A DNA stretch of 64,000 nt from Rhodoferax sp. Lineage in GTDB: Bacteria > Pseudomonadota > Gammaproteobacteria > Burkholderiales > Burkholderiaceae_C. Within the stretch, counting starts at the first letter, position 1. Every line of letters starts with the position of its first letter. The stretch is taken from contig NZ_JAQTWL010000013.1 in assembly GCF_028689295.1 (NCBI RefSeq), forward strand, positions 1 to 64,000, written 5' to 3'. Shown here in pieces: positions 1 through 64,000 of this stretch. Position numbers and translations under genes: made by a program. The notes below the pieces were generated by a model. It searched no databases, was not told the origin of the DNA, and worked only from the letters and a program-made list of their open reading frames with translations.

Positions 1-95
1 CTTGTTTTCAGGCCAACTGACACAACGACACCCGCGTCCCGCGACAGCCGAAAAGTCCACCGAGAGGTTTGCTCCATCATGTTTACGCAACAGGC

Positions 96-126
96 AAAAA
101 AAAGCCCACTTGGTGTGGGCTTTTAT
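96..126. terminator. Rho-independent terminator (bidirectional)
   Basis: A 6-bp GC-rich stem (GCCCAC/GTGGGC, 104-109 and 115-120) with a 5-nt loop is followed by TTTTAT and preceded by an A-run, so it can work in both directions. It would end a gene lying to the left of the window. Nothing else recognisable lies in bases 1-270. Confidence 0.8.
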
Positions 127-276
127 TCAAGCAGAATGCTTTAGTTTATTGGTTATGAGCCGGAACAGATTATAAACATATAAAATGTTTATAAATGGCT
201 TTAGTGCATCTACATCTTGTTTTTTAAGCCAAATTGCTCTACGCTCGAACCTTATTTGTTTGACCAATGAGCCCAC

Positions 277-3200
277 TTGAACTCTCGCGACCACTCTCCA
301 CCTGAATTGGCACTCGCTGAACTGGGCTTCATCCAAGCTGAATTAGCGACCAATGGGCTGCCTGAGGAGCTTCACGAGCTCTGTAATTGGGCCACAAATG
401 TCGGTGTAGAAAGCTCACTTTTTCTTGTCCTGGATGCGAGTGGGTGCACGAGTCACCCCAAGTACATTGGTACTGTTCTGGCCTATCTCACACAAGCTTC
501 GACAAAAACGAATATTAAGAATTGGCAGCACGATTTGCCATTTTTAGAGGAACTTGTATCTCTGATTGATTCCTGCTTAAGTTCGCCATTCATTTTCGAA
601 AAGTATCCTGCCATGCCGGTGGCACGGTCAGTCATCGCTGAGATGAAAGGCAGGGATTTGCTTAACCTGCCCCTCATTGCACTGATAGCTCGGCCCATTC
701 AGGATCTTCCACCGAACGATAAAGAATGGATAGAAAACCTAAGGGATTGGTGCTTCATCCACTTTTTGAATGCCATTTACAGCGAAACCGAGCCCAACCC
801 CTATTTGATTGACGTGACAAACAAACTGCGGCTTGGCGTCGACAAGGATCCGGACTGGCTGCATTTATTTACGCTTCTGAATGGACCGAGTTCTTCTTTT
901 CACGAACTCACCCGGTATCTTGAGACCACAGCAAATTGTCTTCAGAACAATACAACCCAGCCGATGAAGCGACCCAGTCATACCAAATTACTGGAGACGT
1001 TGCGCAATTTTTGTCAGGGCAAGGCACCAAACACCGGCGTCAATTCAGTTCATTCGCTGGACAGAAGTCTTTTCAGACGCTACATCGAACTTCCAGCCAT
1101 ACATCGCCGCCCAACTTACCAGCGTCTTTCTGTATTTCCAAAACATGAAGCTCAGGACAATTTGGAGGCCGAAAACCTGGGGATCGAGTGTTTCGATGTG
1201 GACGACTTGGATGAAGAAGTTGCCCACGTGGTTGGGGTGGACGATGGCGACACGCCAGCAAGCCAGGAAATCAAGGTCAGACAAGTCCTTCTCTCTTCCA
1301 TTGAGGACTACCAGTTTCTTCCATTCAGTTGGAATCGTCCTAGCCAGTACGAACGGCAATCACTTGGTGCTTGGCTTGACCAGGCATGGAGTAATCAGGA
1401 TTTAGCAAAGACAAAGTTGGCAACGCTGCTTTTTGCAGCAATTCAGACCGGAAATTCTCTGCGCACCGCCTTGGCCATCCCTCTGACAAATGCCAACTCA
1501 GAAGACTGGTGCATTGACATAGAGGGCGGCTATCTCCATCGGCGCCCTCCTCGTCGCCACGCCGGTTGGCGCTCAACCCCGATAACCGATGCCTGGGTCG
1601 AACCAAGAGTTGCACAGTTGCGAATTGCGTTTCCAGCTGCCGCAGCCGCAGCCCTTGCCCGACTTCATCAAAAGTCGCCCAAGGCCACCTCGCTGATGGA
1701 ACTTTGGCTCGCAGAGCGTCCTCCTGAACAGCAGTTTCATCAAATCTGCAGCAGTATCCCTTCGCTGCAACGCGTCACCTCCGGCATGCTTGCCTATTGG
1801 CTTGAACAAAGTTCCTATGAAAAAACGGCCGATCCGGTCCTCAGTCAATTGCTTGCCAGCCGGTCAATTTCAGGGCTGCCTGGTTCATGCGCTTACTCTA
1901 GTTACACCTTGGGCAAGGTTCGATCTGCCATTGAGGTCATCGTAGCGGCGCCCACCCTAATTGACAGCGGGCATGACAACCTCAATGCCGCCGGCAGTGA
2001 ACTCTGTCCAATTGAATCCCTCATTCGAGAAGCTTGCGCTGATGCCTTGAAATCGGTCAACGCGTTGGCGGTAGATCCGCAACAATGGCCAGGTCACCAT
2101 AACGCCCTGACCGCATATTGCGTGCTCGTTCTGCTCGCCGCGGTGGGCGGACGCCCGATCACCTCGCCCCATGAGTCCATTCGACATTTCGACTTCAGAT
2201 CTCTGCATATTTATATAGAGGATAAAGTATCCAGCGGTTTAACCCAAGGCAGGTTATTGCCACTGCCAGAATTCACCGCGGAGTTGATCAAACGACACTA
2301 CTTGCCACATCTTGAGCGACTGGCGCAGCTTATTGGTGCCTGCGATCCTGCCATGAGCAAGGAAATTGCACTTTTGGCAAGCGGACAACCCAGCCGCAAA
2401 CTGCCGCTTTTCTTTCTATTGGAAACCAAGCCAAGGCTAAGCTGGCTCGAAGTCTCGGAAAAATCACTGTCCGGGCTGAATCTTTTCAAATGGCCGCTGC
2501 CCTGGAATCTGATGCGCCACAGATTTCCAACCCAGCTCAAGCGAATGGGGGCAGATCACGAAGTCGTCAATGGGTTGACCGGCCACGCCGAGCAAGGAAC
2601 CTCCACCTATGGACATTATTCGGCGCGCGTGTGGCAGGATGACGCCACCAATGTTAAGGATTTGCTCTGCGCCCTGCTCTCTCGATTGAATCTGAAATTC
2701 CCGCTCAAGCCCAACTGGCCAATCAGTCATGCCAGCAACGTTCTGCCAGCCAGCACCGCTTCAGCGATCTCCGAAAAAGATATCTTTGGACTCGAGGCGC
2801 GACGCAAACATCGCCAGCAGTCCCGCAGCAACACGATCCAGCAAGCGACCCTGGAAATCACACTGTTTGTTGATGGCAGGCCACTGGATAGTCTGTCATC
2901 GGACGATTGGGAGATGTTGAGCCGAGCCATGTTGCTTAAAGAAAAAAATCGGGAAGATCAGACCAAAACCCTACCTCACCACGACGGCAGTCTGCGCTAC
3001 GACACCTTGCGGCATTGGATTACAACGAATTGGCAGGAGCAGGGAAGGAAGCCGCGCATCAAGAAGCGCTATCTGCCCTTGCTCGAGGAAGCGTCGCTTT
3101 TTACCGCTGCGTCGATCGGCGCTCATGCGCGACTGGAGATCGTGCTTTCTACCCTGCGAACCTCGTTTGAATCGCGACTGGCGCGCGCACCTTCACGACG

Positions 3201-6090
3201 TGAAGCCTTGGTGATGGGCCTTGTGCTATTGATGGCAGAGTCACGCGTCGCGGATATGACAGTGATCAATGATGTACTGAGGCGACAACATTTCCGGATT
3301 CAAAGTTTCAATGCGGCTTACTTCCTGGAACATGCACCCTCCCTTGATCGCCATCCGTCGTCACCGGTTCGCCGCTACAAAATCAGCGAGATGACGGCCG
3401 CCCTATTGGTAACAGCGCGTTCTGGTTCTTACAAGCTCACTATAGAAAAGCTAAGTTTGCCGCCATCACTGCGACCGCTGGTGGACATCCTTGGGCTTGA
3501 CACAAACAGCGATATCAGCGCCCTCGGATTTGTCCAGAACCTGGCAATCACGGTGAATCAGGCCAACGCCCAACAATTTCCCGGCTTTGTCTCAGCCTAT
3601 CTGAACGGTCAAATCGTCTCCGTTGGCCTCAAGCATTTGGACTGGATTCGGGTGCAAACAGGATATGCCGTGGAATTGCCCAAGCATGAGGTACGTGCAT
3701 TGGTCGACGAAAGCAACGCCACATCTGAAGAGGACATCGATGCCAGCGACCTGCCGCAAGCCGATTCTTCAACTTATGCATTCATGGCGCGCGAGTTGGT
3801 CACAACCGTCGACATTCGGCCGGCACAAGCTGCGGCGGGGCCTATCACGGGCCGCAAGAAAAAACTCAAAAGCCCTGAGGCTGCGCCGGCCGCAACGACG
3901 AAATTGGTACGGACTTCCGAACAGGCCCAAGAGCAGAGTCATTGTTTCTTTCAGGCGCTGCGAGATGAACTGAACACCTTTGAAAAGGAAAAAAGCAGCC
4001 CTCGCCGCGATCTTGACAAGGCGCTTCGCCGCGTGATCCGCCACAACCCACAGGTGAGCCGGAGTTGCCGCTTGCTCGGTGAATGGATCCGGTCGCTCAT
4101 TTGGCGCAAGCACAAGGGCAAACTACTTGCCATTTCGTCGCTTAGCCGGTATCTGAACGCACTTTCGGTCTGTTTTGAAGCCGTCGCTTGCGAACATGAC
4201 TTACTCGACTGTGACGGCGACCAAGTCACCGCGTTCTACCAGGAAGTCATGGAAGCCAGGCTCGCCATTCGCCCCAATAGTCCCGGCGCGGGGGAAACAT
4301 CGGATACATCGCAGAACAAGGGACAGCAACACTTGACCGATGACCCACAACGTGAACCGGAGGAGCAACCCGAGACATACAAGACGCGCCGGCTCGCACT
4401 GCAACTCCTGAGGGACTTTCATCGACTCATGAGTCGATTCATAGCCCTAGAAGATCCCGACTGGAGTGAAATTGACGCCGGTGATGACATTCTTTCAATT
4501 TCCCCCGGCGTGCTCCTTGAAAAAGAGTACCACTATGCACTTTCGTTGGCGGCGCCGCACCCGGATTCGGCCTCACGCGAAGACTTGGCGCGTGCCTTTA
4601 TCCTGCTCGTTGGCATGCGCTTTGGCTTACGGGGAGCAGAAATTACCGGACTCATGCGCACTGACTGGCTCGATGCAGACAAGGGGGCCATTGTTGTATT
4701 GGTTCAAAAGAATAAATACCGCGATCTCAAGACACCGGCGGCCAGGCGCCAGGTGCCGTTGCTTTTTAAGTTGACCGATCTTGAGCAGCAAATCATTCAA
4801 CGATTTTTCGGGCTTTGGGAAGGCATTTCAGGAAATGACCTTTCAATTCCGCTGTTTGTCAGCTCTACCGACAGCGACAGCATGCTTGACGAGAAGCTTT
4901 TGCGCTACCAATGCAGTCAATTCATCAAACAAGCGACGCACAACTCAGACCTGAGTCTGCATCATGCCAGACACACGTTCGCCAACAATGTCGCGCTGAT
5001 GTTGCTGCAGGGTACAGGCGATATTTGGCCGCACCGGTCTTCAGAACCGGTGACAACCATTTGGTCCAGCCATGTGCGTCAATTGTTGCTCTGCACGGAT
5101 GCGGTCAGCCGTCGTTCGCTGTGGGCATTGGCACGGCTCCTGGGACATGCCCATCCTCATACAACTGTCCGCAGCTACCTGCACTTTTTGCCGGAAATCT
5201 CGGACCAGTATGTGTGGAAGCAGTCTGCGCCCATTCCCAAGAACTGGCCGTCGCCATTTGCGGTGGCATCGCAGCTTCATGGTCTCTCCCCCGAGCCGGG
5301 TTACCTTGACCCGTCCACCATTCATATGGCGCCGCCACGAACGCCAGTACCATCACTTCAGGCTTCTCTGCGGTTTCTGTACCTTTTCCAGAATGGCACA
5401 CCGCTACAGCGGGCAAGCTTTAACTTGGCAATTGACCCGGATTACGCCCAGGCGCTGGTTGACGTTGTCCAACTGGTCGACACCATCTTGGCTCGCCGTC
5501 CACATATCAATGCGCATAAGGCGGGTGCCTCAACTTTGTTGAGCCATATCCGCCCGGCGCGCTGGAACCTGTTTATTGCCAGGGCAGGATCAATCCAAAC
5601 CCCCGAAAATCCAAGCGTCACCGCGCCGGAGCCACTCGAGTCGATTCTGAAGATGATCGGGCCTTCACGGCTAATACTGCTCTATCGTGAATTCAATTTC
5701 AAAATGTTCAGGAAATTTGTTGATATCTGGTCATTACCAGACACGTCTTTTTCCATCATCAGTCAACATAAACCACATCACAGATTGCAGGAATGGGCGA
5801 CAAGCAGTGCCTTTTTCATAGAAGAGTACACATCAAGTCAACACAGGAAAACACTTCAAATCGATGTGGTTGAAGATGGTGATCCACCCGCACTGCAAAA
5901 ATACCGATGTGCGGTATTGCCTATCTCGTCAAATGACTCCTTGATACAAGACTCGTACGAAATGCTACTCTTGATTTCCGCAACCATCGGCTGGCTAACA
6001 CATATTGAAAGCAAATCCGGTTCTGGCACAGAATCTGGCACAGGTTCTGGCACAGGATCTGGCAATCTCATGATTGATTTGAAAACATAA
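277..6090 (+). CDS. Giant protein with two tyrosine-recombinase-like domains
   Basis: This 1937-residue protein probably acts on DNA by strand exchange. The C-terminal catalytic domain is complete: Arg1452 (GLRGAEITGL), Lys1478/1480, His1562-x-x-Arg1565 followed by His1566 (LHHARHTF), Gly-His1624 (LLGHAHPHTT) and nucleophile Tyr1634 (VRSYLHF). A second, more degenerate copy lies in the middle: Arg626 (GGRPIT), Lys650, Asn744-x-x-Arg747-His748 (WNLMRHRF), Gly-His770 (LTGHAEQ) and Tyr778 (TSTYGHYS). The box II His is Asn there. Ordinary integrases are 300-450 residues, so this is four to five times the usual size. The start is a TTG at 277 with no convincing ribosome site, so the N-terminus is uncertain. 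The tail is Ser/Gly-rich from a 12-bp repeat. The recombinase fold is clear; the biological role is unknown. Confidence 0.85.
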   Translation: MNSRDHSPPELALAELGFIQAELATNGLPEELHELCNWATNVGVESSLFLVLDASGCTSHPKYIGTVLAYLTQASTKTNIKNWQHDLPFLEELVSLIDSCLSSPFIFEKYPAMPVARSVIAEMKGRDLLNLPLIALIARPIQDLPPNDKEWIENLRDWCFIHFLNAIYSETEPNPYLIDVTNKLRLGVDKDPDWLHLFTLLNGPSSSFHELTRYLETTANCLQNNTTQPMKRPSHTKLLETLRNFCQGKAPNTGVNSVHSLDRSLFRRYIELPAIHRRPTYQRLSVFPKHEAQDNLEAENLGIECFDVDDLDEEVAHVVGVDDGDTPASQEIKVRQVLLSSIEDYQFLPFSWNRPSQYERQSLGAWLDQAWSNQDLAKTKLATLLFAAIQTGNSLRTALAIPLTNANSEDWCIDIEGGYLHRRPPRRHAGWRSTPITDAWVEPRVAQLRIAFPAAAAAALARLHQKSPKATSLMELWLAERPPEQQFHQICSSIPSLQRVTSGMLAYWLEQSSYEKTADPVLSQLLASRSISGLPGSCAYSSYTLGKVRSAIEVIVAAPTLIDSGHDNLNAAGSELCPIESLIREACADALKSVNALAVDPQQWPGHHNALTAYCVLVLLAAVGGRPITSPHESIRHFDFRSLHIYIEDKVSSGLTQGRLLPLPEFTAELIKRHYLPHLERLAQLIGACDPAMSKEIALLASGQPSRKLPLFFLLETKPRLSWLEVSEKSLSGLNLFKWPLPWNLMRHRFPTQLKRMGADHEVVNGLTGHAEQGTSTYGHYSARVWQDDATNVKDLLCALLSRLNLKFPLKPNWPISHASNVLPASTASAISEKDIFGLEARRKHRQQSRSNTIQQATLEITLFVDGRPLDSLSSDDWEMLSRAMLLKEKNREDQTKTLPHHDGSLRYDTLRHWITTNWQEQGRKPRIKKRYLPLLEEASLFTAASIGAHARLEIVLSTLRTSFESRLARAPSRREALVMGLVLLMAESRVADMTVINDVLRRQHFRIQSFNAAYFLEHAPSLDRHPSSPVRRYKISEMTAALLVTARSGSYKLTIEKLSLPPSLRPLVDILGLDTNSDISALGFVQNLAITVNQANAQQFPGFVSAYLNGQIVSVGLKHLDWIRVQTGYAVELPKHEVRALVDESNATSEEDIDASDLPQADSSTYAFMARELVTTVDIRPAQAAAGPITGRKKKLKSPEAAPAATTKLVRTSEQAQEQSHCFFQALRDELNTFEKEKSSPRRDLDKALRRVIRHNPQVSRSCRLLGEWIRSLIWRKHKGKLLAISSLSRYLNALSVCFEAVACEHDLLDCDGDQVTAFYQEVMEARLAIRPNSPGAGETSDTSQNKGQQHLTDDPQREPEEQPETYKTRRLALQLLRDFHRLMSRFIALEDPDWSEIDAGDDILSISPGVLLEKEYHYALSLAAPHPDSASREDLARAFILLVGMRFGLRGAEITGLMRTDWLDADKGAIVVLVQKNKYRDLKTPAARRQVPLLFKLTDLEQQIIQRFFGLWEGISGNDLSIPLFVSSTDSDSMLDEKLLRYQCSQFIKQATHNSDLSLHHARHTFANNVALMLLQGTGDIWPHRSSEPVTTIWSSHVRQLLLCTDAVSRRSLWALARLLGHAHPHTTVRSYLHFLPEISDQYVWKQSAPIPKNWPSPFAVASQLHGLSPEPGYLDPSTIHMAPPRTPVPSLQASLRFLYLFQNGTPLQRASFNLAIDPDYAQALVDVVQLVDTILARRPHINAHKAGASTLLSHIRPARWNLFIARAGSIQTPENPSVTAPEPLESILKMIGPSRLILLYREFNFKMFRKFVDIWSLPDTSFSIISQHKPHHRLQEWATSSAFFIEEYTSSQHRKTLQIDVVEDGDPPALQKYRCAVLPISSNDSLIQDSYEMLLLISATIGWLTHIESKSGSGTESGTGSGTGSGNLMIDLKT

Positions 6091-6998
6091 ACAGTTTGTC
6101 CGCGCACATCCTTTGTTTGATTTACCTCAATTTTGCAGTCACATTGAAGTCTGTTCCAACATTCTATTTTTTCCAGTTTTATTAAATTCTCTTTGACATG
6201 CTTTTCCAGAAAACCAATTTCAATATCACCGCCGCCACTCAAACTAAAAAATAATGATCGTTGTTTGTGGTCATTCATGAAGCCGCGACACTTTCCAACC
6301 AATTCTTCTTTATTGCCACTGAAATCGCTACGGTCAGGCTTACCGCCGAGTTTTCCATGCAGTTTGCATACAATGCTGTCATCAATGGCAATGACGACGG
6401 GCTTCTTTAATGGATGCCCACCAACTTGACATAAGGTCTCGAATTTCACAGACCGGACGGCCTCCGCCTCTTCAATGCTGAGTCCATCGAAATTGAGGGG
6501 TAGCGTCTTGTCATCGTCCTTTCTCTTCAAGGCGTTCAAGACATTGATGCCGATTGATTTTGCACGGTTCAAATTCGATTCAAATTCGTTCTCATTCATA
6601 CCTGTCGAATCCACAAACAAGGTCAGAATTGGATTCCATGTTTTATTTTCTTTGTGTGGGACCACTGATTCCACGCTTTTGATCACATTATCAGGAAATA
6701 TATTTGCCCTCATGATCACCCTTTGAATAACATTTGCCAATAAAAGCAATTCTTTCCATTGAAGCATATCAAGGGCGCCAGAGACTTTAAAACCGCCTGA
6801 ATCGGTCGGTTCAATAATGATGGCAAGTTCCAGAAACTGAATAATATCAAATAGCTTTCTGCTAGATGGATATCTAGCCAGAATTGATCCATCGACATCT
6901 TGAGAAGCTTGCAATTCGAAAATTGCCGGATCTAGAAGCGTCTCTGCAACAGCATCAGCATCAGCAAGTTCGTATTTTTGAGAGTTGAAATTTTCCAT
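5856..6998 (-). CDS. Orphan hypothetical protein, AT-rich gene
   Basis: I do not recognise this 380-residue protein. The composition is natural and mostly soluble, with many Lys, Glu and Asp, no clear signal peptide or membrane span, and no motif I can name. A proline/acid repeat (about residues 305-320) comes from the 12-bp tandem repeat. The last ~78 codons overlap the 3' end of the giant recombinase on the other strand. One of the two tails may be shadow, and the reading beyond the Pro repeat looks less protein-like. The gene is more AT-rich than its neighbours and stands alone, with ~720 bp of AT-rich DNA upstream, which suggests recent acquisition together with the recombinase. The start is the ATG at 6998. 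Confidence 0.6.
   Translation of the reverse strand: MENFNSQKYELADADAVAETLLDPAIFELQASQDVDGSILARYPSSRKLFDIIQFLELAIIIEPTDSGGFKVSGALDMLQWKELLLLANVIQRVIMRANIFPDNVIKSVESVVPHKENKTWNPILTLFVDSTGMNENEFESNLNRAKSIGINVLNALKRKDDDKTLPLNFDGLSIEEAEAVRSVKFETLCQVGGHPLKKPVVIAIDDSIVCKLHGKLGGKPDRSDFSGNKEELVGKCRGFMNDHKQRSLFFSLSGGGDIEIGFLEKHVKENLIKLEKIECWNRLQCDCKIEVNQTKDVRGQTVYVFKSIMRLPDPVPEPVPDSVPEPDLLSICVSQPMVAEIKSSISYESCIKESFDEIGNTAHRYFCSAGGSPSSTTSI
6019..6066 (+). repeat. 12-bp tandem repeat in overlapping gene ends
   Basis: There are four imperfect copies of GGTTCTGGCACA. On the + strand they encode the Ser-Gly-Thr-Gly tail of the giant recombinase. On the - strand they encode a Pro-Val-Pro-Glu/Asp stretch of the convergent orphan protein. 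Confidence 0.85.
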
Positions 6999-7419
6999 AC
7001 GCGCCCTCTATATTTAAAATGGCAAACTTTGCGATGTGCAGTTTGTTGACCATCAATATATCCAACACGAACTTTTATTTCTAGTCAACACAACATATAC
7101 AAATTGTCAAGTGCGCACTATATATTTCTTTTGGCAACGACCAATGATTTTATCGTAAGTTATTGATTTTATTAAATATATACAATTTCAAATGCCAATT
7201 TCGAGTAGCATTCAGACATCGGATTTGATATTTTGAAAGTTTTTGCCTTTATATTTAATTTGTAAGCAAATGTAAACATATTGAGCAACACCTGTAACCA
7301 GATGAGGAAATTGAGTCACTGGCGGGTCAATGTTGGGATGAAGGTGACATTTTTTGATTTTCTGCCCTGCCCAACACGGATTCACCAAGTAGCCGGAATC
7401 GGTGGTCTTCGCGGGCACG

Positions 7420-7563
7420 ATGCACGCCAGTGGTACGGGCACAGAGGTGAGGTTCGTTGGCCACGCTAAGCAACTTCGCTCTCTCAGTCTGAATCAAGAC
7501 ATCGCTGCGCGTTGGCGCACTGCCTATCGCATCAATAAAATCCATGCGAACGAATACATTTAG
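7420..7563 (+). other. Short open frame, possible gene remnant
   Basis: This 47-codon frame (ending RINKIHANEYI) has a protein-like composition and could be the C-terminal scrap of a lost gene. I could not identify the family. It sits in the 727-bp gap between the orphan gene and hipB, which is otherwise AT-rich and non-coding as far as I can see. Its last codons lie inside an 18-bp inverted repeat that recurs next to hipB. Confidence 0.3.
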
Positions 7564-7710
7564 ATCAAAGATGTCCACTGATCTTAAAATCCATGCGTTC
7601 GCGTGGTTTTGTTTGGATTTCTGGTCTGTCTTTACTTAATGTATGCAAATGCATATATTAAGTTGACAAGATGGTTGGGGTGGACGAAAATGTATTCGTT
7701 CGCATATAGT
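7537..7710 (+). promoter_or_regulatory. hipBA promoter region with clustered repeats
   Basis: A TTGACA -35 box lies at 7663-7668; the -10 is unclear. Around it are a perfect 18-bp inverted repeat (7544-7561 and 7688-7705), a 12-bp direct repeat AAAATCCATGCG (7537-7548 and 7586-7597) and a spaced palindrome TATGCA-AA-TGCATA (7642-7655). HipB-type antitoxins bind repeated operators upstream of their own gene, so these are candidate operators. The inverted repeat could instead be the ends of a small 162-bp element. Confidence 0.5.
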
Positions 7711-7725
7711 TAGAGAAATTTCACC

Positions 7726-8028
7726 ATGCTTATCCCCATCACCACCGTCGCTGAACTTGGCATGCTTCTGCGTGCGACACGCAAGTCGCAAGGGGTTCGA
7801 TTGGACGATGCCGCTGGCAGTGCAGGCGTGGGCCCCGTGTTCGCCGGTGAGGTCGAACGAGGCAAGGAAGCCGTACAACTCGGTCTGGTCCTCAAACTTC
7901 TGGAGGAAGTTGGCTTGCAACTCAAGGTCGACTTTCCCGAAAATGCCCTTCCAATGCTACGGCAACTGCAGGAAAAAGGCGTTCGCCCATTACCCCCTCG
8001 GCGCACCTCAAAAGGAGCGAAATCGTGA
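7726..8028 (+). CDS. hipB: HipB-family antitoxin, XRE helix-turn-helix
   Basis: This is a 100-residue DNA-binding antitoxin that should neutralise the kinase HipA and repress the pair's promoter. Residues ~8-60 form a Cro/XRE-type helix-turn-helix (VAELGMLLRATRKSQGVRLD onward) with the family hallmark of a helix ending in GEVERGKE. A short basic tail follows, as in other HipB proteins. The stop codon overlaps the GTG start of hipA (GTGA), so the two are translationally coupled. The upstream repeats are likely its operators. Both genes are intact and full length. Confidence 0.9.
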   Translation: MLIPITTVAELGMLLRATRKSQGVRLDDAAGSAGVGPVFAGEVERGKEAVQLGLVLKLLEEVGLQLKVDFPENALPMLRQLQEKGVRPLPPRRTSKGAKS

Positions 8029-9356
8029 TCTCCGCGCCTAGGATGCTCAACGTCTCCATCAATGACCGTCCAGTCGGCCAGTTGCGAGAACTCAACGACA
8101 TCTGGACATTCGAATACGACGCGAGCTGGCTAGAAGACGCCAACGCGTTCAGCCTGTCAAATGGCTTACCCATGACCACGCCATTGCACACAGACGGCTC
8201 GTCTGTTCGTCCAGTACAGTGGTACTTCGATAACCTCCTGCCTGAAGAACTTTTGCGTGAGGTCCTGGCAAAGGAAGCCAAGATCGACCAATCTGATGCG
8301 TTCGGCCTGCTGAGTCACTTTGGCTCGGAGTCTGCGGGCTCGCTCGTGCTGCGCGAGCCTGCCGCGCCGATCGCGGAGCAAGGATTGAAGTCGCTGACGC
8401 TTGCCGACCTGCAGCTGCGCATCAAGAACCTGCCTCATGCCTCCTTGACCCAGGCCGCCCCCAAGCGGATGTCGCTCGCCGGCGCCCAGCACAAGATGGT
8501 CGTGGTGAGAGAGGGCAAAAAGCTCTTTGAACCCTTGCCAGGCACGCCCTCCACTCACATCCTCAAGCCCAACTCCCTGTCCCCGCATTACCCCTCATCG
8601 GTGATGAATGAGTTTTTCACCATGCGGCTGGCCGATGCGGTCGGTTTGACTGTGCCCGCTGTTGATCGTCTGTATGCACCCGCTCCCGTGTACCTCGTTG
8701 ACCGATTCGACAGGACCCGGGCTGCAGATCAATCGATTCAGCGCATTCACATCATCGACACCTGCCAGTTGCTGAATAAATCTCGCGCATTCAAGTACCA
8801 ACAAGCAAATTTGGACACCTTGGCTGAGGCCATCAAGATGTGCCGTGCCAAGACGGCCGCGCGGATTCAACTCTACCGCTGGCTGCTTTTCAATGTGCTG
8901 GTAGGCAACGGCGACAACCATCTGAAAAACATCTCCTTTCGAGTGAACAGCGAAGGGGTTAGCCTGGCCCCTTTTTACGATTTGTTGAGCACGGCGGTCT
9001 ATGCCACCCAGCTTTATGCGCAGCAAATACCGACTTGGCCACGCGTTGAGCTGGCGGTGTCGATCGAAGGCGCGAACTACTTCAATGACATCACCAGAGA
9101 CAGACTACTCATGACTGGAGCGAGTTTGGGTTTGAACACCGGCACAGCGCTGCGGGAACTCGAAGCGATGGAGAAAAAACTCCCGGCTGCAGCGGATGTG
9201 CTCATTGAGAACATCATGCAAAAGTTCGAGGGACTGATACAAGAAAGTCCGGACCCTGAAGCAGTACGGGCGCTCCAGGGCGGCGAGGTGATGCTGCTTC
9301 GGTCTATTCGAAAAATCATTATCCGGGACATGCTGGAGCGGATAAAAAAGCATTGA
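8025..9356 (+). CDS. hipA: HipA-family serine/threonine kinase toxin
   Basis: This 443-residue type II toxin kinase belongs to the family that phosphorylates glutamyl-tRNA synthetase in E. coli and causes growth arrest and persistence. The HipA N-terminal domain comes first. Next is the ATP-loop region RMSLAGAQHK, whose Ser150 coincides in number with the autophosphorylated Ser150 of E. coli HipA. The catalytic segment GNGDNHLKN (Asp297, Asn302) and metal-binding PFYDLL (Asp319) follow. All key elements are present, so the enzyme looks active. The GTG start at 8025 overlaps the hipB stop. A decayed copy of ~120 bp of this gene lies at 11.9 kb. The protein kinase target in this species is not known. 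Confidence 0.93.
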   Translation: MISAPRMLNVSINDRPVGQLRELNDIWTFEYDASWLEDANAFSLSNGLPMTTPLHTDGSSVRPVQWYFDNLLPEELLREVLAKEAKIDQSDAFGLLSHFGSESAGSLVLREPAAPIAEQGLKSLTLADLQLRIKNLPHASLTQAAPKRMSLAGAQHKMVVVREGKKLFEPLPGTPSTHILKPNSLSPHYPSSVMNEFFTMRLADAVGLTVPAVDRLYAPAPVYLVDRFDRTRAADQSIQRIHIIDTCQLLNKSRAFKYQQANLDTLAEAIKMCRAKTAARIQLYRWLLFNVLVGNGDNHLKNISFRVNSEGVSLAPFYDLLSTAVYATQLYAQQIPTWPRVELAVSIEGANYFNDITRDRLLMTGASLGLNTGTALRELEAMEKKLPAAADVLIENIMQKFEGLIQESPDPEAVRALQGGEVMLLRSIRKIIIRDMLERIKKH

Positions 9357-9455
9357 ATCTCACCCTGTAACTGCCTGCAAAACCTCCGTCTCCATCGGCC
9401 TCATGTACTCCATACTGATCTCGGCGGGCGCAGTTCCTGACTCCTCCTGAAGCCA

Positions 9456-10292
9456 TCACCAGGGGACTTGTTTCTCAGTTGGTTGATTCTGCAATTCTGA
9501 TAGCTGCCTGCGCAAGTCCTCGTTTTCAGCGGTGAGTTCTGCCACACGCTGCCGAAGCATATTGAGTTCATCGGGATCAGTCGCCGCTTGCGATGAACTG
9601 TCTTCGTCACGCGGTTTGCGCTTGGCGTCACGCACACGCTTGGCCGCTTGTTTCAATTCATCTTTGCCGGCAATGACTGCGGCCTTTTGCTCTTCTTCGG
9701 GCAGAGTGGCCACGGCCGCTGCCGCATTGAGTGAGATCGTTCCCGACTTGATGGCGGCGACCAGTTCGGGGGTCGCCTGCTTTTGAATTTTTTCAATCAT
9801 CACGACCTGGTTGCTGCTCAGCCGCGCTGCCTTGGCGATGTCCTCCCTGCTGTTGAGGCGCTCGGGTGCTGGCTGGCTGTCCGCAATGCTGGGAGTGATG
9901 GCCGATGTCGGGACTTGCGAGTCAGTCTGGTCTGAGTCCGGGTTTGAAGCTGTATTCGAACTGGCACGCCTCTCGGAGAGGATTTCGCGTTTGCGAAGCG
10001 CCAGGACACCTCGCTGAAAATCTGACACGCTGCGCCGCCCCAGGTGCTGGTCGATCATCCACAGGTGAACGTCGCCCATTGATTTGAAAAACGTGTTCTG
10101 CACAGTCTGGAACGGTAATCCGTGTTTTTGACAGATTCCGTATCGGTTGTGACCGTCCACCAGCACATCGCCCCACAGGACCAGGGCATCACGACAGCCC
10201 TCCGCCAGAAGGCTGCGTTCCAGGGCTTCATGTTCATCGGACGTCAACGGATCGATGTAAGCTTTGAGTTCTTCGTTAACGGTGATATTCAT
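9456..10292 (-). CDS. ParB/sulfiredoxin-fold domain protein
   Basis: This 278-residue protein has a ParB-like N-terminal domain (residues ~5-85, with VLVDGHNRYGICQKHGLPF, the conserved ParB/Srx nucleotide-binding loop). A helical segment typical of ParB helix-turn-helix regions follows (~150-200, REDIAKAARLSSNQVVMIEK). The end is a charged coiled coil (~240-268, MLRQRVAELTAENEDLRRQL) that probably dimerises. Family members act in plasmid partition, replication control or transcription. There is no parA neighbour, so partition is unlikely. It converges on hipA with a 99-bp gap and is divergent from the H1-like gene. Confidence 0.75.
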   Translation of the reverse strand: MNITVNEELKAYIDPLTSDEHEALERSLLAEGCRDALVLWGDVLVDGHNRYGICQKHGLPFQTVQNTFFKSMGDVHLWMIDQHLGRRSVSDFQRGVLALRKREILSERRASSNTASNPDSDQTDSQVPTSAITPSIADSQPAPERLNSREDIAKAARLSSNQVVMIEKIQKQATPELVAAIKSGTISLNAAAAVATLPEEEQKAAVIAGKDELKQAAKRVRDAKRKPRDEDSSSQAATDPDELNMLRQRVAELTAENEDLRRQLSELQNQPTEKQVPW

Positions 10293-10486
10293 TGGCGCGT
10301 GATCCAGGCAGCAGAAAAAGAGGCCGGATTGTAGGTGTGCTCAAGAGGCATCTTGAGACGCTGGCCACCAGATCGAATGGCTTCAAGGCTGTGACTTCAA
10401 GGCTTATTGGGGAAATGAGAAATATTGATGACAATATGTAACTGGCGAAAATTCAGAGCCAGTTAACAACCAAGAAAGAATTGATC

Positions 10487-10861
10487 ATGGCAACAGCAAA
10501 AAAGGCGGCTCCCAAGGCTGCAGCAACTCCCAAGAAAACAGCGACCCCAGTGCAAGTTTCCAAGCCAGCGGCAAAGGCACCTGCAAAGAAGGCAGCCGTC
10601 TCCAAGACCGCTAAAGCGATTGCCAAGATCACCGCAAGCATTGCCAAATTGACCGAGCGCAAAGACAAGATTGCGGCAGAAATCAAAGCCCTGCGTGATC
10701 AGCGTTTGGCTCTGAAGGCGACTCCAGCTCCTGCTGCCGCGGCACCTGCGACCCCAAAGGCAAAGGTGGCTCCGAAAGCACCGGCCAAAGCTGCTGCTCC
10801 GGCGAAAGCTGCTGCCACCCCTCCCGCAAAAGCAAGCAAGGCTGTTGTCAAGAAGAAGTAA
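10487..10861 (+). CDS. Histone H1-like Ala/Lys/Pro-rich protein
   Basis: This 124-residue protein is built almost wholly of Ala, Lys, Pro and Thr repeats (AKKAA, APAKA, PKAKVAPKAP). A short amphipathic central helix (~residues 48-75, KITASIAKLTERKDKIAAEI) interrupts them. Such H1-like proteins are common in beta-proteobacteria and bind DNA non-specifically, compacting the nucleoid. The ATG at 10487 was preferred over an in-frame TTG six bases earlier because AAGAAAGAA sits at ribosome-site distance. The gene is monocistronic, with hairpins 66 bases downstream. Confidence 0.8.
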   Translation: MATAKKAAPKAAATPKKTATPVQVSKPAAKAPAKKAAVSKTAKAIAKITASIAKLTERKDKIAAEIKALRDQRLALKATPAPAAAAPATPKAKVAPKAPAKAAAPAKAAATPPAKASKAVVKKK

Positions 10862-10926
10862 AGACAGGCAATGGTTGGTGATGTGAAATTGCCCAAAGGG
10901 CAAAGACGCACCGATCAGAGCCCATG

Positions 10927-10975
10927 CCAGTGAGCGCAGGATGGTCGTGACTCACTGGCCATCCTGCGTTATTTT
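10927..10975 (+). terminator. Two mutually exclusive hairpins / terminator
   Basis: Two perfect stems share the same stretch in an A-B-A'-B' order. CCAGTGAG (10927-10934) pairs with CTCACTGG (10951-10958), and CGCAGGATGG (10935-10944) pairs with CCATCCTGCG (10959-10968). The second stem is followed by TTATTTT and would terminate. The first stem excludes it. This could simply end the H1-like transcript. It could also be an attenuator for the hydrolase, which starts 18 bases later. Confidence 0.6.
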
Positions 10976-10992
10976 CAACAGGAAGACCGTCG

Positions 10993-11862
10993 ATGTCCCA
11001 TTGCGCTTCATTCACTGAACACATCACCGTGCGAGGCTTGCGCTACGGCATCCGGCACTGGGGCGACCCCAAGGCGCCCATCGTGTTTTTTCTGCACGGC
11101 TGGATGGACTCGTCGGCGACCTTCCAGTTTGTCGTGGATGCGCTGAAGACGTCCTGGCATGTCATTGCCCCCGATTGGCGTGGTTATGGGCAATCTCAGT
11201 GGCTATCGCGTCCGTACTGGTTTCCTGACTACTACGCTGACCTGCACTGCATCCTGGCGCATTACTCCCCAAGCCCGGTGCGGCTGGTCGGACACAGCAT
11301 GGGGGCCAATATTGCCAGTAACTACGCTGGGCTAAGACCGGAGCGCGTGTCCCAACTGGTGATGATGGATTTTCTGGGGCTGGCATTGCCCGGTAATACC
11401 GATGGTTCCAAGCAACTCAATCAATGGCTTACCGCATTGGAAGCCACACCTGAGATGAGGGGTTACCAGGGTCATGAGGCATTGGCTCGTCGACTGTTGT
11501 CTGTCAACCATCGACTGACCGCGAATCGTGCCGAATTCTTGTCCCGGTCGGTGAGCTATGTAAGACCGGATGGCCTGGTGGCCATGGCTTGTGATCCCTG
11601 GCACAAAATTCCATCACCCACGCTTTACCGGGTCGAGGACTCCATGGCCAGTTGGCAGCGCATCACGGCCACGGTATTGATGCTCATGGCTGATCAAGGT
11701 TATGTTCATCAGCGTTTTGCAAGCCGACCTGATGAATTGCAACGACGCCTGGACTGCTTTAAAAACCGCTCTGTTGTGACCATTTCTGATGCGGGTCACA
11801 ACATTCAGCACGATCAGCCTGAGCAGGTAGCTGCTGCACTCGATCAATTTTTGAAGAGTTGA
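10993..11862 (+). CDS. Alpha/beta-fold hydrolase
   Basis: This 289-residue serine hydrolase of the epoxide-hydrolase/haloalkane/esterase superfamily has its oxyanion-hole motif at FFLHGW (~32-37), a nucleophile elbow at GHSMGAN (Ser102) and a probable catalytic His269 (DAGHNIQHDQP). The acid is probably an Asp in the 220-250 region. The length is normal and there is no signal peptide, so it is cytoplasmic. The natural substrate cannot be read from the sequence. A role as a BioH-type pimeloyl-ester esterase is conceivable, because no bioH is seen with the biotin operon, but that is speculation. The gene sits alone behind a double hairpin. Confidence 0.85.
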   Translation: MSHCASFTEHITVRGLRYGIRHWGDPKAPIVFFLHGWMDSSATFQFVVDALKTSWHVIAPDWRGYGQSQWLSRPYWFPDYYADLHCILAHYSPSPVRLVGHSMGANIASNYAGLRPERVSQLVMMDFLGLALPGNTDGSKQLNQWLTALEATPEMRGYQGHEALARRLLSVNHRLTANRAEFLSRSVSYVRPDGLVAMACDPWHKIPSPTLYRVEDSMASWQRITATVLMLMADQGYVHQRFASRPDELQRRLDCFKNRSVVTISDAGHNIQHDQPEQVAAALDQFLKS

Positions 11863-11873
11863 AACTTGTCAAT

Positions 11874-11990
11874 CCAGCCAAGAATGAGTTTTTCAACATG
11901 CGACTGGCCGACGCGGTAGGTTTGACGGCACCCGCTGTTGCTCGTCGGCATGCACTTGCTCTCGTGTACCTGTTTGCCCGGTTTGACCAC
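11874..11990 (+). pseudogene. hipA fragment (duplicated, decayed)
   Basis: About 39 codons match the middle of the intact hipA at 8.6 kb: NEFFNMRLADAVGLTAPAV against NEFFTMRLADAVGLTVPAV, then LVYLFARFDH against PVYLVDRFDR. The DNA is also clearly similar. Nothing else of hipA is present. The fragment begins just after the hydrolase stop and runs in frame into an IS3 transposase tail, so it is a recombination scar. Confidence 0.85.
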
Positions 11991-12010
11991 ATTCAGCCTT
12001 ACAACCTCCA

Positions 12011-12446
12011 GAAAAACGCCTATGTCGAGAGATTCAACTGGACAGTTCACTACGGGTTGCTTTCGCAAAATCGCTAGGAGTCTGGGCGGCAGAAGGATTT
12101 GAAAATCGGACTGAAAATTTCGACCACTCAGAACGGCTCAGGCTGCATTATTTCGATGTAGCTAAGGGGTCAAGTACCCCTAAAAACACAGTTTATTGAA
12201 TGTCTTTTCTTCTGCCGCCCAGACTCCTAGTCAAGTATTGATGAGGTTCAGGATCACGCCACCCAATTGGCCTGGTCCTACGATCATGATCGCTCTCACA
12301 TGGCCAAGGGCGAGATAACCAAAAGCTGCGCTTACTCAAGGCTGAATAACCGACTACATCTGACACCGATAAACAATGGGGGTAATACTGCTACGTTCCA
12401 CTTGGGCTTAAATCCCACCTCATTTGGCCGTAGCGCTGCCCTCGGC
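12011..12446 (+). pseudogene. IS3-family transposase (OrfB) C-terminal remnant, split
   Basis: NAYVERFNWTVHYGLLSQN (12015-12071) is the C-terminal hallmark of IS3-family OrfB transposases (usually NAYVERFNRTVRYEWL). The frame resumes after a 149-bp insertion as SIDEVQDHAT...WSYDHDRSHMAKG and ...NNGG, matching the last ~60 residues of the family. A TAG stop lies at the junction. The upstream catalytic DDE part is absent. The element is dead and has been interrupted by the MITE. Confidence 0.8.
12078..12226. mobile_element. 149-bp MITE with 18-bp perfect inverted ends
   Basis: The ends are perfect inverted repeats, GAGTCTGGGCGGCAGAAG (12078-12095) and its complement (12209-12226), flanked on both sides by CTAG (12074-12077 and 12227-12230). 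CTAG fits the 4-bp YTAR target duplication of IS5-group elements. There is no open frame inside, so it needs a transposase in trans. It is inserted in the IS3 remnant; removing it with one CTAG copy restores the frame around the junction. Confidence 0.88.
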
Positions 12447-12644
12447 TAACCACGTTGGATTACAGTTAGTGCATTGCATTGGAGTGCCGAATCGCGTAAT
12501 TCCAGACGTGGCGCGCGATAAATTCAGGGACGGTTTTAGCGGCTGCAATTACCGCTGCTCATGTCGGGACCTGTATTACAAGGCCGAATTGATTCGCCTA
12601 GTAACGAATAATAAGTTCACATCTGAACGCGGCGATTGCGCTGA

Positions 12645-13145
12645 TCATGCTCCATTCGCATCCAAAATATGAAAGGTTGCACTGGCATGGCCGATGAGCT
12701 CGCCGCTACTCCAAAATGTGCAGGTTGATGTAGAGACTCCGCCAATTTCTTTATCGGTGTGACCGAAAGTGCTAGTCGAAAAACTCTCGCGGCTGTCGAA
12801 CTGAATCGACTCGACGCGTGCCTCAACCCATTCCCCAATGTTGGCAAATGGCTCAACCTTCACCGAGACGCTCGTCGGAAATACTTTGAGCGCGGGATGG
12901 ACCGATTGCGTCGTAGCATACATTAATGCGGAGGTGGCAATCACGGACAACATGCTTCCGTATAGACCGTTGATTCTTCCTTTGTACTTAATATCAACGT
13001 GAATACCAATGACAAACTTCCCGTCATCCCTAGCAACGTAGAACGGTCCCGTCAGGCCGTAAACATTATCCGTCGTAGGAATGGGCACGAAGCCGTCAGG
13101 AGGGAAAAGTGTATTCTCAGGCAAGTTGGACGGAATCGATGACAT
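12645..13145 (-). CDS. Hotdog-fold thioesterase (PaaI/acyl-CoA type)
   Basis: This 166-residue cytoplasmic protein is likely to hydrolyse acyl-CoA thioesters. The hotdog signature is present: GKFVIGIHVDIKYKGRINGL, then a long central helix GSMLSVIATSALMYATTQS, then strands that end in the catalytic-face pattern. The Asp/His arrangement suggests a PaaI-like member, although the usual HGG motif is replaced by INGLYGS. It is a single gene reading away from the region of IS debris, with no operon partner. The substrate is unknown. Confidence 0.7.
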   Translation of the reverse strand: MSSIPSNLPENTLFPPDGFVPIPTTDNVYGLTGPFYVARDDGKFVIGIHVDIKYKGRINGLYGSMLSVIATSALMYATTQSVHPALKVFPTSVSVKVEPFANIGEWVEARVESIQFDSRESFSTSTFGHTDKEIGGVSTSTCTFWSSGELIGHASATFHILDANGA

Positions 13146-13635
13146 TATTGAATCATGGTAAAAGCATTCGTCGCCATTGATTGGATGGATGGGATTCTAC
13201 GAATAATAAATGTCAGTTGAAGTCAGTGCGTCAATACAAAAAAGGTCACACCTTGTTTTCGACACCGTAGACACGTTCCCGTCTTGTTCAGAACGTCGAC
13301 TCCATGACGCTGCGGGCGGCCAACGCTGCCAGCGCGACGCTCACGGACACGCTGCTGAGCGTGACCACCTGACCCTAGACCGTGGAGCTAGGCACCCATG
13401 ATGCCCATCTAGGACATGGACATGCCGCGGGCGCGCACCCAGTCAGGCAGACCAACACGTGGGTACAGACGCTCAGTGTGTTGGCGGGGGTGTCCAATCG
13501 GCACCGGCACACGGCATGACCGGCGCGGCCACCCAGTTCGCTCTGGTGGTTCAAAGTTATGGCGAACCCATGCAGACAGTGGTCAGATCCAATCCATTTC
13601 ACTTGGGCAATGACACGCTGTTTGAGAACTGAAGG
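13146..13635 (+). other. 490-bp stretch without an identifiable gene
   Basis: GC-rich and protein-like on the + strand in short pieces (for example a 38-codon frame 13516-13632 ending in NPFHLGNDTLFEN), but broken by stops and frame changes. This looks like the remains of one or two genes that ran in the same direction as the frameshifted gene at 13636. I could not name the family. Confidence 0.4.
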
Positions 13636-14084
13636 ATGATCGCCCGCCTGTCGAAAACAGTCGCCGCCATGGAGAAAAACCTGAGACAGGTGTACCAAAT
13701 GATTGGCAATTTGATCGATTCGGAGCCGCCACACCCCGACATGATGACAGAACTGTCAGACCTCTCCCCTGGTGCGCCTGCTACAACGGACGATCCTCCT
13801 GTGGCGCAGAGCATTCTGGCCGCCACCGACGTCAAGATAAAAGGAAAATATTTTCTGGCGCCACGCCGGGATCGGTCTTGGCGACGCAATTACCCAAGAA
13901 TGCAGCCAGATTGTTCAAGCACCTGAGGTACGTTTTAAAAACCAAAGACTTTGCACCCATCAACCAGACCGCTGTTGCCAAGGCAACCGGCATTCCAATG
14001 AGCTCAATAACGACGGCGTTCATACGCTTGGTGGCTGCAGGGTTCTTGCAGGCCAACAATTCTGGAACGTTCAATCAGGTCTAA
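13636..14084 (+). pseudogene. Frameshifted helix-turn-helix gene
   Basis: Two overlapping frames read as one ~149-residue protein if a single-base shift in the A-rich run near 13838-13848 is corrected. The first part (from ATG 13636) is a helical N-terminus (MIARLSKTVAAMEKNLRQVY). The second (to 14084) carries a winged-helix-like segment (INQTAVAKATGIPMSSITTA, then FIRLVAAGFLQ). The family is not known to me. Either a sequencing error or true decay could explain the shift. Confidence 0.5.
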
Positions 14085-14340
14085 TGCGCCTATGAGGAAA
14101 TACTGGTTCCAGAATATCCAAGCTGTCATTCAAAATGAATTGGGAAATCTATTTTTTTCGCCCGCACTTCAACTTCAGCAGTCGCTGCGACGATCATACC
14201 CAGTCCATGCAGATCTCGTCCAAACTTTACTGGAACGGGCTGGTGTTCTAAAAAATGGAAAACGCGCCAAAATGACATTCTTTTTGAACGTCTGCGCAAG
14301 TTCGACTTGATGAACACATCAAAAACCAACGAGGAATTCA

Positions 14341-15495
14341 ATGGATTTTTCACTTAGCCCGGCGCTTGTCGAACTTCAAAGTCGCACACGACGATTCATT
14401 TCTGAAGAAATTATTCCGATGGAAAACGATCCCCGCCAGACCTCTCATGGACCAAGTGAATCGCTGCGCGCCGAGCTTGTCGCCAAGGCCCGCGTGGTCG
14501 GCCTGTTGACGCCCCACGCCTCGCGCGAATTTGGTGGACTCGGGCTGTCACACCTCGAGAAAGCCATCGTTTTCGAGGAGGCGGGTTACTCTACCCTAGG
14601 TCCATCTGCGCTCAATATTCATGCCCCTGACGAGGGCAACATTCACCTGATGGATGCGGTTGCCTCCGATGTACAGAAAGAGCGCTGGCTTCGCCCTCAG
14701 GTCCAGGGCCACACGCGGTCGTGCTTCGCCATGACCGAGCCGCCGCCGGGCGCCGGTGCAGACCCTTCGATGCTCAACACTACCGCTGTGCGCGATGGCG
14801 ACGACTATGTGATCAATGGTGTAAAGTGGTTCATTACCGGCGCTGATGGCGCCAGTTACGTCATCATCATGGCGAAAATGGAAGACGGCACAGTGACAAT
14901 GTTTCTGTCCGACATGAACCGTCCCGGCATTGAGCTGGTACGCAACATGGACGCAATGGATTCGTGTTTTACTGGCGGCCATGGCGTCCTCCGATTTAAC
15001 AATCTGCGCGTACCCTCTGCGGATGTGTTGGGCGAGATTGGCATGGGCTTTCGCTATGCCCAGATCCGGTTGGCCCCGGCACGGCTGACACACTGCATGC
15101 GCTGGCTTGGACAAGCCCGGCGTGCCCATGATGTCGCGCTTGACTATGCGCGCAAGCGCCAAGCTTTCGGCGTGCGCTTGGGCGAGCACGAAGGCGTGGG
15201 GTTCATGTTAGCCGACAACGACATGGACATGATGACTGCACGTCTGCACATCTGGCACACCGCTTGGGTGCTGGATCAGGGTGGTAAGGCTAACTTTGAG
15301 TCCAGTCGTGCCAAAACCATTTGTTCCGAGGCAGAATGCCGGGTGGTCGACCGTGCCGTGCAGATCCTTGGGGGTCAAGGTGTGACGGGCGAGACCATCG
15401 TCATGCGCATTTACCAAGACATACGGGCCTTTCGCGTCTATGACGGTCCGAGCGAGGTGCATCGCTGGAGCATGGCTCGCAAGATTCTGGGGTAA
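14341..15495 (+). CDS. Acyl-CoA dehydrogenase (ACAD10/11-like)
   Basis: This 384-residue flavoenzyme introduces a 2,3-double bond in an acyl-CoA and passes electrons to ETF. The order is typical: helical N-domain (1-120), beta-domain with the FAD/substrate motif CFAMTEPPPGAGADPS and FITGADGASYVI (~125-170), and C-terminal helical domain with RKRQAFGVRLGEHEGV and the FAD-binding QILGGQGVTGE. The segment that carries the catalytic Glu in MCAD (YEGT) reads YDGP, with Asp, as in ACAD10/11 homologues. A GAGG ribosome site lies just before ATG 14341. An SDR stump follows directly, suggesting it once headed a longer operon. Confidence 0.92.
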   Translation: MDFSLSPALVELQSRTRRFISEEIIPMENDPRQTSHGPSESLRAELVAKARVVGLLTPHASREFGGLGLSHLEKAIVFEEAGYSTLGPSALNIHAPDEGNIHLMDAVASDVQKERWLRPQVQGHTRSCFAMTEPPPGAGADPSMLNTTAVRDGDDYVINGVKWFITGADGASYVIIMAKMEDGTVTMFLSDMNRPGIELVRNMDAMDSCFTGGHGVLRFNNLRVPSADVLGEIGMGFRYAQIRLAPARLTHCMRWLGQARRAHDVALDYARKRQAFGVRLGEHEGVGFMLADNDMDMMTARLHIWHTAWVLDQGGKANFESSRAKTICSEAECRVVDRAVQILGGQGVTGETIVMRIYQDIRAFRVYDGPSEVHRWSMARKILG

Positions 15496-15534
15496 TGAAT
15501 TGCGCCACCGACTGACACCTGACTGGGCCCAAGA

Positions 15535-15639
15535 ATGAATGCACTACAAGTAATCGACCGCTTTCGGATCGAAGGGAAGATTGCCCTGATCACCAGGGTA
15601 TCGATGAGAAAACATGCGAAACGCACACTCCGTGCCTAA
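15535..15639 (+). pseudogene. Truncated short-chain dehydrogenase start
   Basis: The frame opens with MNALQVIDRFRIEGKIALIT, the exact N-terminal strand of an SDR just before its TGxxxGxG loop, then leaves the family and stops after 34 codons. Only the first ~20 codons of the dehydrogenase survive, placed 40 bases downstream of the acyl-CoA dehydrogenase. The rest was probably lost when the IS4 element inserted or recombined. Confidence 0.7.
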
Positions 15640-15661
15640 GAAATCGACGAATTATCTCGAT

Positions 15662-15805
15662 TCACACGACACTCGTCGAAATCGCAAAAAGCCAAGAAAA
15701 GAGCACTGTTAATGCAATGAGCAAAACATTTTCAGCAACGTCGATTTGATTTCCTGACTCGTCTAATTTTTCATAGACATGAGACCATTGATTAGGATCT
15801 TCCAT
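15662..15805 (-). CDS. Possible 47-residue single-span membrane protein
   Basis: A small frame with a polar N-half (MEDPNQWSHVYEKLDE) and one hydrophobic helix near the C-terminus (NVLLIALTVLFSWLFAIS). A purine-rich GAGTGG lies upstream of the ATG at 15805. There is no recognised family and no operon partner, and it is flanked by an SDR stump and an IS4 remnant, so it may be chance. The rest of 15640-16095 shows no gene. Confidence 0.35.
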   Translation of the reverse strand: MEDPNQWSHVYEKLDESGNQIDVAENVLLIALTVLFSWLFAISTSVV

Positions 15806-16095
15806 AGAATTTCCACTCAATAAATTTAGCGACAACAACAAGTCCACCCCGATGAGAAGTTTAGAACCATAGCTTTTGGCCGATACCTGGTTTCAAACGT
15901 CCATATCAATGAATTTTATGACGACTTAGGGCACTTATGCATAGGACACATATCAGTATGTGTCCCAACGTTTGTACTTCAGGACGTCGTAAGTTAATGA
16001 TCTCCATGTTGAATCCAGTGTTTGAGTCTGGTCTCGATTTGAACTTCGCCGAGAGTCAGACTTGTGTTTTTTTGCGGGTTTTCGCCCCAAACACC

Positions 16096-16507
16096 ATGCA
16101 TCAAGGCAAGCTAGTTTTTGCGCAAATCATGCGCCATCTACCATTGAGCACTTTTCTCCGCTTTGTTACCGATCACAATGGAAAACACAATGTCAAAGAC
16201 TTCTCGTGTCTAGACCACTTCTTCACCATGGCATTCGCCCAATTGACCTACCAAGAATCGTTGCGCGACATCAAGCTCAATTTACGTGCCAAATCCCGAC
16301 GGCTGTACCACATGGGCTTTCGCTATCAGACGATTTCGCGCAATAAGCTGGCAAATGTGAAAGCCTCACGTCCATAGCAAATCTATGCGGACTTCGCCTA
16401 GCACCTGATTGGATTGGCTCATCTCTTGTTCGCTACGGAGCCGTTCGGACTGAAGCTCAATGCGGCGGTCTAAGAGTTCGACGCCAGCAACATCGATCCA
16501 TTCTGTC
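16096..16507 (+). pseudogene. IS4-family transposase N-terminal remnant
   Basis: HQGKLVFAQIMRHLPLSTF, then FSCLDHFFTMAFAQLTYQES and RLYHMGFR, are N-terminal hallmarks of one IS4-family group. The same frame continues past stops as IYADFA, GLAHLLFATEPFGLKLNA and FDASNID, which matches the family up to the first catalytic Asp. Three in-frame stops and loss of the C-terminal two thirds make it dead. Confidence 0.85.
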
Positions 16508-16703
16508 AGGACCAATTGATAGGTCTTCAACAGTTACTCTAGACCAAAGATTCTCGAACAACCGTCTTGATATGTACTACCTGATATGCAGCTGGAGTAG
16601 TACCTCGGCGTTAGTGCCCTCTTTAGAATTTCAACGAATCAGGTCAGACACGGTCTCCTAGGGGTCTAGTGCCTGTTTTTTTAGAAAAGCGAGGTGATGA
16701 GCT

Positions 16704-17129
16704 ATGGCTATAAACGATCTAGTCAACCAGATCCCAGTTAGGGAAAAGCTTCTGAGTGCGCCTCTGACGCCTTTGAGTGAGGTCAGGTTATTGGGCAGCA
16801 AATGTTCCAGCTGCGGAGAGGTGAGTCTTGGTGAGGTATCGAGCTGTCAAAACTGCGCTGGCGAATCACTTACAACCGTCCCTCTGAGCGTGCGGGGAAC
16901 ACTTTGGACATTCACTGTAATTCGCAACAAGCCACCCGGCGATTTCAAGGGACAGGTTCCAATGGGTGAAGGACTGGTTGAATTGCCCGACGGCATTCGC
17001 GTCAAGTCGCCACTCGGCGGTGACGTCGAAAGATATCAGATCGGTATGGAACTCAAGTTTGTCGCCTATCCGCTCTACGTAAATGAAAACGGGCAAGAAG
17101 TCATCGCTTTCAGATTCGATCCTGTCTGA
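16704..17129 (+). CDS. DUF35 zinc-ribbon/OB-fold protein
   Basis: This 141-residue acyl-CoA-associated protein is the partner of thiolase-like enzymes. The N-terminal rubredoxin-like zinc ribbon is intact (CSSCGE at ~36-41, CQNCAG at ~51-56), followed by an OB fold (RGTLWTFTVIRNKPPGDFKG, GEGLVEL, GMELKF). DUF35 proteins form stable complexes with SCP2-type thiolases or Ltp2-type aldolases and are needed for their activity. The thiolase gene starts 49 bases downstream in the same direction, supporting that pairing. A good GAGGTGATGAG ribosome site precedes ATG 16704. A second such pair lies at 26-28 kb. Confidence 0.88.
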   Translation: MAINDLVNQIPVREKLLSAPLTPLSEVRLLGSKCSSCGEVSLGEVSSCQNCAGESLTTVPLSVRGTLWTFTVIRNKPPGDFKGQVPMGEGLVELPDGIRVKSPLGGDVERYQIGMELKFVAYPLYVNENGQEVIAFRFDPV

Positions 17130-17178
17130 TTTGACATGCCGACATCTATATTCATAAATCCACTAGATGGGACTGCAA

Positions 17179-18333
17179 ATGAGTGATACGGAAATCGTGA
17201 TTATTGGGGCTGGCATGCATCGCTTCGGAAGATTCCCCGATGAAACCTATGGAGAGATCGGACGGCACGCGGTGCGGGAAGCACTGAAAGATGCGGGTCT
17301 CGGCTGGAGCAGCATTGAGGCCGCTTACTGTTCGACCATGTACTTACCAGCGACGGCCGGCGCCCGGATCATGCGCCCATTAGGTGCCACCGGCATTCCA
17401 ATCTGCGACGTGGAGGCGGCATGCGCCAGCGGCGGAGTTGCGATGAAGCAAGCCATCCAGGGATTGAAAGCCGGCGAATATGAGACCGCTCTTGTTCTCG
17501 GTGTCGAAAAGATGCCCCGCGGCTTCATGGACCCATTGATGCTGTACGAACGCTGGCAGGTTGAGATGGGCATGTCGACTAACCCGAGTTACTGGGCTAT
17601 GAGGGCTAGGCGCCACATGCATGAATTCGGGACGACCGATTTGCACATCGCCAAGGTTGCGCACAAGAGTCACCGCAACAGCGTCAACAACCCATATGCA
17701 ATGTACCGCAAGGAATTCTCTCTGGAGGAAATCCAGAATTCACAACTAGTCTGCGATCCAATTCGGTTGTTGGAAATTTGTGCACCGAACGAAGGGGCAG
17801 CGGCTGTGATTCTGGCTACCCGTGAGAAGGCGAAGAAATTGGCCAGTAGGAAGCCAGTGACGGTTGCGGCCTGCACGCACACATTGACGCTCTACTCGGC
17901 GGACTTTAGGGTACCGTTAGACAGTGTAAGTGCGACCAAGACCAATCCTGGACCGACTGAACGGACTAGTGCTCTAGCTTACGAGAAGGCGGGTATCGGT
18001 CCGAAAGATATTAGCCTATTCGAAGTCCAAGACACAGATGCTTTCTGCGAGATTGAGATCTACGAGCAATTGGGGCTCTGCCCGGAAGGTGACGCTGGAA
18101 AGCTTATAGATGAAGGGATTACCGAGATCGACGGTAGGTACCCGGTCAACGTCAGTGGAGGTCTAGTGTGCAAAGGAGAACCGGTCGGTGCCTCGCATCT
18201 TGGCCAAGTAGTTGAACTCGTGTGGCAACTCAGACACGAGGCAGAAAAGCGCCAAGTACCAAATGCGCAGGTCGGACTTGCACATGTTTTGGGGGCGGGA
18301 GGGAATTGCGCAGTAACTATTCTAAAAGCCTAG
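17179..18333 (+). CDS. SCP2-type thiolase, partner of DUF35 protein
   Basis: This 384-residue thiolase-superfamily enzyme should cleave (or condense) a 3-oxoacyl-CoA. The nucleophile Cys is present in EAACASGGVA (~residue 80). The usual second-base motif KGHPxGA reads KGEPVGASHLGQ, so Glu replaces His, a substitution I believe also occurs in other SCP2-type members. The closing GGNCAVTI lacks the CxGxG motif of FadA-type thiolases. ATG 17179 was preferred to 17167 because GGGA lies at proper distance and the family begins there. It is paired with the DUF35 gene just upstream. The pair is boxed in by IS4 and IS630 remnants. Confidence 0.85.
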   Translation: MSDTEIVIIGAGMHRFGRFPDETYGEIGRHAVREALKDAGLGWSSIEAAYCSTMYLPATAGARIMRPLGATGIPICDVEAACASGGVAMKQAIQGLKAGEYETALVLGVEKMPRGFMDPLMLYERWQVEMGMSTNPSYWAMRARRHMHEFGTTDLHIAKVAHKSHRNSVNNPYAMYRKEFSLEEIQNSQLVCDPIRLLEICAPNEGAAAVILATREKAKKLASRKPVTVAACTHTLTLYSADFRVPLDSVSATKTNPGPTERTSALAYEKAGIGPKDISLFEVQDTDAFCEIEIYEQLGLCPEGDAGKLIDEGITEIDGRYPVNVSGGLVCKGEPVGASHLGQVVELVWQLRHEAEKRQVPNAQVGLAHVLGAGGNCAVTILKA

Positions 18334-18444
18334 TGTGGTGTTTGTTTCTTGATTGAACTGAGCAGAATTACCCGTCTCCAGTGTTCTACTTCTGTTTTCA
18401 TTGGAGCAAATAATTGTGATTTGCCCTGGCAATAGAGTTGGCTG

Positions 18445-18834
18445 ATGAATCAGAAATTCGAGCTCACGAGATTAGCCAGCTCCAAGTTCGACAGCAACAG
18501 GATGGCTCTGCGCGCACAGATCGTATTGCTGGCCGCTCAGGGCCTGCAGAGCGAAGACATCGGCGAGCAACTTGGCTTCGGGCGCGTGCAGGTTACGCGT
18601 TGGCGCTAACGTTAACTGGATTGCGGCTTGCAAGGCATAGAGAGCGACCGGTCGTGCGGCGCCCCGTCGGTAAAGATTGACGTGGCCCAACTGGTGGCAT
18701 TTGCCACCCAAACCACGCCAGACGCCGCCACGCACTGGAGCGCGCGAAATATGGCATTGATGATTAAGGGTAGCCCCAGCAACGTGATAAGGCATTGGCA
18801 GATGCATGCCATCAAGCCACACATCGTAGGTGAA
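18445..18834 (+). pseudogene. IS630-family transposase remnant
   Basis: The frame RMALRAQIVLLAAQGLQSED, then GEQLGFGRVQVTRWR, is the helix-turn-helix start of an IS630 transposase. After two ochre stops (18607 and 18613) the same frame continues as LQGIESDRSCGAP, KIDVAQLV, ATHWSARNMA and VIRHWQMHAIKPHIV. The catalytic DDE region is missing. The remnant ends about 90 bases before panD and may now form part of its leader. Confidence 0.85.
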
Positions 18835-18925
18835 TCGTGACATCTTGCAGAATGTTATTCTTGCAAATTCAAAGTTAAGTTCTAAGAAGAATGGAACACT
18901 GCATTACGCAAACATTGGAGTAATT

Positions 18926-19306
18926 TTGTTTCGCACCTTGCTCAAATCCAAAATCCACCGTGTGGCCGTAACCCAGTGCGAACTGCATTACGAAGGCTCA
19001 TGCGCCATCGACGAAGACCTGCTGGATGCAGCCAATCTGGTCGAGAATGAACAGATTCACATCTGGAACATCAACAACGGCGAGCGCTTCATCACTTATG
19101 CCATCAAGGGTGAACGGGGCTCCGGCATGATTTCTGTGAACGGATCGGCCGCACGCCGCGCCTCGGTGGGCGATCTGATCATCATCGCCGCCTTTGCACA
19201 GGTGGATGACAAGGAAGTGGCCAACCACCAGCCCAATCTGGTGTTTGTCGACGATAAAAACAAGCAAACCGAGTTGCGCCACAAGGTGCCAACCCAGCAC
19301 CTGTGA
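18926..19306 (+). CDS. panD: Aspartate 1-decarboxylase proenzyme
   Basis: PanD makes beta-alanine from L-aspartate for pantothenate and CoA. The 126-residue length is exactly the family norm if translation starts at TTG 18926 ([11 protein letters not shown]), which has GGAG five bases upstream; longer upstream frames are not part of the family. Self-cleavage at Gly24-Ser25 (YEGSCAID) creates the pyruvoyl group. His11-Arg12, [11 protein letters not shown] and the N-terminal Lys9 are conserved. The stop overlaps the GTG start of bioA, so CoA and biotin precursor genes are coupled in one transcript. Confidence 0.95.
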
Positions 19307-20709
19307 AGATAAGCGCCCATGGCCTTGCCACTGGCTCGCTAGCCCAGCGCAGCCTGGCTGCTGTTTGGCATCCCTGCACACAAATGCAGCGCGCCGCCCA
19401 GGTGCCGCCGCTGGCCGTGGTGCGCGGTGAAGGGCCATGGCTATTCGACGACACAGGTCAGCGTTACTTTGACACCAGCAGCTCCTGGTGGGTCAACCTG
19501 TTCGGCCATGCCGATGCCCGCATCAACGCCGCCCTCAAAGACCAGCTTGAAACCTTGCCTCATGTGATGCTGGCCGGTTGCACCCACGCGCCAGCGGTCG
19601 AATTGGCGGAACGCCTCTCGGCCCTGACCGGCGGCACGCTGGGTCACTGCTTCTTTGCCAGTGATGGTGCCTCGGCGGTAGAGATTGCGCTCAAGATGAG
19701 TTTTCACCACTGGCGCAACCTGGGGCGCAGCGACAAACGCGAGTTCGTATGCCTGCGCAAGGGCTACCACGGCGAAACCCTGGGCGCGCTGGCGGTCACC
19801 GATGTGGCAGTGTTCCGCGACGCCTACGACCCGCTGCTGATGCGCGCGCACCAAGTGATGTCGCCCGATGCCCGCCAGGCCATGACAGGTGAATCTGCTG
19901 CCGATGTGGCCCGGCGCGCAACGGCTGAGCTGGAAGCTTTGCTGCAAGCGCGCCACGCACACATCGCCGCCCTCATTCTGGAACCTTTGGTGCAGGGTGC
20001 CACCGGCATGGCCTTTTACGACCCAGCCTACCTGCGCGCCGCACGCAAGCTGTGTGACCAGTTTGACGTGACGCTGATTGCCGATGAAATTGCGGTGGGC
20101 TGCGGGCGCACCGGCACCTTCTTTGCCTTCGAGCAGGCGGCGTTGCCGGGTGAACAGGCTATTTGGCCGGACCTGATCTGTTTGTCCAAAGGCATCAGTG
20201 GCGGCTACCTGCCACTTTCCCTGGTGCTGTCGCGTGACAGCATTTATGAAGCCTTTCTCGACGACGACGTGACGCGGGGGTTTTTGCATTCGCACTCCTA
20301 CACCGGCAACGCGCTGGCCTGCCGCGCCGCGCTGGCGGTGCTCGATCGCTTTGCCCAAGAAGACGTCTTGCGTCACAACCGGGAGCAGGCGGCAACCCTG
20401 ACCACGGCGCTTGCCCCCCTGGCGGCTGACCCACGCATCGAACACTTTCGCCAGCTCGGCATGATCTGGGCCTTTGACGTGCGCGAGCCCCTCATCGGCC
20501 CGCGCTTTGCCGAACGTTTCCACCTGGCCGGCCGGGCCTACGAACTGCTGATTCGCCCGATCGGGCGCACCGTCTATCTGATGCCACCCTACGTCCTGAC
20601 TGAGGACCTGTCGCAATGGCTGGCCGAGCGTCTGCTGGCGACACTGAACTATGTTTTGAACCAAATTCCTCCTGATGTTGATCGCGCACCTGAACCACCA
20701 ACTGCATGA
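19303..20709 (+). CDS. bioA: Adenosylmethionine--8-amino-7-oxononanoate aminotransferase
   Basis: BioA is a PLP enzyme that converts KAPA to DAPA with S-adenosylmethionine as amino donor. It has 468 residues, a little longer than the ~430 of E. coli, mostly from the tail. The substrate-site motif WHPCTQM (~22-28), [11 protein letters not shown], the PLP-phosphate loop [24 protein letters not shown] and Schiff-base Lys296 ([13 protein letters not shown]) are all present. The start is GTG 19303 in a GTGA overlap with panD. The 3' end overlaps bioF by 35 bases. Confidence 0.95.
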
Positions 20710-21904
20710 GCGTGAGGCGCAGGGGCTCATACGCCAGCGCCGCATCACCGAGTCTCCCAGCGGACCGCACCAACGGGTCAGCCGGGATAACCAGCCCGCA
20801 CGTGACTTGCTGGCTTTTTGCAGCAACGACTACCTGGGCCTGGCCAATCACCCGGTCTTGGTTCAGGCGCTGGCCGACGGTGCCCGGCAATTTGGTGCCG
20901 GCAGCGGCGCCTCACACCTGATCAACGGTCACTCACGCGCCCATGCCGCACTGGAAGACGAGCTTGCCGCTTGGTTGTCACCCTGCATCCCACAGGCTGG
21001 CGCATTGAGCTTTTGCACCGGCTACATGGCCAATCTGGCACTGCTCACCGCTTTGGGCGACAGCAATGCGACGATATTTGCGGACAAGCTCAACCACGCC
21101 TCACTGATTGACGGCGCGCTGTTGGCCAAGGCACCGATGCAACGTTATCCGCACGGCAACCTGGCGGTGTTGGCGCGTCAGTTGGAACACTGCACCACAC
21201 CCATCAAACTGATCGTGACCGATGCCGTGTTCAGCATGGACGGCGATCTGGCCGACCTTCCCGCCTTGCTGGCACTGGCCGAACGTTTTGATGCCTGGCT
21301 GATCGTGGACGATGCCCATGGTTTCGGCGTGCTGGGCGCGCAGGGGCGGGGCAGTCTGTCACACTTCAATCTGCGCAGCAAGCGCCTGGTTTACATGGGC
21401 ACACTGGGCAAGGCGGCGGGCTTGGGCGGCGCTTTTGTCGCCGCACACTCGACCATCATCGACTGGCTGGTCCAAACCGCACGGCCCTATATTTACACCA
21501 CGGCTGCACCACCTGCCATCGCCCATGCACTGCGGGAGAGTTTGCACCTGATAGGCAGTGAAGAGGGAAATCAACGGCGCACGCAGCTCCAGCAACTGAT
21601 CGCGCAACTGCGCATCGGGCTGACGACCCTGATCGAAGCCAACCCGACGCTTGGCTGGCAGCTGATGGCGTCCAGCACCGCCATCCAACCCCTCCTCGTC
21701 GGCGACAACGCGGCAGCCCTGGCGCTGGCCGCAGCACTTGATGCGCAAGACTTGTGGGTGCCCGCCATTCGCCCGCCCACCGTGCCCGTGGGCACAGCCC
21801 GCCTGCGCATCACGCTCAGTGCAGCCCACACGGCAGACGATGTGCAGCGACTGATCAAGGGCTTGACGCAGGCCGCCGCAAATTTAATCGGGGCCAAGGC
21901 ATGA
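20675..21904 (+). CDS. bioF: 8-amino-7-oxononanoate synthase
   Basis: BioF condenses pimeloyl-ACP or -CoA with L-alanine to KAPA, the first ring-assembly step of biotin. It is a 409-residue alpha-oxoamine synthase with CSNDYLGLANHP, GSGASHLINGHS, the PLP-binding VDDAHGFGVLG and Schiff-base Lys246 (GTLGKAAGLGGAF). Translation starts at ATG 20675 inside the end of bioA behind CCTCCTG. Its last bases form ATGA with bioD. Full length, no anomalies. Confidence 0.95.
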   Translation: MLIAHLNHQLHEREAQGLIRQRRITESPSGPHQRVSRDNQPARDLLAFCSNDYLGLANHPVLVQALADGARQFGAGSGASHLINGHSRAHAALEDELAAWLSPCIPQAGALSFCTGYMANLALLTALGDSNATIFADKLNHASLIDGALLAKAPMQRYPHGNLAVLARQLEHCTTPIKLIVTDAVFSMDGDLADLPALLALAERFDAWLIVDDAHGFGVLGAQGRGSLSHFNLRSKRLVYMGTLGKAAGLGGAFVAAHSTIIDWLVQTARPYIYTTAAPPAIAHALRESLHLIGSEEGNQRRTQLQQLIAQLRIGLTTLIEANPTLGWQLMASSTAIQPLLVGDNAAALALAAALDAQDLWVPAIRPPTVPVGTARLRITLSAAHTADDVQRLIKGLTQAAANLIGAKA

Positions 21905-22650
21905 GGCCGAACACCGCGCTCAATGCTTGCTTCGTCACCGGCACCGACACCGAGGTGGGCAAAACCCGCATCAGCGCGGCCTTGCTGCATTGGCTCGCGC
22001 GCAACGGTTTTCTCAGCGCCGCATTCAAGCCGGTAGCCGCTGGCACCAGCTTGATCGACGGCCAGTGGGTCAATGAAGATGTGCGCGCCCTGCGTGAGGC
22101 CAGCGCGCTGACCCTTAGCGATGCCGAGGTGGGTCCGTTCCAGTTCGAGGCCGCATGCGCGCCGCACATTGCCGCGTCGCTCCAGCGCCGCACCATTGAC
22201 CGCAACGCTATTCTGCGCTCAGCCCATGCACTGGCTGCCCGTGCCGACGTGCTGGTGGTGGAAGGCGTAGGCGGATTTTGCGTGCCACTGGGTGACGACT
22301 GGGACAGCGCCGATCTGGCGTGCGACCTCAAGTTGCCGGTGGTGCTGGTGGTCGGCTTGCGCCTGGGTTGCATCAACCATGCCTTGCTCACGGCCGAGGC
22401 TGTTCGCGCCCGTGGCCTTAGCTTGGCTGGCTGGGTCGGCAACAGCGTGAGCCCCGGCATGGCGTGGCTGGATAAAAATGTGACAACCCTGCGGCAACGC
22501 TTTCAAAAACAACACATTCCCTGCTGGGGATGCGTGCCGTGGTTGGCAGAGCCCACGCCGGCTGCTGTGGCAGCCCATCTTGATCAAGCCGCATTGCGTG
22601 CCTTTTTCTCGTCTGTTTCTCCCTCGTTGGTTTCTTCTTTGAAAACATAA
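21901..22650 (+). CDS. bioD: Dethiobiotin synthetase
   Basis: BioD closes the ureido ring of DAPA using CO2 and ATP. It is 249 residues long with the P-loop [12 protein letters not shown] (~13-24), KPVAAG, the catalytic [14 protein letters not shown] and a C-terminal region with WVGNSV for nucleobase contact. The start is ATG 21901, overlapping the bioF stop by four bases; a longer upstream frame is only the shadow of bioF. The gene is followed by bioB after one base. Confidence 0.95.
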
Positions 22651-22651
22651 T

Positions 22652-23689
22652 ATGACTACGATTACCTCCATTCCCGTCTCCTCCCTGCGTCCCGCTCCGG
22701 CACGGGCCACCACCCCGGCAACCCCTGCGCGCTGGAGCGTCGCGGAGATTGCCGCCTTGTACGAGCTGCCGTTCATGGATTTGCTGTTTCAAGCCCAGCA
22801 AGTGCACCGCGAGCACTTTGACGCCAACCAGGTGCAGTTGTCCACGCTGTTGTCGATCAAGACCGGCGGCTGCTCAGAGGACTGCGGCTACTGCCCGCAA
22901 GCGGCTACTGCCGAGAGTGGCATTGAAGCCAGCAAGCTGATGCCGCTGGCCGAGGTCATTGAAGCCGCCCAAGCCGCCAAAGACCAGGGTGCCACCCGCT
23001 TTTGCATGGGTGCGGCCTGGCGCAGCCCCAAAGAACGCGACATGGCGCGTGTGACCGAGATGGTGCGCGAAGTGCGCGCCCTGGGCCTGGAGACCTGCAT
23101 GACGCTGGGCATGCTGGAAGCCGAGCAGGCGCGAGCACTCAAAGATGCCGGACTGGACTACTACAACCACAATCTGGACAGTGCGCCGGAGTTTTACGGC
23201 AGTATCATCAGCACCCGCACCTACCAGGACCGGCTCGACACCCTGGGTCATGTGCGCGCGGCGGGCATCAACGTGTGTTGTGGCGGCATTGTCGGCATGG
23301 GTGAAGCCCGTCTGGAGCGCGCCGGCCTGATCGCCCAGTTGGCCAACTTGACGCCCTACCCGGAGTCAGTCCCGATCAACAACCTGGTGCCGGTGGCTGG
23401 CACACCCTTGGCTGACACGCCCCCGCTGGATCCCTTTGAATTTGTGCGCACCATTGCCATAGCCCGTATCACCATGCCGCTCACCATGGTGCGCTTGTCG
23501 GCTGGGCGCGAGCAGATGGATGAAGCCCTGCAGGCCTTGTGTTTCCTGGCCGGTGCCAACTCGATCTTTTACGGCGACAAACTGCTGACCACCAGCAATC
23601 CTCAAGCTGATCTGGACCGCAAGCTGTTCACGCGCCTGGGCCTGAAGGCGCAGGGTGAACGCCCGACAAATCAGCCCCTGCCCTGCTGA
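22652..23689 (+). CDS. bioB: Biotin synthase (radical SAM)
   Basis: BioB inserts sulfur into dethiobiotin. It has 345 residues. The radical-SAM cysteines are Cys74, Cys78 and Cys81 ([10 protein letters not shown]). The auxiliary [2Fe-2S] ligands fit [10 protein letters not shown] (region), [19 protein letters not shown] and RLSAGREQM. Its final TGA shares a base with the ATG of the following cytochrome P450, so the two must be co-translated. A supply of biotin is relevant to the biotin-dependent carboxylase encoded at 34-37.5 kb. Confidence 0.96.
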
Positions 23690-24942
23690 TGAATGCCGTA
23701 CTCAAGCCGCAGTCCACGGCTTGCCCGCTGGTGAACGCGGCGTTTCTGGCCAACCCGTATCCCACCTATCAGGCGCTGCGGGAGGCTGGGCCAATCCACT
23801 GGAGCGACGAGTTCTTTGGCGGGGCCTGGCTGCTGACCGACCATGCCGATGTCGAGATGGTGTTGCGCGATCCCCGGTTTTCAGCGCAACGCACCGGTGC
23901 CTGGGTCAAGGATCGCGAAGAGTCCCCAGGCGAACTGGGCGAGTTTCAACGCCTGTTTGCCCGCGCCTTGCTGTTTCTGGACGCCCCGGATCACCCTCGC
24001 ATCCGCAAGGTGCTGCAAGTGGGATTCAAGCCCAGCGTGATTCAAGAGCTGGAACCCTTCATCGCGCAAACCGTCACCCACCTGTTCGATCAGGCAGAGG
24101 CGGCTGACAGTTTTGACTTTATCGAGCAGGTAGCCCGGCCTTTGCCGGTGCATGTGATGACCCGGCTGATGGGTATCGAGCCCACGCGGCGAAGCAACTT
24201 TATGCTCTGGTCGGATGACCTGGCGGCTTTTATCGGCACACCGCTTCCCACGCGAGCGCAGGCACGTCGCGCGCAGGCCAGTCTGGTGGCGATGGGAGAA
24301 TTCTTTGATGTCTTGCTGAAGCACAAGCGCCAAAAGCCGGGTGACGATCTGACCACCCGCCTGTTACAAGCCGAAGCGGCGGGCCAGATTCAAGGTGGAC
24401 CTGAGCTGCTGGCGCAGTGCGCCATGTTGCTGTTTGCCGGGCACGAGACGACGCGCCATCTGCTGGGCAATGGCTTGCAAGCACTTCTGACGCACCCCGA
24501 ACAATGGCGACGCTTGAAGCAGGAGCCGGCATTGCTGCCCAGCGCGGTTCGCGAGTTTTTGCGTTTTGACAGCCCGGTGCAATACACCGGGCGGCGCGTG
24601 GTAACCGACCTGGTGCTGCATGGTCAACTGCTGCGCCGGGGCGATCTGGTGCTGCCCTTGATAGGCGCGGCCAACCGGGATCCGGCCCGCTACACCAAGC
24701 CCGATGCGCTGGACATTGCGCGCAATGAGGGGGCATCCCTCGCCTTTGGCTCGGGGCCGCATGTCTGCATCGGTGCTGCCATCACCCGCATGGAGGCCGA
24801 AATGGTGTTTGGGCAATTGCTGCAACGCTGGCCCGACCTCCGTCTGCGCAACGCCGAGCCGCAATGGGGCACTAATCCGGCCTACCGGGGGCTGACAAGC
24901 TTGCCACTGCGCCAACCCTTGGCCATGCTGGCGACACATTAA
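23689..24942 (+). CDS. Cytochrome P450 at the end of the biotin operon
   Basis: This 417-residue soluble bacterial-type P450 has an I-helix oxygen motif AGHETT (~250-255), a K-helix region AVREFLRFDSPVQYTGR and the heme-ligand loop FGSGPHVCIGAA (Cys360). There is no membrane anchor. It overlaps bioB by one base, and no bioC, bioH or bioW is seen nearby. By analogy with Bacillus BioI, which oxidatively cleaves acyl-ACP to pimeloyl-ACP, I infer a role in making the pimeloyl precursor. An unrelated oxidation remains possible, because close P450s also hydroxylate fatty acids. It needs a ferredoxin and reductase encoded elsewhere. Confidence 0.9.
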   Translation: MNAVLKPQSTACPLVNAAFLANPYPTYQALREAGPIHWSDEFFGGAWLLTDHADVEMVLRDPRFSAQRTGAWVKDREESPGELGEFQRLFARALLFLDAPDHPRIRKVLQVGFKPSVIQELEPFIAQTVTHLFDQAEAADSFDFIEQVARPLPVHVMTRLMGIEPTRRSNFMLWSDDLAAFIGTPLPTRAQARRAQASLVAMGEFFDVLLKHKRQKPGDDLTTRLLQAEAAGQIQGGPELLAQCAMLLFAGHETTRHLLGNGLQALLTHPEQWRRLKQEPALLPSAVREFLRFDSPVQYTGRRVVTDLVLHGQLLRRGDLVLPLIGAANRDPARYTKPDALDIARNEGASLAFGSGPHVCIGAAITRMEAEMVFGQLLQRWPDLRLRNAEPQWGTNPAYRGLTSLPLRQPLAMLATH

Positions 24943-25022
24943 TCGAGCAAGGATTACCCGACGGCTCTGCCCCGCGTGGTGGTCGAGAACAACGCAGCAC
25001 GTGAAGGCATTTGTTACACTTA

Positions 25023-25040
25023 TCTAGATCAACTTCTAGA
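25023..25040. promoter_or_regulatory. Repeated TCTAGA motif upstream of LysR gene
   Basis: Two TCTAGA hexamers spaced 12 bases apart (25023-25028 and 25035-25040) end 10 bases before the regulator start. They could be an autoregulatory site, but no T-N11-A box is clear. Confidence 0.3.
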
Positions 25041-25050
25041 GTGATCACCT

Positions 25051-25962
25051 TTGAACCTTGAATCGCTGAAACTGTTTGTTCAACTCGCCGAATTGGGTAG
25101 CATGACTAAGGTGGCGTTTGCGCAGGACTGTATTCAGTCTGTGATAAGTCGCCGTGTCACGGCACTCGAACGTGAATGCGGTGCGAAGCTATTTTATCGA
25201 ACAGGTCGTGGTGTAGCACTGACCGATTTTGCCGAAACAATGCTCCCGCGTATTAAGGCACTACTTGCGGAAGCGGAGCAAATATCAAAGGAAATGAAGG
25301 CCGGCGCTGGAATACCAATTGGTGAAGTTCGTATTGGTCTTTTGCCGTCACTTTCCACCCCGACGATTCAAACGTTATTTAGGCGTACCCATGAACGTTT
25401 TCCTGGTGTCCTGCTGCATATTTTTGAAGGCTCAAACGGACAAATCGATGAATGGCTAAACTCTGGTCGAGTCGACATTGGAATTCTTTTTCGTTATGGG
25501 GGATCGGTCGCTAACCAAGAACAAGTGCTCGGAGTTGTCGACACCTATCTCGTGGGCAGAGCCGGTGATCGGCTAACTTCAAAACCGACAATTGAATTTG
25601 ATAAGCTTTCTGATGTGCCACTTGTTTTGCCCGGTGCCCCAAATGGGTTACGTTTGACACTAGAGCAGTTCTCAAAACGAGCTCACATTAATCTTCGCAT
25701 TGTGATGGAAGCCGACTCGTTGCCGCTTCAGAAGGAATTCGCTGCAAGCGGCTGCGCTTACGCGGTACTGGGCGGACATGCGATTAGTCGGGAGGTCAAT
25801 GCTGGTATTTTGCAAGCTTCACGAATTATTGATGCCAAGTTGGGGCGAACTGTGGTTTTGGCCACGACCACACAACGACCACTGTCACATGCTGGAAGAG
25901 AAGTCGGGAAGGAACTCCGGCTCATTCTTGATGATTTGTTTGCAAACAAGACTTTTAAGTAA
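25051..25962 (+). CDS. LysR-family transcriptional regulator
   Basis: This 303-residue regulator has an N-terminal winged helix-turn-helix (LKLFVQLAELGSMTKVAFAQ, then SVISRRVTALERECGAKLFY; residues ~5-62) and a periplasmic-binding-like effector domain (~90-295). The start is TTG 25051. It is the same direction as the biotin operon but 108 bases beyond it, and the next gene converges, so its target is unclear. The thiolase/DUF35 operon at 26.2-27.8 kb is the nearest candidate. Codon use is AT-richer than the biotin genes. Confidence 0.9.
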   Translation: MNLESLKLFVQLAELGSMTKVAFAQDCIQSVISRRVTALERECGAKLFYRTGRGVALTDFAETMLPRIKALLAEAEQISKEMKAGAGIPIGEVRIGLLPSLSTPTIQTLFRRTHERFPGVLLHIFEGSNGQIDEWLNSGRVDIGILFRYGGSVANQEQVLGVVDTYLVGRAGDRLTSKPTIEFDKLSDVPLVLPGAPNGLRLTLEQFSKRAHINLRIVMEADSLPLQKEFAASGCAYAVLGGHAISREVNAGILQASRIIDAKLGRTVVLATTTQRPLSHAGREVGKELRLILDDLFANKTFK

Positions 25963-26026
25963 CGTGGCGGATGTTGCTACGCAAAGTTGACCCCTTGCCA
26001 AACTCCAAACTTGGCCCGCCACTGAC

Positions 26027-26213
26027 TTAAGCGATGCTCGGTAAGGTCCTCAGCACGCTGGTGTCCCACAAGCCTGTATAGCAACGCCGAAGCTCTTCGA
26101 CCAATTCAGTATTGACCCGAGGCATCGGTTCGCAGTAGACGGCATCGGTTAAATACGCAAATATGAGCGCGCCAAGTTTTCCCAAAAATGTGATGGTATT
26201 GTGTAGCGCCTCA
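26027..26213 (-). other. Possible gene fragment beyond the thiolase stop
   Basis: A frame with no normal start overlaps the end of the thiolase gene and reads PIEALHNTITFLGKLGALIF, then YCEPMPRVNTELVEELRRCY, which looks protein-like. It may be the tail of a former downstream gene or a frameshifted extension. I do not recognise the family. The rest of 25963-26219 is empty. Confidence 0.25.
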
Positions 26214-26219
26214 ATTGGT

Positions 26220-27386
26220 TTACTGGCGAACTAGGAGTGCGGCGGACGCGACTGGCCCACCACCATTGGTCACAAGCGCTACCCGTGGCTGGTTCGGGAC
26301 TTGTCGTTCGCCACCTAAATTCCGCAGTTGGACGCACGCTTCGTGCAACAAGCCCATTCCGTGCAACCGCCCGAACGACAGCTGACCGCCTGAAGTATTA
26401 ATGGGAAGCTCACCGTCAAGCGCGATACGATGGCCCCCTTCCACGAATGCCGCCGCCTCGCCACGGCTGCAGAAGCCCATGTCTTCGAGCCAGAGAAGCG
26501 CCAAGAAACTGAACCCGTCATAGAGCTGCGCAACATCCACATCCCGAGGACGCAGATCGGTCCGACTCCATAGGCGCTTCGCCGCATCAGCAGCCGCAAA
26601 TCGCGTCAAATCTGACTGCTGATCCCAAGTATCGCGCTGGTAGAGAGGACCGCTAATCGCCTCGATATGTATGGGCGTCGCATTTCCATCTCGTGCTGTG
26701 TCGACATGAGAAACTACCATTGCGACTGAGCCATCTATGGGAACATCACAATCGTAGAGGCACAGCGGCGTGGAAATCATCCGAGACTCGAGATATTCTT
26801 CCATCGTCAGTGGTGTCCGATAGACCGCATTGGGTGTCCGGACCGCGTTACGTCTACCATTTAAAGCAATCCAGGCGAGCTGCTCGCGGGTCATACCGTA
26901 CTCGTGAGCGTAACGTGAGGCAATTAGTCCTACCCAGTTAGCTGCGGACGGGGCACCAAATGGAGCGCGCCATTGCATTCCCCCTTCCACCCGAGACAAT
27001 GAGCCATTGCTCGAAACATCAGCCCGGGCAGACGCTTCGGTGACGGTGCGAAAAACAAGCACATGCCTTGCCTGACCAGAAGCCACGGCCATGCAAGCAT
27101 TGATCAGCGCCGACATCTGTGTCGAATCAGATGACGCGCCATACCAGTTCAAATTCAGACGCAATGCCTCTTTCAGATCCATCGTCAACACAGGTGATGC
27201 ACCCGGCGCCACCGCATAGCCAGATCCAGTGGAGACGCCATCAATTTCGTTTCGATCAAGCCCGGCGTCGCCAATTGCCTGAAGGGCTGCCTCAATTGTC
27301 AGATCAAGCGCGCCTCGGCCAAGCCTTCGGCCGATAGCAGACTGTCCTATGCCAGAGATAATGGCACAACGTTCGGGAATTTCCAT
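26220..27386 (-). CDS. SCP2-thiolase / Ltp2-like aldolase
   Basis: This 388-residue thiolase-fold enzyme is encoded 11 bases after a DUF35 gene. A Cys is kept at the nucleophile position (INACMAVASGQ). The C-terminal segment reads NTSGGQLSFGRLHGMGLLHE, the pattern of the Ltp2-type branch whose steroid members perform retro-aldol cleavage rather than thiolysis; FadA-type CxGxG is absent (VTNGGG). It therefore could shorten a CoA-bound side chain by either reaction. The start was placed at ATG 27386 (MEIPERCAIISGIG), 47 codons inside the longest frame, because the family begins there. Confidence 0.82.
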   Translation of the reverse strand: MEIPERCAIISGIGQSAIGRRLGRGALDLTIEAALQAIGDAGLDRNEIDGVSTGSGYAVAPGASPVLTMDLKEALRLNLNWYGASSDSTQMSALINACMAVASGQARHVLVFRTVTEASARADVSSNGSLSRVEGGMQWRAPFGAPSAANWVGLIASRYAHEYGMTREQLAWIALNGRRNAVRTPNAVYRTPLTMEEYLESRMISTPLCLYDCDVPIDGSVAMVVSHVDTARDGNATPIHIEAISGPLYQRDTWDQQSDLTRFAAADAAKRLWSRTDLRPRDVDVAQLYDGFSFLALLWLEDMGFCSRGEAAAFVEGGHRIALDGELPINTSGGQLSFGRLHGMGLLHEACVQLRNLGGERQVPNQPRVALVTNGGGPVASAALLVRQ

Positions 27387-27397
27387 GGTTTCTTCTT

Positions 27398-27796
27398 TCA
27401 AGCCGGCGTGAAAAGCGGCAACCAAACGTCCTCGCACTCCTCGAAGAGCACACGAACAGGCATCCCAATCCGAAGCTCCTCGACTGATGCACCCACAATA
27501 TTGGTTGTTAGGCGAACCCCGGGGCAATCATTAAGACTAACGATTGCCACGATATACGGCACAACCTCATCAGGGATCCAGGCTTGATGATTGACCGTGA
27601 ATGCTTCAACCACTCCGTGATCCGAAACAGGTTGAGGTCTCAAATCCAGGCCCAAGCAATCCGGACAAATCGGCGCGGGAGGATGAATCCAAGAGCTGCA
27701 TGCGCAACAACGCAGAATGCAAAGGTGCCGATCTCGACCCGCCGTCCAGAACGAAGTGTTCAACGGCGTTAGCACCGGAAGGGTTCGAATACCCAT
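27398..27796 (-). CDS. DUF35 zinc-ribbon/OB-fold protein
   Basis: This 132-residue partner of the following thiolase/aldolase has zinc-ribbon cysteines at CCACSSW and CPDCLG (~25-45), then an OB fold (GVVEAFTVNHQAWIPDEVVP, GMPVRVLFEE). The start is ATG 27796. The frame continues upstream but without family similarity. With the downstream gene it forms a two-gene operon, the second such pair in the window; the two DUF35 proteins are clearly different in sequence. Confidence 0.85.
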   Translation of the reverse strand: MGIRTLPVLTPLNTSFWTAGRDRHLCILRCCACSSWIHPPAPICPDCLGLDLRPQPVSDHGVVEAFTVNHQAWIPDEVVPYIVAIVSLNDCPGVRLTTNIVGASVEELRIGMPVRVLFEECEDVWLPLFTPA

Positions 27797-27823
27797 TCTG
27801 AGTCTCCTTGTAAGAGCAAATAA

Positions 27824-27837
27824 ACTGACGCGCTGCC
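27824..27837. promoter_or_regulatory. Weak TetR-type operator half-site
   Basis: On the - strand the stretch GCGTCAGTTTATT matches the downstream half of the livG operator (GCGTCGGTTTATT), but the other half is degenerate. It lies 28 bases upstream of the DUF35 start and could weakly place this operon in the regulon. Confidence 0.3.
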
Positions 27838-27943
27838 TAATGTAGAGTAGCCGCCTGCGAAAAGCGCCAAAAATCAGACCATTCGGTCTATTACAAGAAA
27901 CCAAAATAGCCGCTCTCGATAGAGTGCGGCGCTCTGCCTCCAG

Positions 27944-28567
27944 TCAAGTCGCAGAGTGCTTTGCCTTCTCTCCAACGACATTCAAGAAGCCATCCAAAAA
28001 GAGCCGCCCCACCATCGTGTACAACTCTGCCGGAGATACCGATCCGGCCCGCTTGTACCAGAGCTCAACCCAATTCATCATACCGATCAGCAAGAGGCTG
28101 TAGATTCGGCGTTCGCCCGGTCCCACCCGTCCGTTGATCTTGACAAGGACATTAGTAACCAAATCCAACAAGGTTTTTTCAAGCTTGACCTGCTTGGCTT
28201 TCTGTCGGGGTGTCAAATGCCTCACCTCGACCATGCCAACTACATGCCTAGATCGAACTTCATCCGATGGCTCCAGCCATAACTGAACAAAGTGGCGGAA
28301 GAACTCCTCATTGCTTAAGTTGACCTCGTCGCGGAGTTGGGCTTCCACCAACTTGATAAGTCGAGTCACATGACTCTGCAAGATGGCAAAAAGAATGTCT
28401 TCCTTTTTCTTGAAATAGTGATACAACATCGACTTGGAAACACCGCAACTCTCTGCGATCTGCTCCATCTTTGTCCCCATGTAGCCATGATCTGCGAACA
28501 AGGCAGACGCAAGATCGAGAATATTGTCTCTTTTTTCTAGGTAATCATCTGCACGAATTCTTGGCAT
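27944..28567 (-). CDS. TetR-family transcriptional regulator
   Basis: This 207-residue repressor has an N-terminal helix-turn-helix (~10-55: NILDLASALFADHGYMGTKM, then IAESCGVSKSMLYHYFKKKE) and an alpha-helical ligand pocket that probably senses an acyl-CoA. The start is ATG 28567 (MPRIRADD). It is the only TetR gene in the window, lies beside the DUF35/thiolase operon, and the palindrome ACCGACGCGTCGGT typical of TetR sites recurs at promoters throughout 37-62 kb. I infer that it controls that regulon; no such palindrome is seen at its own promoter. Confidence 0.9.
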   Translation of the reverse strand: MPRIRADDYLEKRDNILDLASALFADHGYMGTKMEQIAESCGVSKSMLYHYFKKKEDILFAILQSHVTRLIKLVEAQLRDEVNLSNEEFFRHFVQLWLEPSDEVRSRHVVGMVEVRHLTPRQKAKQVKLEKTLLDLVTNVLVKINGRVGPGERRIYSLLLIGMMNWVELWYKRAGSVSPAELYTMVGRLFLDGFLNVVGEKAKHSAT

Positions 28568-28672
28568 AGTCTCTTTCTTAGTCTCGATTAGCAACAATTT
28601 TCTACCAATCTTACCTTGCAAACTTGTGAGGACGTATTACGCACGCACCGTTCATTTTCAATGGGTAGCATC

Positions 28673-29652
28673 ATGGCGATGAATCATATTCAGTTTCAAC
28701 CAGTCAAGTCGATGCAGGAGTTCTTCAAGCATTTTTTGCCGAAACGTTTTACTCTGTTGCGCTGGTGAGTGCTCAATGACCCGATGGTTTTCGCTGTACT
28801 GACTGCAGTGGTACAGAACACTGCGTCTTGTGTACCGGTAGCCACAAAGTCTTTCCGTGCAATGCCTATCGGCATAAAACTTCGCTGATCGCAGGTGACG
28901 TTTTTCATTCTACCAAACTGCCTCTGACAACATGGTGTCTGGCAATTTACCTCATCACCCAGACCAAGACGGGCTTGTCGTCTCTCTTGCTCAAACGTCA
29001 ATTGGGAGTGGCCGACCCAACGGCCTGGCTGGTACAACACACACTGATTCAAGCCATGACCGAGCGTGAATCCCGTTATGCGCTCAGTGGCAAAGTCCAA
29101 GTTGATGATACTTATTTGGGTGGCGAGCGCAGTGACGGCAAGGTTGGGCGCAACTCTGAAGACAAGATTGCCTTTGTAGCGGCCATCTCTTGCAGCGATA
29201 AAGACCACGCATTGCACATCAAGCTCATCACGGTGTCGGGCATCAAGCTCAAAACCATAGCGAAGTGGGCCTGTGAAAATCTTGTCGCCAGTAGCACCGT
29301 CTACTTTGATGGCTTGGCTTGCCTTGGAGCTGTGACGCAGGCGGGTTGTTCCCATGAAAGCACCTTCGTGGCCTAGCATAAACTTAAGAATGGGCCGCAG
29401 TTGCAGTGCGTTACCACCGTGCTGGGATACCTCAAAACCAGTTTGAGCGGCATTTACCACAGCTTTAGTTTTAGTTTTAGTTTTAGTTTTAGTTTTAGAA
29501 AATACGTAGAGCAGTACCTTGGCGCCTTTGTCTACCGACTCAACCGCAGATTCGATCTCGATAGATTGGCCCGACGCCTGCTGGCAGCGAATGTACAGTG
29601 CGTTCCGCATTCCAAGCACTCGATTCGGGTGATAGTTGAAGATCATTGCTAA
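28673..29652 (+). pseudogene. IS1595-family transposase, broken
   Basis: The N-terminus MAMNHIQFQPVKSMQEFF is in one frame. From ~28785 the frame shifts and reads the zinc ribbon (FRCTDC, CVLC), then STKLPLTTW, LAIYLITQTKTGLSSL, KVQVDDTYLGGER (catalytic DD region) and SDKDHALHIKL. After an amber stop at 29374 it resumes as TTVLGYLKTSLSGIYH and YRLNRRFDL to 29652. A hexamer expansion replaces the usual HAFDFRKY. Terminal repeats were not found. A 316-codon antisense frame over it is a shadow. Confidence 0.88.
29467..29496 (+). repeat. AGTTTT hexanucleotide tract
   Basis: Five perfect AGTTTT copies lie inside the IS1595 pseudogene and encode a Ser-Phe run where intact family members have a single Asp-Phe. 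Confidence 0.9.
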
Positions 29653-29794
29653 TCAGGTTCTTATTGTGAAAACAGTTATCGAACCTCTTCAGGCTGAGGC
29701 GACCCCCTTAAACCAGGGCTTTCGCCAGGGCCTGCAAACGTCAGTGATACAAAGAATCCCGTCTTCACAACACCGGGACACAGTACGAGGGGTT

Positions 29795-30595
29795 TTAAAC
29801 ACCCCTCCAGATCGGTGCACGTTTTTCCGCAAAGGCTCTTGCGCCTTCTTGGGCATCGTCGCTTTCGTAAGCCTCTCGGTAGATGTGCCAAGCCATTTCC
29901 AATCCCGTGTCACATCCCACGCTCATCGCCGTCAACAATGCACGTTTGCCTGCCTGAACCGACAAAGGAGCGTTGTCTCGAATCGCAACCGCCAGTTTCA
30001 TCGCTCGATCCCGAACGGCGTCCGGAGTCTCTTCGAGGTAATTGATGAAGCCTAACTGGCGAAATCTCTCGATCTCCATCAACTCCGCAGTAAGCACCAT
30101 CTCCATAACAACGGGCTGAGGCAACATCCACAGCAGGGGCATCCCCCATGGTGAACCTCGTCCGATTTTCGACTCGGTAATTCCGATCTTGGTACCGGAT
30201 AGGCCCACACGTAAATCACAGTTGAGGCTCATCAGCATGCCCCCCGCTATCAAATGACCGGTCATTGCCGCAACGATCGGAACTCTGACCCGTCGCATGC
30301 GAAAGTGAAACGGATCCTTGAAAAAGGTCAGGATATCCTTTCCAGTCTCCTGTTTGACTCGGCTGGTTTCCTTCAAGTCCATTCCTGCACAGAAAGTGCC
30401 GCAATCACTAGATGTCAATATCGCCACGCGAACGTCTTTGTCCGCATCAATGCGTTCCCAGGCCTGGTACAGACCATTCATGGCCGCAATCGACAACGCG
30501 TTTCGTTGCTTGGGTCGGTTCAGCGTCACCGTCGCGATACCATCTTTGACGGCGAACAGGACCGCTTCTTCTTCCACTTGGATTGGCTCAGTCAT
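29795..30595 (-). CDS. Enoyl-CoA hydratase/isomerase family protein
   Basis: This 266-residue crotonase-fold protein has a CoA-binding strand ATVTLNRPKQRNALS, oxyanion loops CGTFCAGMDLKE and GHLIAGGMLMSLNCDLRVG, and a segment GITESKIGRGSPWGMPLL where catalytic Glu residues usually lie. It is the last gene of the - strand carboxylase operon; its start overlaps the end of the preceding dehydrogenase gene by 8 bases. It probably hydrates the enoyl-CoA made by the dehydrogenase pair. Confidence 0.88.
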   Translation of the reverse strand: MTEPIQVEEEAVLFAVKDGIATVTLNRPKQRNALSIAAMNGLYQAWERIDADKDVRVAILTSSDCGTFCAGMDLKETSRVKQETGKDILTFFKDPFHFRMRRVRVPIVAAMTGHLIAGGMLMSLNCDLRVGLSGTKIGITESKIGRGSPWGMPLLWMLPQPVVMEMVLTAELMEIERFRQLGFINYLEETPDAVRDRAMKLAVAIRDNAPLSVQAGKRALLTAMSVGCDTGLEMAWHIYREAYESDDAQEGARAFAEKRAPIWRGV

Positions 30596-31655
30596 TTAGC
30601 ACTCCTTGTTTGAACATCTCGAACAACCTCTCACTCTGGATTCGGCCAGACCCACAGGAGGCCGCTAACCGGTAGACACGGCGCATCAAAATATGCAAGT
30701 GGTACTCATTCGTGTACCCGATTGCGCCATGCAGCTGCAAAGAACTGTCGGCAACCGCCTTGCCGGCACGCCCGGCATATAGCTTGGCGGCGCAGACGGC
30801 CGCATCCGCATCGCACTCGCCCGCGTCCAACGCCGCAGCGGCGAACTCGATCGAAGCCGTCATGGCCTCCACACTCACCAGGTTGTCAGCGATAGCATGC
30901 TTCAGCACCTGGTTCGCGCCCAGAACCTGGCCAAACTGAGATCGAGTTAGGAGATACTCCTGCGTCATTTTCACCAGAGACCGACAAGCACCGGCAATCT
31001 CTGCGGCTGCCAGCAAGGCGACCCGCTGCCGCAAGAAGGCTGAACTATCCGATGTTGATGCGACCGCGCCGGTCAAGGGAAGAGCAGCGACTTGGTCGAA
31101 TGTCAGATCATCCAGGCAATAATCGGTCTCGACGGATTCACGTCTGCGCCTAGTAACACCTGGGTTGCCCAGATCAACCACCAATAGGACGCTGCCCATT
31201 TCCTGTCGCGCCTCGATCAACGCCCTACCTGCGACCTGTGGAAAAGACACCAAGGGGCATGATCCGCTCAACCTTCCCCCCTCGAACACGGGTAACTCCG
31301 ATAGCTTAGGGGAGGCCGTCGATAGCGTAATGATGCCCCCTGAATCCGCATCTGCGGTATAACCCACGCTGAGCATTGTTGCGTGGGTGGCCAGGGCTTC
31401 GAGCACAGGAAAGGGCAATGCGCTAGCGCCAGCTTCTAGTGCCACAATCGCCTGCACCTGAGGCGAGACCATGAAAGCCTCATCAGCGCTGGTGCCGAAT
31501 AACCCGAGATCTTGCAGTGCCTGCCCCACGACGGCGCTGTCAATCCTGCTACCGTTCCGCTGGCGCTTTTCAGTATCGGCGGCTTTGAGGTCTTTAAACA
31601 ATCGCTGCACCGTTTCGCTAACCATACGGTGCTCTTGGGAAACCACATTAAACAT
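30588..31655 (-). CDS. Acyl-CoA dehydrogenase subunit (likely heteromeric, short)
   Basis: A 355-residue acyl-CoA dehydrogenase with a divergent sequence. The N-domain (VSQEHRMVSETVQRLF) and C-domain (RSQFGQVLGANQVLKHAIAD, LHGAIGYTNEYHLHI) are recognisable, but the middle beta-domain lacks the canonical FAD/substrate motifs, and no YEGT-type catalytic Glu is seen near the C-terminus. It is adjacent to, and in the same direction as, a more typical dehydrogenase. Paired unequal subunits of this type form alpha2beta2 enzymes in steroid side-chain degradation. The start is ATG 31655 behind AGGAA. Confidence 0.82.
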   Translation of the reverse strand: MFNVVSQEHRMVSETVQRLFKDLKAADTEKRQRNGSRIDSAVVGQALQDLGLFGTSADEAFMVSPQVQAIVALEAGASALPFPVLEALATHATMLSVGYTADADSGGIITLSTASPKLSELPVFEGGRLSGSCPLVSFPQVAGRALIEARQEMGSVLLVVDLGNPGVTRRRRESVETDYCLDDLTFDQVAALPLTGAVASTSDSSAFLRQRVALLAAAEIAGACRSLVKMTQEYLLTRSQFGQVLGANQVLKHAIADNLVSVEAMTASIEFAAAALDAGECDADAAVCAAKLYAGRAGKAVADSSLQLHGAIGYTNEYHLHILMRRVYRLAASCGSGRIQSERLFEMFKQGVLND

Positions 31656-31690
31656 GTCAATTCCTATTTTTTTGGGTGAACAGCGGCGGA

Positions 31691-32872
31691 TCAACGTCCC
31701 CGAGGCATTCCGAGCAAGCGCTCGGAGATGATGTCTTTCTGGATTTCGGAGGTTCCGGCAAAGATGGTTTCCGCCCTGGAATGGAGGTATACAGGCAAGA
31801 ATCGCTCACAATCTAGATCGTCGGTCGGTGGAAACCAATGTTCTTCTCCCAGGATCTCGGCGATGATACTGGTCGAGTCCTGGTGGAAATGACTCCAGCA
31901 CTGCTTGAGGATACTTGCCTCTGGACCCACTTGCTCGCCCGCTACGATGCGGCTAACGAATCGAACATTCAGAGCGCGAAGTACGAGCAACTGGCTATAC
32001 GCCCGTGCGATCGACTGCCTCAGCGCATCTGACTCGTCCAATTCGGGCCGACGAGCCAATGCAGAACGGTAGGCGTGTTGCAGCTCATGGACATACCTAG
32101 TCTGCCGATACAGGCGGGTGGTCGCCCGCTCAATCGCCAACACGGCACCCGATACACGCCAACCCTCCCCAACCGGTCCGATCGTGTTTGCCACAGGAAC
32201 GACCACGTCGTCGAAGAAAAGTTCGTTGAAGTCCCAGACGCCATCGAGTTGCTGAATCCCGCGCCGAGTGATCCCAGGCGTACTCATCGGAACCGCAATC
32301 ATCGTGATGCCTTGGTGCTTCTTTTCCTCGGATGAGGTGCGCACCAGCATGAGGCACATGTCAGCATGCTGGGCGTAGCTTGTCCAAATTTTCTGCCCGT
32401 TGATCACCCAATTGCCGTTGCTCTCCACGGCACGAGTCTTGAGCGCCGTGAGATCCGACCCCGCCTGCGGCTCGGAAAACCCCTGACACCAGATATCCGT
32501 GCAGGCCGCGATCCGTGGCAAATAGTGTTTCTTTTGCGACTCAGTGCCGGCATGCAATAGGACACCCGCAACCAGTTCGCGGCCGATCGCATTAATCCCC
32601 TCGGGGGCACCAACACGACCACACTCCTCTCCAAAGATGAAATGCTCCACCAATGTGAGTCCGTGACCACCGTAGGCTGTCGGCCAATGCAAGCCTGCAA
32701 AGCCGGCTGTGTAGACGCTGTTCTCCCACTCCCGCAAAAGCGCGCCCCGACGGCCATCGTCAATTGACGGACTGAAGTGCCCATTCTTCCAATTGACTGG
32801 AAGATTATATTTCAGCCATTCACGCAGGCGGAGTCGAAACGCCTGCTGTTCCTCTGTCAACAGAAAGTTCAC
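31691..32872 (-). CDS. Acyl-CoA dehydrogenase subunit (likely heteromeric, long)
   Basis: This 393-residue flavoprotein has WCQGFSEPQAGSDLTALKTR, KIWTSYAQHADMCLMLVRT (FAD/substrate beta-domain) and the C-terminal FAGTSEIQKDIISERLLGMP of the FadE branch. It lies 35 bases upstream of the second, degenerate dehydrogenase gene and 76 bases downstream of the lyase gene. I infer a heteromer with its neighbour that oxidises a branched or bulky acyl-CoA. The start at ATG 32872 (MNFLLTEEQQAFR) matches the family. Confidence 0.9.
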   Translation of the reverse strand: MNFLLTEEQQAFRLRLREWLKYNLPVNWKNGHFSPSIDDGRRGALLREWENSVYTAGFAGLHWPTAYGGHGLTLVEHFIFGEECGRVGAPEGINAIGRELVAGVLLHAGTESQKKHYLPRIAACTDIWCQGFSEPQAGSDLTALKTRAVESNGNWVINGQKIWTSYAQHADMCLMLVRTSSEEKKHQGITMIAVPMSTPGITRRGIQQLDGVWDFNELFFDDVVVPVANTIGPVGEGWRVSGAVLAIERATTRLYRQTRYVHELQHAYRSALARRPELDESDALRQSIARAYSQLLVLRALNVRFVSRIVAGEQVGPEASILKQCWSHFHQDSTSIIAEILGEEHWFPPTDDLDCERFLPVYLHSRAETIFAGTSEIQKDIISERLLGMPRGR

Positions 32873-32948
32873 GGTATATTCCTAAAAAGTAATCGATGAA
32901 TCAGCTCGAATCGAGGTCCTTGCGGTGACAATTTTGACGCCGTGCCTC

Positions 32949-33923
32949 TCATCCACAACCTGCGGCAGTGGCACTGCCCTTCCGGTTCGGAAGCCCGGCA
33001 TGCATCAGCTTGCCGGCGAGTGGGCGCCTGAACACACGCTCGGCCACTGTCGCGGCTTCGAGCAGGGCATTCAGGTCGATCCCGGTTTCGATGCCCATCT
33101 CGTGGCACATGTGGACCATGTCCTCGGTACACACATTCCCGGCGCCTTGGACGTTCGCATGTGCGGCGAACGGACAACCGCCCAGCCCGGCAATGGAACT
33201 GTCGAACATGTCGACCCCCATCTGCAGCGCAGCGTAGACGTTCGCTGCACCCATCCCGCGGGTATCGTGGAGGTGCAAACCGATCTGCACCTCGCTGTCG
33301 AGGTCACGCACCGCGCCGATGCGCCGCTTGACCTCCTCGGGATCGGCCCAACCGACGGTGTCAGCAAGAAATATCCTCGGGGTCGGAATCTTATGTTCAA
33401 GGGCAAGGGCAATGATGTGTTTCGCTGCCGCGACAGTGTCCGAAATGGGAACTTCCCCCTGCAGGTTGCAGCCAAATGCCGTGACAATATAGGCCGATTC
33501 GATCGGCGCATTGGCGTCCTGGTAAAGGCCGATCCACTTTTCTTGGCGCTCCTGCATTTCCCGAGCAGTGCAGTTGTTGTTGCGCAGACTAAGGGCATCG
33601 GTGGTATAGAACATCAAGTAGGCACTAATGTCTACCTGTGGCGTGGACTGGGCCTTGCGGAAGCCGGTTTCGTTGAGCCAGAGCGCGGTGTAGCGTACAC
33701 CGTCGCGCTTCTTTATTCCCTTGAAAACCTCATCTATGTCGGCCATAGTCGGCACCGCCTTGGCGCTGACGAACGATCCGACTTGAACCTGGCTCAATCC
33801 GGATGCCGACAGGGCATTAATCAGATCCACGCGATCCTGTACAGAGTACAACTGTTTTTCAATCTGGAAGCCCTCGCGCGGGCCTTCCTCATGAAAATGC
33901 ACAAATTTTGGTAAGTCACTCAT
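32949..33923 (-). CDS. HMG-CoA-lyase family enzyme
   Basis: This 324-residue TIM-barrel lyase of the HMGL/DRE-TIM group has N-terminal EEGPREGFQ (Arg and metal Asp/Glu region), LADTVGWADP, the metal-binding GLHLHDTRGMG and the Cys loop AGLGGCPFAAHANVQGAGN. It would cleave a 3-hydroxy-3-methylglutaryl-CoA-like product, releasing acetoacetate or acetate and a shortened acid. Its start overlaps the carboxylase alpha stop by four bases. Carboxylase, hydratase and lyase together are the Liu/Atu route for 3-methyl-branched acyl-CoAs. Confidence 0.92.
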   Translation of the reverse strand: MSDLPKFVHFHEEGPREGFQIEKQLYSVQDRVDLINALSASGLSQVQVGSFVSAKAVPTMADIDEVFKGIKKRDGVRYTALWLNETGFRKAQSTPQVDISAYLMFYTTDALSLRNNNCTAREMQERQEKWIGLYQDANAPIESAYIVTAFGCNLQGEVPISDTVAAAKHIIALALEHKIPTPRIFLADTVGWADPEEVKRRIGAVRDLDSEVQIGLHLHDTRGMGAANVYAALQMGVDMFDSSIAGLGGCPFAAHANVQGAGNVCTEDMVHMCHEMGIETGIDLNALLEAATVAERVFRRPLAGKLMHAGLPNRKGSATAAGCG

Positions 33924-35923
33924 GGCACCTCTCCGGTTACGGGTTGAATTTCGATCAGGGTTTGATTGCGCTCGACCACATCGCCAACCCGACAGCCGAC
34001 AGTTGTCACCACGCCATCCATGGAAGCGACTAAGGCCATCTCCATCTTCATGGATTCCTCGATAACAAGTACGTCTGATTTTCTAACTCTGTCACCGACC
34101 TGAACACTTACTTTGAGGATCGTGCCCATCATCGGCGCGAGCAACTTCCCTTCGATTGACTGAGAACCGGCTTCGAGTTTGAGGAAAGGGACAAGTTGCA
34201 ACAAATGTCGACCGGAGGGAACATGCATGGTGATGACATCAGCGCGTCGGTCTATCTGGGCCACGATCACCCGCTGTCCGACGGCCGCCACGTAGCGCCC
34301 CCCCCCTTCAGCCTGCAGGATTTGAACCTTGACTGGTGTCCCATCGACCGACAGGTCCAGTAGGTTACGCTGGCCGTGCCCAAACCGCACCGGTAGGACC
34401 AGGTTACCTGAGGTCTTTAGTGACAGTACCGGTGGCCCCTCCGGCGCAGCCCCATCGTCGTAAGCCCACCAAGCCAGAGGCCCTCTGGACGACCAAAGCC
34501 CGAGGCCGTTGTCGCCGCTCCCATCCGCCCAGAGCAAGGCAGCAGCCAAGCCCACCTCTTCATGAGTCGGGCTCGTGGGCGTGATCAGAGAATCGATCTC
34601 GCGATCAATGTAGCGGTTGTCTGCCGTTCCCGCCCGCACAGGCCCGGTTTCGAGCAAACGCAATAGAAAGGAAATGTTTGTTTCCACGCCTGCGATCACG
34701 GTCTGTCGGAGGGCCATCAGGCTGCGCTCGATAGCCTCATCCCGATCGGCACCGCGGGAAATCAGCTTGGCGATCATCGCATCGTAATATGGGCTGATGA
34801 CCGAACCGCTCTCGACCGCGGTTTCCACCCGTGGCCCCTCGGGAAATTTGACGCAAGTCAATGTACCGGTTGACGGAGCAAAGCCTGCACCAGGATCCTC
34901 CGCGTACACCCGTAGCTGTACGGCATGCCCCCTAGCGACCACATCCTCCTGTTTGACGGGGAGTTGTCCGTCCATAGCGATACGCAATTGGAGTTCCACC
35001 AAGTCGAGGCCTGTAATCTCCTCAGTCACCGTATGCTCAACCTGCAACCTGGGGTTGCACTCCAGGAAATGATGAACACCGTCCGCGACCAGAAACTCCA
35101 CCGTACCGAGGTTGGCATAGTGGACGGACTCCGCCAGGCGGACAGCGTCTCGGATGATTCGCTGCTTTAGCATTTCGTCGATACCGACGGCCGGAGCTTC
35201 TTCGACCACCTTTTGAAAGCGGCGCTGCAGCGAACACTCGCGCTCGAATAGATGGATCGCATTGCCGCGTCCGTCACCGGCGACCTGCACCTCTATATGG
35301 CGCGCCGAGGCGATGAACTCCTCGACGATCAAATCAGCACGGCCAAATGAAGTGCGAGCTTCACGCATCGCCGATTGGATGTTTTCTGCCAACCCATCGA
35401 GTTCCCGGATAATGCGCACGCCACGTCCACCGCCACCTGCAGCAGCTTTTAACACCACGGGGAGCTTGAGTTCTGTCCGTATCAGCCGCTCGATCTCTGC
35501 CGGGTCGTCCGAACTACCCTCGCTACCACCGATGACCGGCACGCCGGCCACACGTGCTTCTTTCTTGGCGGCCCATTTGTCACCAAAACGACGCAAGATA
35601 TCGGCCGACGGCCCGATAAAAAGCAACCCTGCCCGGGACACTGCCTCGGCAAAGGCCGGATCCTCTGACAAGAAGCCGATCCCTGGATGAATAGCATCCG
35701 CCCCCACAGCGTGGGCAGCCGCCAACACCGCATCGATATTCAAGTAGCTCTGGGTAGACGGTGCCGGGCCGATCTCGATGGACTCTCCCACCGTCCGCAC
35801 ATGGACGCTATTGCGGTCGGCGACCGAATGCACAGTGGCGGTCACGATACCCATTCGGCGGCAGGTGCGCTCGATGCGACAAACGATCTCGCCGCGATTG
35901 GCAATTAACAGTTTCTTGATCAC
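33920..35923 (-). CDS. Acyl-CoA carboxylase alpha subunit (biotin carboxylase + BCCP)
   Basis: This 667-residue subunit begins at GTG 35923 (IKKLLIANRGEIVCRI) behind GAGGAAGAC; the longer frame upstream is the beta-subunit end. The biotin carboxylase domain spans ~1-450 (GPSADILRRFGDKWAAK, AAAGGGGRGVRI, ECNPRLQVEHTVTEEI). A linker domain follows, then the biotinyl domain with EESMKMEMAL (biotin Lys in MKM). It carboxylates biotin for the beta subunit. The arrangement resembles methylcrotonyl- or geranyl-CoA carboxylase alpha chains rather than acetyl-CoA carboxylase. It depends on biotin, which the operon at 19-25 kb makes. Confidence 0.95.
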   Translation of the reverse strand: MIKKLLIANRGEIVCRIERTCRRMGIVTATVHSVADRNSVHVRTVGESIEIGPAPSTQSYLNIDAVLAAAHAVGADAIHPGIGFLSEDPAFAEAVSRAGLLFIGPSADILRRFGDKWAAKKEARVAGVPVIGGSEGSSDDPAEIERLIRTELKLPVVLKAAAGGGGRGVRIIRELDGLAENIQSAMREARTSFGRADLIVEEFIASARHIEVQVAGDGRGNAIHLFERECSLQRRFQKVVEEAPAVGIDEMLKQRIIRDAVRLAESVHYANLGTVEFLVADGVHHFLECNPRLQVEHTVTEEITGLDLVELQLRIAMDGQLPVKQEDVVARGHAVQLRVYAEDPGAGFAPSTGTLTCVKFPEGPRVETAVESGSVISPYYDAMIAKLISRGADRDEAIERSLMALRQTVIAGVETNISFLLRLLETGPVRAGTADNRYIDREIDSLITPTSPTHEEVGLAAALLWADGSGDNGLGLWSSRGPLAWWAYDDGAAPEGPPVLSLKTSGNLVLPVRFGHGQRNLLDLSVDGTPVKVQILQAEGGGRYVAAVGQRVIVAQIDRRADVITMHVPSGRHLLQLVPFLKLEAGSQSIEGKLLAPMMGTILKVSVQVGDRVRKSDVLVIEESMKMEMALVASMDGVVTTVGCRVGDVVERNQTLIEIQPVTGEVP

Positions 35924-35930
35924 GTCTTCC

Positions 35931-37538
35931 TCACATTCTGAATACGCCGAAGCGTGTTTCACGCGCAGCTTGGCGGGCGGCAAGATCCAAGGCCAATCCA
36001 AGTACGGCCCTGGTCTCGACCGGATCGACAACATCATCTATCCAGAGATTGCTTGCAAAGTTATAGATGCTCTGAAAAGATTCGAACTGAGCCCGGATTG
36101 GTTCTTTGAACGCCTCCTCCTCTTCCGCGGACCAGGTAGCGCCTTCGCGCTCCCGCTTCTGCCGCTGCACCATTGCTAGTGTGATGGCCGCCTGTTCCGG
36201 CCCCATCAGCGCGGCCTTACCGTTGGGCCAACCCAGGGCCAGATCGGGCTCGAAGTGCCGACTGCACATGGCCAGGTGCCCCGCACCGTAGGACCCACCT
36301 ATCACCACATTGAACTTGGGCACTTCGGCCGAAGACATAGCAGTGATCATCTTGGCACCCGCCTTCGCGATTCCACTTCGCTCGGCCGCAGTTCCCACCA
36401 TGAAACCGGAGATGTCGGCCAAAAATACCAGCGGAATTTGCCTCTTACAACACAGGTCAATGAAGTGCGTCGCCTTCAGCGCACTTTCGGTAAACAGCAC
36501 GCCGTTGTTGGCAATGATTCCAACCTCAAACCCATGAATGCGCGCGAAGCCACACAGAAGGGTATCCCCATAATCTCGCTTGAATTCATCAAACCAACTG
36601 TCGTCGACCAAACGCGCGATGACCTCGCGGTTGTCCGTTGGCACTCGCGGATCTGCACTCACGATTCCGTACAGTTCTTGCGGGTCGTAGCGCGGAGGCA
36701 CCACAGCGCTCGGTGGGCGAAGGTAGGTCGGGTAATCAGGCAAGGTTGACACTAGATTTCGGGCGATCGCGAGCGCATGGTTGTCGTTTTCGGCAAGGTA
36801 GTCCGTTACGCCGCTTTGCCGGGAATGCATGACGGCTCCCCCAAGCGTCTCCCGATCGACGGTTTCACCAGTGGCGGCAAATGTTATCTCTGGCCCACCC
36901 AGGAACATGTAGCCCTGATTTCTTACAATGATCGACTGGTCGCACAAAGACGGCACATAAGCGCCACCCGCGGTGCACGCGCCATGAACAACCGCGATCT
37001 GAGCCAGACCTTGGGCCGACTGACGGACGATCTGATGGAACACCGTTCCATAACGCCCTTCAACCGGAAAGACCTCGTGCATTTCCGGCAGAAAGGCACC
37101 ACCGGAATCCACCAGCGTTATCGTCGGCAGCCGGTACTGAAGCGCAACCTGCTGAGCTCGCACGTGCTTTTTCGACGTCATGCCATGGTAGGTTCCACCC
37201 TTCACAACCGAGTCATTGGCAATGATCATGCACGGTTTGCCGTTTATAACCCCAATACCCGTAATGATGCCAGCTCCGAGTGGCGCAGCGCCGGAAGCAC
37301 CGCCTCCGGCCAGCATCGAAAGCTCAAGAAAAGGTGAGCCCAGATCGAGTAAAGCTCGCACGCGGTCCCGCGGCAGCAGCTTGCCGGAGCTGACATGCCG
37401 ATCGCGCGACATCGGCGTACCACTTTCGACAGCCTCGCGTCGACGCAACCGTAACTCTTCGAGTAGCTCGCGATAGTGATTATCGTTTTGCCGAAAGACC
37501 TCTGACGAGCTCGACACCATCGAGTGAATAGTTCCCAT
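35931..37538 (-). CDS. Acyl-CoA carboxylase beta subunit (carboxyltransferase)
   Basis: This 535-residue carboxyltransferase transfers CO2 from biotin to the acyl-CoA. It has paired crotonase-like domains with IANDSVVKGGTYHGMTSKK, VDSGGAFLPEM, GACTAGGAYVPSL, and in the second half FLADISGFMVGT and GGSYGAGHLAMC. The C-terminus ETRFGVFRM is the hallmark of methylcrotonyl-/geranyl-CoA carboxylase beta chains. ATG 37538 was preferred over TTG 37562 for its AAAGGG ribosome site. It heads the operon beta-alpha-lyase-dehydrogenases-hydratase, under an operator at 37628. Confidence 0.94.
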   Translation of the reverse strand: MGTIHSMVSSSSEVFRQNDNHYRELLEELRLRRREAVESGTPMSRDRHVSSGKLLPRDRVRALLDLGSPFLELSMLAGGGASGAAPLGAGIITGIGVINGKPCMIIANDSVVKGGTYHGMTSKKHVRAQQVALQYRLPTITLVDSGGAFLPEMHEVFPVEGRYGTVFHQIVRQSAQGLAQIAVVHGACTAGGAYVPSLCDQSIIVRNQGYMFLGGPEITFAATGETVDRETLGGAVMHSRQSGVTDYLAENDNHALAIARNLVSTLPDYPTYLRPPSAVVPPRYDPQELYGIVSADPRVPTDNREVIARLVDDSWFDEFKRDYGDTLLCGFARIHGFEVGIIANNGVLFTESALKATHFIDLCCKRQIPLVFLADISGFMVGTAAERSGIAKAGAKMITAMSSAEVPKFNVVIGGSYGAGHLAMCSRHFEPDLALGWPNGKAALMGPEQAAITLAMVQRQKREREGATWSAEEEEAFKEPIRAQFESFQSIYNFASNLWIDDVVDPVETRAVLGLALDLAARQAARETRFGVFRM

Positions 37539-37627
37539 ACTGCATGTCCCTTTCTCAGACAAATTGAACCTGAAAACCTCGTGAAAATTTCAACGAATCA
37601 GTCTGAATTTGACACAATAATATCACA

Positions 37628-37641
37628 ACCAACACGTCGGT
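37628..37641. promoter_or_regulatory. TetR-type operator, carboxylase operon
   Basis: ACCAACACGTCGGT differs from the consensus palindrome ACCGACGCGTCGGT at two positions and lies 90 bases upstream of the beta-subunit start. An AT-rich -10-like TATTAT follows on the - strand. Confidence 0.75.
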
Positions 37642-38188
37642 CTATTTATTTTTTTAACCACTCCAAAAATTTAGCCTTCTGATGTTTTGGTCTTGAAGAT
37701 GTCAGAGTGAAGTGGAATTTTTAGACTATCGTGTCCACTGTAAAGAAGATCGACACATGCAACTCCTAACTCATAAATCGCAGAAGTTCAATTGCCCGTG
37801 GGTGGCCACAGTAACGCTCGCTACAGCAATGATTTCAATCACCAAATAGAAGCCGCCCGTCTTTAGCGATGTACCTTCATTTCAGCAAATGCAATGGCTG
37901 CCTGTTAGAACCAAGACCACACTGAGTGACTCAGCCAATGAACACATAGCCCTACCGGAGAAGTCTCCGAGCGCTTTATGAGCGACTTCCAGGACCTCGA
38001 GGTCGAATATGTCGCAGCTTAAGAATTCATGGGGCCGAAGCAACAACTTGGCAACCTGTCGGAGAGAAATTGAGTAGCAGATGCCGTCTAGGCTAGTCCA
38101 ATGCAGCAATCTCGGCATCGAAAGCCAATTGGGTAGTAGCAGGTGCTTTCAGGTCTCGAAAATTCGATGTTTTTTCGATGTTTTTTGC
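37642..38188. other. Divergent intergenic gap, no gene seen
   Basis: The stretch between the carboxylase operon and the hydratase promoter holds no supported gene. A 78-codon frame on the - strand (37882-38118) has no convincing start or similarity. Codon-like pieces suggest old decayed DNA. Confidence 0.5.
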
Positions 38189-38239
38189 TTGACAAGAAAA
38201 ACTAATGCCGTTAATCTATTAACCGACTCAAACGTCGGC
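38189..38239 (+). promoter_or_regulatory. Promoter with variant TetR operator
   Basis: TTGACA (38189-38194), a 17-base spacer and TAATCT (38212-38217) form a strong sigma-70 promoter. Right after it lie ACCGAC (38222-38227) and GTCGGC (38234-38239), the two arms of the regulon palindrome but with 6 instead of 2 bases between them. It drives the hydratase at 38387. Confidence 0.65.
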
Positions 38240-38386
38240 TAATGAAATTGTGCACGGAAAAGCATTGTTGCACCTCTCTTAAGTTGGAGGGATAGCATCG
38301 CAAGCCTAGTCTAAGCATTGCCAATGTCAAGGCGTTTGGTTCTTTAAATTTGATCCTATATCACTCCATTTTTTTACGAGGTAAAC

Positions 38387-39196
38387 ATGCAACCCAACTA
38401 CGAACGCTACAAGAGCCTGACTTTCGATCGTCCTGCCCCTCGAGTGATTCGCATCACATTGACCTCACAGCTCAAGCTTGGCGTAATGGACCCCACAATG
38501 CACCGCGAATTGTCCGAGGTTTGGCGCGACGTTGATGCCGACGATACGGTATCGGCGATCATCATTACTGGGCAGGGTAAAACGTTTTCGGCCGGCGGCG
38601 ACCTCAAACATGAACTCAAGGTGGCAGTCGACTACGAGCTTCGCATGCAAGCAATGAAGGAGACGCGCGATCTCGTCTACAACATACTTCACTGCTCAAA
38701 ACCGATTGTGAGCGGCATACGGGGTTGGGCGGTAGGCGCCGGGCTGGCGGCTGGTCTTCTGGCTGATATATCGGTCGCAGCCAAGGATGCCAATTTCATG
38801 GATGGACATACTAAGATTGGCGTCACGGCAGGCGACTGCGCCATGATCATCTGGCCTCTGTTAGTCAGCATGGCCAAGGCTAAATACTATCTTATGTGTT
38901 GCGAGCGACTGACCGGTGAAGAAGCCGAGCGCATCGGCCTGGTTTCGATGGCTGTTCCTGACGAAGAAGTGGAGACCAAGGCGTTGGCCATCGCTACGTC
39001 CTTGGCCAACGGTGCGCCGGCCGCAATCCGATGGACCAAATACTCGCTAAACAGTTGGATCAAGAACGCTGGCCCCATCTTCGACGCGAGCGTGGCTTAT
39101 GAGTTTATTGGATTCGCCGGTCCCGAGGGGCTCGAAGGAATGAATGCGTTCTTGGAAAAGCGACCGACGCAATTCTCCGCACAAACCGTAATCTAA
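38387..39196 (+). CDS. Enoyl-CoA hydratase/isomerase family protein
   Basis: This 269-residue crotonase-fold enzyme has the oxyanion loop [14 protein letters not shown] (~60-73), the helix cap [19 protein letters not shown], and [15 protein letters not shown] in the catalytic-Glu region. The usual Glu residues are replaced there by a polar His/Asp pattern, so an isomerase or hydrolase activity is possible. A TetR-type promoter lies upstream and an acyl-CoA synthetase gene downstream, separated by a strong hairpin. Confidence 0.88.
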
Positions 39197-39210
39197 CTTG
39201 CGTGCACTAC

Positions 39211-39239
39211 CCGGCGGGCACTTCGCAGAGGCCCGCCGG
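39211..39239 (+). terminator. Intercistronic hairpin
   Basis: A perfect 9-bp stem (CCGGCGGGC/GCCCGCCGG) with an 11-base loop. There is no U-run, so it is either a weak terminator or an mRNA stabiliser between hydratase and synthetase. Confidence 0.55.
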
Positions 39240-39336
39240 TGTTAAGTGTGTCCACGCTTCCCCTAACTAGACATTCGACCTGGGCTATCCAGACTTACGC
39301 CGTCACCCTGCGAATTTTCAAATCGAGGACAAATTC

Positions 39337-41304
39337 ATGACAAAATTTCGGAACGAAGACGTTTGGTTTCCCACCAAAGAACTCAGCCAAAGTTGCAACC
39401 TGACGGCATTGATAAATCGGATGGGGTTGGACGACTACGACGCCTTTCTCCGTGAAACCATAGAACACCCCGAGCGATACTGGCAAGAAACGCTTCGCCA
39501 CTTTGACATTACGTTTTCTCCCCCCGCTCGTGCCTTTGTCGATACACAGAACGGCCCGATGTGGGCGCGCTTCTTCCCAGGTGCTGGCTTCAACATTGCG
39601 GTGTCATGCCTACGCCCACCCACAGGAAAAGACGGGCACAGTCAACCTGCCATTCTTGCTGAAGATGAGCAAGGCCACTGCGAATCGCTCAGCTATGGAG
39701 AGCTCTCCGCGCGCACCCGTGCGCTTGCGTCCGGACTAGCTTCCATCGGCGTCGAAAAAGGTGATCGTGTTGGTTTGCTCTTTCCCAGCACCTCCGAGGC
39801 CGTGGTCACCTTGTTAGCCGTCTGCTATCTTGGTGCTGTAGCGGTGCCCCTATACAGCGGCTTCGGCGCAGACGCCGTCGCTCGGCGGCTTTCAGACTGT
39901 GAGGCCAAGGTACTCATCGTGGCCCATGGTTTCGAACGCAAGGGACGATATGTACCCCTAGAAAAAATTGCGGTTGAAGCAGTCACCCAGCTACCTTCAT
40001 GCCAACTTGTGGTCGCATACGATAGTGACGATCAACGGCCAGTTGCCAGTCACCACCGCTGGCAGGACTTGGCCAATTCGACAGTCACGCACGAGCCCGC
40101 AGCGACCTTAGCCGAAGATCCTTGCATGATTCTTTACACGTCGGGCACATCTGGCAAGCCTAAGGGCGCCATTCACCGTCATGGAGGATTTCCCCTCAGG
40201 GTTGCTCAAGACACAGCGTTCATCTTTGATTTCAAGCAAGGTGAGCGGTATTTTTGGCCGAGTGATATGGGGTGGATGGTGGGTCCCTACTCGACGTTTG
40301 CCTCACTGATTCTGAAGGGCGCGCTAGTCCTTTACAGTGGCGCTCCAGACGTACCCAACATCGGTCGATTGCGGGCAACAGCGATTCGCCAGGGTGTTAC
40401 CCACTTTGGGACGACGCCAACGGCCATTCGCAGTATGGCCGTTGCTGAACAAGTAGTGCTCACCGGGCCGGCACCCAGTATTCGCGTACTAATGACCGGT
40501 GGGGAGGTGATGGACGAGGACGCACACGCTTGGTTGTTCCACCGCTTTGGTGAGGGAAAGCTTCCGATTATCAATTACACCGGGGGAACCGAATGTTCCG
40601 GCGCCATACTCACAAATGTTGTTTTGCGCCCGATTTACCCTTGCCGATTTAACAGCACTGCCCCAGGTGTCGATGCACAAGTGATCGATGAAGGGGGGCA
40701 TGCACTTATCGGTCAACCAGGGGAATTGGCAATTCGCAAACCGTTTAACGGAATGACAGCAGGCTTCTGGGGAGATCCCACACGATATGTTGAAACTTAT
40801 TGGTCCAGTATCCCGGATACATGGGTCCATGGTGACTTGGCGCTCCAGGAAGAAGACGGTCAATTTCTGCTACTTGGTCGCTCCGACGATGTCATGAAGA
40901 TATCCGGGCGTAGAGTGGGGCCGTCCGAAATCGAGGGCATAGTAATCGATGGCCGCATCGTTTCTGATGCGGTCAGCTTTGGGGTGCCCAATTCCCAATC
41001 CGGCGAAGCGATGATCGTATTCGCAGTCCCAGGACCAGAGGCCGGTCAAGACCCGGAGGACCGGATCGAGCAATACGTCAGCGACGTGATCCGAAAAAAG
41101 ATGGGGACTTCCTACCGCCCTCAAGCGGTTGTTACTCTGCAGGCACTGATAAAGACCCGGAATGGAAAACTGGTTCGTAGACTTGCCAGACAAGCCTGGC
41201 TTGGACAGCCGCCGGGTGATCTTAGTGCCGTTGAAGATCCAACTGTATTCGATCAAATGGCCGCAATTTGCGCCCAGAAACGCGCTCAAGCACTGTCATC
41301 GTGA
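39337..41304 (+). CDS. Acyl-CoA synthetase (acetyl/propionyl-CoA synthetase-like)
   Basis: This 655-residue adenylate-forming ligase activates a carboxylate with ATP and CoA. Motif A3 is ILYTSGTSGKPKGAIHRHGG (~265-284). FWPSDMGWMVGP, NYTGGTECSG, VHGDLALQEEDG and the hinge LLGRSDDVMKISGRRVGPSE follow, with the catalytic Lys in GKLVRRL near the end. The architecture, with a long N-terminal cap (EHPERYWQE), is that of the acetoacetyl/acetyl-CoA synthetase branch. With the ligase at 48.7 kb it is one of two activating enzymes in the island. Confidence 0.92.
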   Translation: MTKFRNEDVWFPTKELSQSCNLTALINRMGLDDYDAFLRETIEHPERYWQETLRHFDITFSPPARAFVDTQNGPMWARFFPGAGFNIAVSCLRPPTGKDGHSQPAILAEDEQGHCESLSYGELSARTRALASGLASIGVEKGDRVGLLFPSTSEAVVTLLAVCYLGAVAVPLYSGFGADAVARRLSDCEAKVLIVAHGFERKGRYVPLEKIAVEAVTQLPSCQLVVAYDSDDQRPVASHHRWQDLANSTVTHEPAATLAEDPCMILYTSGTSGKPKGAIHRHGGFPLRVAQDTAFIFDFKQGERYFWPSDMGWMVGPYSTFASLILKGALVLYSGAPDVPNIGRLRATAIRQGVTHFGTTPTAIRSMAVAEQVVLTGPAPSIRVLMTGGEVMDEDAHAWLFHRFGEGKLPIINYTGGTECSGAILTNVVLRPIYPCRFNSTAPGVDAQVIDEGGHALIGQPGELAIRKPFNGMTAGFWGDPTRYVETYWSSIPDTWVHGDLALQEEDGQFLLLGRSDDVMKISGRRVGPSEIEGIVIDGRIVSDAVSFGVPNSQSGEAMIVFAVPGPEAGQDPEDRIEQYVSDVIRKKMGTSYRPQAVVTLQALIKTRNGKLVRRLARQAWLGQPPGDLSAVEDPTVFDQMAAICAQKRAQALSS

Positions 41305-41348
41305 AAAAGCAACTTGTTTTCTGTGAATTTCCTGAATATGGTTTTGGT

Positions 41349-42172
41349 CTATTGTGAATACACGGCCTCAAGGCTTCTTGGACAGGTAGATTTTTTGCGG
41401 TCATCCCCTCTTCGTCTTGTTAGTCCAAGTTGGCCGTGACCAGTCGTAGGCAACTGGCGGTTTTGAAACAAAGGGGCCACGCGCATTCTTCGCTTGATCT
41501 CTTTGTTCAACCGCTGCAAACCGTTGCTTGTACGCATGCGCACACGGTGTTCTGGCGGCAATCTAAACACCGTAAAACCCTCGGCCAGATTCGTCTCGGC
41601 CAAGGCCGCCAGCTTGGGATACGACCTAGGCCAGCCCTAGATGACCAAGTCCAGTAGCTGGGTTGCTTAGTTCGTATCCGGTGCATTGAAAATCGATAGG
41701 ATCGTGCGCGACACCGGCACTCGGCTGTGGCAGCTTGGTGACATAACTCTGTGCTTTGTGCTGCATATGGAACTGGCAGTGCTGCTGGGCACGCCAGAAT
41801 AAATGACGTTGCGCGTAAACTTGAATCCGGTTTGATCGTCGCTGGCAATGAACTTGACCGCGCGCAGGCCGCGCTGAATCACGCCGTCCAGAAACGCTCG
41901 TCAGTGCAGATCGGCCTCGGACAACGCGACCGACACGCCATGTACCCGGTGACCGCTGGCGGTGACGTCCACGGTGACCAACACCGCGCAGTCCACCGCT
42001 TGGCCGGCTTCGCGCGCACGCTCGCAGCGCACATCCAGCAGGAAGTAGGGTGTATCCTCCAGCGAACGATTACGCCAAGCGGCAAGGACCACTTCGACCT
42101 TTTGCACGCAACGGCTGATCTGGGTCGATTAGAAGCTATGTTTGCCGCACACTTACGTACATCCGTCACCAA
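41349..42172 (-). pseudogene. IS256-family transposase, C-terminal half, decayed
   Basis: Pieces in shifting frames on the - strand match an IS256 transposase. WRNRSLEDTPYFLLDVRCER and VHGVSVALSEADLH come first, then a stretch matching the central QRCQFH region, and finally EGFTVFRLPPEHRVRMRTSN with LQRLNKEIKRRMRVAPLF at the C-terminus. Several frameshifts and stops disrupt it and the N-terminal half is missing. It fills most of the 41305-42355 gap. Confidence 0.85.
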
Positions 42173-42296
42173 GAGAAATAAGACGAATGATTAAAAACTC
42201 TTGGCTGTGGAGATAAACAGCTACTGTTTCGATGGCAAAGGTTGTGCCACGTTAGCGACCCCTTTATGCCACTTTGAGCAGCTCACAATTCGAATG

Positions 42297-42315
42297 CCTC
42301 CGGCTTTTCCGGAGG
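42297..42315. terminator. Hairpin at end of the fadB-like operon
   Basis: CCTCCGG/CCGGAGG with a CTTTT loop, 41 bases past the stress-protein stop. The T-rich tract is on the + side only, so as a terminator for the - strand operon it is imperfect. Confidence 0.4.
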
Positions 42316-42355
42316 ATGGTTATTTAATAATACCCGTTAGCACTGTACCGATTTG

Positions 42356-42751
42356 TTATTCACCGGCCTTGACCGCCAGCACAGGGCAGGAAACGGAAAG
42401 AAGGAGATCCTGGGCAACACTGCCCATGATCAGTTTGCCAACTGGAGAGCGTTTTCTCAAGCCAATGATGAGCACGGACACCTTCAGCGAATCTATCAAC
42501 GATTCGATTTCTTCAACAGCGTTTTTCCCCCGAACCAGCTGTTTAAAATCCGCACTTAGACCAGAATTCTTTAGGATGGCTTCGACACGTTCAGCGTCCA
42601 CAGCGTCAACCGCCGACGGATCGGTCTTGCCACCGCCTGGCGAGGCGTTGACCACGACCAGATGTTCATTCCGGCGCTTCGCAATTTCGATGCCTTTTTC
42701 CAAAGCCGCTTCTCCCTCGGGGCGCGGCACATAGGCGACAAGGATTGTCAT
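42356..42751 (-). CDS. Universal stress protein (UspA family)
   Basis: This 131-residue nucleotide-binding protein has an N-terminal strand TILVAYVPRPEGEAAL and the ATP-loop pattern GLRKRSPVGKLIMGSVAQDL, then CPVLAVKAG. The ATP-type GxxG(9x)GS motif is present. It is the last gene of the operon fadB-like, thiolase, ETF-QO, DUF2889, and its start overlaps the DUF2889 stop by four bases. Its role in this pathway is unknown; a stress or dosage function is an inference. Confidence 0.9.
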   Translation of the reverse strand: MTILVAYVPRPEGEAALEKGIEIAKRRNEHLVVVNASPGGGKTDPSAVDAVDAERVEAILKNSGLSADFKQLVRGKNAVEEIESLIDSLKVSVLIIGLRKRSPVGKLIMGSVAQDLLLSVSCPVLAVKAGE

Positions 42752-43299
42752 GGGTTATTTCCTTTATTTAAACTATAAAAAATTGGGTAGTCACGTTTAA
42801 CCAGATCGCCATTGAAATCCCAAGCAATACATTTACCCAAATGCGCTGGCGGATGATTGAAAACGCTCTTTGCCAAGTCTTGCGAGAGGGTCTGAAAAGC
42901 CACAGTTGCCATGTTGAATAATAGCTCTCTCAAATGCGCGCAACCTTGAATTCCCACCAGGTTTCGCTCAATTGCCTGACGCCATCCCCTTCCCATAGTG
43001 CAGCCGATCATCGACTGCATAGGAGCTTGGGCCTGTGGACATACAGCGTGCGGCGAACCGTCCATCGCCACTGCAATCTCGTGCACCACAAAAGCATCGT
43101 CAATCGTCACCCTGATCGTCATGTCGTGGATGGGTTGTCCGGGCAACCAGGCTCCTTCGCCCGGGATGTCGAAAACTTTGGTTTTTGTGTCGAGAAGCTG
43201 ACCTTCAATGTCCCAAAGTCGATCTTCGCGCTGGTAACCCCGGAAAACGACGTTTCGGGTGTGTCGTTGAACCCTTGGTTGCGGTGCGGGTAGTGGCAT
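42748..43299 (-). CDS. DUF2889 protein (first copy)
   Basis: This 183-residue protein of unknown function has the family pattern: paired strands RHTRNVVFRGYQREDRLWDI and EGQLLDTKT, then IHDMTIRVTIDDAFVVHEI, MIGCTMGRGWRQAIERNL and the Cys/His segment GIQGCAHLRELLFNMATVAF. The start was set at ATG 43299 because the family begins there. It sits between ETF-QO and a universal stress protein. A paralogue at 60 kb, next to the racemase gene, ties this family to acyl-CoA catabolism here. Confidence 0.85.
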   Translation of the reverse strand: MPLPAPQPRVQRHTRNVVFRGYQREDRLWDIEGQLLDTKTKVFDIPGEGAWLPGQPIHDMTIRVTIDDAFVVHEIAVAMDGSPHAVCPQAQAPMQSMIGCTMGRGWRQAIERNLVGIQGCAHLRELLFNMATVAFQTLSQDLAKSVFNHPPAHLGKCIAWDFNGDLVKRDYPIFYSLNKGNNP

Positions 43300-43327
43300 A
43301 TAAATTTTTTCAAATAGATGACAGCGC

Positions 43328-45019
43328 TCACATCCCCGCGTAATTCGGCCCACCCCCGCCTTCGGGCGTGACCCAGACAATGTTCTGCGTCGGGTCCTTG
43401 ATATCGCAGGTCTTGCAGTGTACGCAGTTGGCCGCGTTGATCTGCAGCCGGTCGGTGTTGTCGTCTCCTTTGACAAACTCATACACACCGGCCGGGCAGT
43501 AACGCGCCTCCGGGCCGGCGAATTTCGCCAGATTGATGCTCACCGGCACGCTGGCGTCTTTCAGGGTCAGGTGTGCGGGCTGATTCTCTTCATGGTTGAC
43601 ATTGCTGATGAAGACACTGCTCAAGCGGTCAAAGCTCAGCTTGCCATCGGGCTTGGGGTAATCAATCGGTTTGCATTCCGAGGCCGGCTTCAGGTAGGCA
43701 TGGTCAGGCTTGTCACGCCGGATGGTCCAGGGCATCTTGCCATTCAGACCAAACTGCTCAAAACCGTTCATCAAGGTACCCACGGTGAGACCATACTTGA
43801 ACCAGGCCTTGAAGTTGCGCGACTTGTTGAGCTCGGTGTACAACCAGCTGGCCTCAAACGCTTCCGGGTAGGCGGTCAACTCGTCATGTTGGCGTCCCGC
43901 TGTCACCGCCTCAAAGGCGGCCTCGGCCGCCAGCATGCCGGACTTGATGGCCGCGTGTGTGCCCTTGATGCGACTCACATTCAAAAAGCCCGCATCACAA
44001 CCCACCAGCGCACCGCCCGGGAACACGGTCTTCGGTAAAGACAACAAACCCCCGGCAGTGATGGCGCGCGCACCATAGGCCAGGCGTTTGCCGGTGACTT
44101 CACCCTTGTCATTCTCCAGGTACCAGCGGATGTTCGGATGGGTCTTCCAGCGCTGGAATTCCTCGAAGGGGCTCAAATACGGGTTGGAATAGTTCAAACC
44201 GGTGATAAAACCCAGGGCGATCTTGTTGTCCTCCATGTGGTACAGGAAGGAGCCGCCATAGGTGTTGTTCTCCATCGGCCAGCCGGCGGTGTGCACCACC
44301 AGGCCGGGTTCATGGCGGCTGGGCTCGGCCTCCCACAGTTCCTTGATGCCAATGGCATAACTTTGCGGATCGCAGCCCTCGTCCAGATTGAACTTGGCGA
44401 TCACTTGTTTGCCAAGGTGGCCGCGCGCGCCTTCGGCAAACACGGTGTATTTGCCCAGCAGCTCCATGCCAACCTGGAAATTGGGGCCGGGCTCGCCATT
44501 CTTCTCGATGCCCATGTTGCCGGTGGCCACACCCCGGACAGAACCCGCGTCGTCATACAGCACCTCAGCAGCGGCAAAGCCGGGGAAGATTTCCACGCCC
44601 AAACTTTCAGCCTGTTCGGCCAGCCAGCGTGTCAAGGCGCCCAGGCTGATGATGTAGTTGCCGTGGTTCTGGCTGCATTCGGGCAGGAACATGTTGGGCG
44701 TGCGGTAGCCAGTGGTCTCAGACAGAAACATCATGGCCTCGTCAGTGACGGGCTGGTTCAAGGGGGCGCCCATGGCTTTCCAGTCGGGGAACAGCTCGGT
44801 CAGCGACTGCGGGTCGAGCACGGCACCGGACAAGATGTGGGCACCGGGCTCGGAGCCTTTTTCCAGCACGACGACCGACAGCTCCTGGCCTTTCTCGGTG
44901 GCGAGTTGTTTGAGCCGGATGGCGGTGGACAGGCCGGCGGGGCCGCCACCGACCACGACCACGTCGTAGTCCATGGCTTCACGGGGGCCGTATTGGGTCA
45001 GGATGTCCTGGGGGGTCAT
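43328..45019 (-). CDS. Electron-transfer flavoprotein--ubiquinone oxidoreductase
   Basis: This 563-residue membrane-associated enzyme passes electrons from ETF, reduced by the acyl-CoA dehydrogenases, to ubiquinone. The FAD dinucleotide site is VVVVGGGPAGLSTAI (~16-30). The middle carries the ubiquinone-binding region. The C-terminal 4Fe-4S ligands are CPAGVYEF and NAANCVHCKTCDIKDP, ending GGGGPNYAGM. The start was set at ATG 45019 because the upstream frame is shadow. It lies 11 bases after the thiolase gene. No etfAB is seen in the window. Confidence 0.95.
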   Translation of the reverse strand: MTPQDILTQYGPREAMDYDVVVVGGGPAGLSTAIRLKQLATEKGQELSVVVLEKGSEPGAHILSGAVLDPQSLTELFPDWKAMGAPLNQPVTDEAMMFLSETTGYRTPNMFLPECSQNHGNYIISLGALTRWLAEQAESLGVEIFPGFAAAEVLYDDAGSVRGVATGNMGIEKNGEPGPNFQVGMELLGKYTVFAEGARGHLGKQVIAKFNLDEGCDPQSYAIGIKELWEAEPSRHEPGLVVHTAGWPMENNTYGGSFLYHMEDNKIALGFITGLNYSNPYLSPFEEFQRWKTHPNIRWYLENDKGEVTGKRLAYGARAITAGGLLSLPKTVFPGGALVGCDAGFLNVSRIKGTHAAIKSGMLAAEAAFEAVTAGRQHDELTAYPEAFEASWLYTELNKSRNFKAWFKYGLTVGTLMNGFEQFGLNGKMPWTIRRDKPDHAYLKPASECKPIDYPKPDGKLSFDRLSSVFISNVNHEENQPAHLTLKDASVPVSINLAKFAGPEARYCPAGVYEFVKGDDNTDRLQINAANCVHCKTCDIKDPTQNIVWVTPEGGGGPNYAGM

Positions 45020-45030
45020 AGTTTGCTCTT

Positions 45031-46233
45031 TCAAACACGTTCCAGAATCAGGGCGATGCCCTGGCCGACGCCAATACACATGGTGCACAGCGCGTAGCGA
45101 CCGCCCGTGGCGTGCAGGCGATTGACCGCCGTGGTGGCCAGGCGCGCACCCGAGGCGCCCAGCGGATGGCCCAGCGCAATCGCACCGCCCCAGGCGTTGA
45201 CGCGCGCGTCATCGTCCGGCAAGCCCAGCAGGCGCAACACCGCCAGACCCTGGGCGGCAAAGGCCTCGTTGAGTTCGATCACATCGAGTTGCGCCAGACT
45301 CAAGCCGGTCTGGGCCAGCACCAGTTGGGTGGCGGGCGCCGGGCCAATACCCATGATGCGCGGGGCCACGCCGACCGAGGCCATGCCGACCACGCGCGCC
45401 CTCGGTGTCAAACCGTTCTTGGCGGCCGTGGCCTCATCGGCCAGCAGCAAGGCGCAGGACCCGTCGTTGACACCGCTGGCATTGCCTGCCGTGACCGTGC
45501 CGTCCGGGCGCACGATGGGTTTGAGCTTGGCCAGCACCTCCAAAGACGTGTCACGCGGATGCTCGTCCTGGTCAACCACCAGCGCTTCGCCCTTTTTCTG
45601 CGCAATGCTGACCCCGGTGATTTCACGCGCCAGGTGGCCGGCTTGCTGCGCCGCCACGGCCCGCTGCTGGCTGGCCAGCGCCATGAGGTCCTGCGCCTCG
45701 CGCTCAATTCGGTATTCGGTGGCCACGTTCTCGGCGGTTTCGGGCATGGAATCGATGCCGTACTGGGCTTTCATGAGCTTGTTGACGAAGCGCCAGCCAA
45801 TGGTGCTGTCATACACCGCGTTGTTGCGGCCAAAGGCGCTTTCCATCTTGGGCATGACAAAGGGGGCGCGGCTCATGCTCTCGACGCCACCGGCGATCAT
45901 CAGCGTGGCTTCGCCGCTCTTGATGGCGCGGGCGGCCGTGCCCACCGCGTCCAGACCGGAGCCGCACAGGCGGTTGATGGTGGCACCGGGCACTGCCACC
46001 GGCAAACCGGCCAGCAAACTGACCATGCGAGCGACGTTGCGGTTGTCTTCCCCGGCCTGGTTGGCGCAGCCGTACAGCACATCGGTCACTGCCGCCCAAT
46101 CTACGTTTGGGTTGCGCGCCATGAGCGCCTTGATCGGGATAGCACCCAGGTCGTCAGTGCGCACGCTGCTCAAGGCACCGCCGTAGCGGCCAATGGGGGT
46201 GCGGATGGCGTCACAGATGTAGGCTTGGTTCAT
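45031..46233 (-). CDS. Acetyl-CoA acyltransferase, 3-oxoadipyl-CoA thiolase type
   Basis: This 400-residue thiolase cleaves 3-oxoacyl-CoA with CoA. The nucleophile loop is GATINRLCGSGLDAVG (Cys ~90), the His motif GGAIALGHPLGASGARL, and the Cys loop CTMCIGVGQGIALILE. The PcaF/PaaJ-type signature GCANQAGEDNRNVARM is clear, so it resembles 3-oxoadipyl-CoA thiolases and might act on a dicarboxylic or branched product. The ribosome site GAGAGA precedes ATG 46233. It follows the bifunctional enzyme by 30 bases and forms the classic beta-oxidation pair with it. Confidence 0.94.
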   Translation of the reverse strand: MNQAYICDAIRTPIGRYGGALSSVRTDDLGAIPIKALMARNPNVDWAAVTDVLYGCANQAGEDNRNVARMVSLLAGLPVAVPGATINRLCGSGLDAVGTAARAIKSGEATLMIAGGVESMSRAPFVMPKMESAFGRNNAVYDSTIGWRFVNKLMKAQYGIDSMPETAENVATEYRIEREAQDLMALASQQRAVAAQQAGHLAREITGVSIAQKKGEALVVDQDEHPRDTSLEVLAKLKPIVRPDGTVTAGNASGVNDGSCALLLADEATAAKNGLTPRARVVGMASVGVAPRIMGIGPAPATQLVLAQTGLSLAQLDVIELNEAFAAQGLAVLRLLGLPDDDARVNAWGGAIALGHPLGASGARLATTAVNRLHATGGRYALCTMCIGVGQGIALILERV

Positions 46234-46263
46234 GGTCTCTCTTTCAATATCAATAAATCAGTG

Positions 46264-48306
46264 TCATGCCAGCAGCACGGACAGATCGGCGACAACAAAA
46301 CCGTGACCGGACTCAGCCGCCAGGGTTTGCAAATCGCGCTCCATCGCCACACGTTCTTGCTGGCGCGCCCAGAACACCGGGCCGCCTTCCCAGCGCGGAA
46401 AGCCGTAGCCTTGCACCAGCACCACATCGATGTCGCTGGCGCGGCTGGCAATGCCTTCCTGCAGCAACAGCGCCGCTTCGTTGACCATGGCCAGCATGGC
46501 GCGGCGCTGAATTTGCGCCGCACTGAGCGCTTGCCGGCTTACGCCGCGTTGTAGCGAAGCCTGCTCGATGATGTTGCGCACCACGGCATCCGTGGTCTTG
46601 GATTTTTTGCCGTCCACATAGGTGTAATAACCTGCATCGGTCTTGCGGCCCAGGCGCCCCTGTTCACACAGCTGGTCGAGGATGGCAACATAACGCTCGC
46701 GCGGGTCGCGGTTGGCCGCCTGCGATTTGCGCATGCGCCAGGCAATGTCGAGCCCGGTCAGGTCGGCCACGGCAAACGGACCCATGGCAAAACCGAAACC
46801 TTGCAAGGCGGCGTCCACGTCTTCGGGCCAGGCGCCGTCTTCGAGCATGAATTCACACTGCCGGCGGTAGGCGTTGTAGATGCGGTTGCCGATGAAGCCA
46901 AAGGCGTTGCCGGTGAGCACCGGCAGTTTTTTGAGTTGCCGGCCCAGCGCCATGCCGGTGGCCAGGACCTCAGGGCTGCTCTGGGCGCCGCGCACCACCT
47001 CGAGCAGCTTCATGACATGGGCCGGGCTGAAAAAGTGCAGACCCAGCACGTCTTGTGGGCGGGTCGTGGCCTTGGCAATGGCGTCCACGTCCAGGTACGA
47101 GGTGTTGGTGGCCAGCACGGCACCTGCTCTGGCGTACTGATCGATCTTCTTGAACACCTCCTGTTTGACGGCCAACTCTTCAAACACGGCCTCGATCACC
47201 AGGTCGGCACGGGACAGTTGCGCCCAGTCCGTGGTGGGGCTCAAGCGGGCTTCATTGGCGGCAGCCAGACTGGCTTTCATCTTGCCTGCGCTCACGCGGC
47301 CCTGGTAATGGTCGGTGACGCGCTGTTGGCCGCGCTGCAGTGCCGCGCTGTCCTGCTCCAGCAGGATGACGTTCAGACCGGCATCAAGCGCGCAAATGGC
47401 AATACCGGCGCCCATGGTGCCGGCGCCAATGATGGCCACGGTTTGCAATGGGCGCGGCGCTGCTTGCAGGCTGGCGGGCAGTTTGGTGGCTTCGCGCTCG
47501 GCAAAAAATTGGTAGCGCAGGGCAAACGCATCGGCAGATAATCGCAGTTGCTGGAACATCGCCCGCTCCTGCACCAGGCCATCGTCCACTGGCAAAATGG
47601 CTGCATTCTTAACTGCCAAGATGGCCGCAAGCACGGCGGGCCGACGCTTGCCAGCACTGAGGGCGGTTTGTTCGGCCTGCTCAATGATCGCGGCGTCTTC
47701 CGTGGGAACGTGTTCATCGCGAATACGGTACTTGCGGCCCGCTAGGCGCTGCGCCAACTCGATGGCATGAGCTTGCAAATCAGCTGGAACGACCTCATCG
47801 ACCAACCGCAACGCAAGCGCCTTATCGGCCTTGATGCGTTCGCCGCTGCAGATCATCAGGATAGCGCGACTCACACCGATCCGGCGCGGCAAGCGCTGGG
47901 TGCCGCCCGCGCCAGGAATCATGCCAAGGGTTACCTCGGGCAGTCCCATCAGCGTGTCGGCCAAGGCAATGCGTGCATCACAGGCCAACGCCAATTCCAA
48001 GCCTCCTCCAAGCGCCGCGCCGTGCAGCGCTGCAACAATCGGTTTGCTGCAGGCTTCAATCTGGGCGATGACGGTGGGCAACTGCGGATCTTGCAGCGGT
48101 TGGCCGAATTCCCGCAGATCGGAGCCGGCCACAAAGGTGGTTCCGCCACCGATGATGACGCCGGCGCGCAGGTCCGACTGCGCCTGCAATTGCTGTATCG
48201 CTTCCGTCAGACCCTGGCGTACCGTGAGTGATCCGGCATTGATGGGCGGGTTGTTGATTTCAATCAGCAAGACATCGCCAAGTTGTTCGGTTCGTATGGT
48301 GGACAT
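46264..48306 (-). CDS. FadB/FadJ-like bifunctional enoyl-CoA hydratase/3-hydroxyacyl-CoA dehydrogenase
   Basis: This 680-residue fusion has an N-terminal crotonase domain (~1-190: AALHGAALGGGLELALACDA, GLPEVTLGMIPGAGGTQRL), an NAD-binding Rossmann domain (~285-460: VAIIGAGTMGAGIAICA, HFFSPAHVMKLLEVV) and C-terminal helical dehydrogenase domains (GFIGNRIYNAY, GFAMGPFAVADLTGLDI). It hydrates enoyl-CoA and oxidises the 3-hydroxy product. The order matches peroxisomal-type multifunctional enzymes. ATG 48306 was preferred to 48321. It heads the operon that runs through thiolase and ETF-QO. Confidence 0.95.
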   Translation of the reverse strand: MSTIRTEQLGDVLLIEINNPPINAGSLTVRQGLTEAIQQLQAQSDLRAGVIIGGGTTFVAGSDLREFGQPLQDPQLPTVIAQIEACSKPIVAALHGAALGGGLELALACDARIALADTLMGLPEVTLGMIPGAGGTQRLPRRIGVSRAILMICSGERIKADKALALRLVDEVVPADLQAHAIELAQRLAGRKYRIRDEHVPTEDAAIIEQAEQTALSAGKRRPAVLAAILAVKNAAILPVDDGLVQERAMFQQLRLSADAFALRYQFFAEREATKLPASLQAAPRPLQTVAIIGAGTMGAGIAICALDAGLNVILLEQDSAALQRGQQRVTDHYQGRVSAGKMKASLAAANEARLSPTTDWAQLSRADLVIEAVFEELAVKQEVFKKIDQYARAGAVLATNTSYLDVDAIAKATTRPQDVLGLHFFSPAHVMKLLEVVRGAQSSPEVLATGMALGRQLKKLPVLTGNAFGFIGNRIYNAYRRQCEFMLEDGAWPEDVDAALQGFGFAMGPFAVADLTGLDIAWRMRKSQAANRDPRERYVAILDQLCEQGRLGRKTDAGYYTYVDGKKSKTTDAVVRNIIEQASLQRGVSRQALSAAQIQRRAMLAMVNEAALLLQEGIASRASDIDVVLVQGYGFPRWEGGPVFWARQQERVAMERDLQTLAAESGHGFVVADLSVLLA

Positions 48307-48327
48307 GATTTCTTCTTTCATGGGGTG

Positions 48328-48540
48328 TCAGGCTTTAGTGAAGTGGATGGCGATCTTTTCGTATTGCTCACACGATTCCAAGCGACTCAAAGCCGAATCG
48401 CCTGGTCTAGCGGGCACTCACTTTCGATGACGAGCCGCAGAGCGGTACGCTCTGTCAACCTCAGAAAATCGCGGAACTCGTCGAAGTTGCCCAGCTTCGA
48501 GCCGAAGATCTGGAGCTGGCGGATAAAGATCCACCAGAAA
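48328..48540 (-). pseudogene. C-terminal remnant of a zinc-type (MDR) dehydrogenase
   Basis: FIRQLQIFGSKLGNFDEFRD and FLRLTERTALRLVIESECPL, then in a shifted frame ALSRLESCEQYEKIAIHF, match the last ~65 residues of medium-chain quinone/alcohol dehydrogenases. One frameshift separates the two pieces. The body of the gene is missing. It is directly upstream of the fadB-like operon and in the same direction, so an oxidoreductase step may have been lost. The rest of 48541-48704 holds nothing recognisable. Confidence 0.65.
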
Positions 48541-48704
48541 TGGATGGTGCTTATACGAGACTTGATGGCCGCCTTGTATCGCTTTACTTTTCAAGTAAAC
48601 GAACGCATTCAGCGCCTCTAACTCAACCGTCGTATACACAAAATCCGGGACACCCTCCGTTGGGCTTGCCCGGACGTTGCCATGGCAAAGCCCACACTTC
48701 ACAG

Positions 48705-50321
48705 TTAGCTCTCGGATGCCTTGGCTTGCTGATTGCGGTACTCATCGCGCAACTCGCGTTTCAATACCTTGCCGTAATTGGCGCGAGGGAAATCCTGCCG
48801 GAATTCCACCCTTGAGACGCGCTGGAATTTGCCGAGACGCTCGTTACCCCATGCGCACAACTCCGCTTCGCTGATCGTCGCGCCTTCGTGCATGATCGCC
48901 AGCAACAATGGGGTTTCGATCCACTTCTCATGCGGTACGCCAATAACAGCGACTTCCCTGACCTGCGGATGGCGCATGAAAATATCTTCAATGTCACTCG
49001 CAAAGATATTGATCCCGCCCGACTTGATCATGTCCTTGATGCGCCCCGTCACATACAGGAAACCATCCTCATCCATCCGACCGAGGTCACCGCTACGGAT
49101 GTAGGTGCGACCCTTGGGACCAATCCAAACTATATCTTTGGTCCGTTCTGCGTCGTTGTAATACCCCCGCATGAGGCCAGCGCCATATCCAGCGATTTCT
49201 CCGAACTCGCCGCGCGGCACCTCGCTCCCATTTTCATCAATGATACATATGTCAGCACCAAAGATCGGTACACCGACCGAACCTCGCTTGCCTTTCTCGT
49301 AATCCTTGGGACCAATGCAAAAGTAGAATCCCTCGGTCATTCCATAGCACTCGTAGATGCCGGCATTGGGGAAGGTTTCCAACAGGTCATCGAAGGTCTG
49401 ACCGGGCAAGGCTTGCCCGCCAGACAGAATTACCTGCATGCTCGAAAGATCGAGCGATTTTTCCTGCCGACTGGCAGCTATGAGTTTGATCGCCTGGGTT
49501 GGCACCATGAAGGTGTGGGTACACCGCTCGCGCGCAACCGTTTCAAGGAACTTTTCGGCGTCGAATCCCGACATCAGCACACAGGTTCCGCCTGAATAGA
49601 TTGTGGGGAGCATTGTCAACCAGGTGCCGTTGGTGTAGAGCGGCGTCGAGCAAAGCGTCCGGGTGTACTTGTCTACCAGAAGTTCCTGGCCATATCCAAT
49701 GGAAAACGCCAAACGACTGAAATGCGTATGTTCAATGCCTTTTGGAATACCAGTCGTCCCCGAGCTGTAGATGATATTCATCGGTTCACTCATCTGATGT
49801 GTGACATCTGGATCGTGGTTGGGCGCGTTTTCGATTAATTGTTCAGCCGAGGACCAACCTTCGGCGAGCCCATCGAAGGCAAAAGCTCCGCCAGGCTCGA
49901 TATGCTGCAGTTGGTGCCGGACCGCCTCCACTTGCTGGCGAGTCTCCGAATCAACAAACAGGAACCTGGCGTCGCTGTTATTGATCATCATGGGCAGGGT
50001 GTCAGCGGACATCATTACGTTCAAGGGCACTATCACGCCCCCCGCCTTGATCGTGCCCCAGCACATCTCGAACATCGCGATCGAATTTTTGCCAAGGATA
50101 CAGATCTTGTCTCCCTTGTTCAGTCCCAGCATCAACAATGCATTAGCTACCTGGTTGGTGCGAAGGTGGAATTCAGCCCACGACCGCCGTTGATCATTAC
50201 AGACTACAGCATCTTTTGTTGCAAAATACTTGGCGTTGCGCGCAATAAAATCGGTGTTGAAAAGCCCGGGGTTGTCCAAGATGCCAACATGAGCGGGTCT
50301 GGTCGGGATCGATTGAGTCAT
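48705..50321 (-). CDS. AMP-dependent acyl-CoA synthetase/ligase
   Basis: This 538-residue adenylate-forming enzyme has the P-loop motif IIYSSGTTGIPKGIEHTH (~195-212), ECYGMTEGFYFC, the hinge IRSGDLGRMDEDGFLYVTGR, and the C-terminal Lys in RANYGKVLKREL. It resembles medium/long-chain and bile-acid-type ligases. It would activate the acid brought in by the Liv importer, whose genes lie directly upstream in the same direction. Together with the ligase at 39-41 kb it provides two activation activities with different architectures. Confidence 0.92.
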   Translation of the reverse strand: MTQSIPTRPAHVGILDNPGLFNTDFIARNAKYFATKDAVVCNDQRRSWAEFHLRTNQVANALLMLGLNKGDKICILGKNSIAMFEMCWGTIKAGGVIVPLNVMMSADTLPMMINNSDARFLFVDSETRQQVEAVRHQLQHIEPGGAFAFDGLAEGWSSAEQLIENAPNHDPDVTHQMSEPMNIIYSSGTTGIPKGIEHTHFSRLAFSIGYGQELLVDKYTRTLCSTPLYTNGTWLTMLPTIYSGGTCVLMSGFDAEKFLETVARERCTHTFMVPTQAIKLIAASRQEKSLDLSSMQVILSGGQALPGQTFDDLLETFPNAGIYECYGMTEGFYFCIGPKDYEKGKRGSVGVPIFGADICIIDENGSEVPRGEFGEIAGYGAGLMRGYYNDAERTKDIVWIGPKGRTYIRSGDLGRMDEDGFLYVTGRIKDMIKSGGINIFASDIEDIFMRHPQVREVAVIGVPHEKWIETPLLLAIMHEGATISEAELCAWGNERLGKFQRVSRVEFRQDFPRANYGKVLKRELRDEYRNQQAKASES

Positions 50322-50426
50322 GGTTTATCTCCAAATATTTAACAGGTTATCCAGTTTCGTTTTTACGGGAAAGGATATGTGTCTTAGGTGCGAGGAATCG
50401 ATGAAAATGGTCTCGGCGCCGTTTCT

Positions 50427-51155
50427 CTAATGGATACCCAAATAGAGCTGCTGGACCTGATCGTTATCACGCAAGGATGATGCCTCGCCCTCCAAGGCGA
50501 TGCGACCATTCTCTAAACAATATCCGTAGCTGGAATATTCCAAAGCAAGCTCGGCGTTTTGCTCGACCAGCAGGACCGTGAGTTGACGTGCCTCGGTGAG
50601 TTTGCGCACCTTCTCGAAAATATCCTCAACAATCATGGGAGCCAGTCCCAGAGACGGCTCATCCAGCAGAATGACGCGGGGATCGCTCATCAACGCGCGC
50701 CCAATCGCCAGCATCTGCTGCTCACCACCAGACAGATAACCCGACAACTGCATCCGGCGCTCCTGTAGGCGGGGAAAAAATTCGTAAATTTCGTCTAAGC
50801 TTTCTCGTAGCTTTGCCTTGCTTTTAACCACATGGGCGCCAACGATCAGGTTTTCCTCAACAGTCAGACTTTGGAACACGCGCCGCCCCTCGAACACCTG
50901 AACAAGGCCCATTTTGACAATGTCAAAGGGCTTTTGTTTTGAGATATCCAAACCATCGAAACTGACCGAACCGCGCGTCAATTCACCGCGCTCGGCCGAT
51001 AGCAGGCCAGATATAGCCTTAAGAGTAGTAGTTTTTCCGGCGCCGTTGGCGCCCAACAAGGTCGTTATCATCCCTTGTTTTGCTGTGAGAGAGATTCCCT
51101 TGAGGACGAGAATAACCCCGTCATAAACCACTTCAACATTGTTTAGAACCAGCAT
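50427..51155 (-). CDS. livF: ABC transporter ATP-binding protein, LivF type
   Basis: This 242-residue ATPase of a branched-chain amino acid-type importer has Walker A LLGANGAGKTTTLKAI (~33-48), signature LSGGEQQMLAIGRAL, Walker B VILLDEPSLGLAP and the Liv-type ending. It pairs with LivG for the two ATPase sites and lies 79 bases from the binding-protein gene. Liv-type systems often import aromatic or short branched carboxylates in catabolic islands, consistent with its place here. Confidence 0.94.
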   Translation of the reverse strand: MLVLNNVEVVYDGVILVLKGISLTAKQGMITTLLGANGAGKTTTLKAISGLLSAERGELTRGSVSFDGLDISKQKPFDIVKMGLVQVFEGRRVFQSLTVEENLIVGAHVVKSKAKLRESLDEIYEFFPRLQERRMQLSGYLSGGEQQMLAIGRALMSDPRVILLDEPSLGLAPMIVEDIFEKVRKLTEARQLTVLLVEQNAELALEYSSYGYCLENGRIALEGEASSLRDNDQVQQLYLGIH

Positions 51156-51234
51156 CCGTGTACCTGTAGATGAGGCGAATGGAAAGGGATATATCCTGTC
51201 CCATCCGCCTGGTTAGCGATTACCGAACCGGGGC

Positions 51235-52488
51235 TCAGTTGCCCTGCTTGATGATTTCGGCCTTGACTTCTGGATAGGCATTGAACCATTCCGTGACCTT
51301 GGTGAACTTACCCTTTTGCACTTGGAACACCTGAAGCCAGCCACCTCCCTCGTGGTCGTTGGCTGTGATGTGCAGCGGAGGTACCAGGTCACCCAGACTG
51401 ACTAGGTTCTCTTTCGAAATGCTCTCAAAAGCCACTTTCATTTCGTCGCCGGTGACTTTACTGCCCTTATTCTTCTTGAGTGCCAGCCTCAAGGCCTCGA
51501 TCTGTATGGCCGTATGAAACAACCATCGGTTGTAATAGACGGTCGATTCCATGACCTTGGGTATGGGCTTACCCTCCGCCGTGTACATGGCCTTGATATC
51601 CTTGACCACCTGGTAGTTGTCGCCCACACCGGCAAACTGCAGACCATAGTAGCCGTCGGCGATTTCACCGCCGCCAGCTGCCTCGAGGTCCGACTCTGCG
51701 GCGCCCCAAGCCAGCGAAATCACCTTGTCCAGCGGAAAGCCGACGCGCTTCAGAGCCTTGATGCCTACCGATGGCGCACGGCCAAACAGATTAGCGATAA
51801 GGAAGTCGGGCTTAAAGCGTTGGCTGATGTCGATGACCTGAGCAGCCATTTCAAGCCCTGGAGGCGGTACGGCGAATGACTTTAATTCGAACCCTTCACG
51901 TTTCGCCAGCGCTTCGAGCACCGGGATCGGCTCACGTCCGGTCGGATTGTCGACGAACAGAAATCCTATCTTCTTGCCCTTCAAGCCACCAAGCTTGTTG
52001 CCTACGAACTTGACCGCTGCAGCGCCTTGCGAATAAAAGGTTGCCGCGATTGGGAACAGATATGGGTATTTGACGCCATCAGCAGCATTGGCAGTGCCAA
52101 AACCCGGTGAAGTACCCGGAATGTGGTCCTCCGCCATGCGTTGCTGTAACGATTGAACATGAGGGGTGCCGTAAAGCATGATTGACACTGCACCATCTTT
52201 CTTGAAGCGCTCATAGGCCTCAATACCTTGCGGTACTTTGTACTCAGTATCGATCTCGAGTGCCCGGACCTTCCGACCTTCAACACCGCCTTTGAGGTTC
52301 ACCAACTTGACGTAGTCCTGAATTGCTGAACACATGATGACCCCGGAAGATTGCGTGGGACCGGTTCTGTCACACAGCACGCCCAAGACCACTTCATTTA
52401 CCTGCGCGACTCCTTGCGTCGCGTACATGCTCATTCCGAGCCCGGCACTGAGTGCCATTACGCTCTTGATCCAAATCCTTTTCATCAT
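51235..52488 (-). CDS. ABC transporter periplasmic substrate-binding protein (Liv type)
   Basis: This 417-residue type I periplasmic binding protein has a Sec signal peptide (~1-29: Lys/Arg, then VMALSAGLGMSMYATQGVAQ) with cleavage near Ala-Gln. The mature domain begins NEVVLGVLCDRTGPTQSSGV, the usual ligand-edge Ser/Thr motif of the family. The ligand is not readable; the gene context suggests an organic acid rather than an amino acid. A strong AAGGAG ribosome site precedes ATG 52488 (52485 is also possible). Confidence 0.92.
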   Translation of the reverse strand: MMKRIWIKSVMALSAGLGMSMYATQGVAQVNEVVLGVLCDRTGPTQSSGVIMCSAIQDYVKLVNLKGGVEGRKVRALEIDTEYKVPQGIEAYERFKKDGAVSIMLYGTPHVQSLQQRMAEDHIPGTSPGFGTANAADGVKYPYLFPIAATFYSQGAAAVKFVGNKLGGLKGKKIGFLFVDNPTGREPIPVLEALAKREGFELKSFAVPPPGLEMAAQVIDISQRFKPDFLIANLFGRAPSVGIKALKRVGFPLDKVISLAWGAAESDLEAAGGGEIADGYYGLQFAGVGDNYQVVKDIKAMYTAEGKPIPKVMESTVYYNRWLFHTAIQIEALRLALKKNKGSKVTGDEMKVAFESISKENLVSLGDLVPPLHITANDHEGGGWLQVFQVQKGKFTKVTEWFNAYPEVKAEIIKQGN

Positions 52489-52554
52489 TGTCTCCTTTTA
52501 GAGGTTTATAGAGTTTTTAAGCTCTGAGGGTGGGGGAAATTAGCGTTTTTATCG

Positions 52555-53622
52555 TCAAGCAGCCTGATCTGAGCCACGGAAACGACTCCGTGCCTTTAGC
52601 CAGATCTTGTTGAGACCATCGGGTTCCTGCACGATAAACACGATGATTAAAAAACCGAAAACGATCATTCTCAAGTGAGGAATATAGGAGGCCAAGTCTC
52701 CAGCGCCAGAGAATACATTCGCAACAGCCTCTAGCGCCCAACGACTAGCGATCGGCAACAAGGTAACAAAGACGGCACCCAGAATTGAGCCCCTGACCGA
52801 GCCCAGACCACCAATGATGATCATGGCCAGGTAGTCTATTGAGACATTGATCTGGAATTGCTCGTAGTTCGCGACTCCAAGATAGTATGTGTAGAGAATC
52901 CCCGCCACACCAGCGTAAAACGATGAAATGAGGAACGCGATAAGTTTGTAGCGGCTAATGTTGATACCCATGATCTCGGCAGCTATGTCCTGATCTCGGA
53001 TCGCAATAAAAGCGCGTCCGATGCGGGTCCGCTTGATGTTCAAAGCCGCAATGATGGCAATTATCACGAAGGGAACTAAGAAGTAATAGAAATTTTGCTG
53101 CGTTTTTAAGGTCATCCCAAACACACTTGGTCGAGGTACGTTGATTGAAGTCGCGACACCACCCGAGATCGCCGGAACATGGTTGATGAGCCACTCGATG
53201 ATCAACTGCGCCGCTAGGGTTGAGACCACGAGGTAGATGCCACGAATCCTGAGTGAAGGAAGACCCACCACCACTCCAATAAGCGCCGCCATCAAGCCCG
53301 CGGCTGGTATAGCGAGCCAGAACGGAGCATCCAGACGAACGATCAGGTTGGCACCCATGTAGGCACCAACTGACATGAAGGCACCGTGGCCGATTGAAAC
53401 CTGACCGGTATTACCCACAAGAATATTCAATCCTATTGCGCCAATGATTGCAATGAAGATCAGATTAAAGATCGAAAGGTAGTATTCGTGTCCAATCAAT
53501 GGCACGATACCGATGAACACGACGGCCAACGCGGCCACGGTGACGCGTGACGTTGTAGTGGGACACAAAGACATATCTACAGGGAGTAGGATTTTTTTTG
53601 TGTCAGAGGTGTTGAGAAGCAT
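52555..53622 (-). CDS. livM: ABC transporter permease, LivM type
   Basis: This 355-residue membrane permease has about 9-10 hydrophobic helices (for example VAALAVVFIGIVPLIGHEYY, FLIIVFIVQEP) and the conserved GNTGQVSIGHGAFMSVGAYM and GLPSLRIRGIYLVVSTLA loops. The EAA-like coupling segment RTRIGRAFIAIRDQDIAAE is present. Unusually, it has its own TetR-operator promoter, and ~520 bp separate it from livH. It pairs with LivH to form the channel. Confidence 0.93.
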   Translation of the reverse strand: MLLNTSDTKKILLPVDMSLCPTTTSRVTVAALAVVFIGIVPLIGHEYYLSIFNLIFIAIIGAIGLNILVGNTGQVSIGHGAFMSVGAYMGANLIVRLDAPFWLAIPAAGLMAALIGVVVGLPSLRIRGIYLVVSTLAAQLIIEWLINHVPAISGGVATSINVPRPSVFGMTLKTQQNFYYFLVPFVIIAIIAALNIKRTRIGRAFIAIRDQDIAAEIMGINISRYKLIAFLISSFYAGVAGILYTYYLGVANYEQFQINVSIDYLAMIIIGGLGSVRGSILGAVFVTLLPIASRWALEAVANVFSGAGDLASYIPHLRMIVFGFLIIVFIVQEPDGLNKIWLKARSRFRGSDQAA

Positions 53623-53653
53623 GAGGTGTATTCCGCTAAATCTTATTAATTAG

Positions 53654-53703
53654 ACCGACGTGTCGGTTTTGTAGTTTATAGGACTGTTTACAAGTTCTGT
53701 CAA
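53654..53703 (-). promoter_or_regulatory. livM promoter with TetR operator
   Basis: On the - strand TTGACA (complement of 53698-53703), a 17-base spacer and TATAAA (complement of 53675-53680) form a near-consensus promoter. The palindrome ACCGACGTGTCGGT (53654-53667) lies just downstream of the -10, where a bound repressor would block initiation. Confidence 0.85.
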
Positions 53704-53790
53704 GAGATGGCTGCATCAGCCTAGCAATCTTTGGTAAAAAATAGTGTCAATTTTCTGGCACGGGTTCGTGGCGGAAAATTGCTCCCAAGG

Positions 53791-54132
53791 TCAGTGGCTA
53801 ATTCGTCTGATTTCGCGCTTCACGGACCGACCTATGCCTGAGCCTTTGACGACTGAGGTAAAGAAGGCCAGAGACAACACGGAAAATGCTCTTGTGAGGA
53901 TCTTTTGGTATACATGTCTCGCACTCCTTTCCAAACCCCGATAGTCCCTTGACCACGCCAAAGACTTGCTTTGCTCGTGAGTGGGCTCGTGATTCGCGGC
54001 GATACTTAGCACGCACTTCACCCGATCTTTGGCCGTTGTGTACTTAGTCTCTATGAGTCCCCAGAGCATTGACCATACGAAGAAGGCCTCCATCGGCAAT
54101 AAAAACAATTCGGAAACTGAAATGTTCTTCAT
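53791..54132 (-). CDS. Orphan protein between livH and livM
   Basis: A ~113-codon frame begins at ATG 54132, nine bases after the livH stop. It has a hydrophobic start (SELFLLPMEAFFVWSMLWGL) followed by a basic, soluble part. I recognise no family. It could be a decayed insert within the transporter operon. It fills the unusual livH-livM gap and lies upstream of the extra livM promoter. Confidence 0.3.
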   Translation of the reverse strand: MKNISVSELFLLPMEAFFVWSMLWGLIETKYTTAKDRVKCVLSIAANHEPTHEQSKSLAWSRDYRGLERSARHVYQKILTRAFSVLSLAFFTSVVKGSGIGRSVKREIRRISH

Positions 54133-54140
54133 TTTTGAGA

Positions 54141-55034
54141 TCAAATTCGGTCAATGGTCTTTTTGCCGAACAGGCCATGAGGCCTGAACATGAGCACGGC
54201 TATCATCATTACGTAGGGGATCAGATCCTTCGTTCCGCCACCCAGATACGTATCCAGATATCCAGCTGTTAAGTTTTCAATCACGCCAACCAGTACGCCG
54301 GCAATCACCGCTCCGGCCACCGAGTCCAAGCCACCAAGGATCACGACAGGAAATACCTTCAAGCCTACCGAAGCTAACTGGTTATCCACTCCTAGCAAGC
54401 TACCCCAGAACACACCCCCGACCGCGGAGACTATGCCGGCAAGCGCCCAAGCATACGCAAAGTAGAGCGGTACATTGATGCCCATACCCATGGCAACCAT
54501 CTGCGAGTCCGCGACCGCACGCAACGCGATGCCAACCCTAGTGCGGGCGAACAGCCAACTAAACGCCACCATGAAAATAACGCTGACAACAGCACCTGCC
54601 AACTGCACAGGCGGAATCATCAGGGGACCCAAAAATATCGGTTTGTCGTCAAAAGGTAATGGAATGGTCCCCATTCCGGAACCAAAAACCAAGGGGGCAA
54701 CGCCACGGATCATGGCCGCCAAACCGATCGTAGCCATAACTACGGCAATGACCGGACGTCCGACCAAAGGACGAAGAACTACTCGCTCAAGGGCGAAACT
54801 AAACACGACCATTGTCAATATCGTTACGCCAGCTGCCACCCAGAAATTAGCAGCCCAGGCGGATACAGCGCCGGCGACGATCCCAGCGAGCATCACGAAC
54901 TCTCCCTGCGCAAAATTGAGCGCATCGGTCGCCTTGTACACAAGCACAAACCCCATCGCGATTAAGGAATACATCAGGCCGACCAACACGCCGTCAGTCA
55001 AGAGCAACACAAAAAAACTTAGATCAGAAGACAT
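54141..55034 (-). CDS. livH: ABC transporter permease, LivH type
   Basis: This 297-residue inner-membrane permease has about eight hydrophobic helices (LLLTDGVLVGLMYSLIAMGF; LNFAQGEFVMLAGIVAGAVS; VFPVVILGGLDSVAGAVIAG) and the Liv-type coupling segment TRVGIALRAVADSQMVAMG. The ending PHGLFGKKTIDRI is typical. It is 53 bases after livG and is expected to form the transmembrane pore with LivM. Confidence 0.94.
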   Translation of the reverse strand: MSSDLSFFVLLLTDGVLVGLMYSLIAMGFVLVYKATDALNFAQGEFVMLAGIVAGAVSAWAANFWVAAGVTILTMVVFSFALERVVLRPLVGRPVIAVVMATIGLAAMIRGVAPLVFGSGMGTIPLPFDDKPIFLGPLMIPPVQLAGAVVSVIFMVAFSWLFARTRVGIALRAVADSQMVAMGMGINVPLYFAYAWALAGIVSAVGGVFWGSLLGVDNQLASVGLKVFPVVILGGLDSVAGAVIAGVLVGVIENLTAGYLDTYLGGGTKDLIPYVMMIAVLMFRPHGLFGKKTIDRI

Positions 55035-55087
55035 TTTTTACCTCACTATCGTTAAAGGGCGGGGTTTTCTCAACACAGCTATCTGAT

Positions 55088-55891
55088 TCATTTGCGGCGC
55101 TCCCTGCGGGTGCCCAGATAGGCCTGGATCACCGCAGGATTACCTTGGACCTCAGCTGGACTCCCTTCGGCGATCTTCTTACCCCGTTCTATAACGACAA
55201 CACGCTGCGAAATATCCATCACGATCCCCATGTCGTGCTCAATCAGCACGATTGTGGTTCCGCGCTTGTCATTGACATCGCAGATAAATCTGGCCATTTC
55301 TTCTTTTTCATCCTGATTCATGCCGCCCATCGGTTCATCGAGCAGCAGCACGCGGGGCTCTAGCGCCATTGCACGCGCCAACTCCACACGCTTGCGCAGG
55401 CCATAAGCTAGCTCACCAGTCATTTTTTCCCGCAGATGGGTTAAGCCAAGAAAATGCATGATCTCCTCGGCACGCGCCCGGTGAACCTCCTCCTCCTTCC
55501 GAGCCGCCCCCCAAAAAATCGCGTTCGCCAACAGTCCACAGGACATATGGACGTGGCGTCCCAGCATCACGTTTTCAAGCACCGTCAATCCGGTGAACAA
55601 GGCAATATTCTGAAAGGTGCGCGCTATGCCCAACGAGGCGATGCGCGAAGGCCCAATGGCAGTGATGTCCACCCCATCGATCGATATCTGACCAGAGTCG
55701 GGCACATAGAAGCCACTGATGATATTCAATAAGGATGTCTTACCCGCGCCGTTTGGGCCAATGATCGAGACGATCTCCCCACCGCCAAACGATACCGAAA
55801 CATCCGAGGTCGCTTGTACGCCCCCAAAACGTTTCGAGACCCCAGTGACGACCAGACCCTGAAGGGCGGATGATGAATTGCTTGAAACCAT
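55088..55891 (-). CDS. livG: ABC transporter ATP-binding protein, LivG type
   Basis: This 267-residue ATPase has Walker A IIGPNGAGKTSLLNIIS (~38-54), the LivG-type insertion (~95-130, HVHMSCGLLANAIFW), signature LAYGLRKRVELARAM, Walker B VLLLDEPMGGMN and switch His LIEHDMGIVMDIS. It is the first gene of the importer and synthetase operon. A promoter and TetR-type operator lie 78-121 bases upstream, back to back with the promoter of the dehydrogenase at 56194. Confidence 0.94.
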   Translation of the reverse strand: MVSSNSSSALQGLVVTGVSKRFGGVQATSDVSVSFGGGEIVSIIGPNGAGKTSLLNIISGFYVPDSGQISIDGVDITAIGPSRIASLGIARTFQNIALFTGLTVLENVMLGRHVHMSCGLLANAIFWGAARKEEEVHRARAEEIMHFLGLTHLREKMTGELAYGLRKRVELARAMALEPRVLLLDEPMGGMNQDEKEEMARFICDVNDKRGTTIVLIEHDMGIVMDISQRVVVIERGKKIAEGSPAEVQGNPAVIQAYLGTRRERRK

Positions 55892-55968
55892 TGTATTTCC
55901 AACATGCTCCTGTGCGATTCTCGATCTGGCTGAGAGAACACCATCAATTCAGACGAGAAGAATAATAA

Positions 55969-56012
55969 ACCGACGCGTTGGTTATGCTAACTTCTTTAAC
56001 ATTTTTAATCAA
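55969..56012 (-). promoter_or_regulatory. livG promoter with TetR operator
   Basis: On the - strand TTGATT (complement of 56007-56012), a 17-base spacer and TAGCAT (complement of 55984-55989) form the promoter. The operator ACCGACGCGTTGGT (55969-55982) directly follows the -10, differing from consensus by one base. Confidence 0.82.
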
Positions 56013-56120
56013 TAGGGTTATCCCTAGTTTTCTTTCAGTCTCCCTCATGAATTGTTGACTCGACGAATTTTTTCTCCGCTCACTTACGCCCTTAGTACAC
56101 AAAGCCATGAAAAACAGCTG

Positions 56121-56172
56121 TTGACAAAAACGCGTAAAGCTGCTTACACTTCATTTTAACCGACGCGTCGGT
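56121..56172 (+). promoter_or_regulatory. Promoter with perfect TetR operator
   Basis: TTGACA (56121-56126), an 18-base spacer and TACACT (56145-56150) are followed by the perfect palindrome ACCGACGCGTCGGT (56159-56172) over the expected start site. It drives the dehydrogenase at 56194. Confidence 0.9.
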
Positions 56173-56193
56173 CTTCTAATAGAAAGGTAAGTA

Positions 56194-57345
56194 ATGACAA
56201 TTTATTCCGAAGAGCATGAACAACTCAGACGCCAGGTGAGGCGTTTTGTCGAAACCGAGATCATTCCTAACGGAGAAAAGTGGGAGCGCGAAGGCAACGT
56301 CCCTCGTGAGTTCATTAAACGAATGGGAGACCTTGGTTTTCTAGGCATCGGCTTTCCCGAGGCCTACGGCGGAAGTGGCATGGACTTCATCGGCTGGATG
56401 GTCTTAGCCGAGGAATTGGGTCGAAGCACGTATGCCGGCGTGGTTGGCGTCGCGACTGTTCACACGCTGATGGCAGCCCCCCACCTTATGCATGCGGGCA
56501 ATGCTGAACAGCTAGAGCGTTACATGCCTGGCATCGTAAGCGGCGAACTTCTTACTGCGGTTGCAATCAGCGAGGCGGATGCTGGATCTGATGTCGGCGC
56601 GATGCGGACCAAAGCAATCCGGACTGAGGGTGGCTGGCTCCTCAACGGCACAAAGTATTGGATCTCAAACGGAGTTAACGCGGACTTGTATTTTGTTGCC
56701 GCGCGAACCGATGCTGCGGGCAAAGGAGCCAAGGGTATCAGCATGTTTATCGTTGAAAAGAATACGCCTGGCTTCAAGGTGAGTCGCAAGCTGGATAAAT
56801 TGGGGTTCCGAGCTAGCGACACTGCCGAGCTGATTTTCGACGATTGCTTAGTACCGACCTCCAACTTGCTCGGCGAGGAACATCGTGGCTTTTATGCCGT
56901 GATGGAGAATTTCCAGACCGAGCGGCTGATTCTCTGCACACTTAACATTGCCGAGTGCATGACTGCGCTTGGTTTCACTATTCAGTACGTGCGGGATCGC
57001 AAGGCATTCGGAGTGGCCTTGGTAAAGCACCAGGTCCTGCGCCAGAAGATTTCGATGCTCTTAGCTCGAGCCGAAGCCGGACGTCGGATGGTTCAGCACG
57101 CTGCAATCCTGTTAGCAAAGGGAGAAAAGGCAATTCTTGAAGTCTCGATGGCGAAGGCCTATTGTGGCGAACTTGTTAACGAAACCATGTACACATGCCT
57201 CCAATTTCACGGTGGAGCCGGATTTCTGAAAGGCACAGCCATCGAGAGAATGTTCCGGGATGCTCGCCTTTATTCAATCGGCGGCGGAGCTACTGAAGTG
57301 ATGCTTGAGGAAGTCGCCAAGCGATGGGATGAGATCGAATTTTGA
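56194..57345 (+). CDS. Acyl-CoA dehydrogenase (long/branched-chain type)
   Basis: This 383-residue flavoprotein has AVAISEADAGSDVGAMRTKA and WLLNGTKYWISNGVNADLYF (FAD/substrate beta-domain), RKAFGVALVKHQVLRQKIS, FHGGAGFLKGTAIERMFRDA and IGGGATEVMLEEVAKRW. The pattern is of the LCAD/citronellyl-CoA-like branch, in which the catalytic Glu sits in the helix before the C-domain rather than in YEGT. It is led by a perfect TetR operator promoter and followed 10 bases later by a hydratase gene, so the two likely act in sequence. Confidence 0.93.
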   Translation: MTIYSEEHEQLRRQVRRFVETEIIPNGEKWEREGNVPREFIKRMGDLGFLGIGFPEAYGGSGMDFIGWMVLAEELGRSTYAGVVGVATVHTLMAAPHLMHAGNAEQLERYMPGIVSGELLTAVAISEADAGSDVGAMRTKAIRTEGGWLLNGTKYWISNGVNADLYFVAARTDAAGKGAKGISMFIVEKNTPGFKVSRKLDKLGFRASDTAELIFDDCLVPTSNLLGEEHRGFYAVMENFQTERLILCTLNIAECMTALGFTIQYVRDRKAFGVALVKHQVLRQKISMLLARAEAGRRMVQHAAILLAKGEKAILEVSMAKAYCGELVNETMYTCLQFHGGAGFLKGTAIERMFRDARLYSIGGGATEVMLEEVAKRWDEIEF

Positions 57346-57355
57346 ATTCTGAGAA

Positions 57356-58174
57356 ATGATGATGACTAAACTTCTAGACAACGCTTCCGATCCAAAGGTG
57401 CTGATCACGCGCAGCGATGGGATCGCCACGATTACTTTAAACCGAAGCAGTGAAAGCAACCCGATAAGTTGGAGCCTAGGAACCGAATTGTTGCATGCAC
57501 TCGATGCATTAGAGGACGACAAGTCAGTGTCTTCTGTTGTCCTGACAGGCGCCGGTCGTGTATTCTGCTCCGGAGCCAAACTTGGTGAGGTCGTGAAACC
57601 CGAGGGCGTAAATCCCGAGGAACAATATTACGGCTTTCGTGACATCGTGCGAGTGGTCAGTCGAATCAGGAATTATGAGTTGCCAGTCATCTGCGCACTC
57701 AACGGTGGAGCCGTCGGCGGTGGAGCCGCCCTCGCCATTGCCTGCGACTTAATAGTCTCGTCGGAGAGCGGGTACTGCTTCTTCCCATTCGGTCGGGTGG
57801 GTGCCTCTGCTGCCGATATGGGTTGCGCTTATCTGCTGCCACGCTTGATCGGGATGACCCAGGCTCGCCGACTCCTGTACACGGGCGGGCGCGTGGAGGC
57901 GCAAGAAGGCAAGGCACTAGGCCTCTTTCTGGACGTCGTGCCGGATGACAAGCTACTGGCTGAGTCGTATCGTCTGGCCAGACAGATCCAAGAATCGGCA
58001 CCGCGGCACGCTTTGACTGCAACCAAGCAGGTACTGCTGCGCGGTGAGACAACGGAATTTGAGACATGTCTAACCTATGAGCGCTACCTGCAATCGTACT
58101 TCCTTAACGGAGACGAACACAAACGGCTCCTGCTCTCTTTTCTTGCGGCTAAGTCCGAGAGCAAAAAAAAATAA
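57356..58174 (+). CDS. Enoyl-CoA hydratase family protein
   Basis: This 272-residue crotonase-fold protein has the oxyanion loops GRVFCSGAKLGEV (~66-78) and NGGAVGGGAALAIACDLIV (~112-130), then FPFGRVGASAADMGCAYLLP in the catalytic-Glu region. The usual paired Glu is replaced by Gly/Ala, and Asp lies further on, so it may be an isomerase or hydrolase. It starts in a run of three ATG codons 10 bases after the dehydrogenase and is in the same operon. Confidence 0.9.
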   Translation: MMMTKLLDNASDPKVLITRSDGIATITLNRSSESNPISWSLGTELLHALDALEDDKSVSSVVLTGAGRVFCSGAKLGEVVKPEGVNPEEQYYGFRDIVRVVSRIRNYELPVICALNGGAVGGGAALAIACDLIVSSESGYCFFPFGRVGASAADMGCAYLLPRLIGMTQARRLLYTGGRVEAQEGKALGLFLDVVPDDKLLAESYRLARQIQESAPRHALTATKQVLLRGETTEFETCLTYERYLQSYFLNGDEHKRLLLSFLAAKSESKKK

Positions 58175-58253
58175 ACGTGCAGAAACGACTTCCGCATGGA
58201 GCCTGTCAGTAATTTTGTGTGCAAGGCATAACATCCCAGAAAAGGATGTCTTC

Positions 58254-58505
58254 ATGCCTCGCAATTCAATGATACTCGCGGCAAGCGGCAATGCCGCCCT
58301 GCCGCAACTCACAGAGAAAATGCTCGAAGAACTCATACCTAGTCCTGTGACCAAAGCGTAATTCGAGGACATCTTCCAGAATCTCAACAAGCCTTCGTTG
58401 AGCGCGCCTTGAGCTCCGTGATGAGCCGCCACCTGGGCTACGGTGCTGGACATCGAGGGCGCCTCCAACCACCGAAATGGCAGCAGCGCCACGACAGTGA
58501 TCTCC
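58254..58505 (+). pseudogene. IS256-family transposase N-terminal remnant
   Basis: ALPQLTEKMLEELIPSPVT, then FEDIFQNLNK, and in a shifted frame AFVERALSSVMSRHLGYGAG and NHRNGSS, match the start of an IS256-family transposase. Stops and frameshifts are frequent and the catalytic part is absent. This fills the gap between two hydratase genes. Confidence 0.8.
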
Positions 58506-58574
58506 GCCAACCTTAGCTTCAGTCAGTCGTCTCAGCAAGTGCGCCTAACAAGAGTTTTAACTAAGGAATTTCTT

Positions 58575-59372
58575 GTGAATACTCAAATTTACCATTCTCT
58601 GGTCAAGGTATGGGTGAACGGCCCTGTCGGAATCATCGAACTGGCTCAACCTGAGAAATTCAATTGTCTTTCAACTGAGTCGTTTCTCTTGATCGACGTA
58701 GCGCTCAGGAAGTTCGAGCACGAAAGCTCGGGTGTTAGGTCCATCCTCATTCAATCCCAAGGAAAACATTTCTGCACTGGTGCGGACTTGAATGAAGTTA
58801 AGGCTTTAAGGAAAAGTCCGGAACGATTGCACCACTTCTTTCGAACTGCTCATGATGTGCTGTGCAATCTAGAGGCAAGTCCATTGCCAGTGGTTATCGC
58901 ATGTCAAGGTCTTTGTTTGGCTGGAGGCCTCGAACTTGTATTGGCGGGGGACATCGTGTTTGCCGACGTGGCAGCGCGTTTTGGAGACCAGCATGCTGCG
59001 TTTGGCTTCGTCCCGGGCTGGGGGGGAAGTCAACGCCTTTCCAGAGTGGTCGGCCTTCGCCGTGCTATGGATCTCATGTTAGCCGCGCGTTGGATCGACT
59101 CCACCATAGCGCTCGAGTGGGGGCTCGTTAACTATGTTTGCGAACCAGGCACTTTGCATGATGCTGCTCTTAATTATTGCAGAACTCTCGCCACTAGGAG
59201 TCGAACGGGAATCGGCACCATGAAGCACCTTGCACGCCGAGGGGCCGACAAAGGCCTATTAAACGGCTTGCGATTCGAGGAAGACATCGCCAGCGGTCTG
59301 GTTCTGGGTCAAGATGTGGAAGAAGGACTCAAAGCTTTCGAGCAGCGTCGAAAACCGTCGTTCAAGTCATGA
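58575..59372 (+). CDS. Enoyl-CoA hydratase family protein
   Basis: This 265-residue protein begins at GTG 58575 with AAGGAA upstream; the longer frame before it is IS256 debris. It has GKHFCTGADLNEVKAL (oxyanion loop), CQGLCLAGGLELVLAGDIVF and RFGDQHAAFGFVPGWGGSQR, where one Glu position is Gln or Ala, so it may have an altered activity. The IS256 remnant separates it from the dehydrogenase-hydratase operon upstream, but it reads in the same direction. Confidence 0.88.
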   Translation: MNTQIYHSLVKVWVNGPVGIIELAQPEKFNCLSTESFLLIDVALRKFEHESSGVRSILIQSQGKHFCTGADLNEVKALRKSPERLHHFFRTAHDVLCNLEASPLPVVIACQGLCLAGGLELVLAGDIVFADVAARFGDQHAAFGFVPGWGGSQRLSRVVGLRRAMDLMLAARWIDSTIALEWGLVNYVCEPGTLHDAALNYCRTLATRSRTGIGTMKHLARRGADKGLLNGLRFEEDIASGLVLGQDVEEGLKAFEQRRKPSFKS

Positions 59373-59482
59373 ATACACCTGCTCATCTCGACCGTCCATC
59401 GATAAAAAATACCCTCCAGCGAGGTTTAAAAGGTTTTGTGTAGACGGTCTATTGGCAGGAAACTGCTATCTTGCATCGAGCA

Positions 59483-59955
59483 ATGATGATCGTAGAAATG
59501 AAACCCTTACCGAACGACCTGATTGACGCCCTGCTGGCGGACTACAAAAAGCCCGAAGACCTGTTTGGTCAGAACGGCCTCTTGAAGCAACTGACCAAGG
59601 CCCTGGTCGAACGGGCACTGTAAGCCGAATTGACCGACCACCTCGGTCATGGCAAGAACCAGTTGGTCGCCAATGAGGCTGACAACACCCGCAACGGGCG
59701 TAGCAAGAAAGCGCTCAAAGGGGACTTTGGCGAACTGCCCATTGAAATCCCCCGCGACCGCGCTGGTACCTTCGAGCCCCAAATCATCACCAAGCACCAG
59801 ACTCGCTGGAGCGGCTTTGACGAGAAGATTTTGTCGCTGTACGCCCGTGGCATGACAGTGCGCGAGATTCAAAGTCATCTGCAGGAAATGTACGGTGGAG
59901 AAGGGTCACCCACCCTGATTTCATCGGTGACCAATGCCTTCATGGATGTCGTATA
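59483..59955 (+). pseudogene. IS256-family transposase N-terminal half with ochre stop
   Basis: From ATG 59483 the frame reads LPNDLIDALLADYKKPEDLF and TKALVERAL, then an ochre stop at 59621, then AELTDHLGHGKNQL and NTRNGRSKKALKGDFGELPI, SLYARGMTVREIQSHLQEMY and LISSVTNAFMD, all N-terminal IS256 hallmarks. It then ends abruptly next to the DUF2889 gene. This is a different subgroup from the remnant at 41-42 kb, so the two are not halves of one element. Confidence 0.88.
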
Positions 59956-59978
59956 CACTTATTGCAGGAGAACCAGTA

Positions 59979-60578
59979 TTACCTCTTGAGATGGAATTTC
60001 GGGAAATGCGTCGCGACTACCTGGCTGCTGCGTTCCCATGAGTGGCAGTTGTCAAGGAAGAACGGCATATCAGACCCGGCTGCTCTTGGCGAACCGAGTT
60101 CCTTCATGTATTGGTCGCGGTAGCACGAAATAGTCTGGAATGCAGTGGTTGCCATCGCGAGGAACAACTCCCTGATGTGCGTGCACCCATCTGTTTCACC
60201 CATCGCATCGTTAACCGATCTGCGCCAGCCACTACCAACGTGTGCTCCTTTCAGGCCATCAACACCTTTCAGTGCTCCTAAGCAATATGCGAAAGGATTG
60301 GCCTGCATAGCGGCATACGCCTCAACAACCTGCATATCATGATTGAGCGTTAAGCGGGCGTGCATATGGTGAACGGGGTAACCGACTGGAAGAAGACCAC
60401 GTTCAAGGTCCTCGTAGGCGTAAGATTTCCGGTCGATGAGCTCACCGTCGAATTCCCAAAGTCCGTCGTCCCGAAGAAATCCTTCGCTCTTTACGATCCG
60501 GGTGTGGAGTGCGCGACGAGGTGTTGGCAGCGGCAAAGACAGTTCGGAAGTGGTCGACGGCATCATGGATAAACTCAA
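59979..60578 (-). CDS. DUF2889 protein (second copy)
   Basis: This 199-residue protein of unknown function has the family pattern: RIVKSEGFLRDDGLWEFDGE, HHMHARLTLNHDMQVVEAYA, GLKGAHVGSGWRRSVND and the Cys/His segment GETDGCTHIRELFLAMATTA, which it shares with the copy at 42.7 kb. It starts three bases after the racemase-type gene and is probably co-transcribed with it. The duplicated association with acyl-CoA genes suggests an accessory role in the pathway, but no activity can be assigned. Confidence 0.87.
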   Translation of the reverse strand: MSLSMMPSTTSELSLPLPTPRRALHTRIVKSEGFLRDDGLWEFDGELIDRKSYAYEDLERGLLPVGYPVHHMHARLTLNHDMQVVEAYAAMQANPFAYCLGALKGVDGLKGAHVGSGWRRSVNDAMGETDGCTHIRELFLAMATTAFQTISCYRDQYMKELGSPRAAGSDMPFFLDNCHSWERSSQVVATHFPKFHLKR

Positions 60579-60581
60579 GTC

Positions 60582-61745
60582 TCAGTTCCGCACTGGGGCT
60601 GTGCTGACATAAACGGCCCCTTGGGCTACGAGTCGCTCGATCTCTTGTGCAGATATCCCGACATTGGAAAGAGCCTGAATGCTATGCTGCCCAACCATGG
60701 GGATTTCAGCTGAAGCCTTGGATGGCGTACGACTAAAGCGGGGAGCCGGGGCAGGTTGCGGTGTTCCATTCACGTTGATGAAAGTCTGGCGCGCACGATT
60801 ATGAGGGTGTTCTGGCGCTTCCGTCATGCTCAATACCGGCGCGAAGCAGACGTCAGAGCCCTCCATGAGTTCACTCCATTCGGCACGTGTCTTCGTCTTA
60901 AAAAGCACACTTAGTTGTTCGCGGAGTCTAGGCCATGTTGCGGCATTGAGTTGGTCTTCGAACTCGGGTACATCGAGTCCACACATCTGCAGGAGGAGCC
61001 GATAGAACTGTGGCTCGATCGACCCAATTGCAATGAAGCGTGAGTCCGCACACTCATATGCACCGTAGAAATGGGCGCCACCATCTAGGAAATTAGCACC
61101 ACGCCGATCCTGCCATTGACCTTGCGCAGCCATACTGTAAAAGGGCGACATCAGCAGCGCAGAACCATCCGTCATTGCTGCGTCGATCACCTGTCCTTGT
61201 CCCGAACGCTGACGTTCTTGCAATGCCGCGAGTACACCCACTAGCAGGAGCATCGCGCCGCCGCCGTAGTCCCCAACCAAATTTAGCGGTGGTGCTGGCG
61301 GTCGGTCTGGCCAACCCATGGCATGCAGCGCACCAGTGAGCGCGATGTAGTTGATGTCGTGTCCAGCTGAATGGGCTAACGGACCGGTCTGGCCCCAGCC
61401 AGTCATGCGTCCGAAGACTAGACCTGGATTGCGAGCAAGACATACCTCAGGCCCCAAGCCGAGCTTCTCCATGACTCCCGGTCGAAAGCCCTCGAGCAGA
61501 ACGTCGGCTGTGTCGATCAATCGCAACAAAGCATCAATGCTTGCTGGATGCTTCAAATCCATAGAAATTGAGATCCGGCCTCGGTTCTCAAAGCTGGGGG
61601 ACGCATTACCGTCGCTAGATATAACTGGGATGCGATCGATGCGGATGATTTCTGCCCCCATGTCAGCCATAATCATGGCCGCAAAGGGGACCGGCCCAAT
61701 AGCGGCTAGTTCGATGACTTTAAGTCCGTTGAGCGTACCGTTCAT
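60582..61745 (-). CDS. Alpha-methylacyl-CoA racemase-like class III CoA-transferase
   Basis: This 387-residue family III CoA-transferase is closest to alpha-methylacyl-CoA racemase, which inverts the 2-methyl stereocentre of branched acyl-CoAs. The match is strong: [52 protein letters not shown] and [11 protein letters not shown]. The catalytic residues known from the mycobacterial enzyme correspond to His129, Asp159 and Glu231, with the His-Asp spacing of 30 conserved. It implies substrates with a 2-methyl group, as in isoprenoid or steroid side chains. A TetR operator lies upstream. Confidence 0.92.
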
Positions 61746-61849
61746 GTTTTATTCCACATTGACTTGATTACCAAAATGCCAATTCGGCCCAGTGACGAAT
61801 CTAAAGCACATAGACGTGCATGCACCTTACTTATAAAGTTTAAGTATAG

Positions 61850-61863
61850 CCCGACGCGTCGGT
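61850..61863. promoter_or_regulatory. TetR-type operator, racemase operon
   Basis: CCCGACGCGTCGGT matches the consensus palindrome except at the first base. It lies 105 bases upstream of the racemase start, beside a -10-like TATACT on the - strand. Confidence 0.82.
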
Positions 61864-61961
61864 ACATAAAAATGGACTTCAAAGAAGGCGTGACTCAGAG
61901 TCAGCTAGATGCCAAATAAAAGGCCGACCTATCCAGACAAATTTTAGTCTTTTTAGTCTAG

Positions 61962-61982
61962 TCCGTCGAGACGGTCTATAAT
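61962..61982 (+). promoter_or_regulatory. Variant TetR operator and -10 box, SDR gene
   Basis: TCCGTCGAGACGGT (61962-61975) is a palindromic variant of the regulon operator, directly followed by a perfect TATAAT (61977-61982). It is placed to control the SDR gene at 62099. Confidence 0.6.
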
Positions 61983-62098
61983 AATCTGTGTTTAGAGACT
62001 ACTCTCTTTGACTCCACGTCTATCGCCAGGGTTTCCACCGTAAGCCAGCATGAGAGTGCATTAATCCAGAGCCCCACTAGTTCAGCGAAAGGACCTCC

Positions 62099-62860
62099 AT
62101 GTATGCTCCAGATTTCAGTCTAAAAGGAAAGATCGCTCTAGTGACCGGTGCCAGCCGGGGCATCGGTGAGGCAATCGCCACGGCGTTCGCGCTGCAGGGA
62201 GCTCAATGCATTCTCACAGGCCGGAAAATCGTAGGGCTCAACGAAGTAGTCGCCAAGATCAATTCAATTGGCGGCCGAGCAGAAGCGATAGCGTGCCATG
62301 CTGGAGATCTCGATCAAATTAGGCACTTGGTACGGGAAGTTCAGGAGCGCTTCGGTCGAATCGACATCCTGGTAAATAACGCCGCTACCAACCCGTATTC
62401 TGGTCCGACGATGCTAGATGCGACAGAGGCAGCATGGGACAAAACCTTCGACGTCAATGTGAAAGGTGTCTTCTTTTTGACTCAGCTTGTGGTGCCATTG
62501 ATGACCAAAGGCGGATCCATCATCAATACTGCTTCTATAGATGGCGTTCGCCCCGGCGTAGGTCGAGGAATCTATTCAATGACCAAGGCGGCGGTGATTT
62601 CCATGACAAAGGCCTTCGCCAAAGAATTGGCGGATCGCAATATCCGCGTCAACGCTATTTTGCCGGGACTGGTAGATACGAGCATGTCCAGGGTTTTGAT
62701 GGAAGACCCGGCGATTTACGAGAAAGTTATCCATGACGTGCCTATGCACCGACACGCAAAACCCGAGGAACTATCCGGAGCCGCGCTGTACCTGGCGTCT
62801 GCCGCGAGTTCCTACACGACCGGCGCCATCCTCACCGTCGATGGCGGTGCGTTGGCCTGA
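62099..62860 (+). CDS. Short-chain dehydrogenase/reductase
   Basis: This 253-residue NAD(P)-dependent oxidoreductase has a cofactor loop TGASRGIG (16-23), NNAAT (93-97), and the catalytic tetrad Asn120, Ser146, Tyr159 and Lys163 (GIYSMTKA). The ending GAILTVDGGALA is classical. It would act on a hydroxy- or ketoacyl intermediate. It has its own operator-like site and is divergent from the racemase operon. It may be the intact counterpart of the SDR stub at 15.5 kb. Confidence 0.94.
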   Translation: MYAPDFSLKGKIALVTGASRGIGEAIATAFALQGAQCILTGRKIVGLNEVVAKINSIGGRAEAIACHAGDLDQIRHLVREVQERFGRIDILVNNAATNPYSGPTMLDATEAAWDKTFDVNVKGVFFLTQLVVPLMTKGGSIINTASIDGVRPGVGRGIYSMTKAAVISMTKAFAKELADRNIRVNAILPGLVDTSMSRVLMEDPAIYEKVIHDVPMHRHAKPEELSGAALYLASAASSYTTGAILTVDGGALA

Positions 62861-63109
62861 GCGAACCCAAAACGACTGAGAAAAATCAATAGAATATCCC
62901 TTGAAATATGAACGAACGATGGCGAAGAAGCTCATTTACACACTTTTAATTTAGGGGGCTATTCCATAGAACGTGGCCGCTGCTGACGCGGTTGATCCCA
63001 CATACTGCGCAGTCCAGATGCCTCATACGAACCATGAGCATGATTTCTATGCCCGCAATGGCGGACCCGACGACAAGTATCGTCACACCGTTCAATTAAT
63101 TGATCGTCA

Positions 63110-63901
63110 TTAGAAAATCCAGTTGGCAGGCCGTTTACCTAGAAAAGCAGAAAAACCCTCACGCGCCTCGTCAGTGCCGCGCACGCGGCATATGGTTTGT
63201 GCAGTTAGCTCCCGAACTTCTGGTGTGACTGCTCCCACGGCTAGCTGAGCATACAGGGCCTTGATTTCGGACTGCGCTGCGGGGCCGCCGATCAGCAGTT
63301 CCCTGATGGTGGCGTCGATGGCCACATCGAGTTGGTCCAGAGTTACCACCTGTTGCACCAGTCCGATTGTCAGCGCCTCAACGGCGGATATCCGGGTAGT
63401 CGTCAGCGCGAGGCGCTTGGACTGGCGTTTTCCGATCGCGTTGGTCAAGTAAGGGCCAATGACCGCTGGCGGGATACCAAACCTGGCCTCGCTAACCGCA
63501 AAACTGGCGTTGTCTGACGCAATCGCAATGTCGCAGACGCAGGCCAAGCCGACACCGCCACCCAGCGCGGCTCCTTGCACTCGCGCAAGCGTCGGCTTTG
63601 GACAGGTGTCTATGCGAGAGAGCATGGATGCAAAGCGACGGGCATCATCTAGATTCCATTCCCGTGAGGCGGTGCTAGCACGCTGCATCCACTTGAGGTC
63701 GGCACCTGCGCTGAAGTTTTTTCCTTCGCCGGCAATTACGATCATGCGAACTGAGGGATCCGCACCCAGTTCGATAAAAACTGCTTCCAGCTCCGCAATC
63801 ATGACCTCGTCGAAGGCATTGAACACGGCTGGGCGCGACATCATCACCTGCGCCACTCCGGTAGAGCGGAGCGAGATTCTCAAGGTTTTCAATTCATTCA
63901 T
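63110..63901 (-). CDS. Enoyl-CoA hydratase, methylglutaconyl-CoA hydratase type
   Basis: This 263-residue crotonase-fold enzyme has GEGKNFSAGADLKWMQRAST, the signature of methylglutaconyl- and isohexenylglutaconyl-CoA hydratases (LiuC/AtuE group), plus GAALGGGVGLACVCDIAIA and SEARFGIPPAVIGPYL with catalytic-side Glu. It supplies the hydration step between the carboxylase and the HMG-CoA-lyase-type enzyme encoded at 33-37.5 kb. ATG 63901 was chosen because the family begins there. Upstream DNA runs off the window. Confidence 0.9.
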   Translation of the reverse strand: MNELKTLRISLRSTGVAQVMMSRPAVFNAFDEVMIAELEAVFIELGADPSVRMIVIAGEGKNFSAGADLKWMQRASTASREWNLDDARRFASMLSRIDTCPKPTLARVQGAALGGGVGLACVCDIAIASDNASFAVSEARFGIPPAVIGPYLTNAIGKRQSKRLALTTTRISAVEALTIGLVQQVVTLDQLDVAIDATIRELLIGGPAAQSEIKALYAQLAVGAVTPEVRELTAQTICRVRGTDEAREGFSAFLGKRPANWIF

Positions 63902-64000
63902 CAATGTTTCCCCAGATGCAAACAGATTGCATATCATCGAAATTCACCGACTGGCGGTTGATACCATTGCCAGCGGCGTAATCCAGTTAGTAAACTTGGC

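Follow-up and report, generated by a model that had tools for sequence, protein, structure and literature searches.

Results

Genes of the catabolic cluster

The stretch of Rhodoferax DNA analyzed here (hereafter, the window; 64,000 nucleotides of a 97.8-kb contig) carries a cluster of genes for CoA-ester catabolism and a single TetR-type regulator gene:

26220..27796, minus strand: OB-fold/zinc-ribbon protein gene and thiolase-like gene, both following tetR
27944..28567, minus strand: TetR/AcrR repressor gene (tetR) of a PaaR-sister clade, candidate regulator
29795..37562, minus strand: putative operon of carboxylase, dehydrogenase and hydratase genes
29795-30595, minus strand: enoyl-CoA hydratase gene, in this operon
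30588-31655, minus strand: acyl-CoA-dehydrogenase-like gene, in this operon, named by reading the sequence
31691-32872, minus strand: acyl-CoA-dehydrogenase-like gene, in this operon
32949-33923, minus strand: HMG-CoA-lyase-like gene, in this operon
33920-35989, minus strand: biotin carboxylase gene, in this operon
35931-37562, minus strand: carboxyltransferase gene, in this operon
38387..41304, plus strand: enoyl-CoA hydratase/isomerase and acyl-CoA synthetase unit
48705..53622, minus strand: LivM-like permease (named by reading the sequence), LivK-type binding protein, LivF-like ATPase and acyl-CoA ligase
54141..55891, minus strand: LivG-like ATPase and LivH-like permease, names read from the sequence
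56194..59372, plus strand: acyl-CoA dehydrogenase and two enoyl-CoA-hydratase-like genes, the latter named by reading the sequences
59979..61745, minus strand: class III CoA-transferase/racemase-like gene and DUF2889 gene
62099..62860, plus strand: SDR oxidoreductase gene

A first-pass annotation of this DNA had named one TetR gene at 27944-28567. We confirm this gene on the minus strand, with TetR_N (PF00440; 62.3 bits, 3.5e-17) and TetR_C_24 (PF17932; 52.3 bits, 8.1e-14) domains, that is, with the helix-turn-helix and the all-helical C-terminal ligand domain of the TetR/AcrR family. A structure model of middling confidence (pLDDT 65) has nine helices, and its nearest folds are 3ccy, AibR in complex with isovaleryl-CoA, and PfmR; FasR and FadR rank further down, and DarR, a c-di-AMP protein, is also among the neighbors. 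In the Rhodoferax genome, an IS1595-type remnant separates the 29795..37562 operon from tetR. Homologues of the 59979..61745 genes lie less than 10 kb from tetR in four relatives, and a search of the open-licence literature for DUF2889 gave no match on regulation, as judged by title.

A recurring intergenic palindrome

Scanning the window for ACCGACGCGTCGGT with up to two mismatches recovered all five copies of a 14-bp palindrome that had been noted at first pass, at 37628 (two mismatches), 53654, 55969 and 61850 (one each) and 56159 (none). All five are intergenic. Together with the variants, they map before the carboxylase, hydratase, importer, dehydrogenase, racemase and SDR units, as had been claimed:

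37628..37641: predicted operator ACCAACACGTCGGT, 65 bp before the carboxyltransferase gene in its longest reading frame
38189..38217, plus strand: promoter-like TTGACA-17-TAATCT, found by eye, below the scan threshold
38222..38239: predicted variant operator ACCGAC-TCAAAC-GTCGGC
53654..53667: predicted operator ACCGACGTGTCGGT, 7 bp downstream of TTGACA-17-TATAAA
53703-53675, minus strand: promoter TTGACA-17-TATAAA, found by eye, absent from the scan list
55969..55982: predicted operator ACCGACGCGTTGGT, adjoining TTGATT-17-TAGCAT
56012-55984, minus strand: weak promoter TTGATT-17-TAGCAT, absent from the scan list
56121..56150, plus strand: sigma-70-like promoter TTGACA-18-TACACT, passing the promoter scan
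56159..56172: perfect predicted operator ACCGACGCGTCGGT, behind the promoter and ahead of the start codon
61850..61863: predicted operator CCCGACGCGTCGGT, 104 bp before the CoA-transferase gene
61959..61978: predicted variant operator TAGTCCGTCGAGACGGTCTA, a 20-mer upstream of the SDR gene

Dinucleotide shuffling of the window (200 shuffles) gave an average of 0.015 sites with at most one mismatch (maximum 1) against four observed, and of 0.21 sites with at most two mismatches (maximum 2) against five observed. A matrix built from the five window sites ranked these same sites as the top five matches of the contig.

We also scanned the whole genome, as proposed at first pass (3.49 Mb, here with ACCGACGCGTCGGT at up to two mismatches), with regard to the alternative that the sites arose by chance or are GC-rich palindromes of a coding type. 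The scan returned 46 places, compared with 89 for the reversed pattern; there is therefore no genome-wide enrichment, as chance occurrence would have it. Of the seven places on the window's contig six are intergenic, whereas 34 of the 39 elsewhere are coding and five intergenic (Fisher p = 0.0003). With at most one mismatch, five of eight places fall on the contig and the remaining three are coding. Given this intergenic placement, the local excess over shuffles and the conservation in relatives described below, which was compared with control palindromes, we regard a chance origin as negligible. An additional site lies beyond the window on the same contig (C48:69449), to which the regulon seems to extend. 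Four other places were set aside: C50:2543, between the ribosomal S7 and EF-G genes, C43:132207, inside a carB-like gene, and C22:96144, where the reading frames are broken, were treated as chance, and 71311 on the window's contig was rejected as lying inside a sucC-like gene (carB and sucC names read from the sequence).

The variants and promoters of the first-pass annotation fared unevenly. The variant given at 61962 is real in the form of the 20-mer TAGTCCGTCGAGACGGTCTA at 61959-61978, which has no mismatch to the family consensus, although this consensus was itself written after seeing this site and those of relatives. The wider-spacer variant at 38222 is likewise real: it is the positional counterpart of a perfect palindrome in the relative L040 (L040:4102) with four additional central bases, and this malformed version of the same operator may be weakened. 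A possible variant at 27824 did not hold up: it has five mismatches by eye, and none of the 14 top-ranked matches in L040 corresponds to it. Sigma-70 promoters had been placed just upstream of the palindrome in four cases, of which the strict scan listed one, at 56121; those at 53698 and 38189 are good by eye yet do not pass the rules of the strict scan, the latter being present in L040 as well, and that at 56007 is weak and unlisted. For the site at 61850, no clear promoter was recognized. The promoter-operator stretch at 55969 is repeated in two decayed livG copies.

Association of the palindrome with a TetR clade

The relative L040 is a Comamonadaceae MAG whose TetR is 76% identical to the window TetR. 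Its carboxylase operon lacks the two dehydrogenase genes and continues through tetR as the distal gene, and two palindromes occupy the control region between this operon and its divergent partner. One of them, L040:4233, is the counterpart of 37628 and lies within a 52-bp block of 81% identity.

Not counting the window and L040 proteins, 11 further TetR genes (33-43% identity) fall into one clade with the window TetR. The core CCGNCNNGNCGG occurs in their own promoters exactly in eight cases and with one mismatch in two; the remaining member, G272c, has no palindrome in its own promoter. The palindrome accompanies the clade in seven further genomes or records and, if one-mismatch cores are counted, stands in the promoter of tetR itself in six of them; it is also found intergenically at other promoters of the relatives' clusters. 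Across eight cluster regions, with gene calls in GC-rich relatives made by a homology-trained caller, all 31 AT-flanked cores are intergenic, as compared with zero or one AT-flanked intergenic site for each of 15 control palindromes; the AT-flank threshold and the wider consensus were set after some sites had been seen, and the controls were subjected to the same threshold. The family consensus is TAGWCCGNCNNGNCGGWCTA, with ACCGACGCGTCGGT as its core.

Among more distant carboxylase relatives (L124-L130; seven loci, 61-64% identity), no exact AT-flanked core was found among the best three matches of each. Just behind the carboxyltransferase gene, three loci of one genus (L125-L127) show a near-palindrome that is AT-flanked and departs from the core at one position or more.

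Discussion

Proposed regulation

The comparative evidence supports a tie between the TetR clade and the palindrome. Very probably, the palindrome is bound by the TetR that the cluster itself encodes, a relative of the phenylacetate repressor PaaR. The local TetR regulon proposed at first pass thus gains support from the association in relatives, from which binding is inferred. We consider it highly likely that the palindrome is the operator through which the 27944-28567 protein represses the CoA-ester catabolic cluster until released by an acyl-CoA; here, binding, repression, effector and autoregulation are our inferences. A TetR dimer would occupy the start region of the cluster promoters and block initiation, until an acyl-CoA intermediate binds TetR and causes its release. 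The promoters so controlled would drive a LivKHMGF-type importer, acyl-CoA ligases, acyl-CoA dehydrogenases, hydratases and the CoA-transferase, and the same control would cover biotin carboxylase and the HMG-CoA-lyase-like enzyme. As tetR of L040 is the distal gene of the carboxylase operon, we propose that it would repress itself through the operator of this operon, the counterpart of 37628.

Perfect dyads of 14 bp are typical of TetR operators and not of LysR sites. This bears on the alternative that the palindrome serves another regulator, either the LysR of a nearby gene (25051-25962) or one of the genome's other TetR proteins. We found no palindrome in the 350 bp immediately upstream of tetR in either the window or L040, and the lack of a site directly in front of the window gene speaks for this alternative, as does the nearness of the LysR gene. 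Against it, the palindrome keeps company with the TetR clade in other genomes, and none of the five further TetR_N genes of the Rhodoferax genome matches the window TetR at E 1e-4. Another regulator is thus improbable.

The clade can tentatively be read, with somewhat less than even confidence, as a PaaR sister clade in Comamonadaceae that has split into two specificity classes (recognition helix SKSM or SKSH), with mostly autoregulating members, each class controlling its own LivKHMGF/CoA-ester module by slightly different versions of the palindrome. By eye, a purine-pyrimidine center is present in all 11 sites of the SKSM class (four own-promoter, two L040 and five strong window sites) and in one of six own-promoter sites of the SKSH class. 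Only an SKSM regulator was found in the Rhodoferax genome; if the two-class reading is true, operators of variant form, among them 61962 and 69449, would be either orphans or cross-recognized. We found no description of such a clade in the open-licence literature searched.

The work provides a catabolic cluster with a testable regulator-operator pair and a defined regulon, and would join DUF2889, class III CoA-transferases and LivKHMGF importers under one control circuit. Paralogous TetR-operator pairs that keep one half-site and vary the center could serve as a model for operator specificity diverging from PaaR and as a source of acyl-CoA sensors.

Comparison with known systems

In the open-licence literature searched, the letters of the motif matched solely reports on the phenylacetate pathway. 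The published operator of Burkholderia cenocepacia PaaR, ACCGACCGGTCGGT (PMC2770484), is identical to the window palindrome at 12 of 14 positions, only the two central bases being different. As described there, PaaR is also a TetR repressor that acts at core promoters of a multi-unit CoA-thioester pathway, and its gene, like the window tetR, follows the main operon in the same orientation (PMC2770484); unlike this arrangement, L040 tetR is inside the operon itself. A review ascribes the release of PaaR to compound II of the pathway, and a paper title in its reference list gives phenylacetyl-CoA as the effector of Thermus PaaR (PMC9493321).

The near-identical operator and the 30-35% identity of the window TetR to the PaaR group would be expected if the protein were simply PaaR and the cluster the phenylacetate pathway. 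However, no PaaA/PaaC-family gene (PF05138) was matched in the Rhodoferax genome, which is 96.8% complete. In a 37-row tree, the window clade is on a 100/100 branch apart from the 24 outgroup TetRs. Of these, 19 share their 3-kb locus with a paaE-like gene and are therefore taken as PaaR; the PaaR clade is on a separate 100/100 branch that excludes the window TetR. Moreover, G122, G196 and G272 carry both a PaaR-group TetR, at most 4 kb from paa genes, and members of the window clade. Identity with PaaR is thus very improbable. Upstream of paaA in eight loci, the PaaR operator had a close match only in G105 (two mismatches), with a three-mismatch match in G272.

Among further systems, MbdR is an acyl-CoA-responsive TetR protein whose operator, ATACN10GTAT, is unlike the window palindrome (PMC4424350). 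FadP and LiuQ, predicted in betaproteobacteria and, for FadP, also in Comamonadaceae, are similar by description, as TetR proteins that regulate the catabolism of fatty acids or branched-chain amino acids (PMC5343134). The fold neighbor AibR (PDB 5k7z, with isovaleryl-CoA and operator DNA) has an acyl-CoA effector according to its entry title and differs from the window TetR in sequence (26% identity). PfmR of Thermus thermophilus (TTHB023; PDB 3vpr), also a fold neighbor, has a predicted site, TACCGACCGNTNGGTN, that is a pseudopalindrome similar to the window operator (PMC7022988); it differs in sequence (26-27% identity over the aligned model), regulon and organism. We conclude that the cluster is best read as a local regulon under a TetR repressor of the PaaR, PfmR and AibR type, which an acyl-CoA probably releases.

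Distribution of the palindrome

The recurring 14-mer, read in the first-pass annotation as the operator of a local TetR regulon, is a real feature of this DNA, and the regulon interpretation is supported subject to the corrections given below. The palindrome is present at 37628, 53654, 55969, 56159, and 61850, each time with 0–2 mismatches. At ≤1 mismatch there are four sites in the window versus a mean of 0.015 (maximum 1) in 200 dinucleotide shuffles, and at ≤2 mismatches five versus a mean of 0.21 (maximum 2). Our own gene caller leaves ~24% of this contig noncoding, and all five sites fall in intergenic DNA. Across the genome (3.49 Mb, 72 contigs), 46 places match at ≤2 mismatches. Seven are on the contig of the window, six of them intergenic (the five named and 69449) and one coding (71311), compared with 34 coding and 5 intergenic among the 39 places elsewhere (Fisher p = 0.0003). 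The wider consensus TAGWCCGNCNNGNCGGWCTA matches only six places genome-wide at ≤2 mismatches: five on this contig (61959, 53651, 69446, 70146, and, in coding sequence, 17949) and one off it, within a carB-like gene. The regulon is therefore local, as had been proposed. Because both patterns were derived from the sites themselves, an independent test has to come from other genomes.

Promoters and adjoining units

Putative operators, and promoters read from the sequence
38222: promoter TTGACA-17-TAATCT ahead
53654: promoter TTGACA-17-TATAAA ahead
55969: promoter TTGATT-17-TAGCAT ahead, weaker
56159: promoter TTGACA-18-TACACT ahead
61850: adjoined by TATACT (by eye)
69449: outside the window; genes for an EthD-domain protein and an FMN oxidoreductase lie downstream

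Sigma-70 promoters had been claimed at four sites; all are legible by eye, but a promoter scan lists only that of 56159. Since the −10 box and the palindrome are separated by 1–8 bases at all four, a TetR dimer bound there would lie over the start region. No good −35 box was seen by eye near 61850. The units downstream of the sites are a carboxylase operon, an enoyl-CoA hydratase (ECH) with an acyl-CoA synthetase, LivM-LivK-LivF with a ligase, LivG-LivH, an acyl-CoA dehydrogenase with two hydratases, a CoA-transferase with a DUF2889 protein, and an SDR; the names LivM, LivG, and LivH, and those of the 30588 dehydrogenase and of the hydratases that follow 56194, come from reading the sequences.

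Past the window, the livG 5' end with its promoter recurs twice in decayed form, on opposite strands, at 70112–70533 of the contig (L016 ~8112–8533; operator remnant 70149, ATCGCCACGTCGGT) and 66633–66998 (L016 ~4633–4998; remnant 66942, ACCGACGCGGTGGA). Because both copies retain operator remnants, they support the candidate promoter–operator unit at 55969; the catabolic cluster has evidently undergone duplication and decay. A Mutator-family transposase fragment lies within the cluster (59630–59989). The window also holds a HipA-like gene (8025–9356), a 1937-codon reading frame (277–6090) with no Pfam match at 1e-12, and genes resembling those of biotin synthesis (aminotransferases of class III and of class I/II, BATS radical SAM) beside a cytochrome P450 (19303–24942), a pairing that we take to be reminiscent of BioI-type pimelate supply.

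Conservation beside related TetR genes

Among seven loci returned by a relative search, only L040, a Comamonadaceae MAG contig, exceeded 38% TetR identity (76%). Its tetR belongs to a row of genes on one strand, in the order carboxyltransferase, biotin carboxylase, HMG-CoA-lyase-like, ECH, TetR, OB-fold, thiolase. The divergent control region carries ACCGACGCGTTGGT at 4233, the counterpart of 37628 in a 52-bp block of 81% identity, and a perfect palindrome at 4102, the counterpart of 38222 with the same promoter. The unit behind 38222 may be less tightly repressed in the window, where the palindrome centre is four bases longer. ECH and tetR are ~150 bp apart in L040. Between them in the window lies a ~1.1-kb stretch (~28584–29655) that has imperfect terminal repeats (16/20) and encodes a transposase domain of the IS1595 type, a remnant absent from L040; the window tetR (27944–28567, minus strand) may have been deprived of its operon promoter.

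More distant TetR relatives (E ≤ 1e-20) occur in 137 of 299 family genomes sampled. Cluster stretches from five (G105, G122, G196, G272, and G137) and from Variovorax sp. SRS16 plasmid NZ_LR594668 contain eleven such TetRs, 33–43% identical to that of the window. The exact core CCGNCNNGNCGG lies 79–155 bp upstream of the aligned start in eight (two each in G105, G122, G196, and G272), a one-mismatch core precedes the SRS16 and G137 genes, and none was found upstream of the aligned start of G272c. In those same four genomes, the first TetR adjoins a homologue of the window dehydrogenase 56194 (48–49%), with CoA-transferase (55–60%) and DUF2889 (32–35%) homologues within 10 kb. In eight regions (these six stretches, L040, and the window's contig), AT-flanked cores (at least 7 of 10 flanking bases) were intergenic in 31/31 cases, a count that misses 37628 and 55969, each one core base off; cores lacking such flanks were coding in 73/80. 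None of fifteen control GC palindromes of equal shape had more than one AT-flanked intergenic site.

On SRS16 plasmid 3, from linuron-contaminated soil, palindromes of this family at 14392, 19933, and 36378 lie near a liv-type transporter operon, a tetR, and a ring-hydroxylating dioxygenase/ferredoxin pair.

Comparison with known regulators

In a tree of 37 TetRs, the window protein, that of L040, and the eleven relatives group together on a 100/100 branch, apart from the branch of the 24 outgroup TetRs for which loci were available. We take the outgroup to be PaaR, the phenylacetate repressor, because a paaE-like gene lies within the same 3-kb locus in 19 of 24 (unseen in five). By eye, no exact AT-flanked core was among the two best upstream matches of any outgroup TetR. 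Within the clade the recognition helix reads SKSM (window, L040, and four more), SKSH (six), or, in G272c, SKSN; in the five aligned outgroup rows it is SKP or SKA. The Rhodoferax genome has six TetR_N genes, the other five without a match to the window TetR at E 1e-4, and a search of it for PaaA/PaaC-family proteins gave no match.

According to passages of PMC2770484, the Burkholderia cenocepacia PaaR operator, ACCGACCGGTCGGT, sits between −35 and −10 and is required for repression. Part of a review (PMC9493321) has PaaR released by compound II of the pathway, and its reference list includes a paper naming phenylacetyl-CoA as the effector of Thermus PaaR. The predicted site of Thermus PfmR is TACCGACCGNTNGGTN, as quoted in a passage of PMC7022988. 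The predicted fold of the window TetR (pLDDT 65) is nearest to 3ccy, AibR with isovaleryl-CoA, and PfmR, and FasR and FadR are also listed; an acyl-CoA effector is thus favoured, though fold alone is not decisive because DarR, which binds c-di-AMP, ranks seventh. The carboxyltransferase, a paralogue (54%) of a second genomic copy, scores 595 bits with AccD1, 547 with methylcrotonyl-CoA carboxylases, and 411 with geranyl-CoA carboxylase. As it is nearer the former two, the pathway may be one for a branched-chain or isoprenoid-like acyl-CoA, a guess that we put at slightly under even chances. In conclusion, our results support the view that the Rhodoferax TetR and its candidate operators are a new, well-bounded case of an already known type of regulator.
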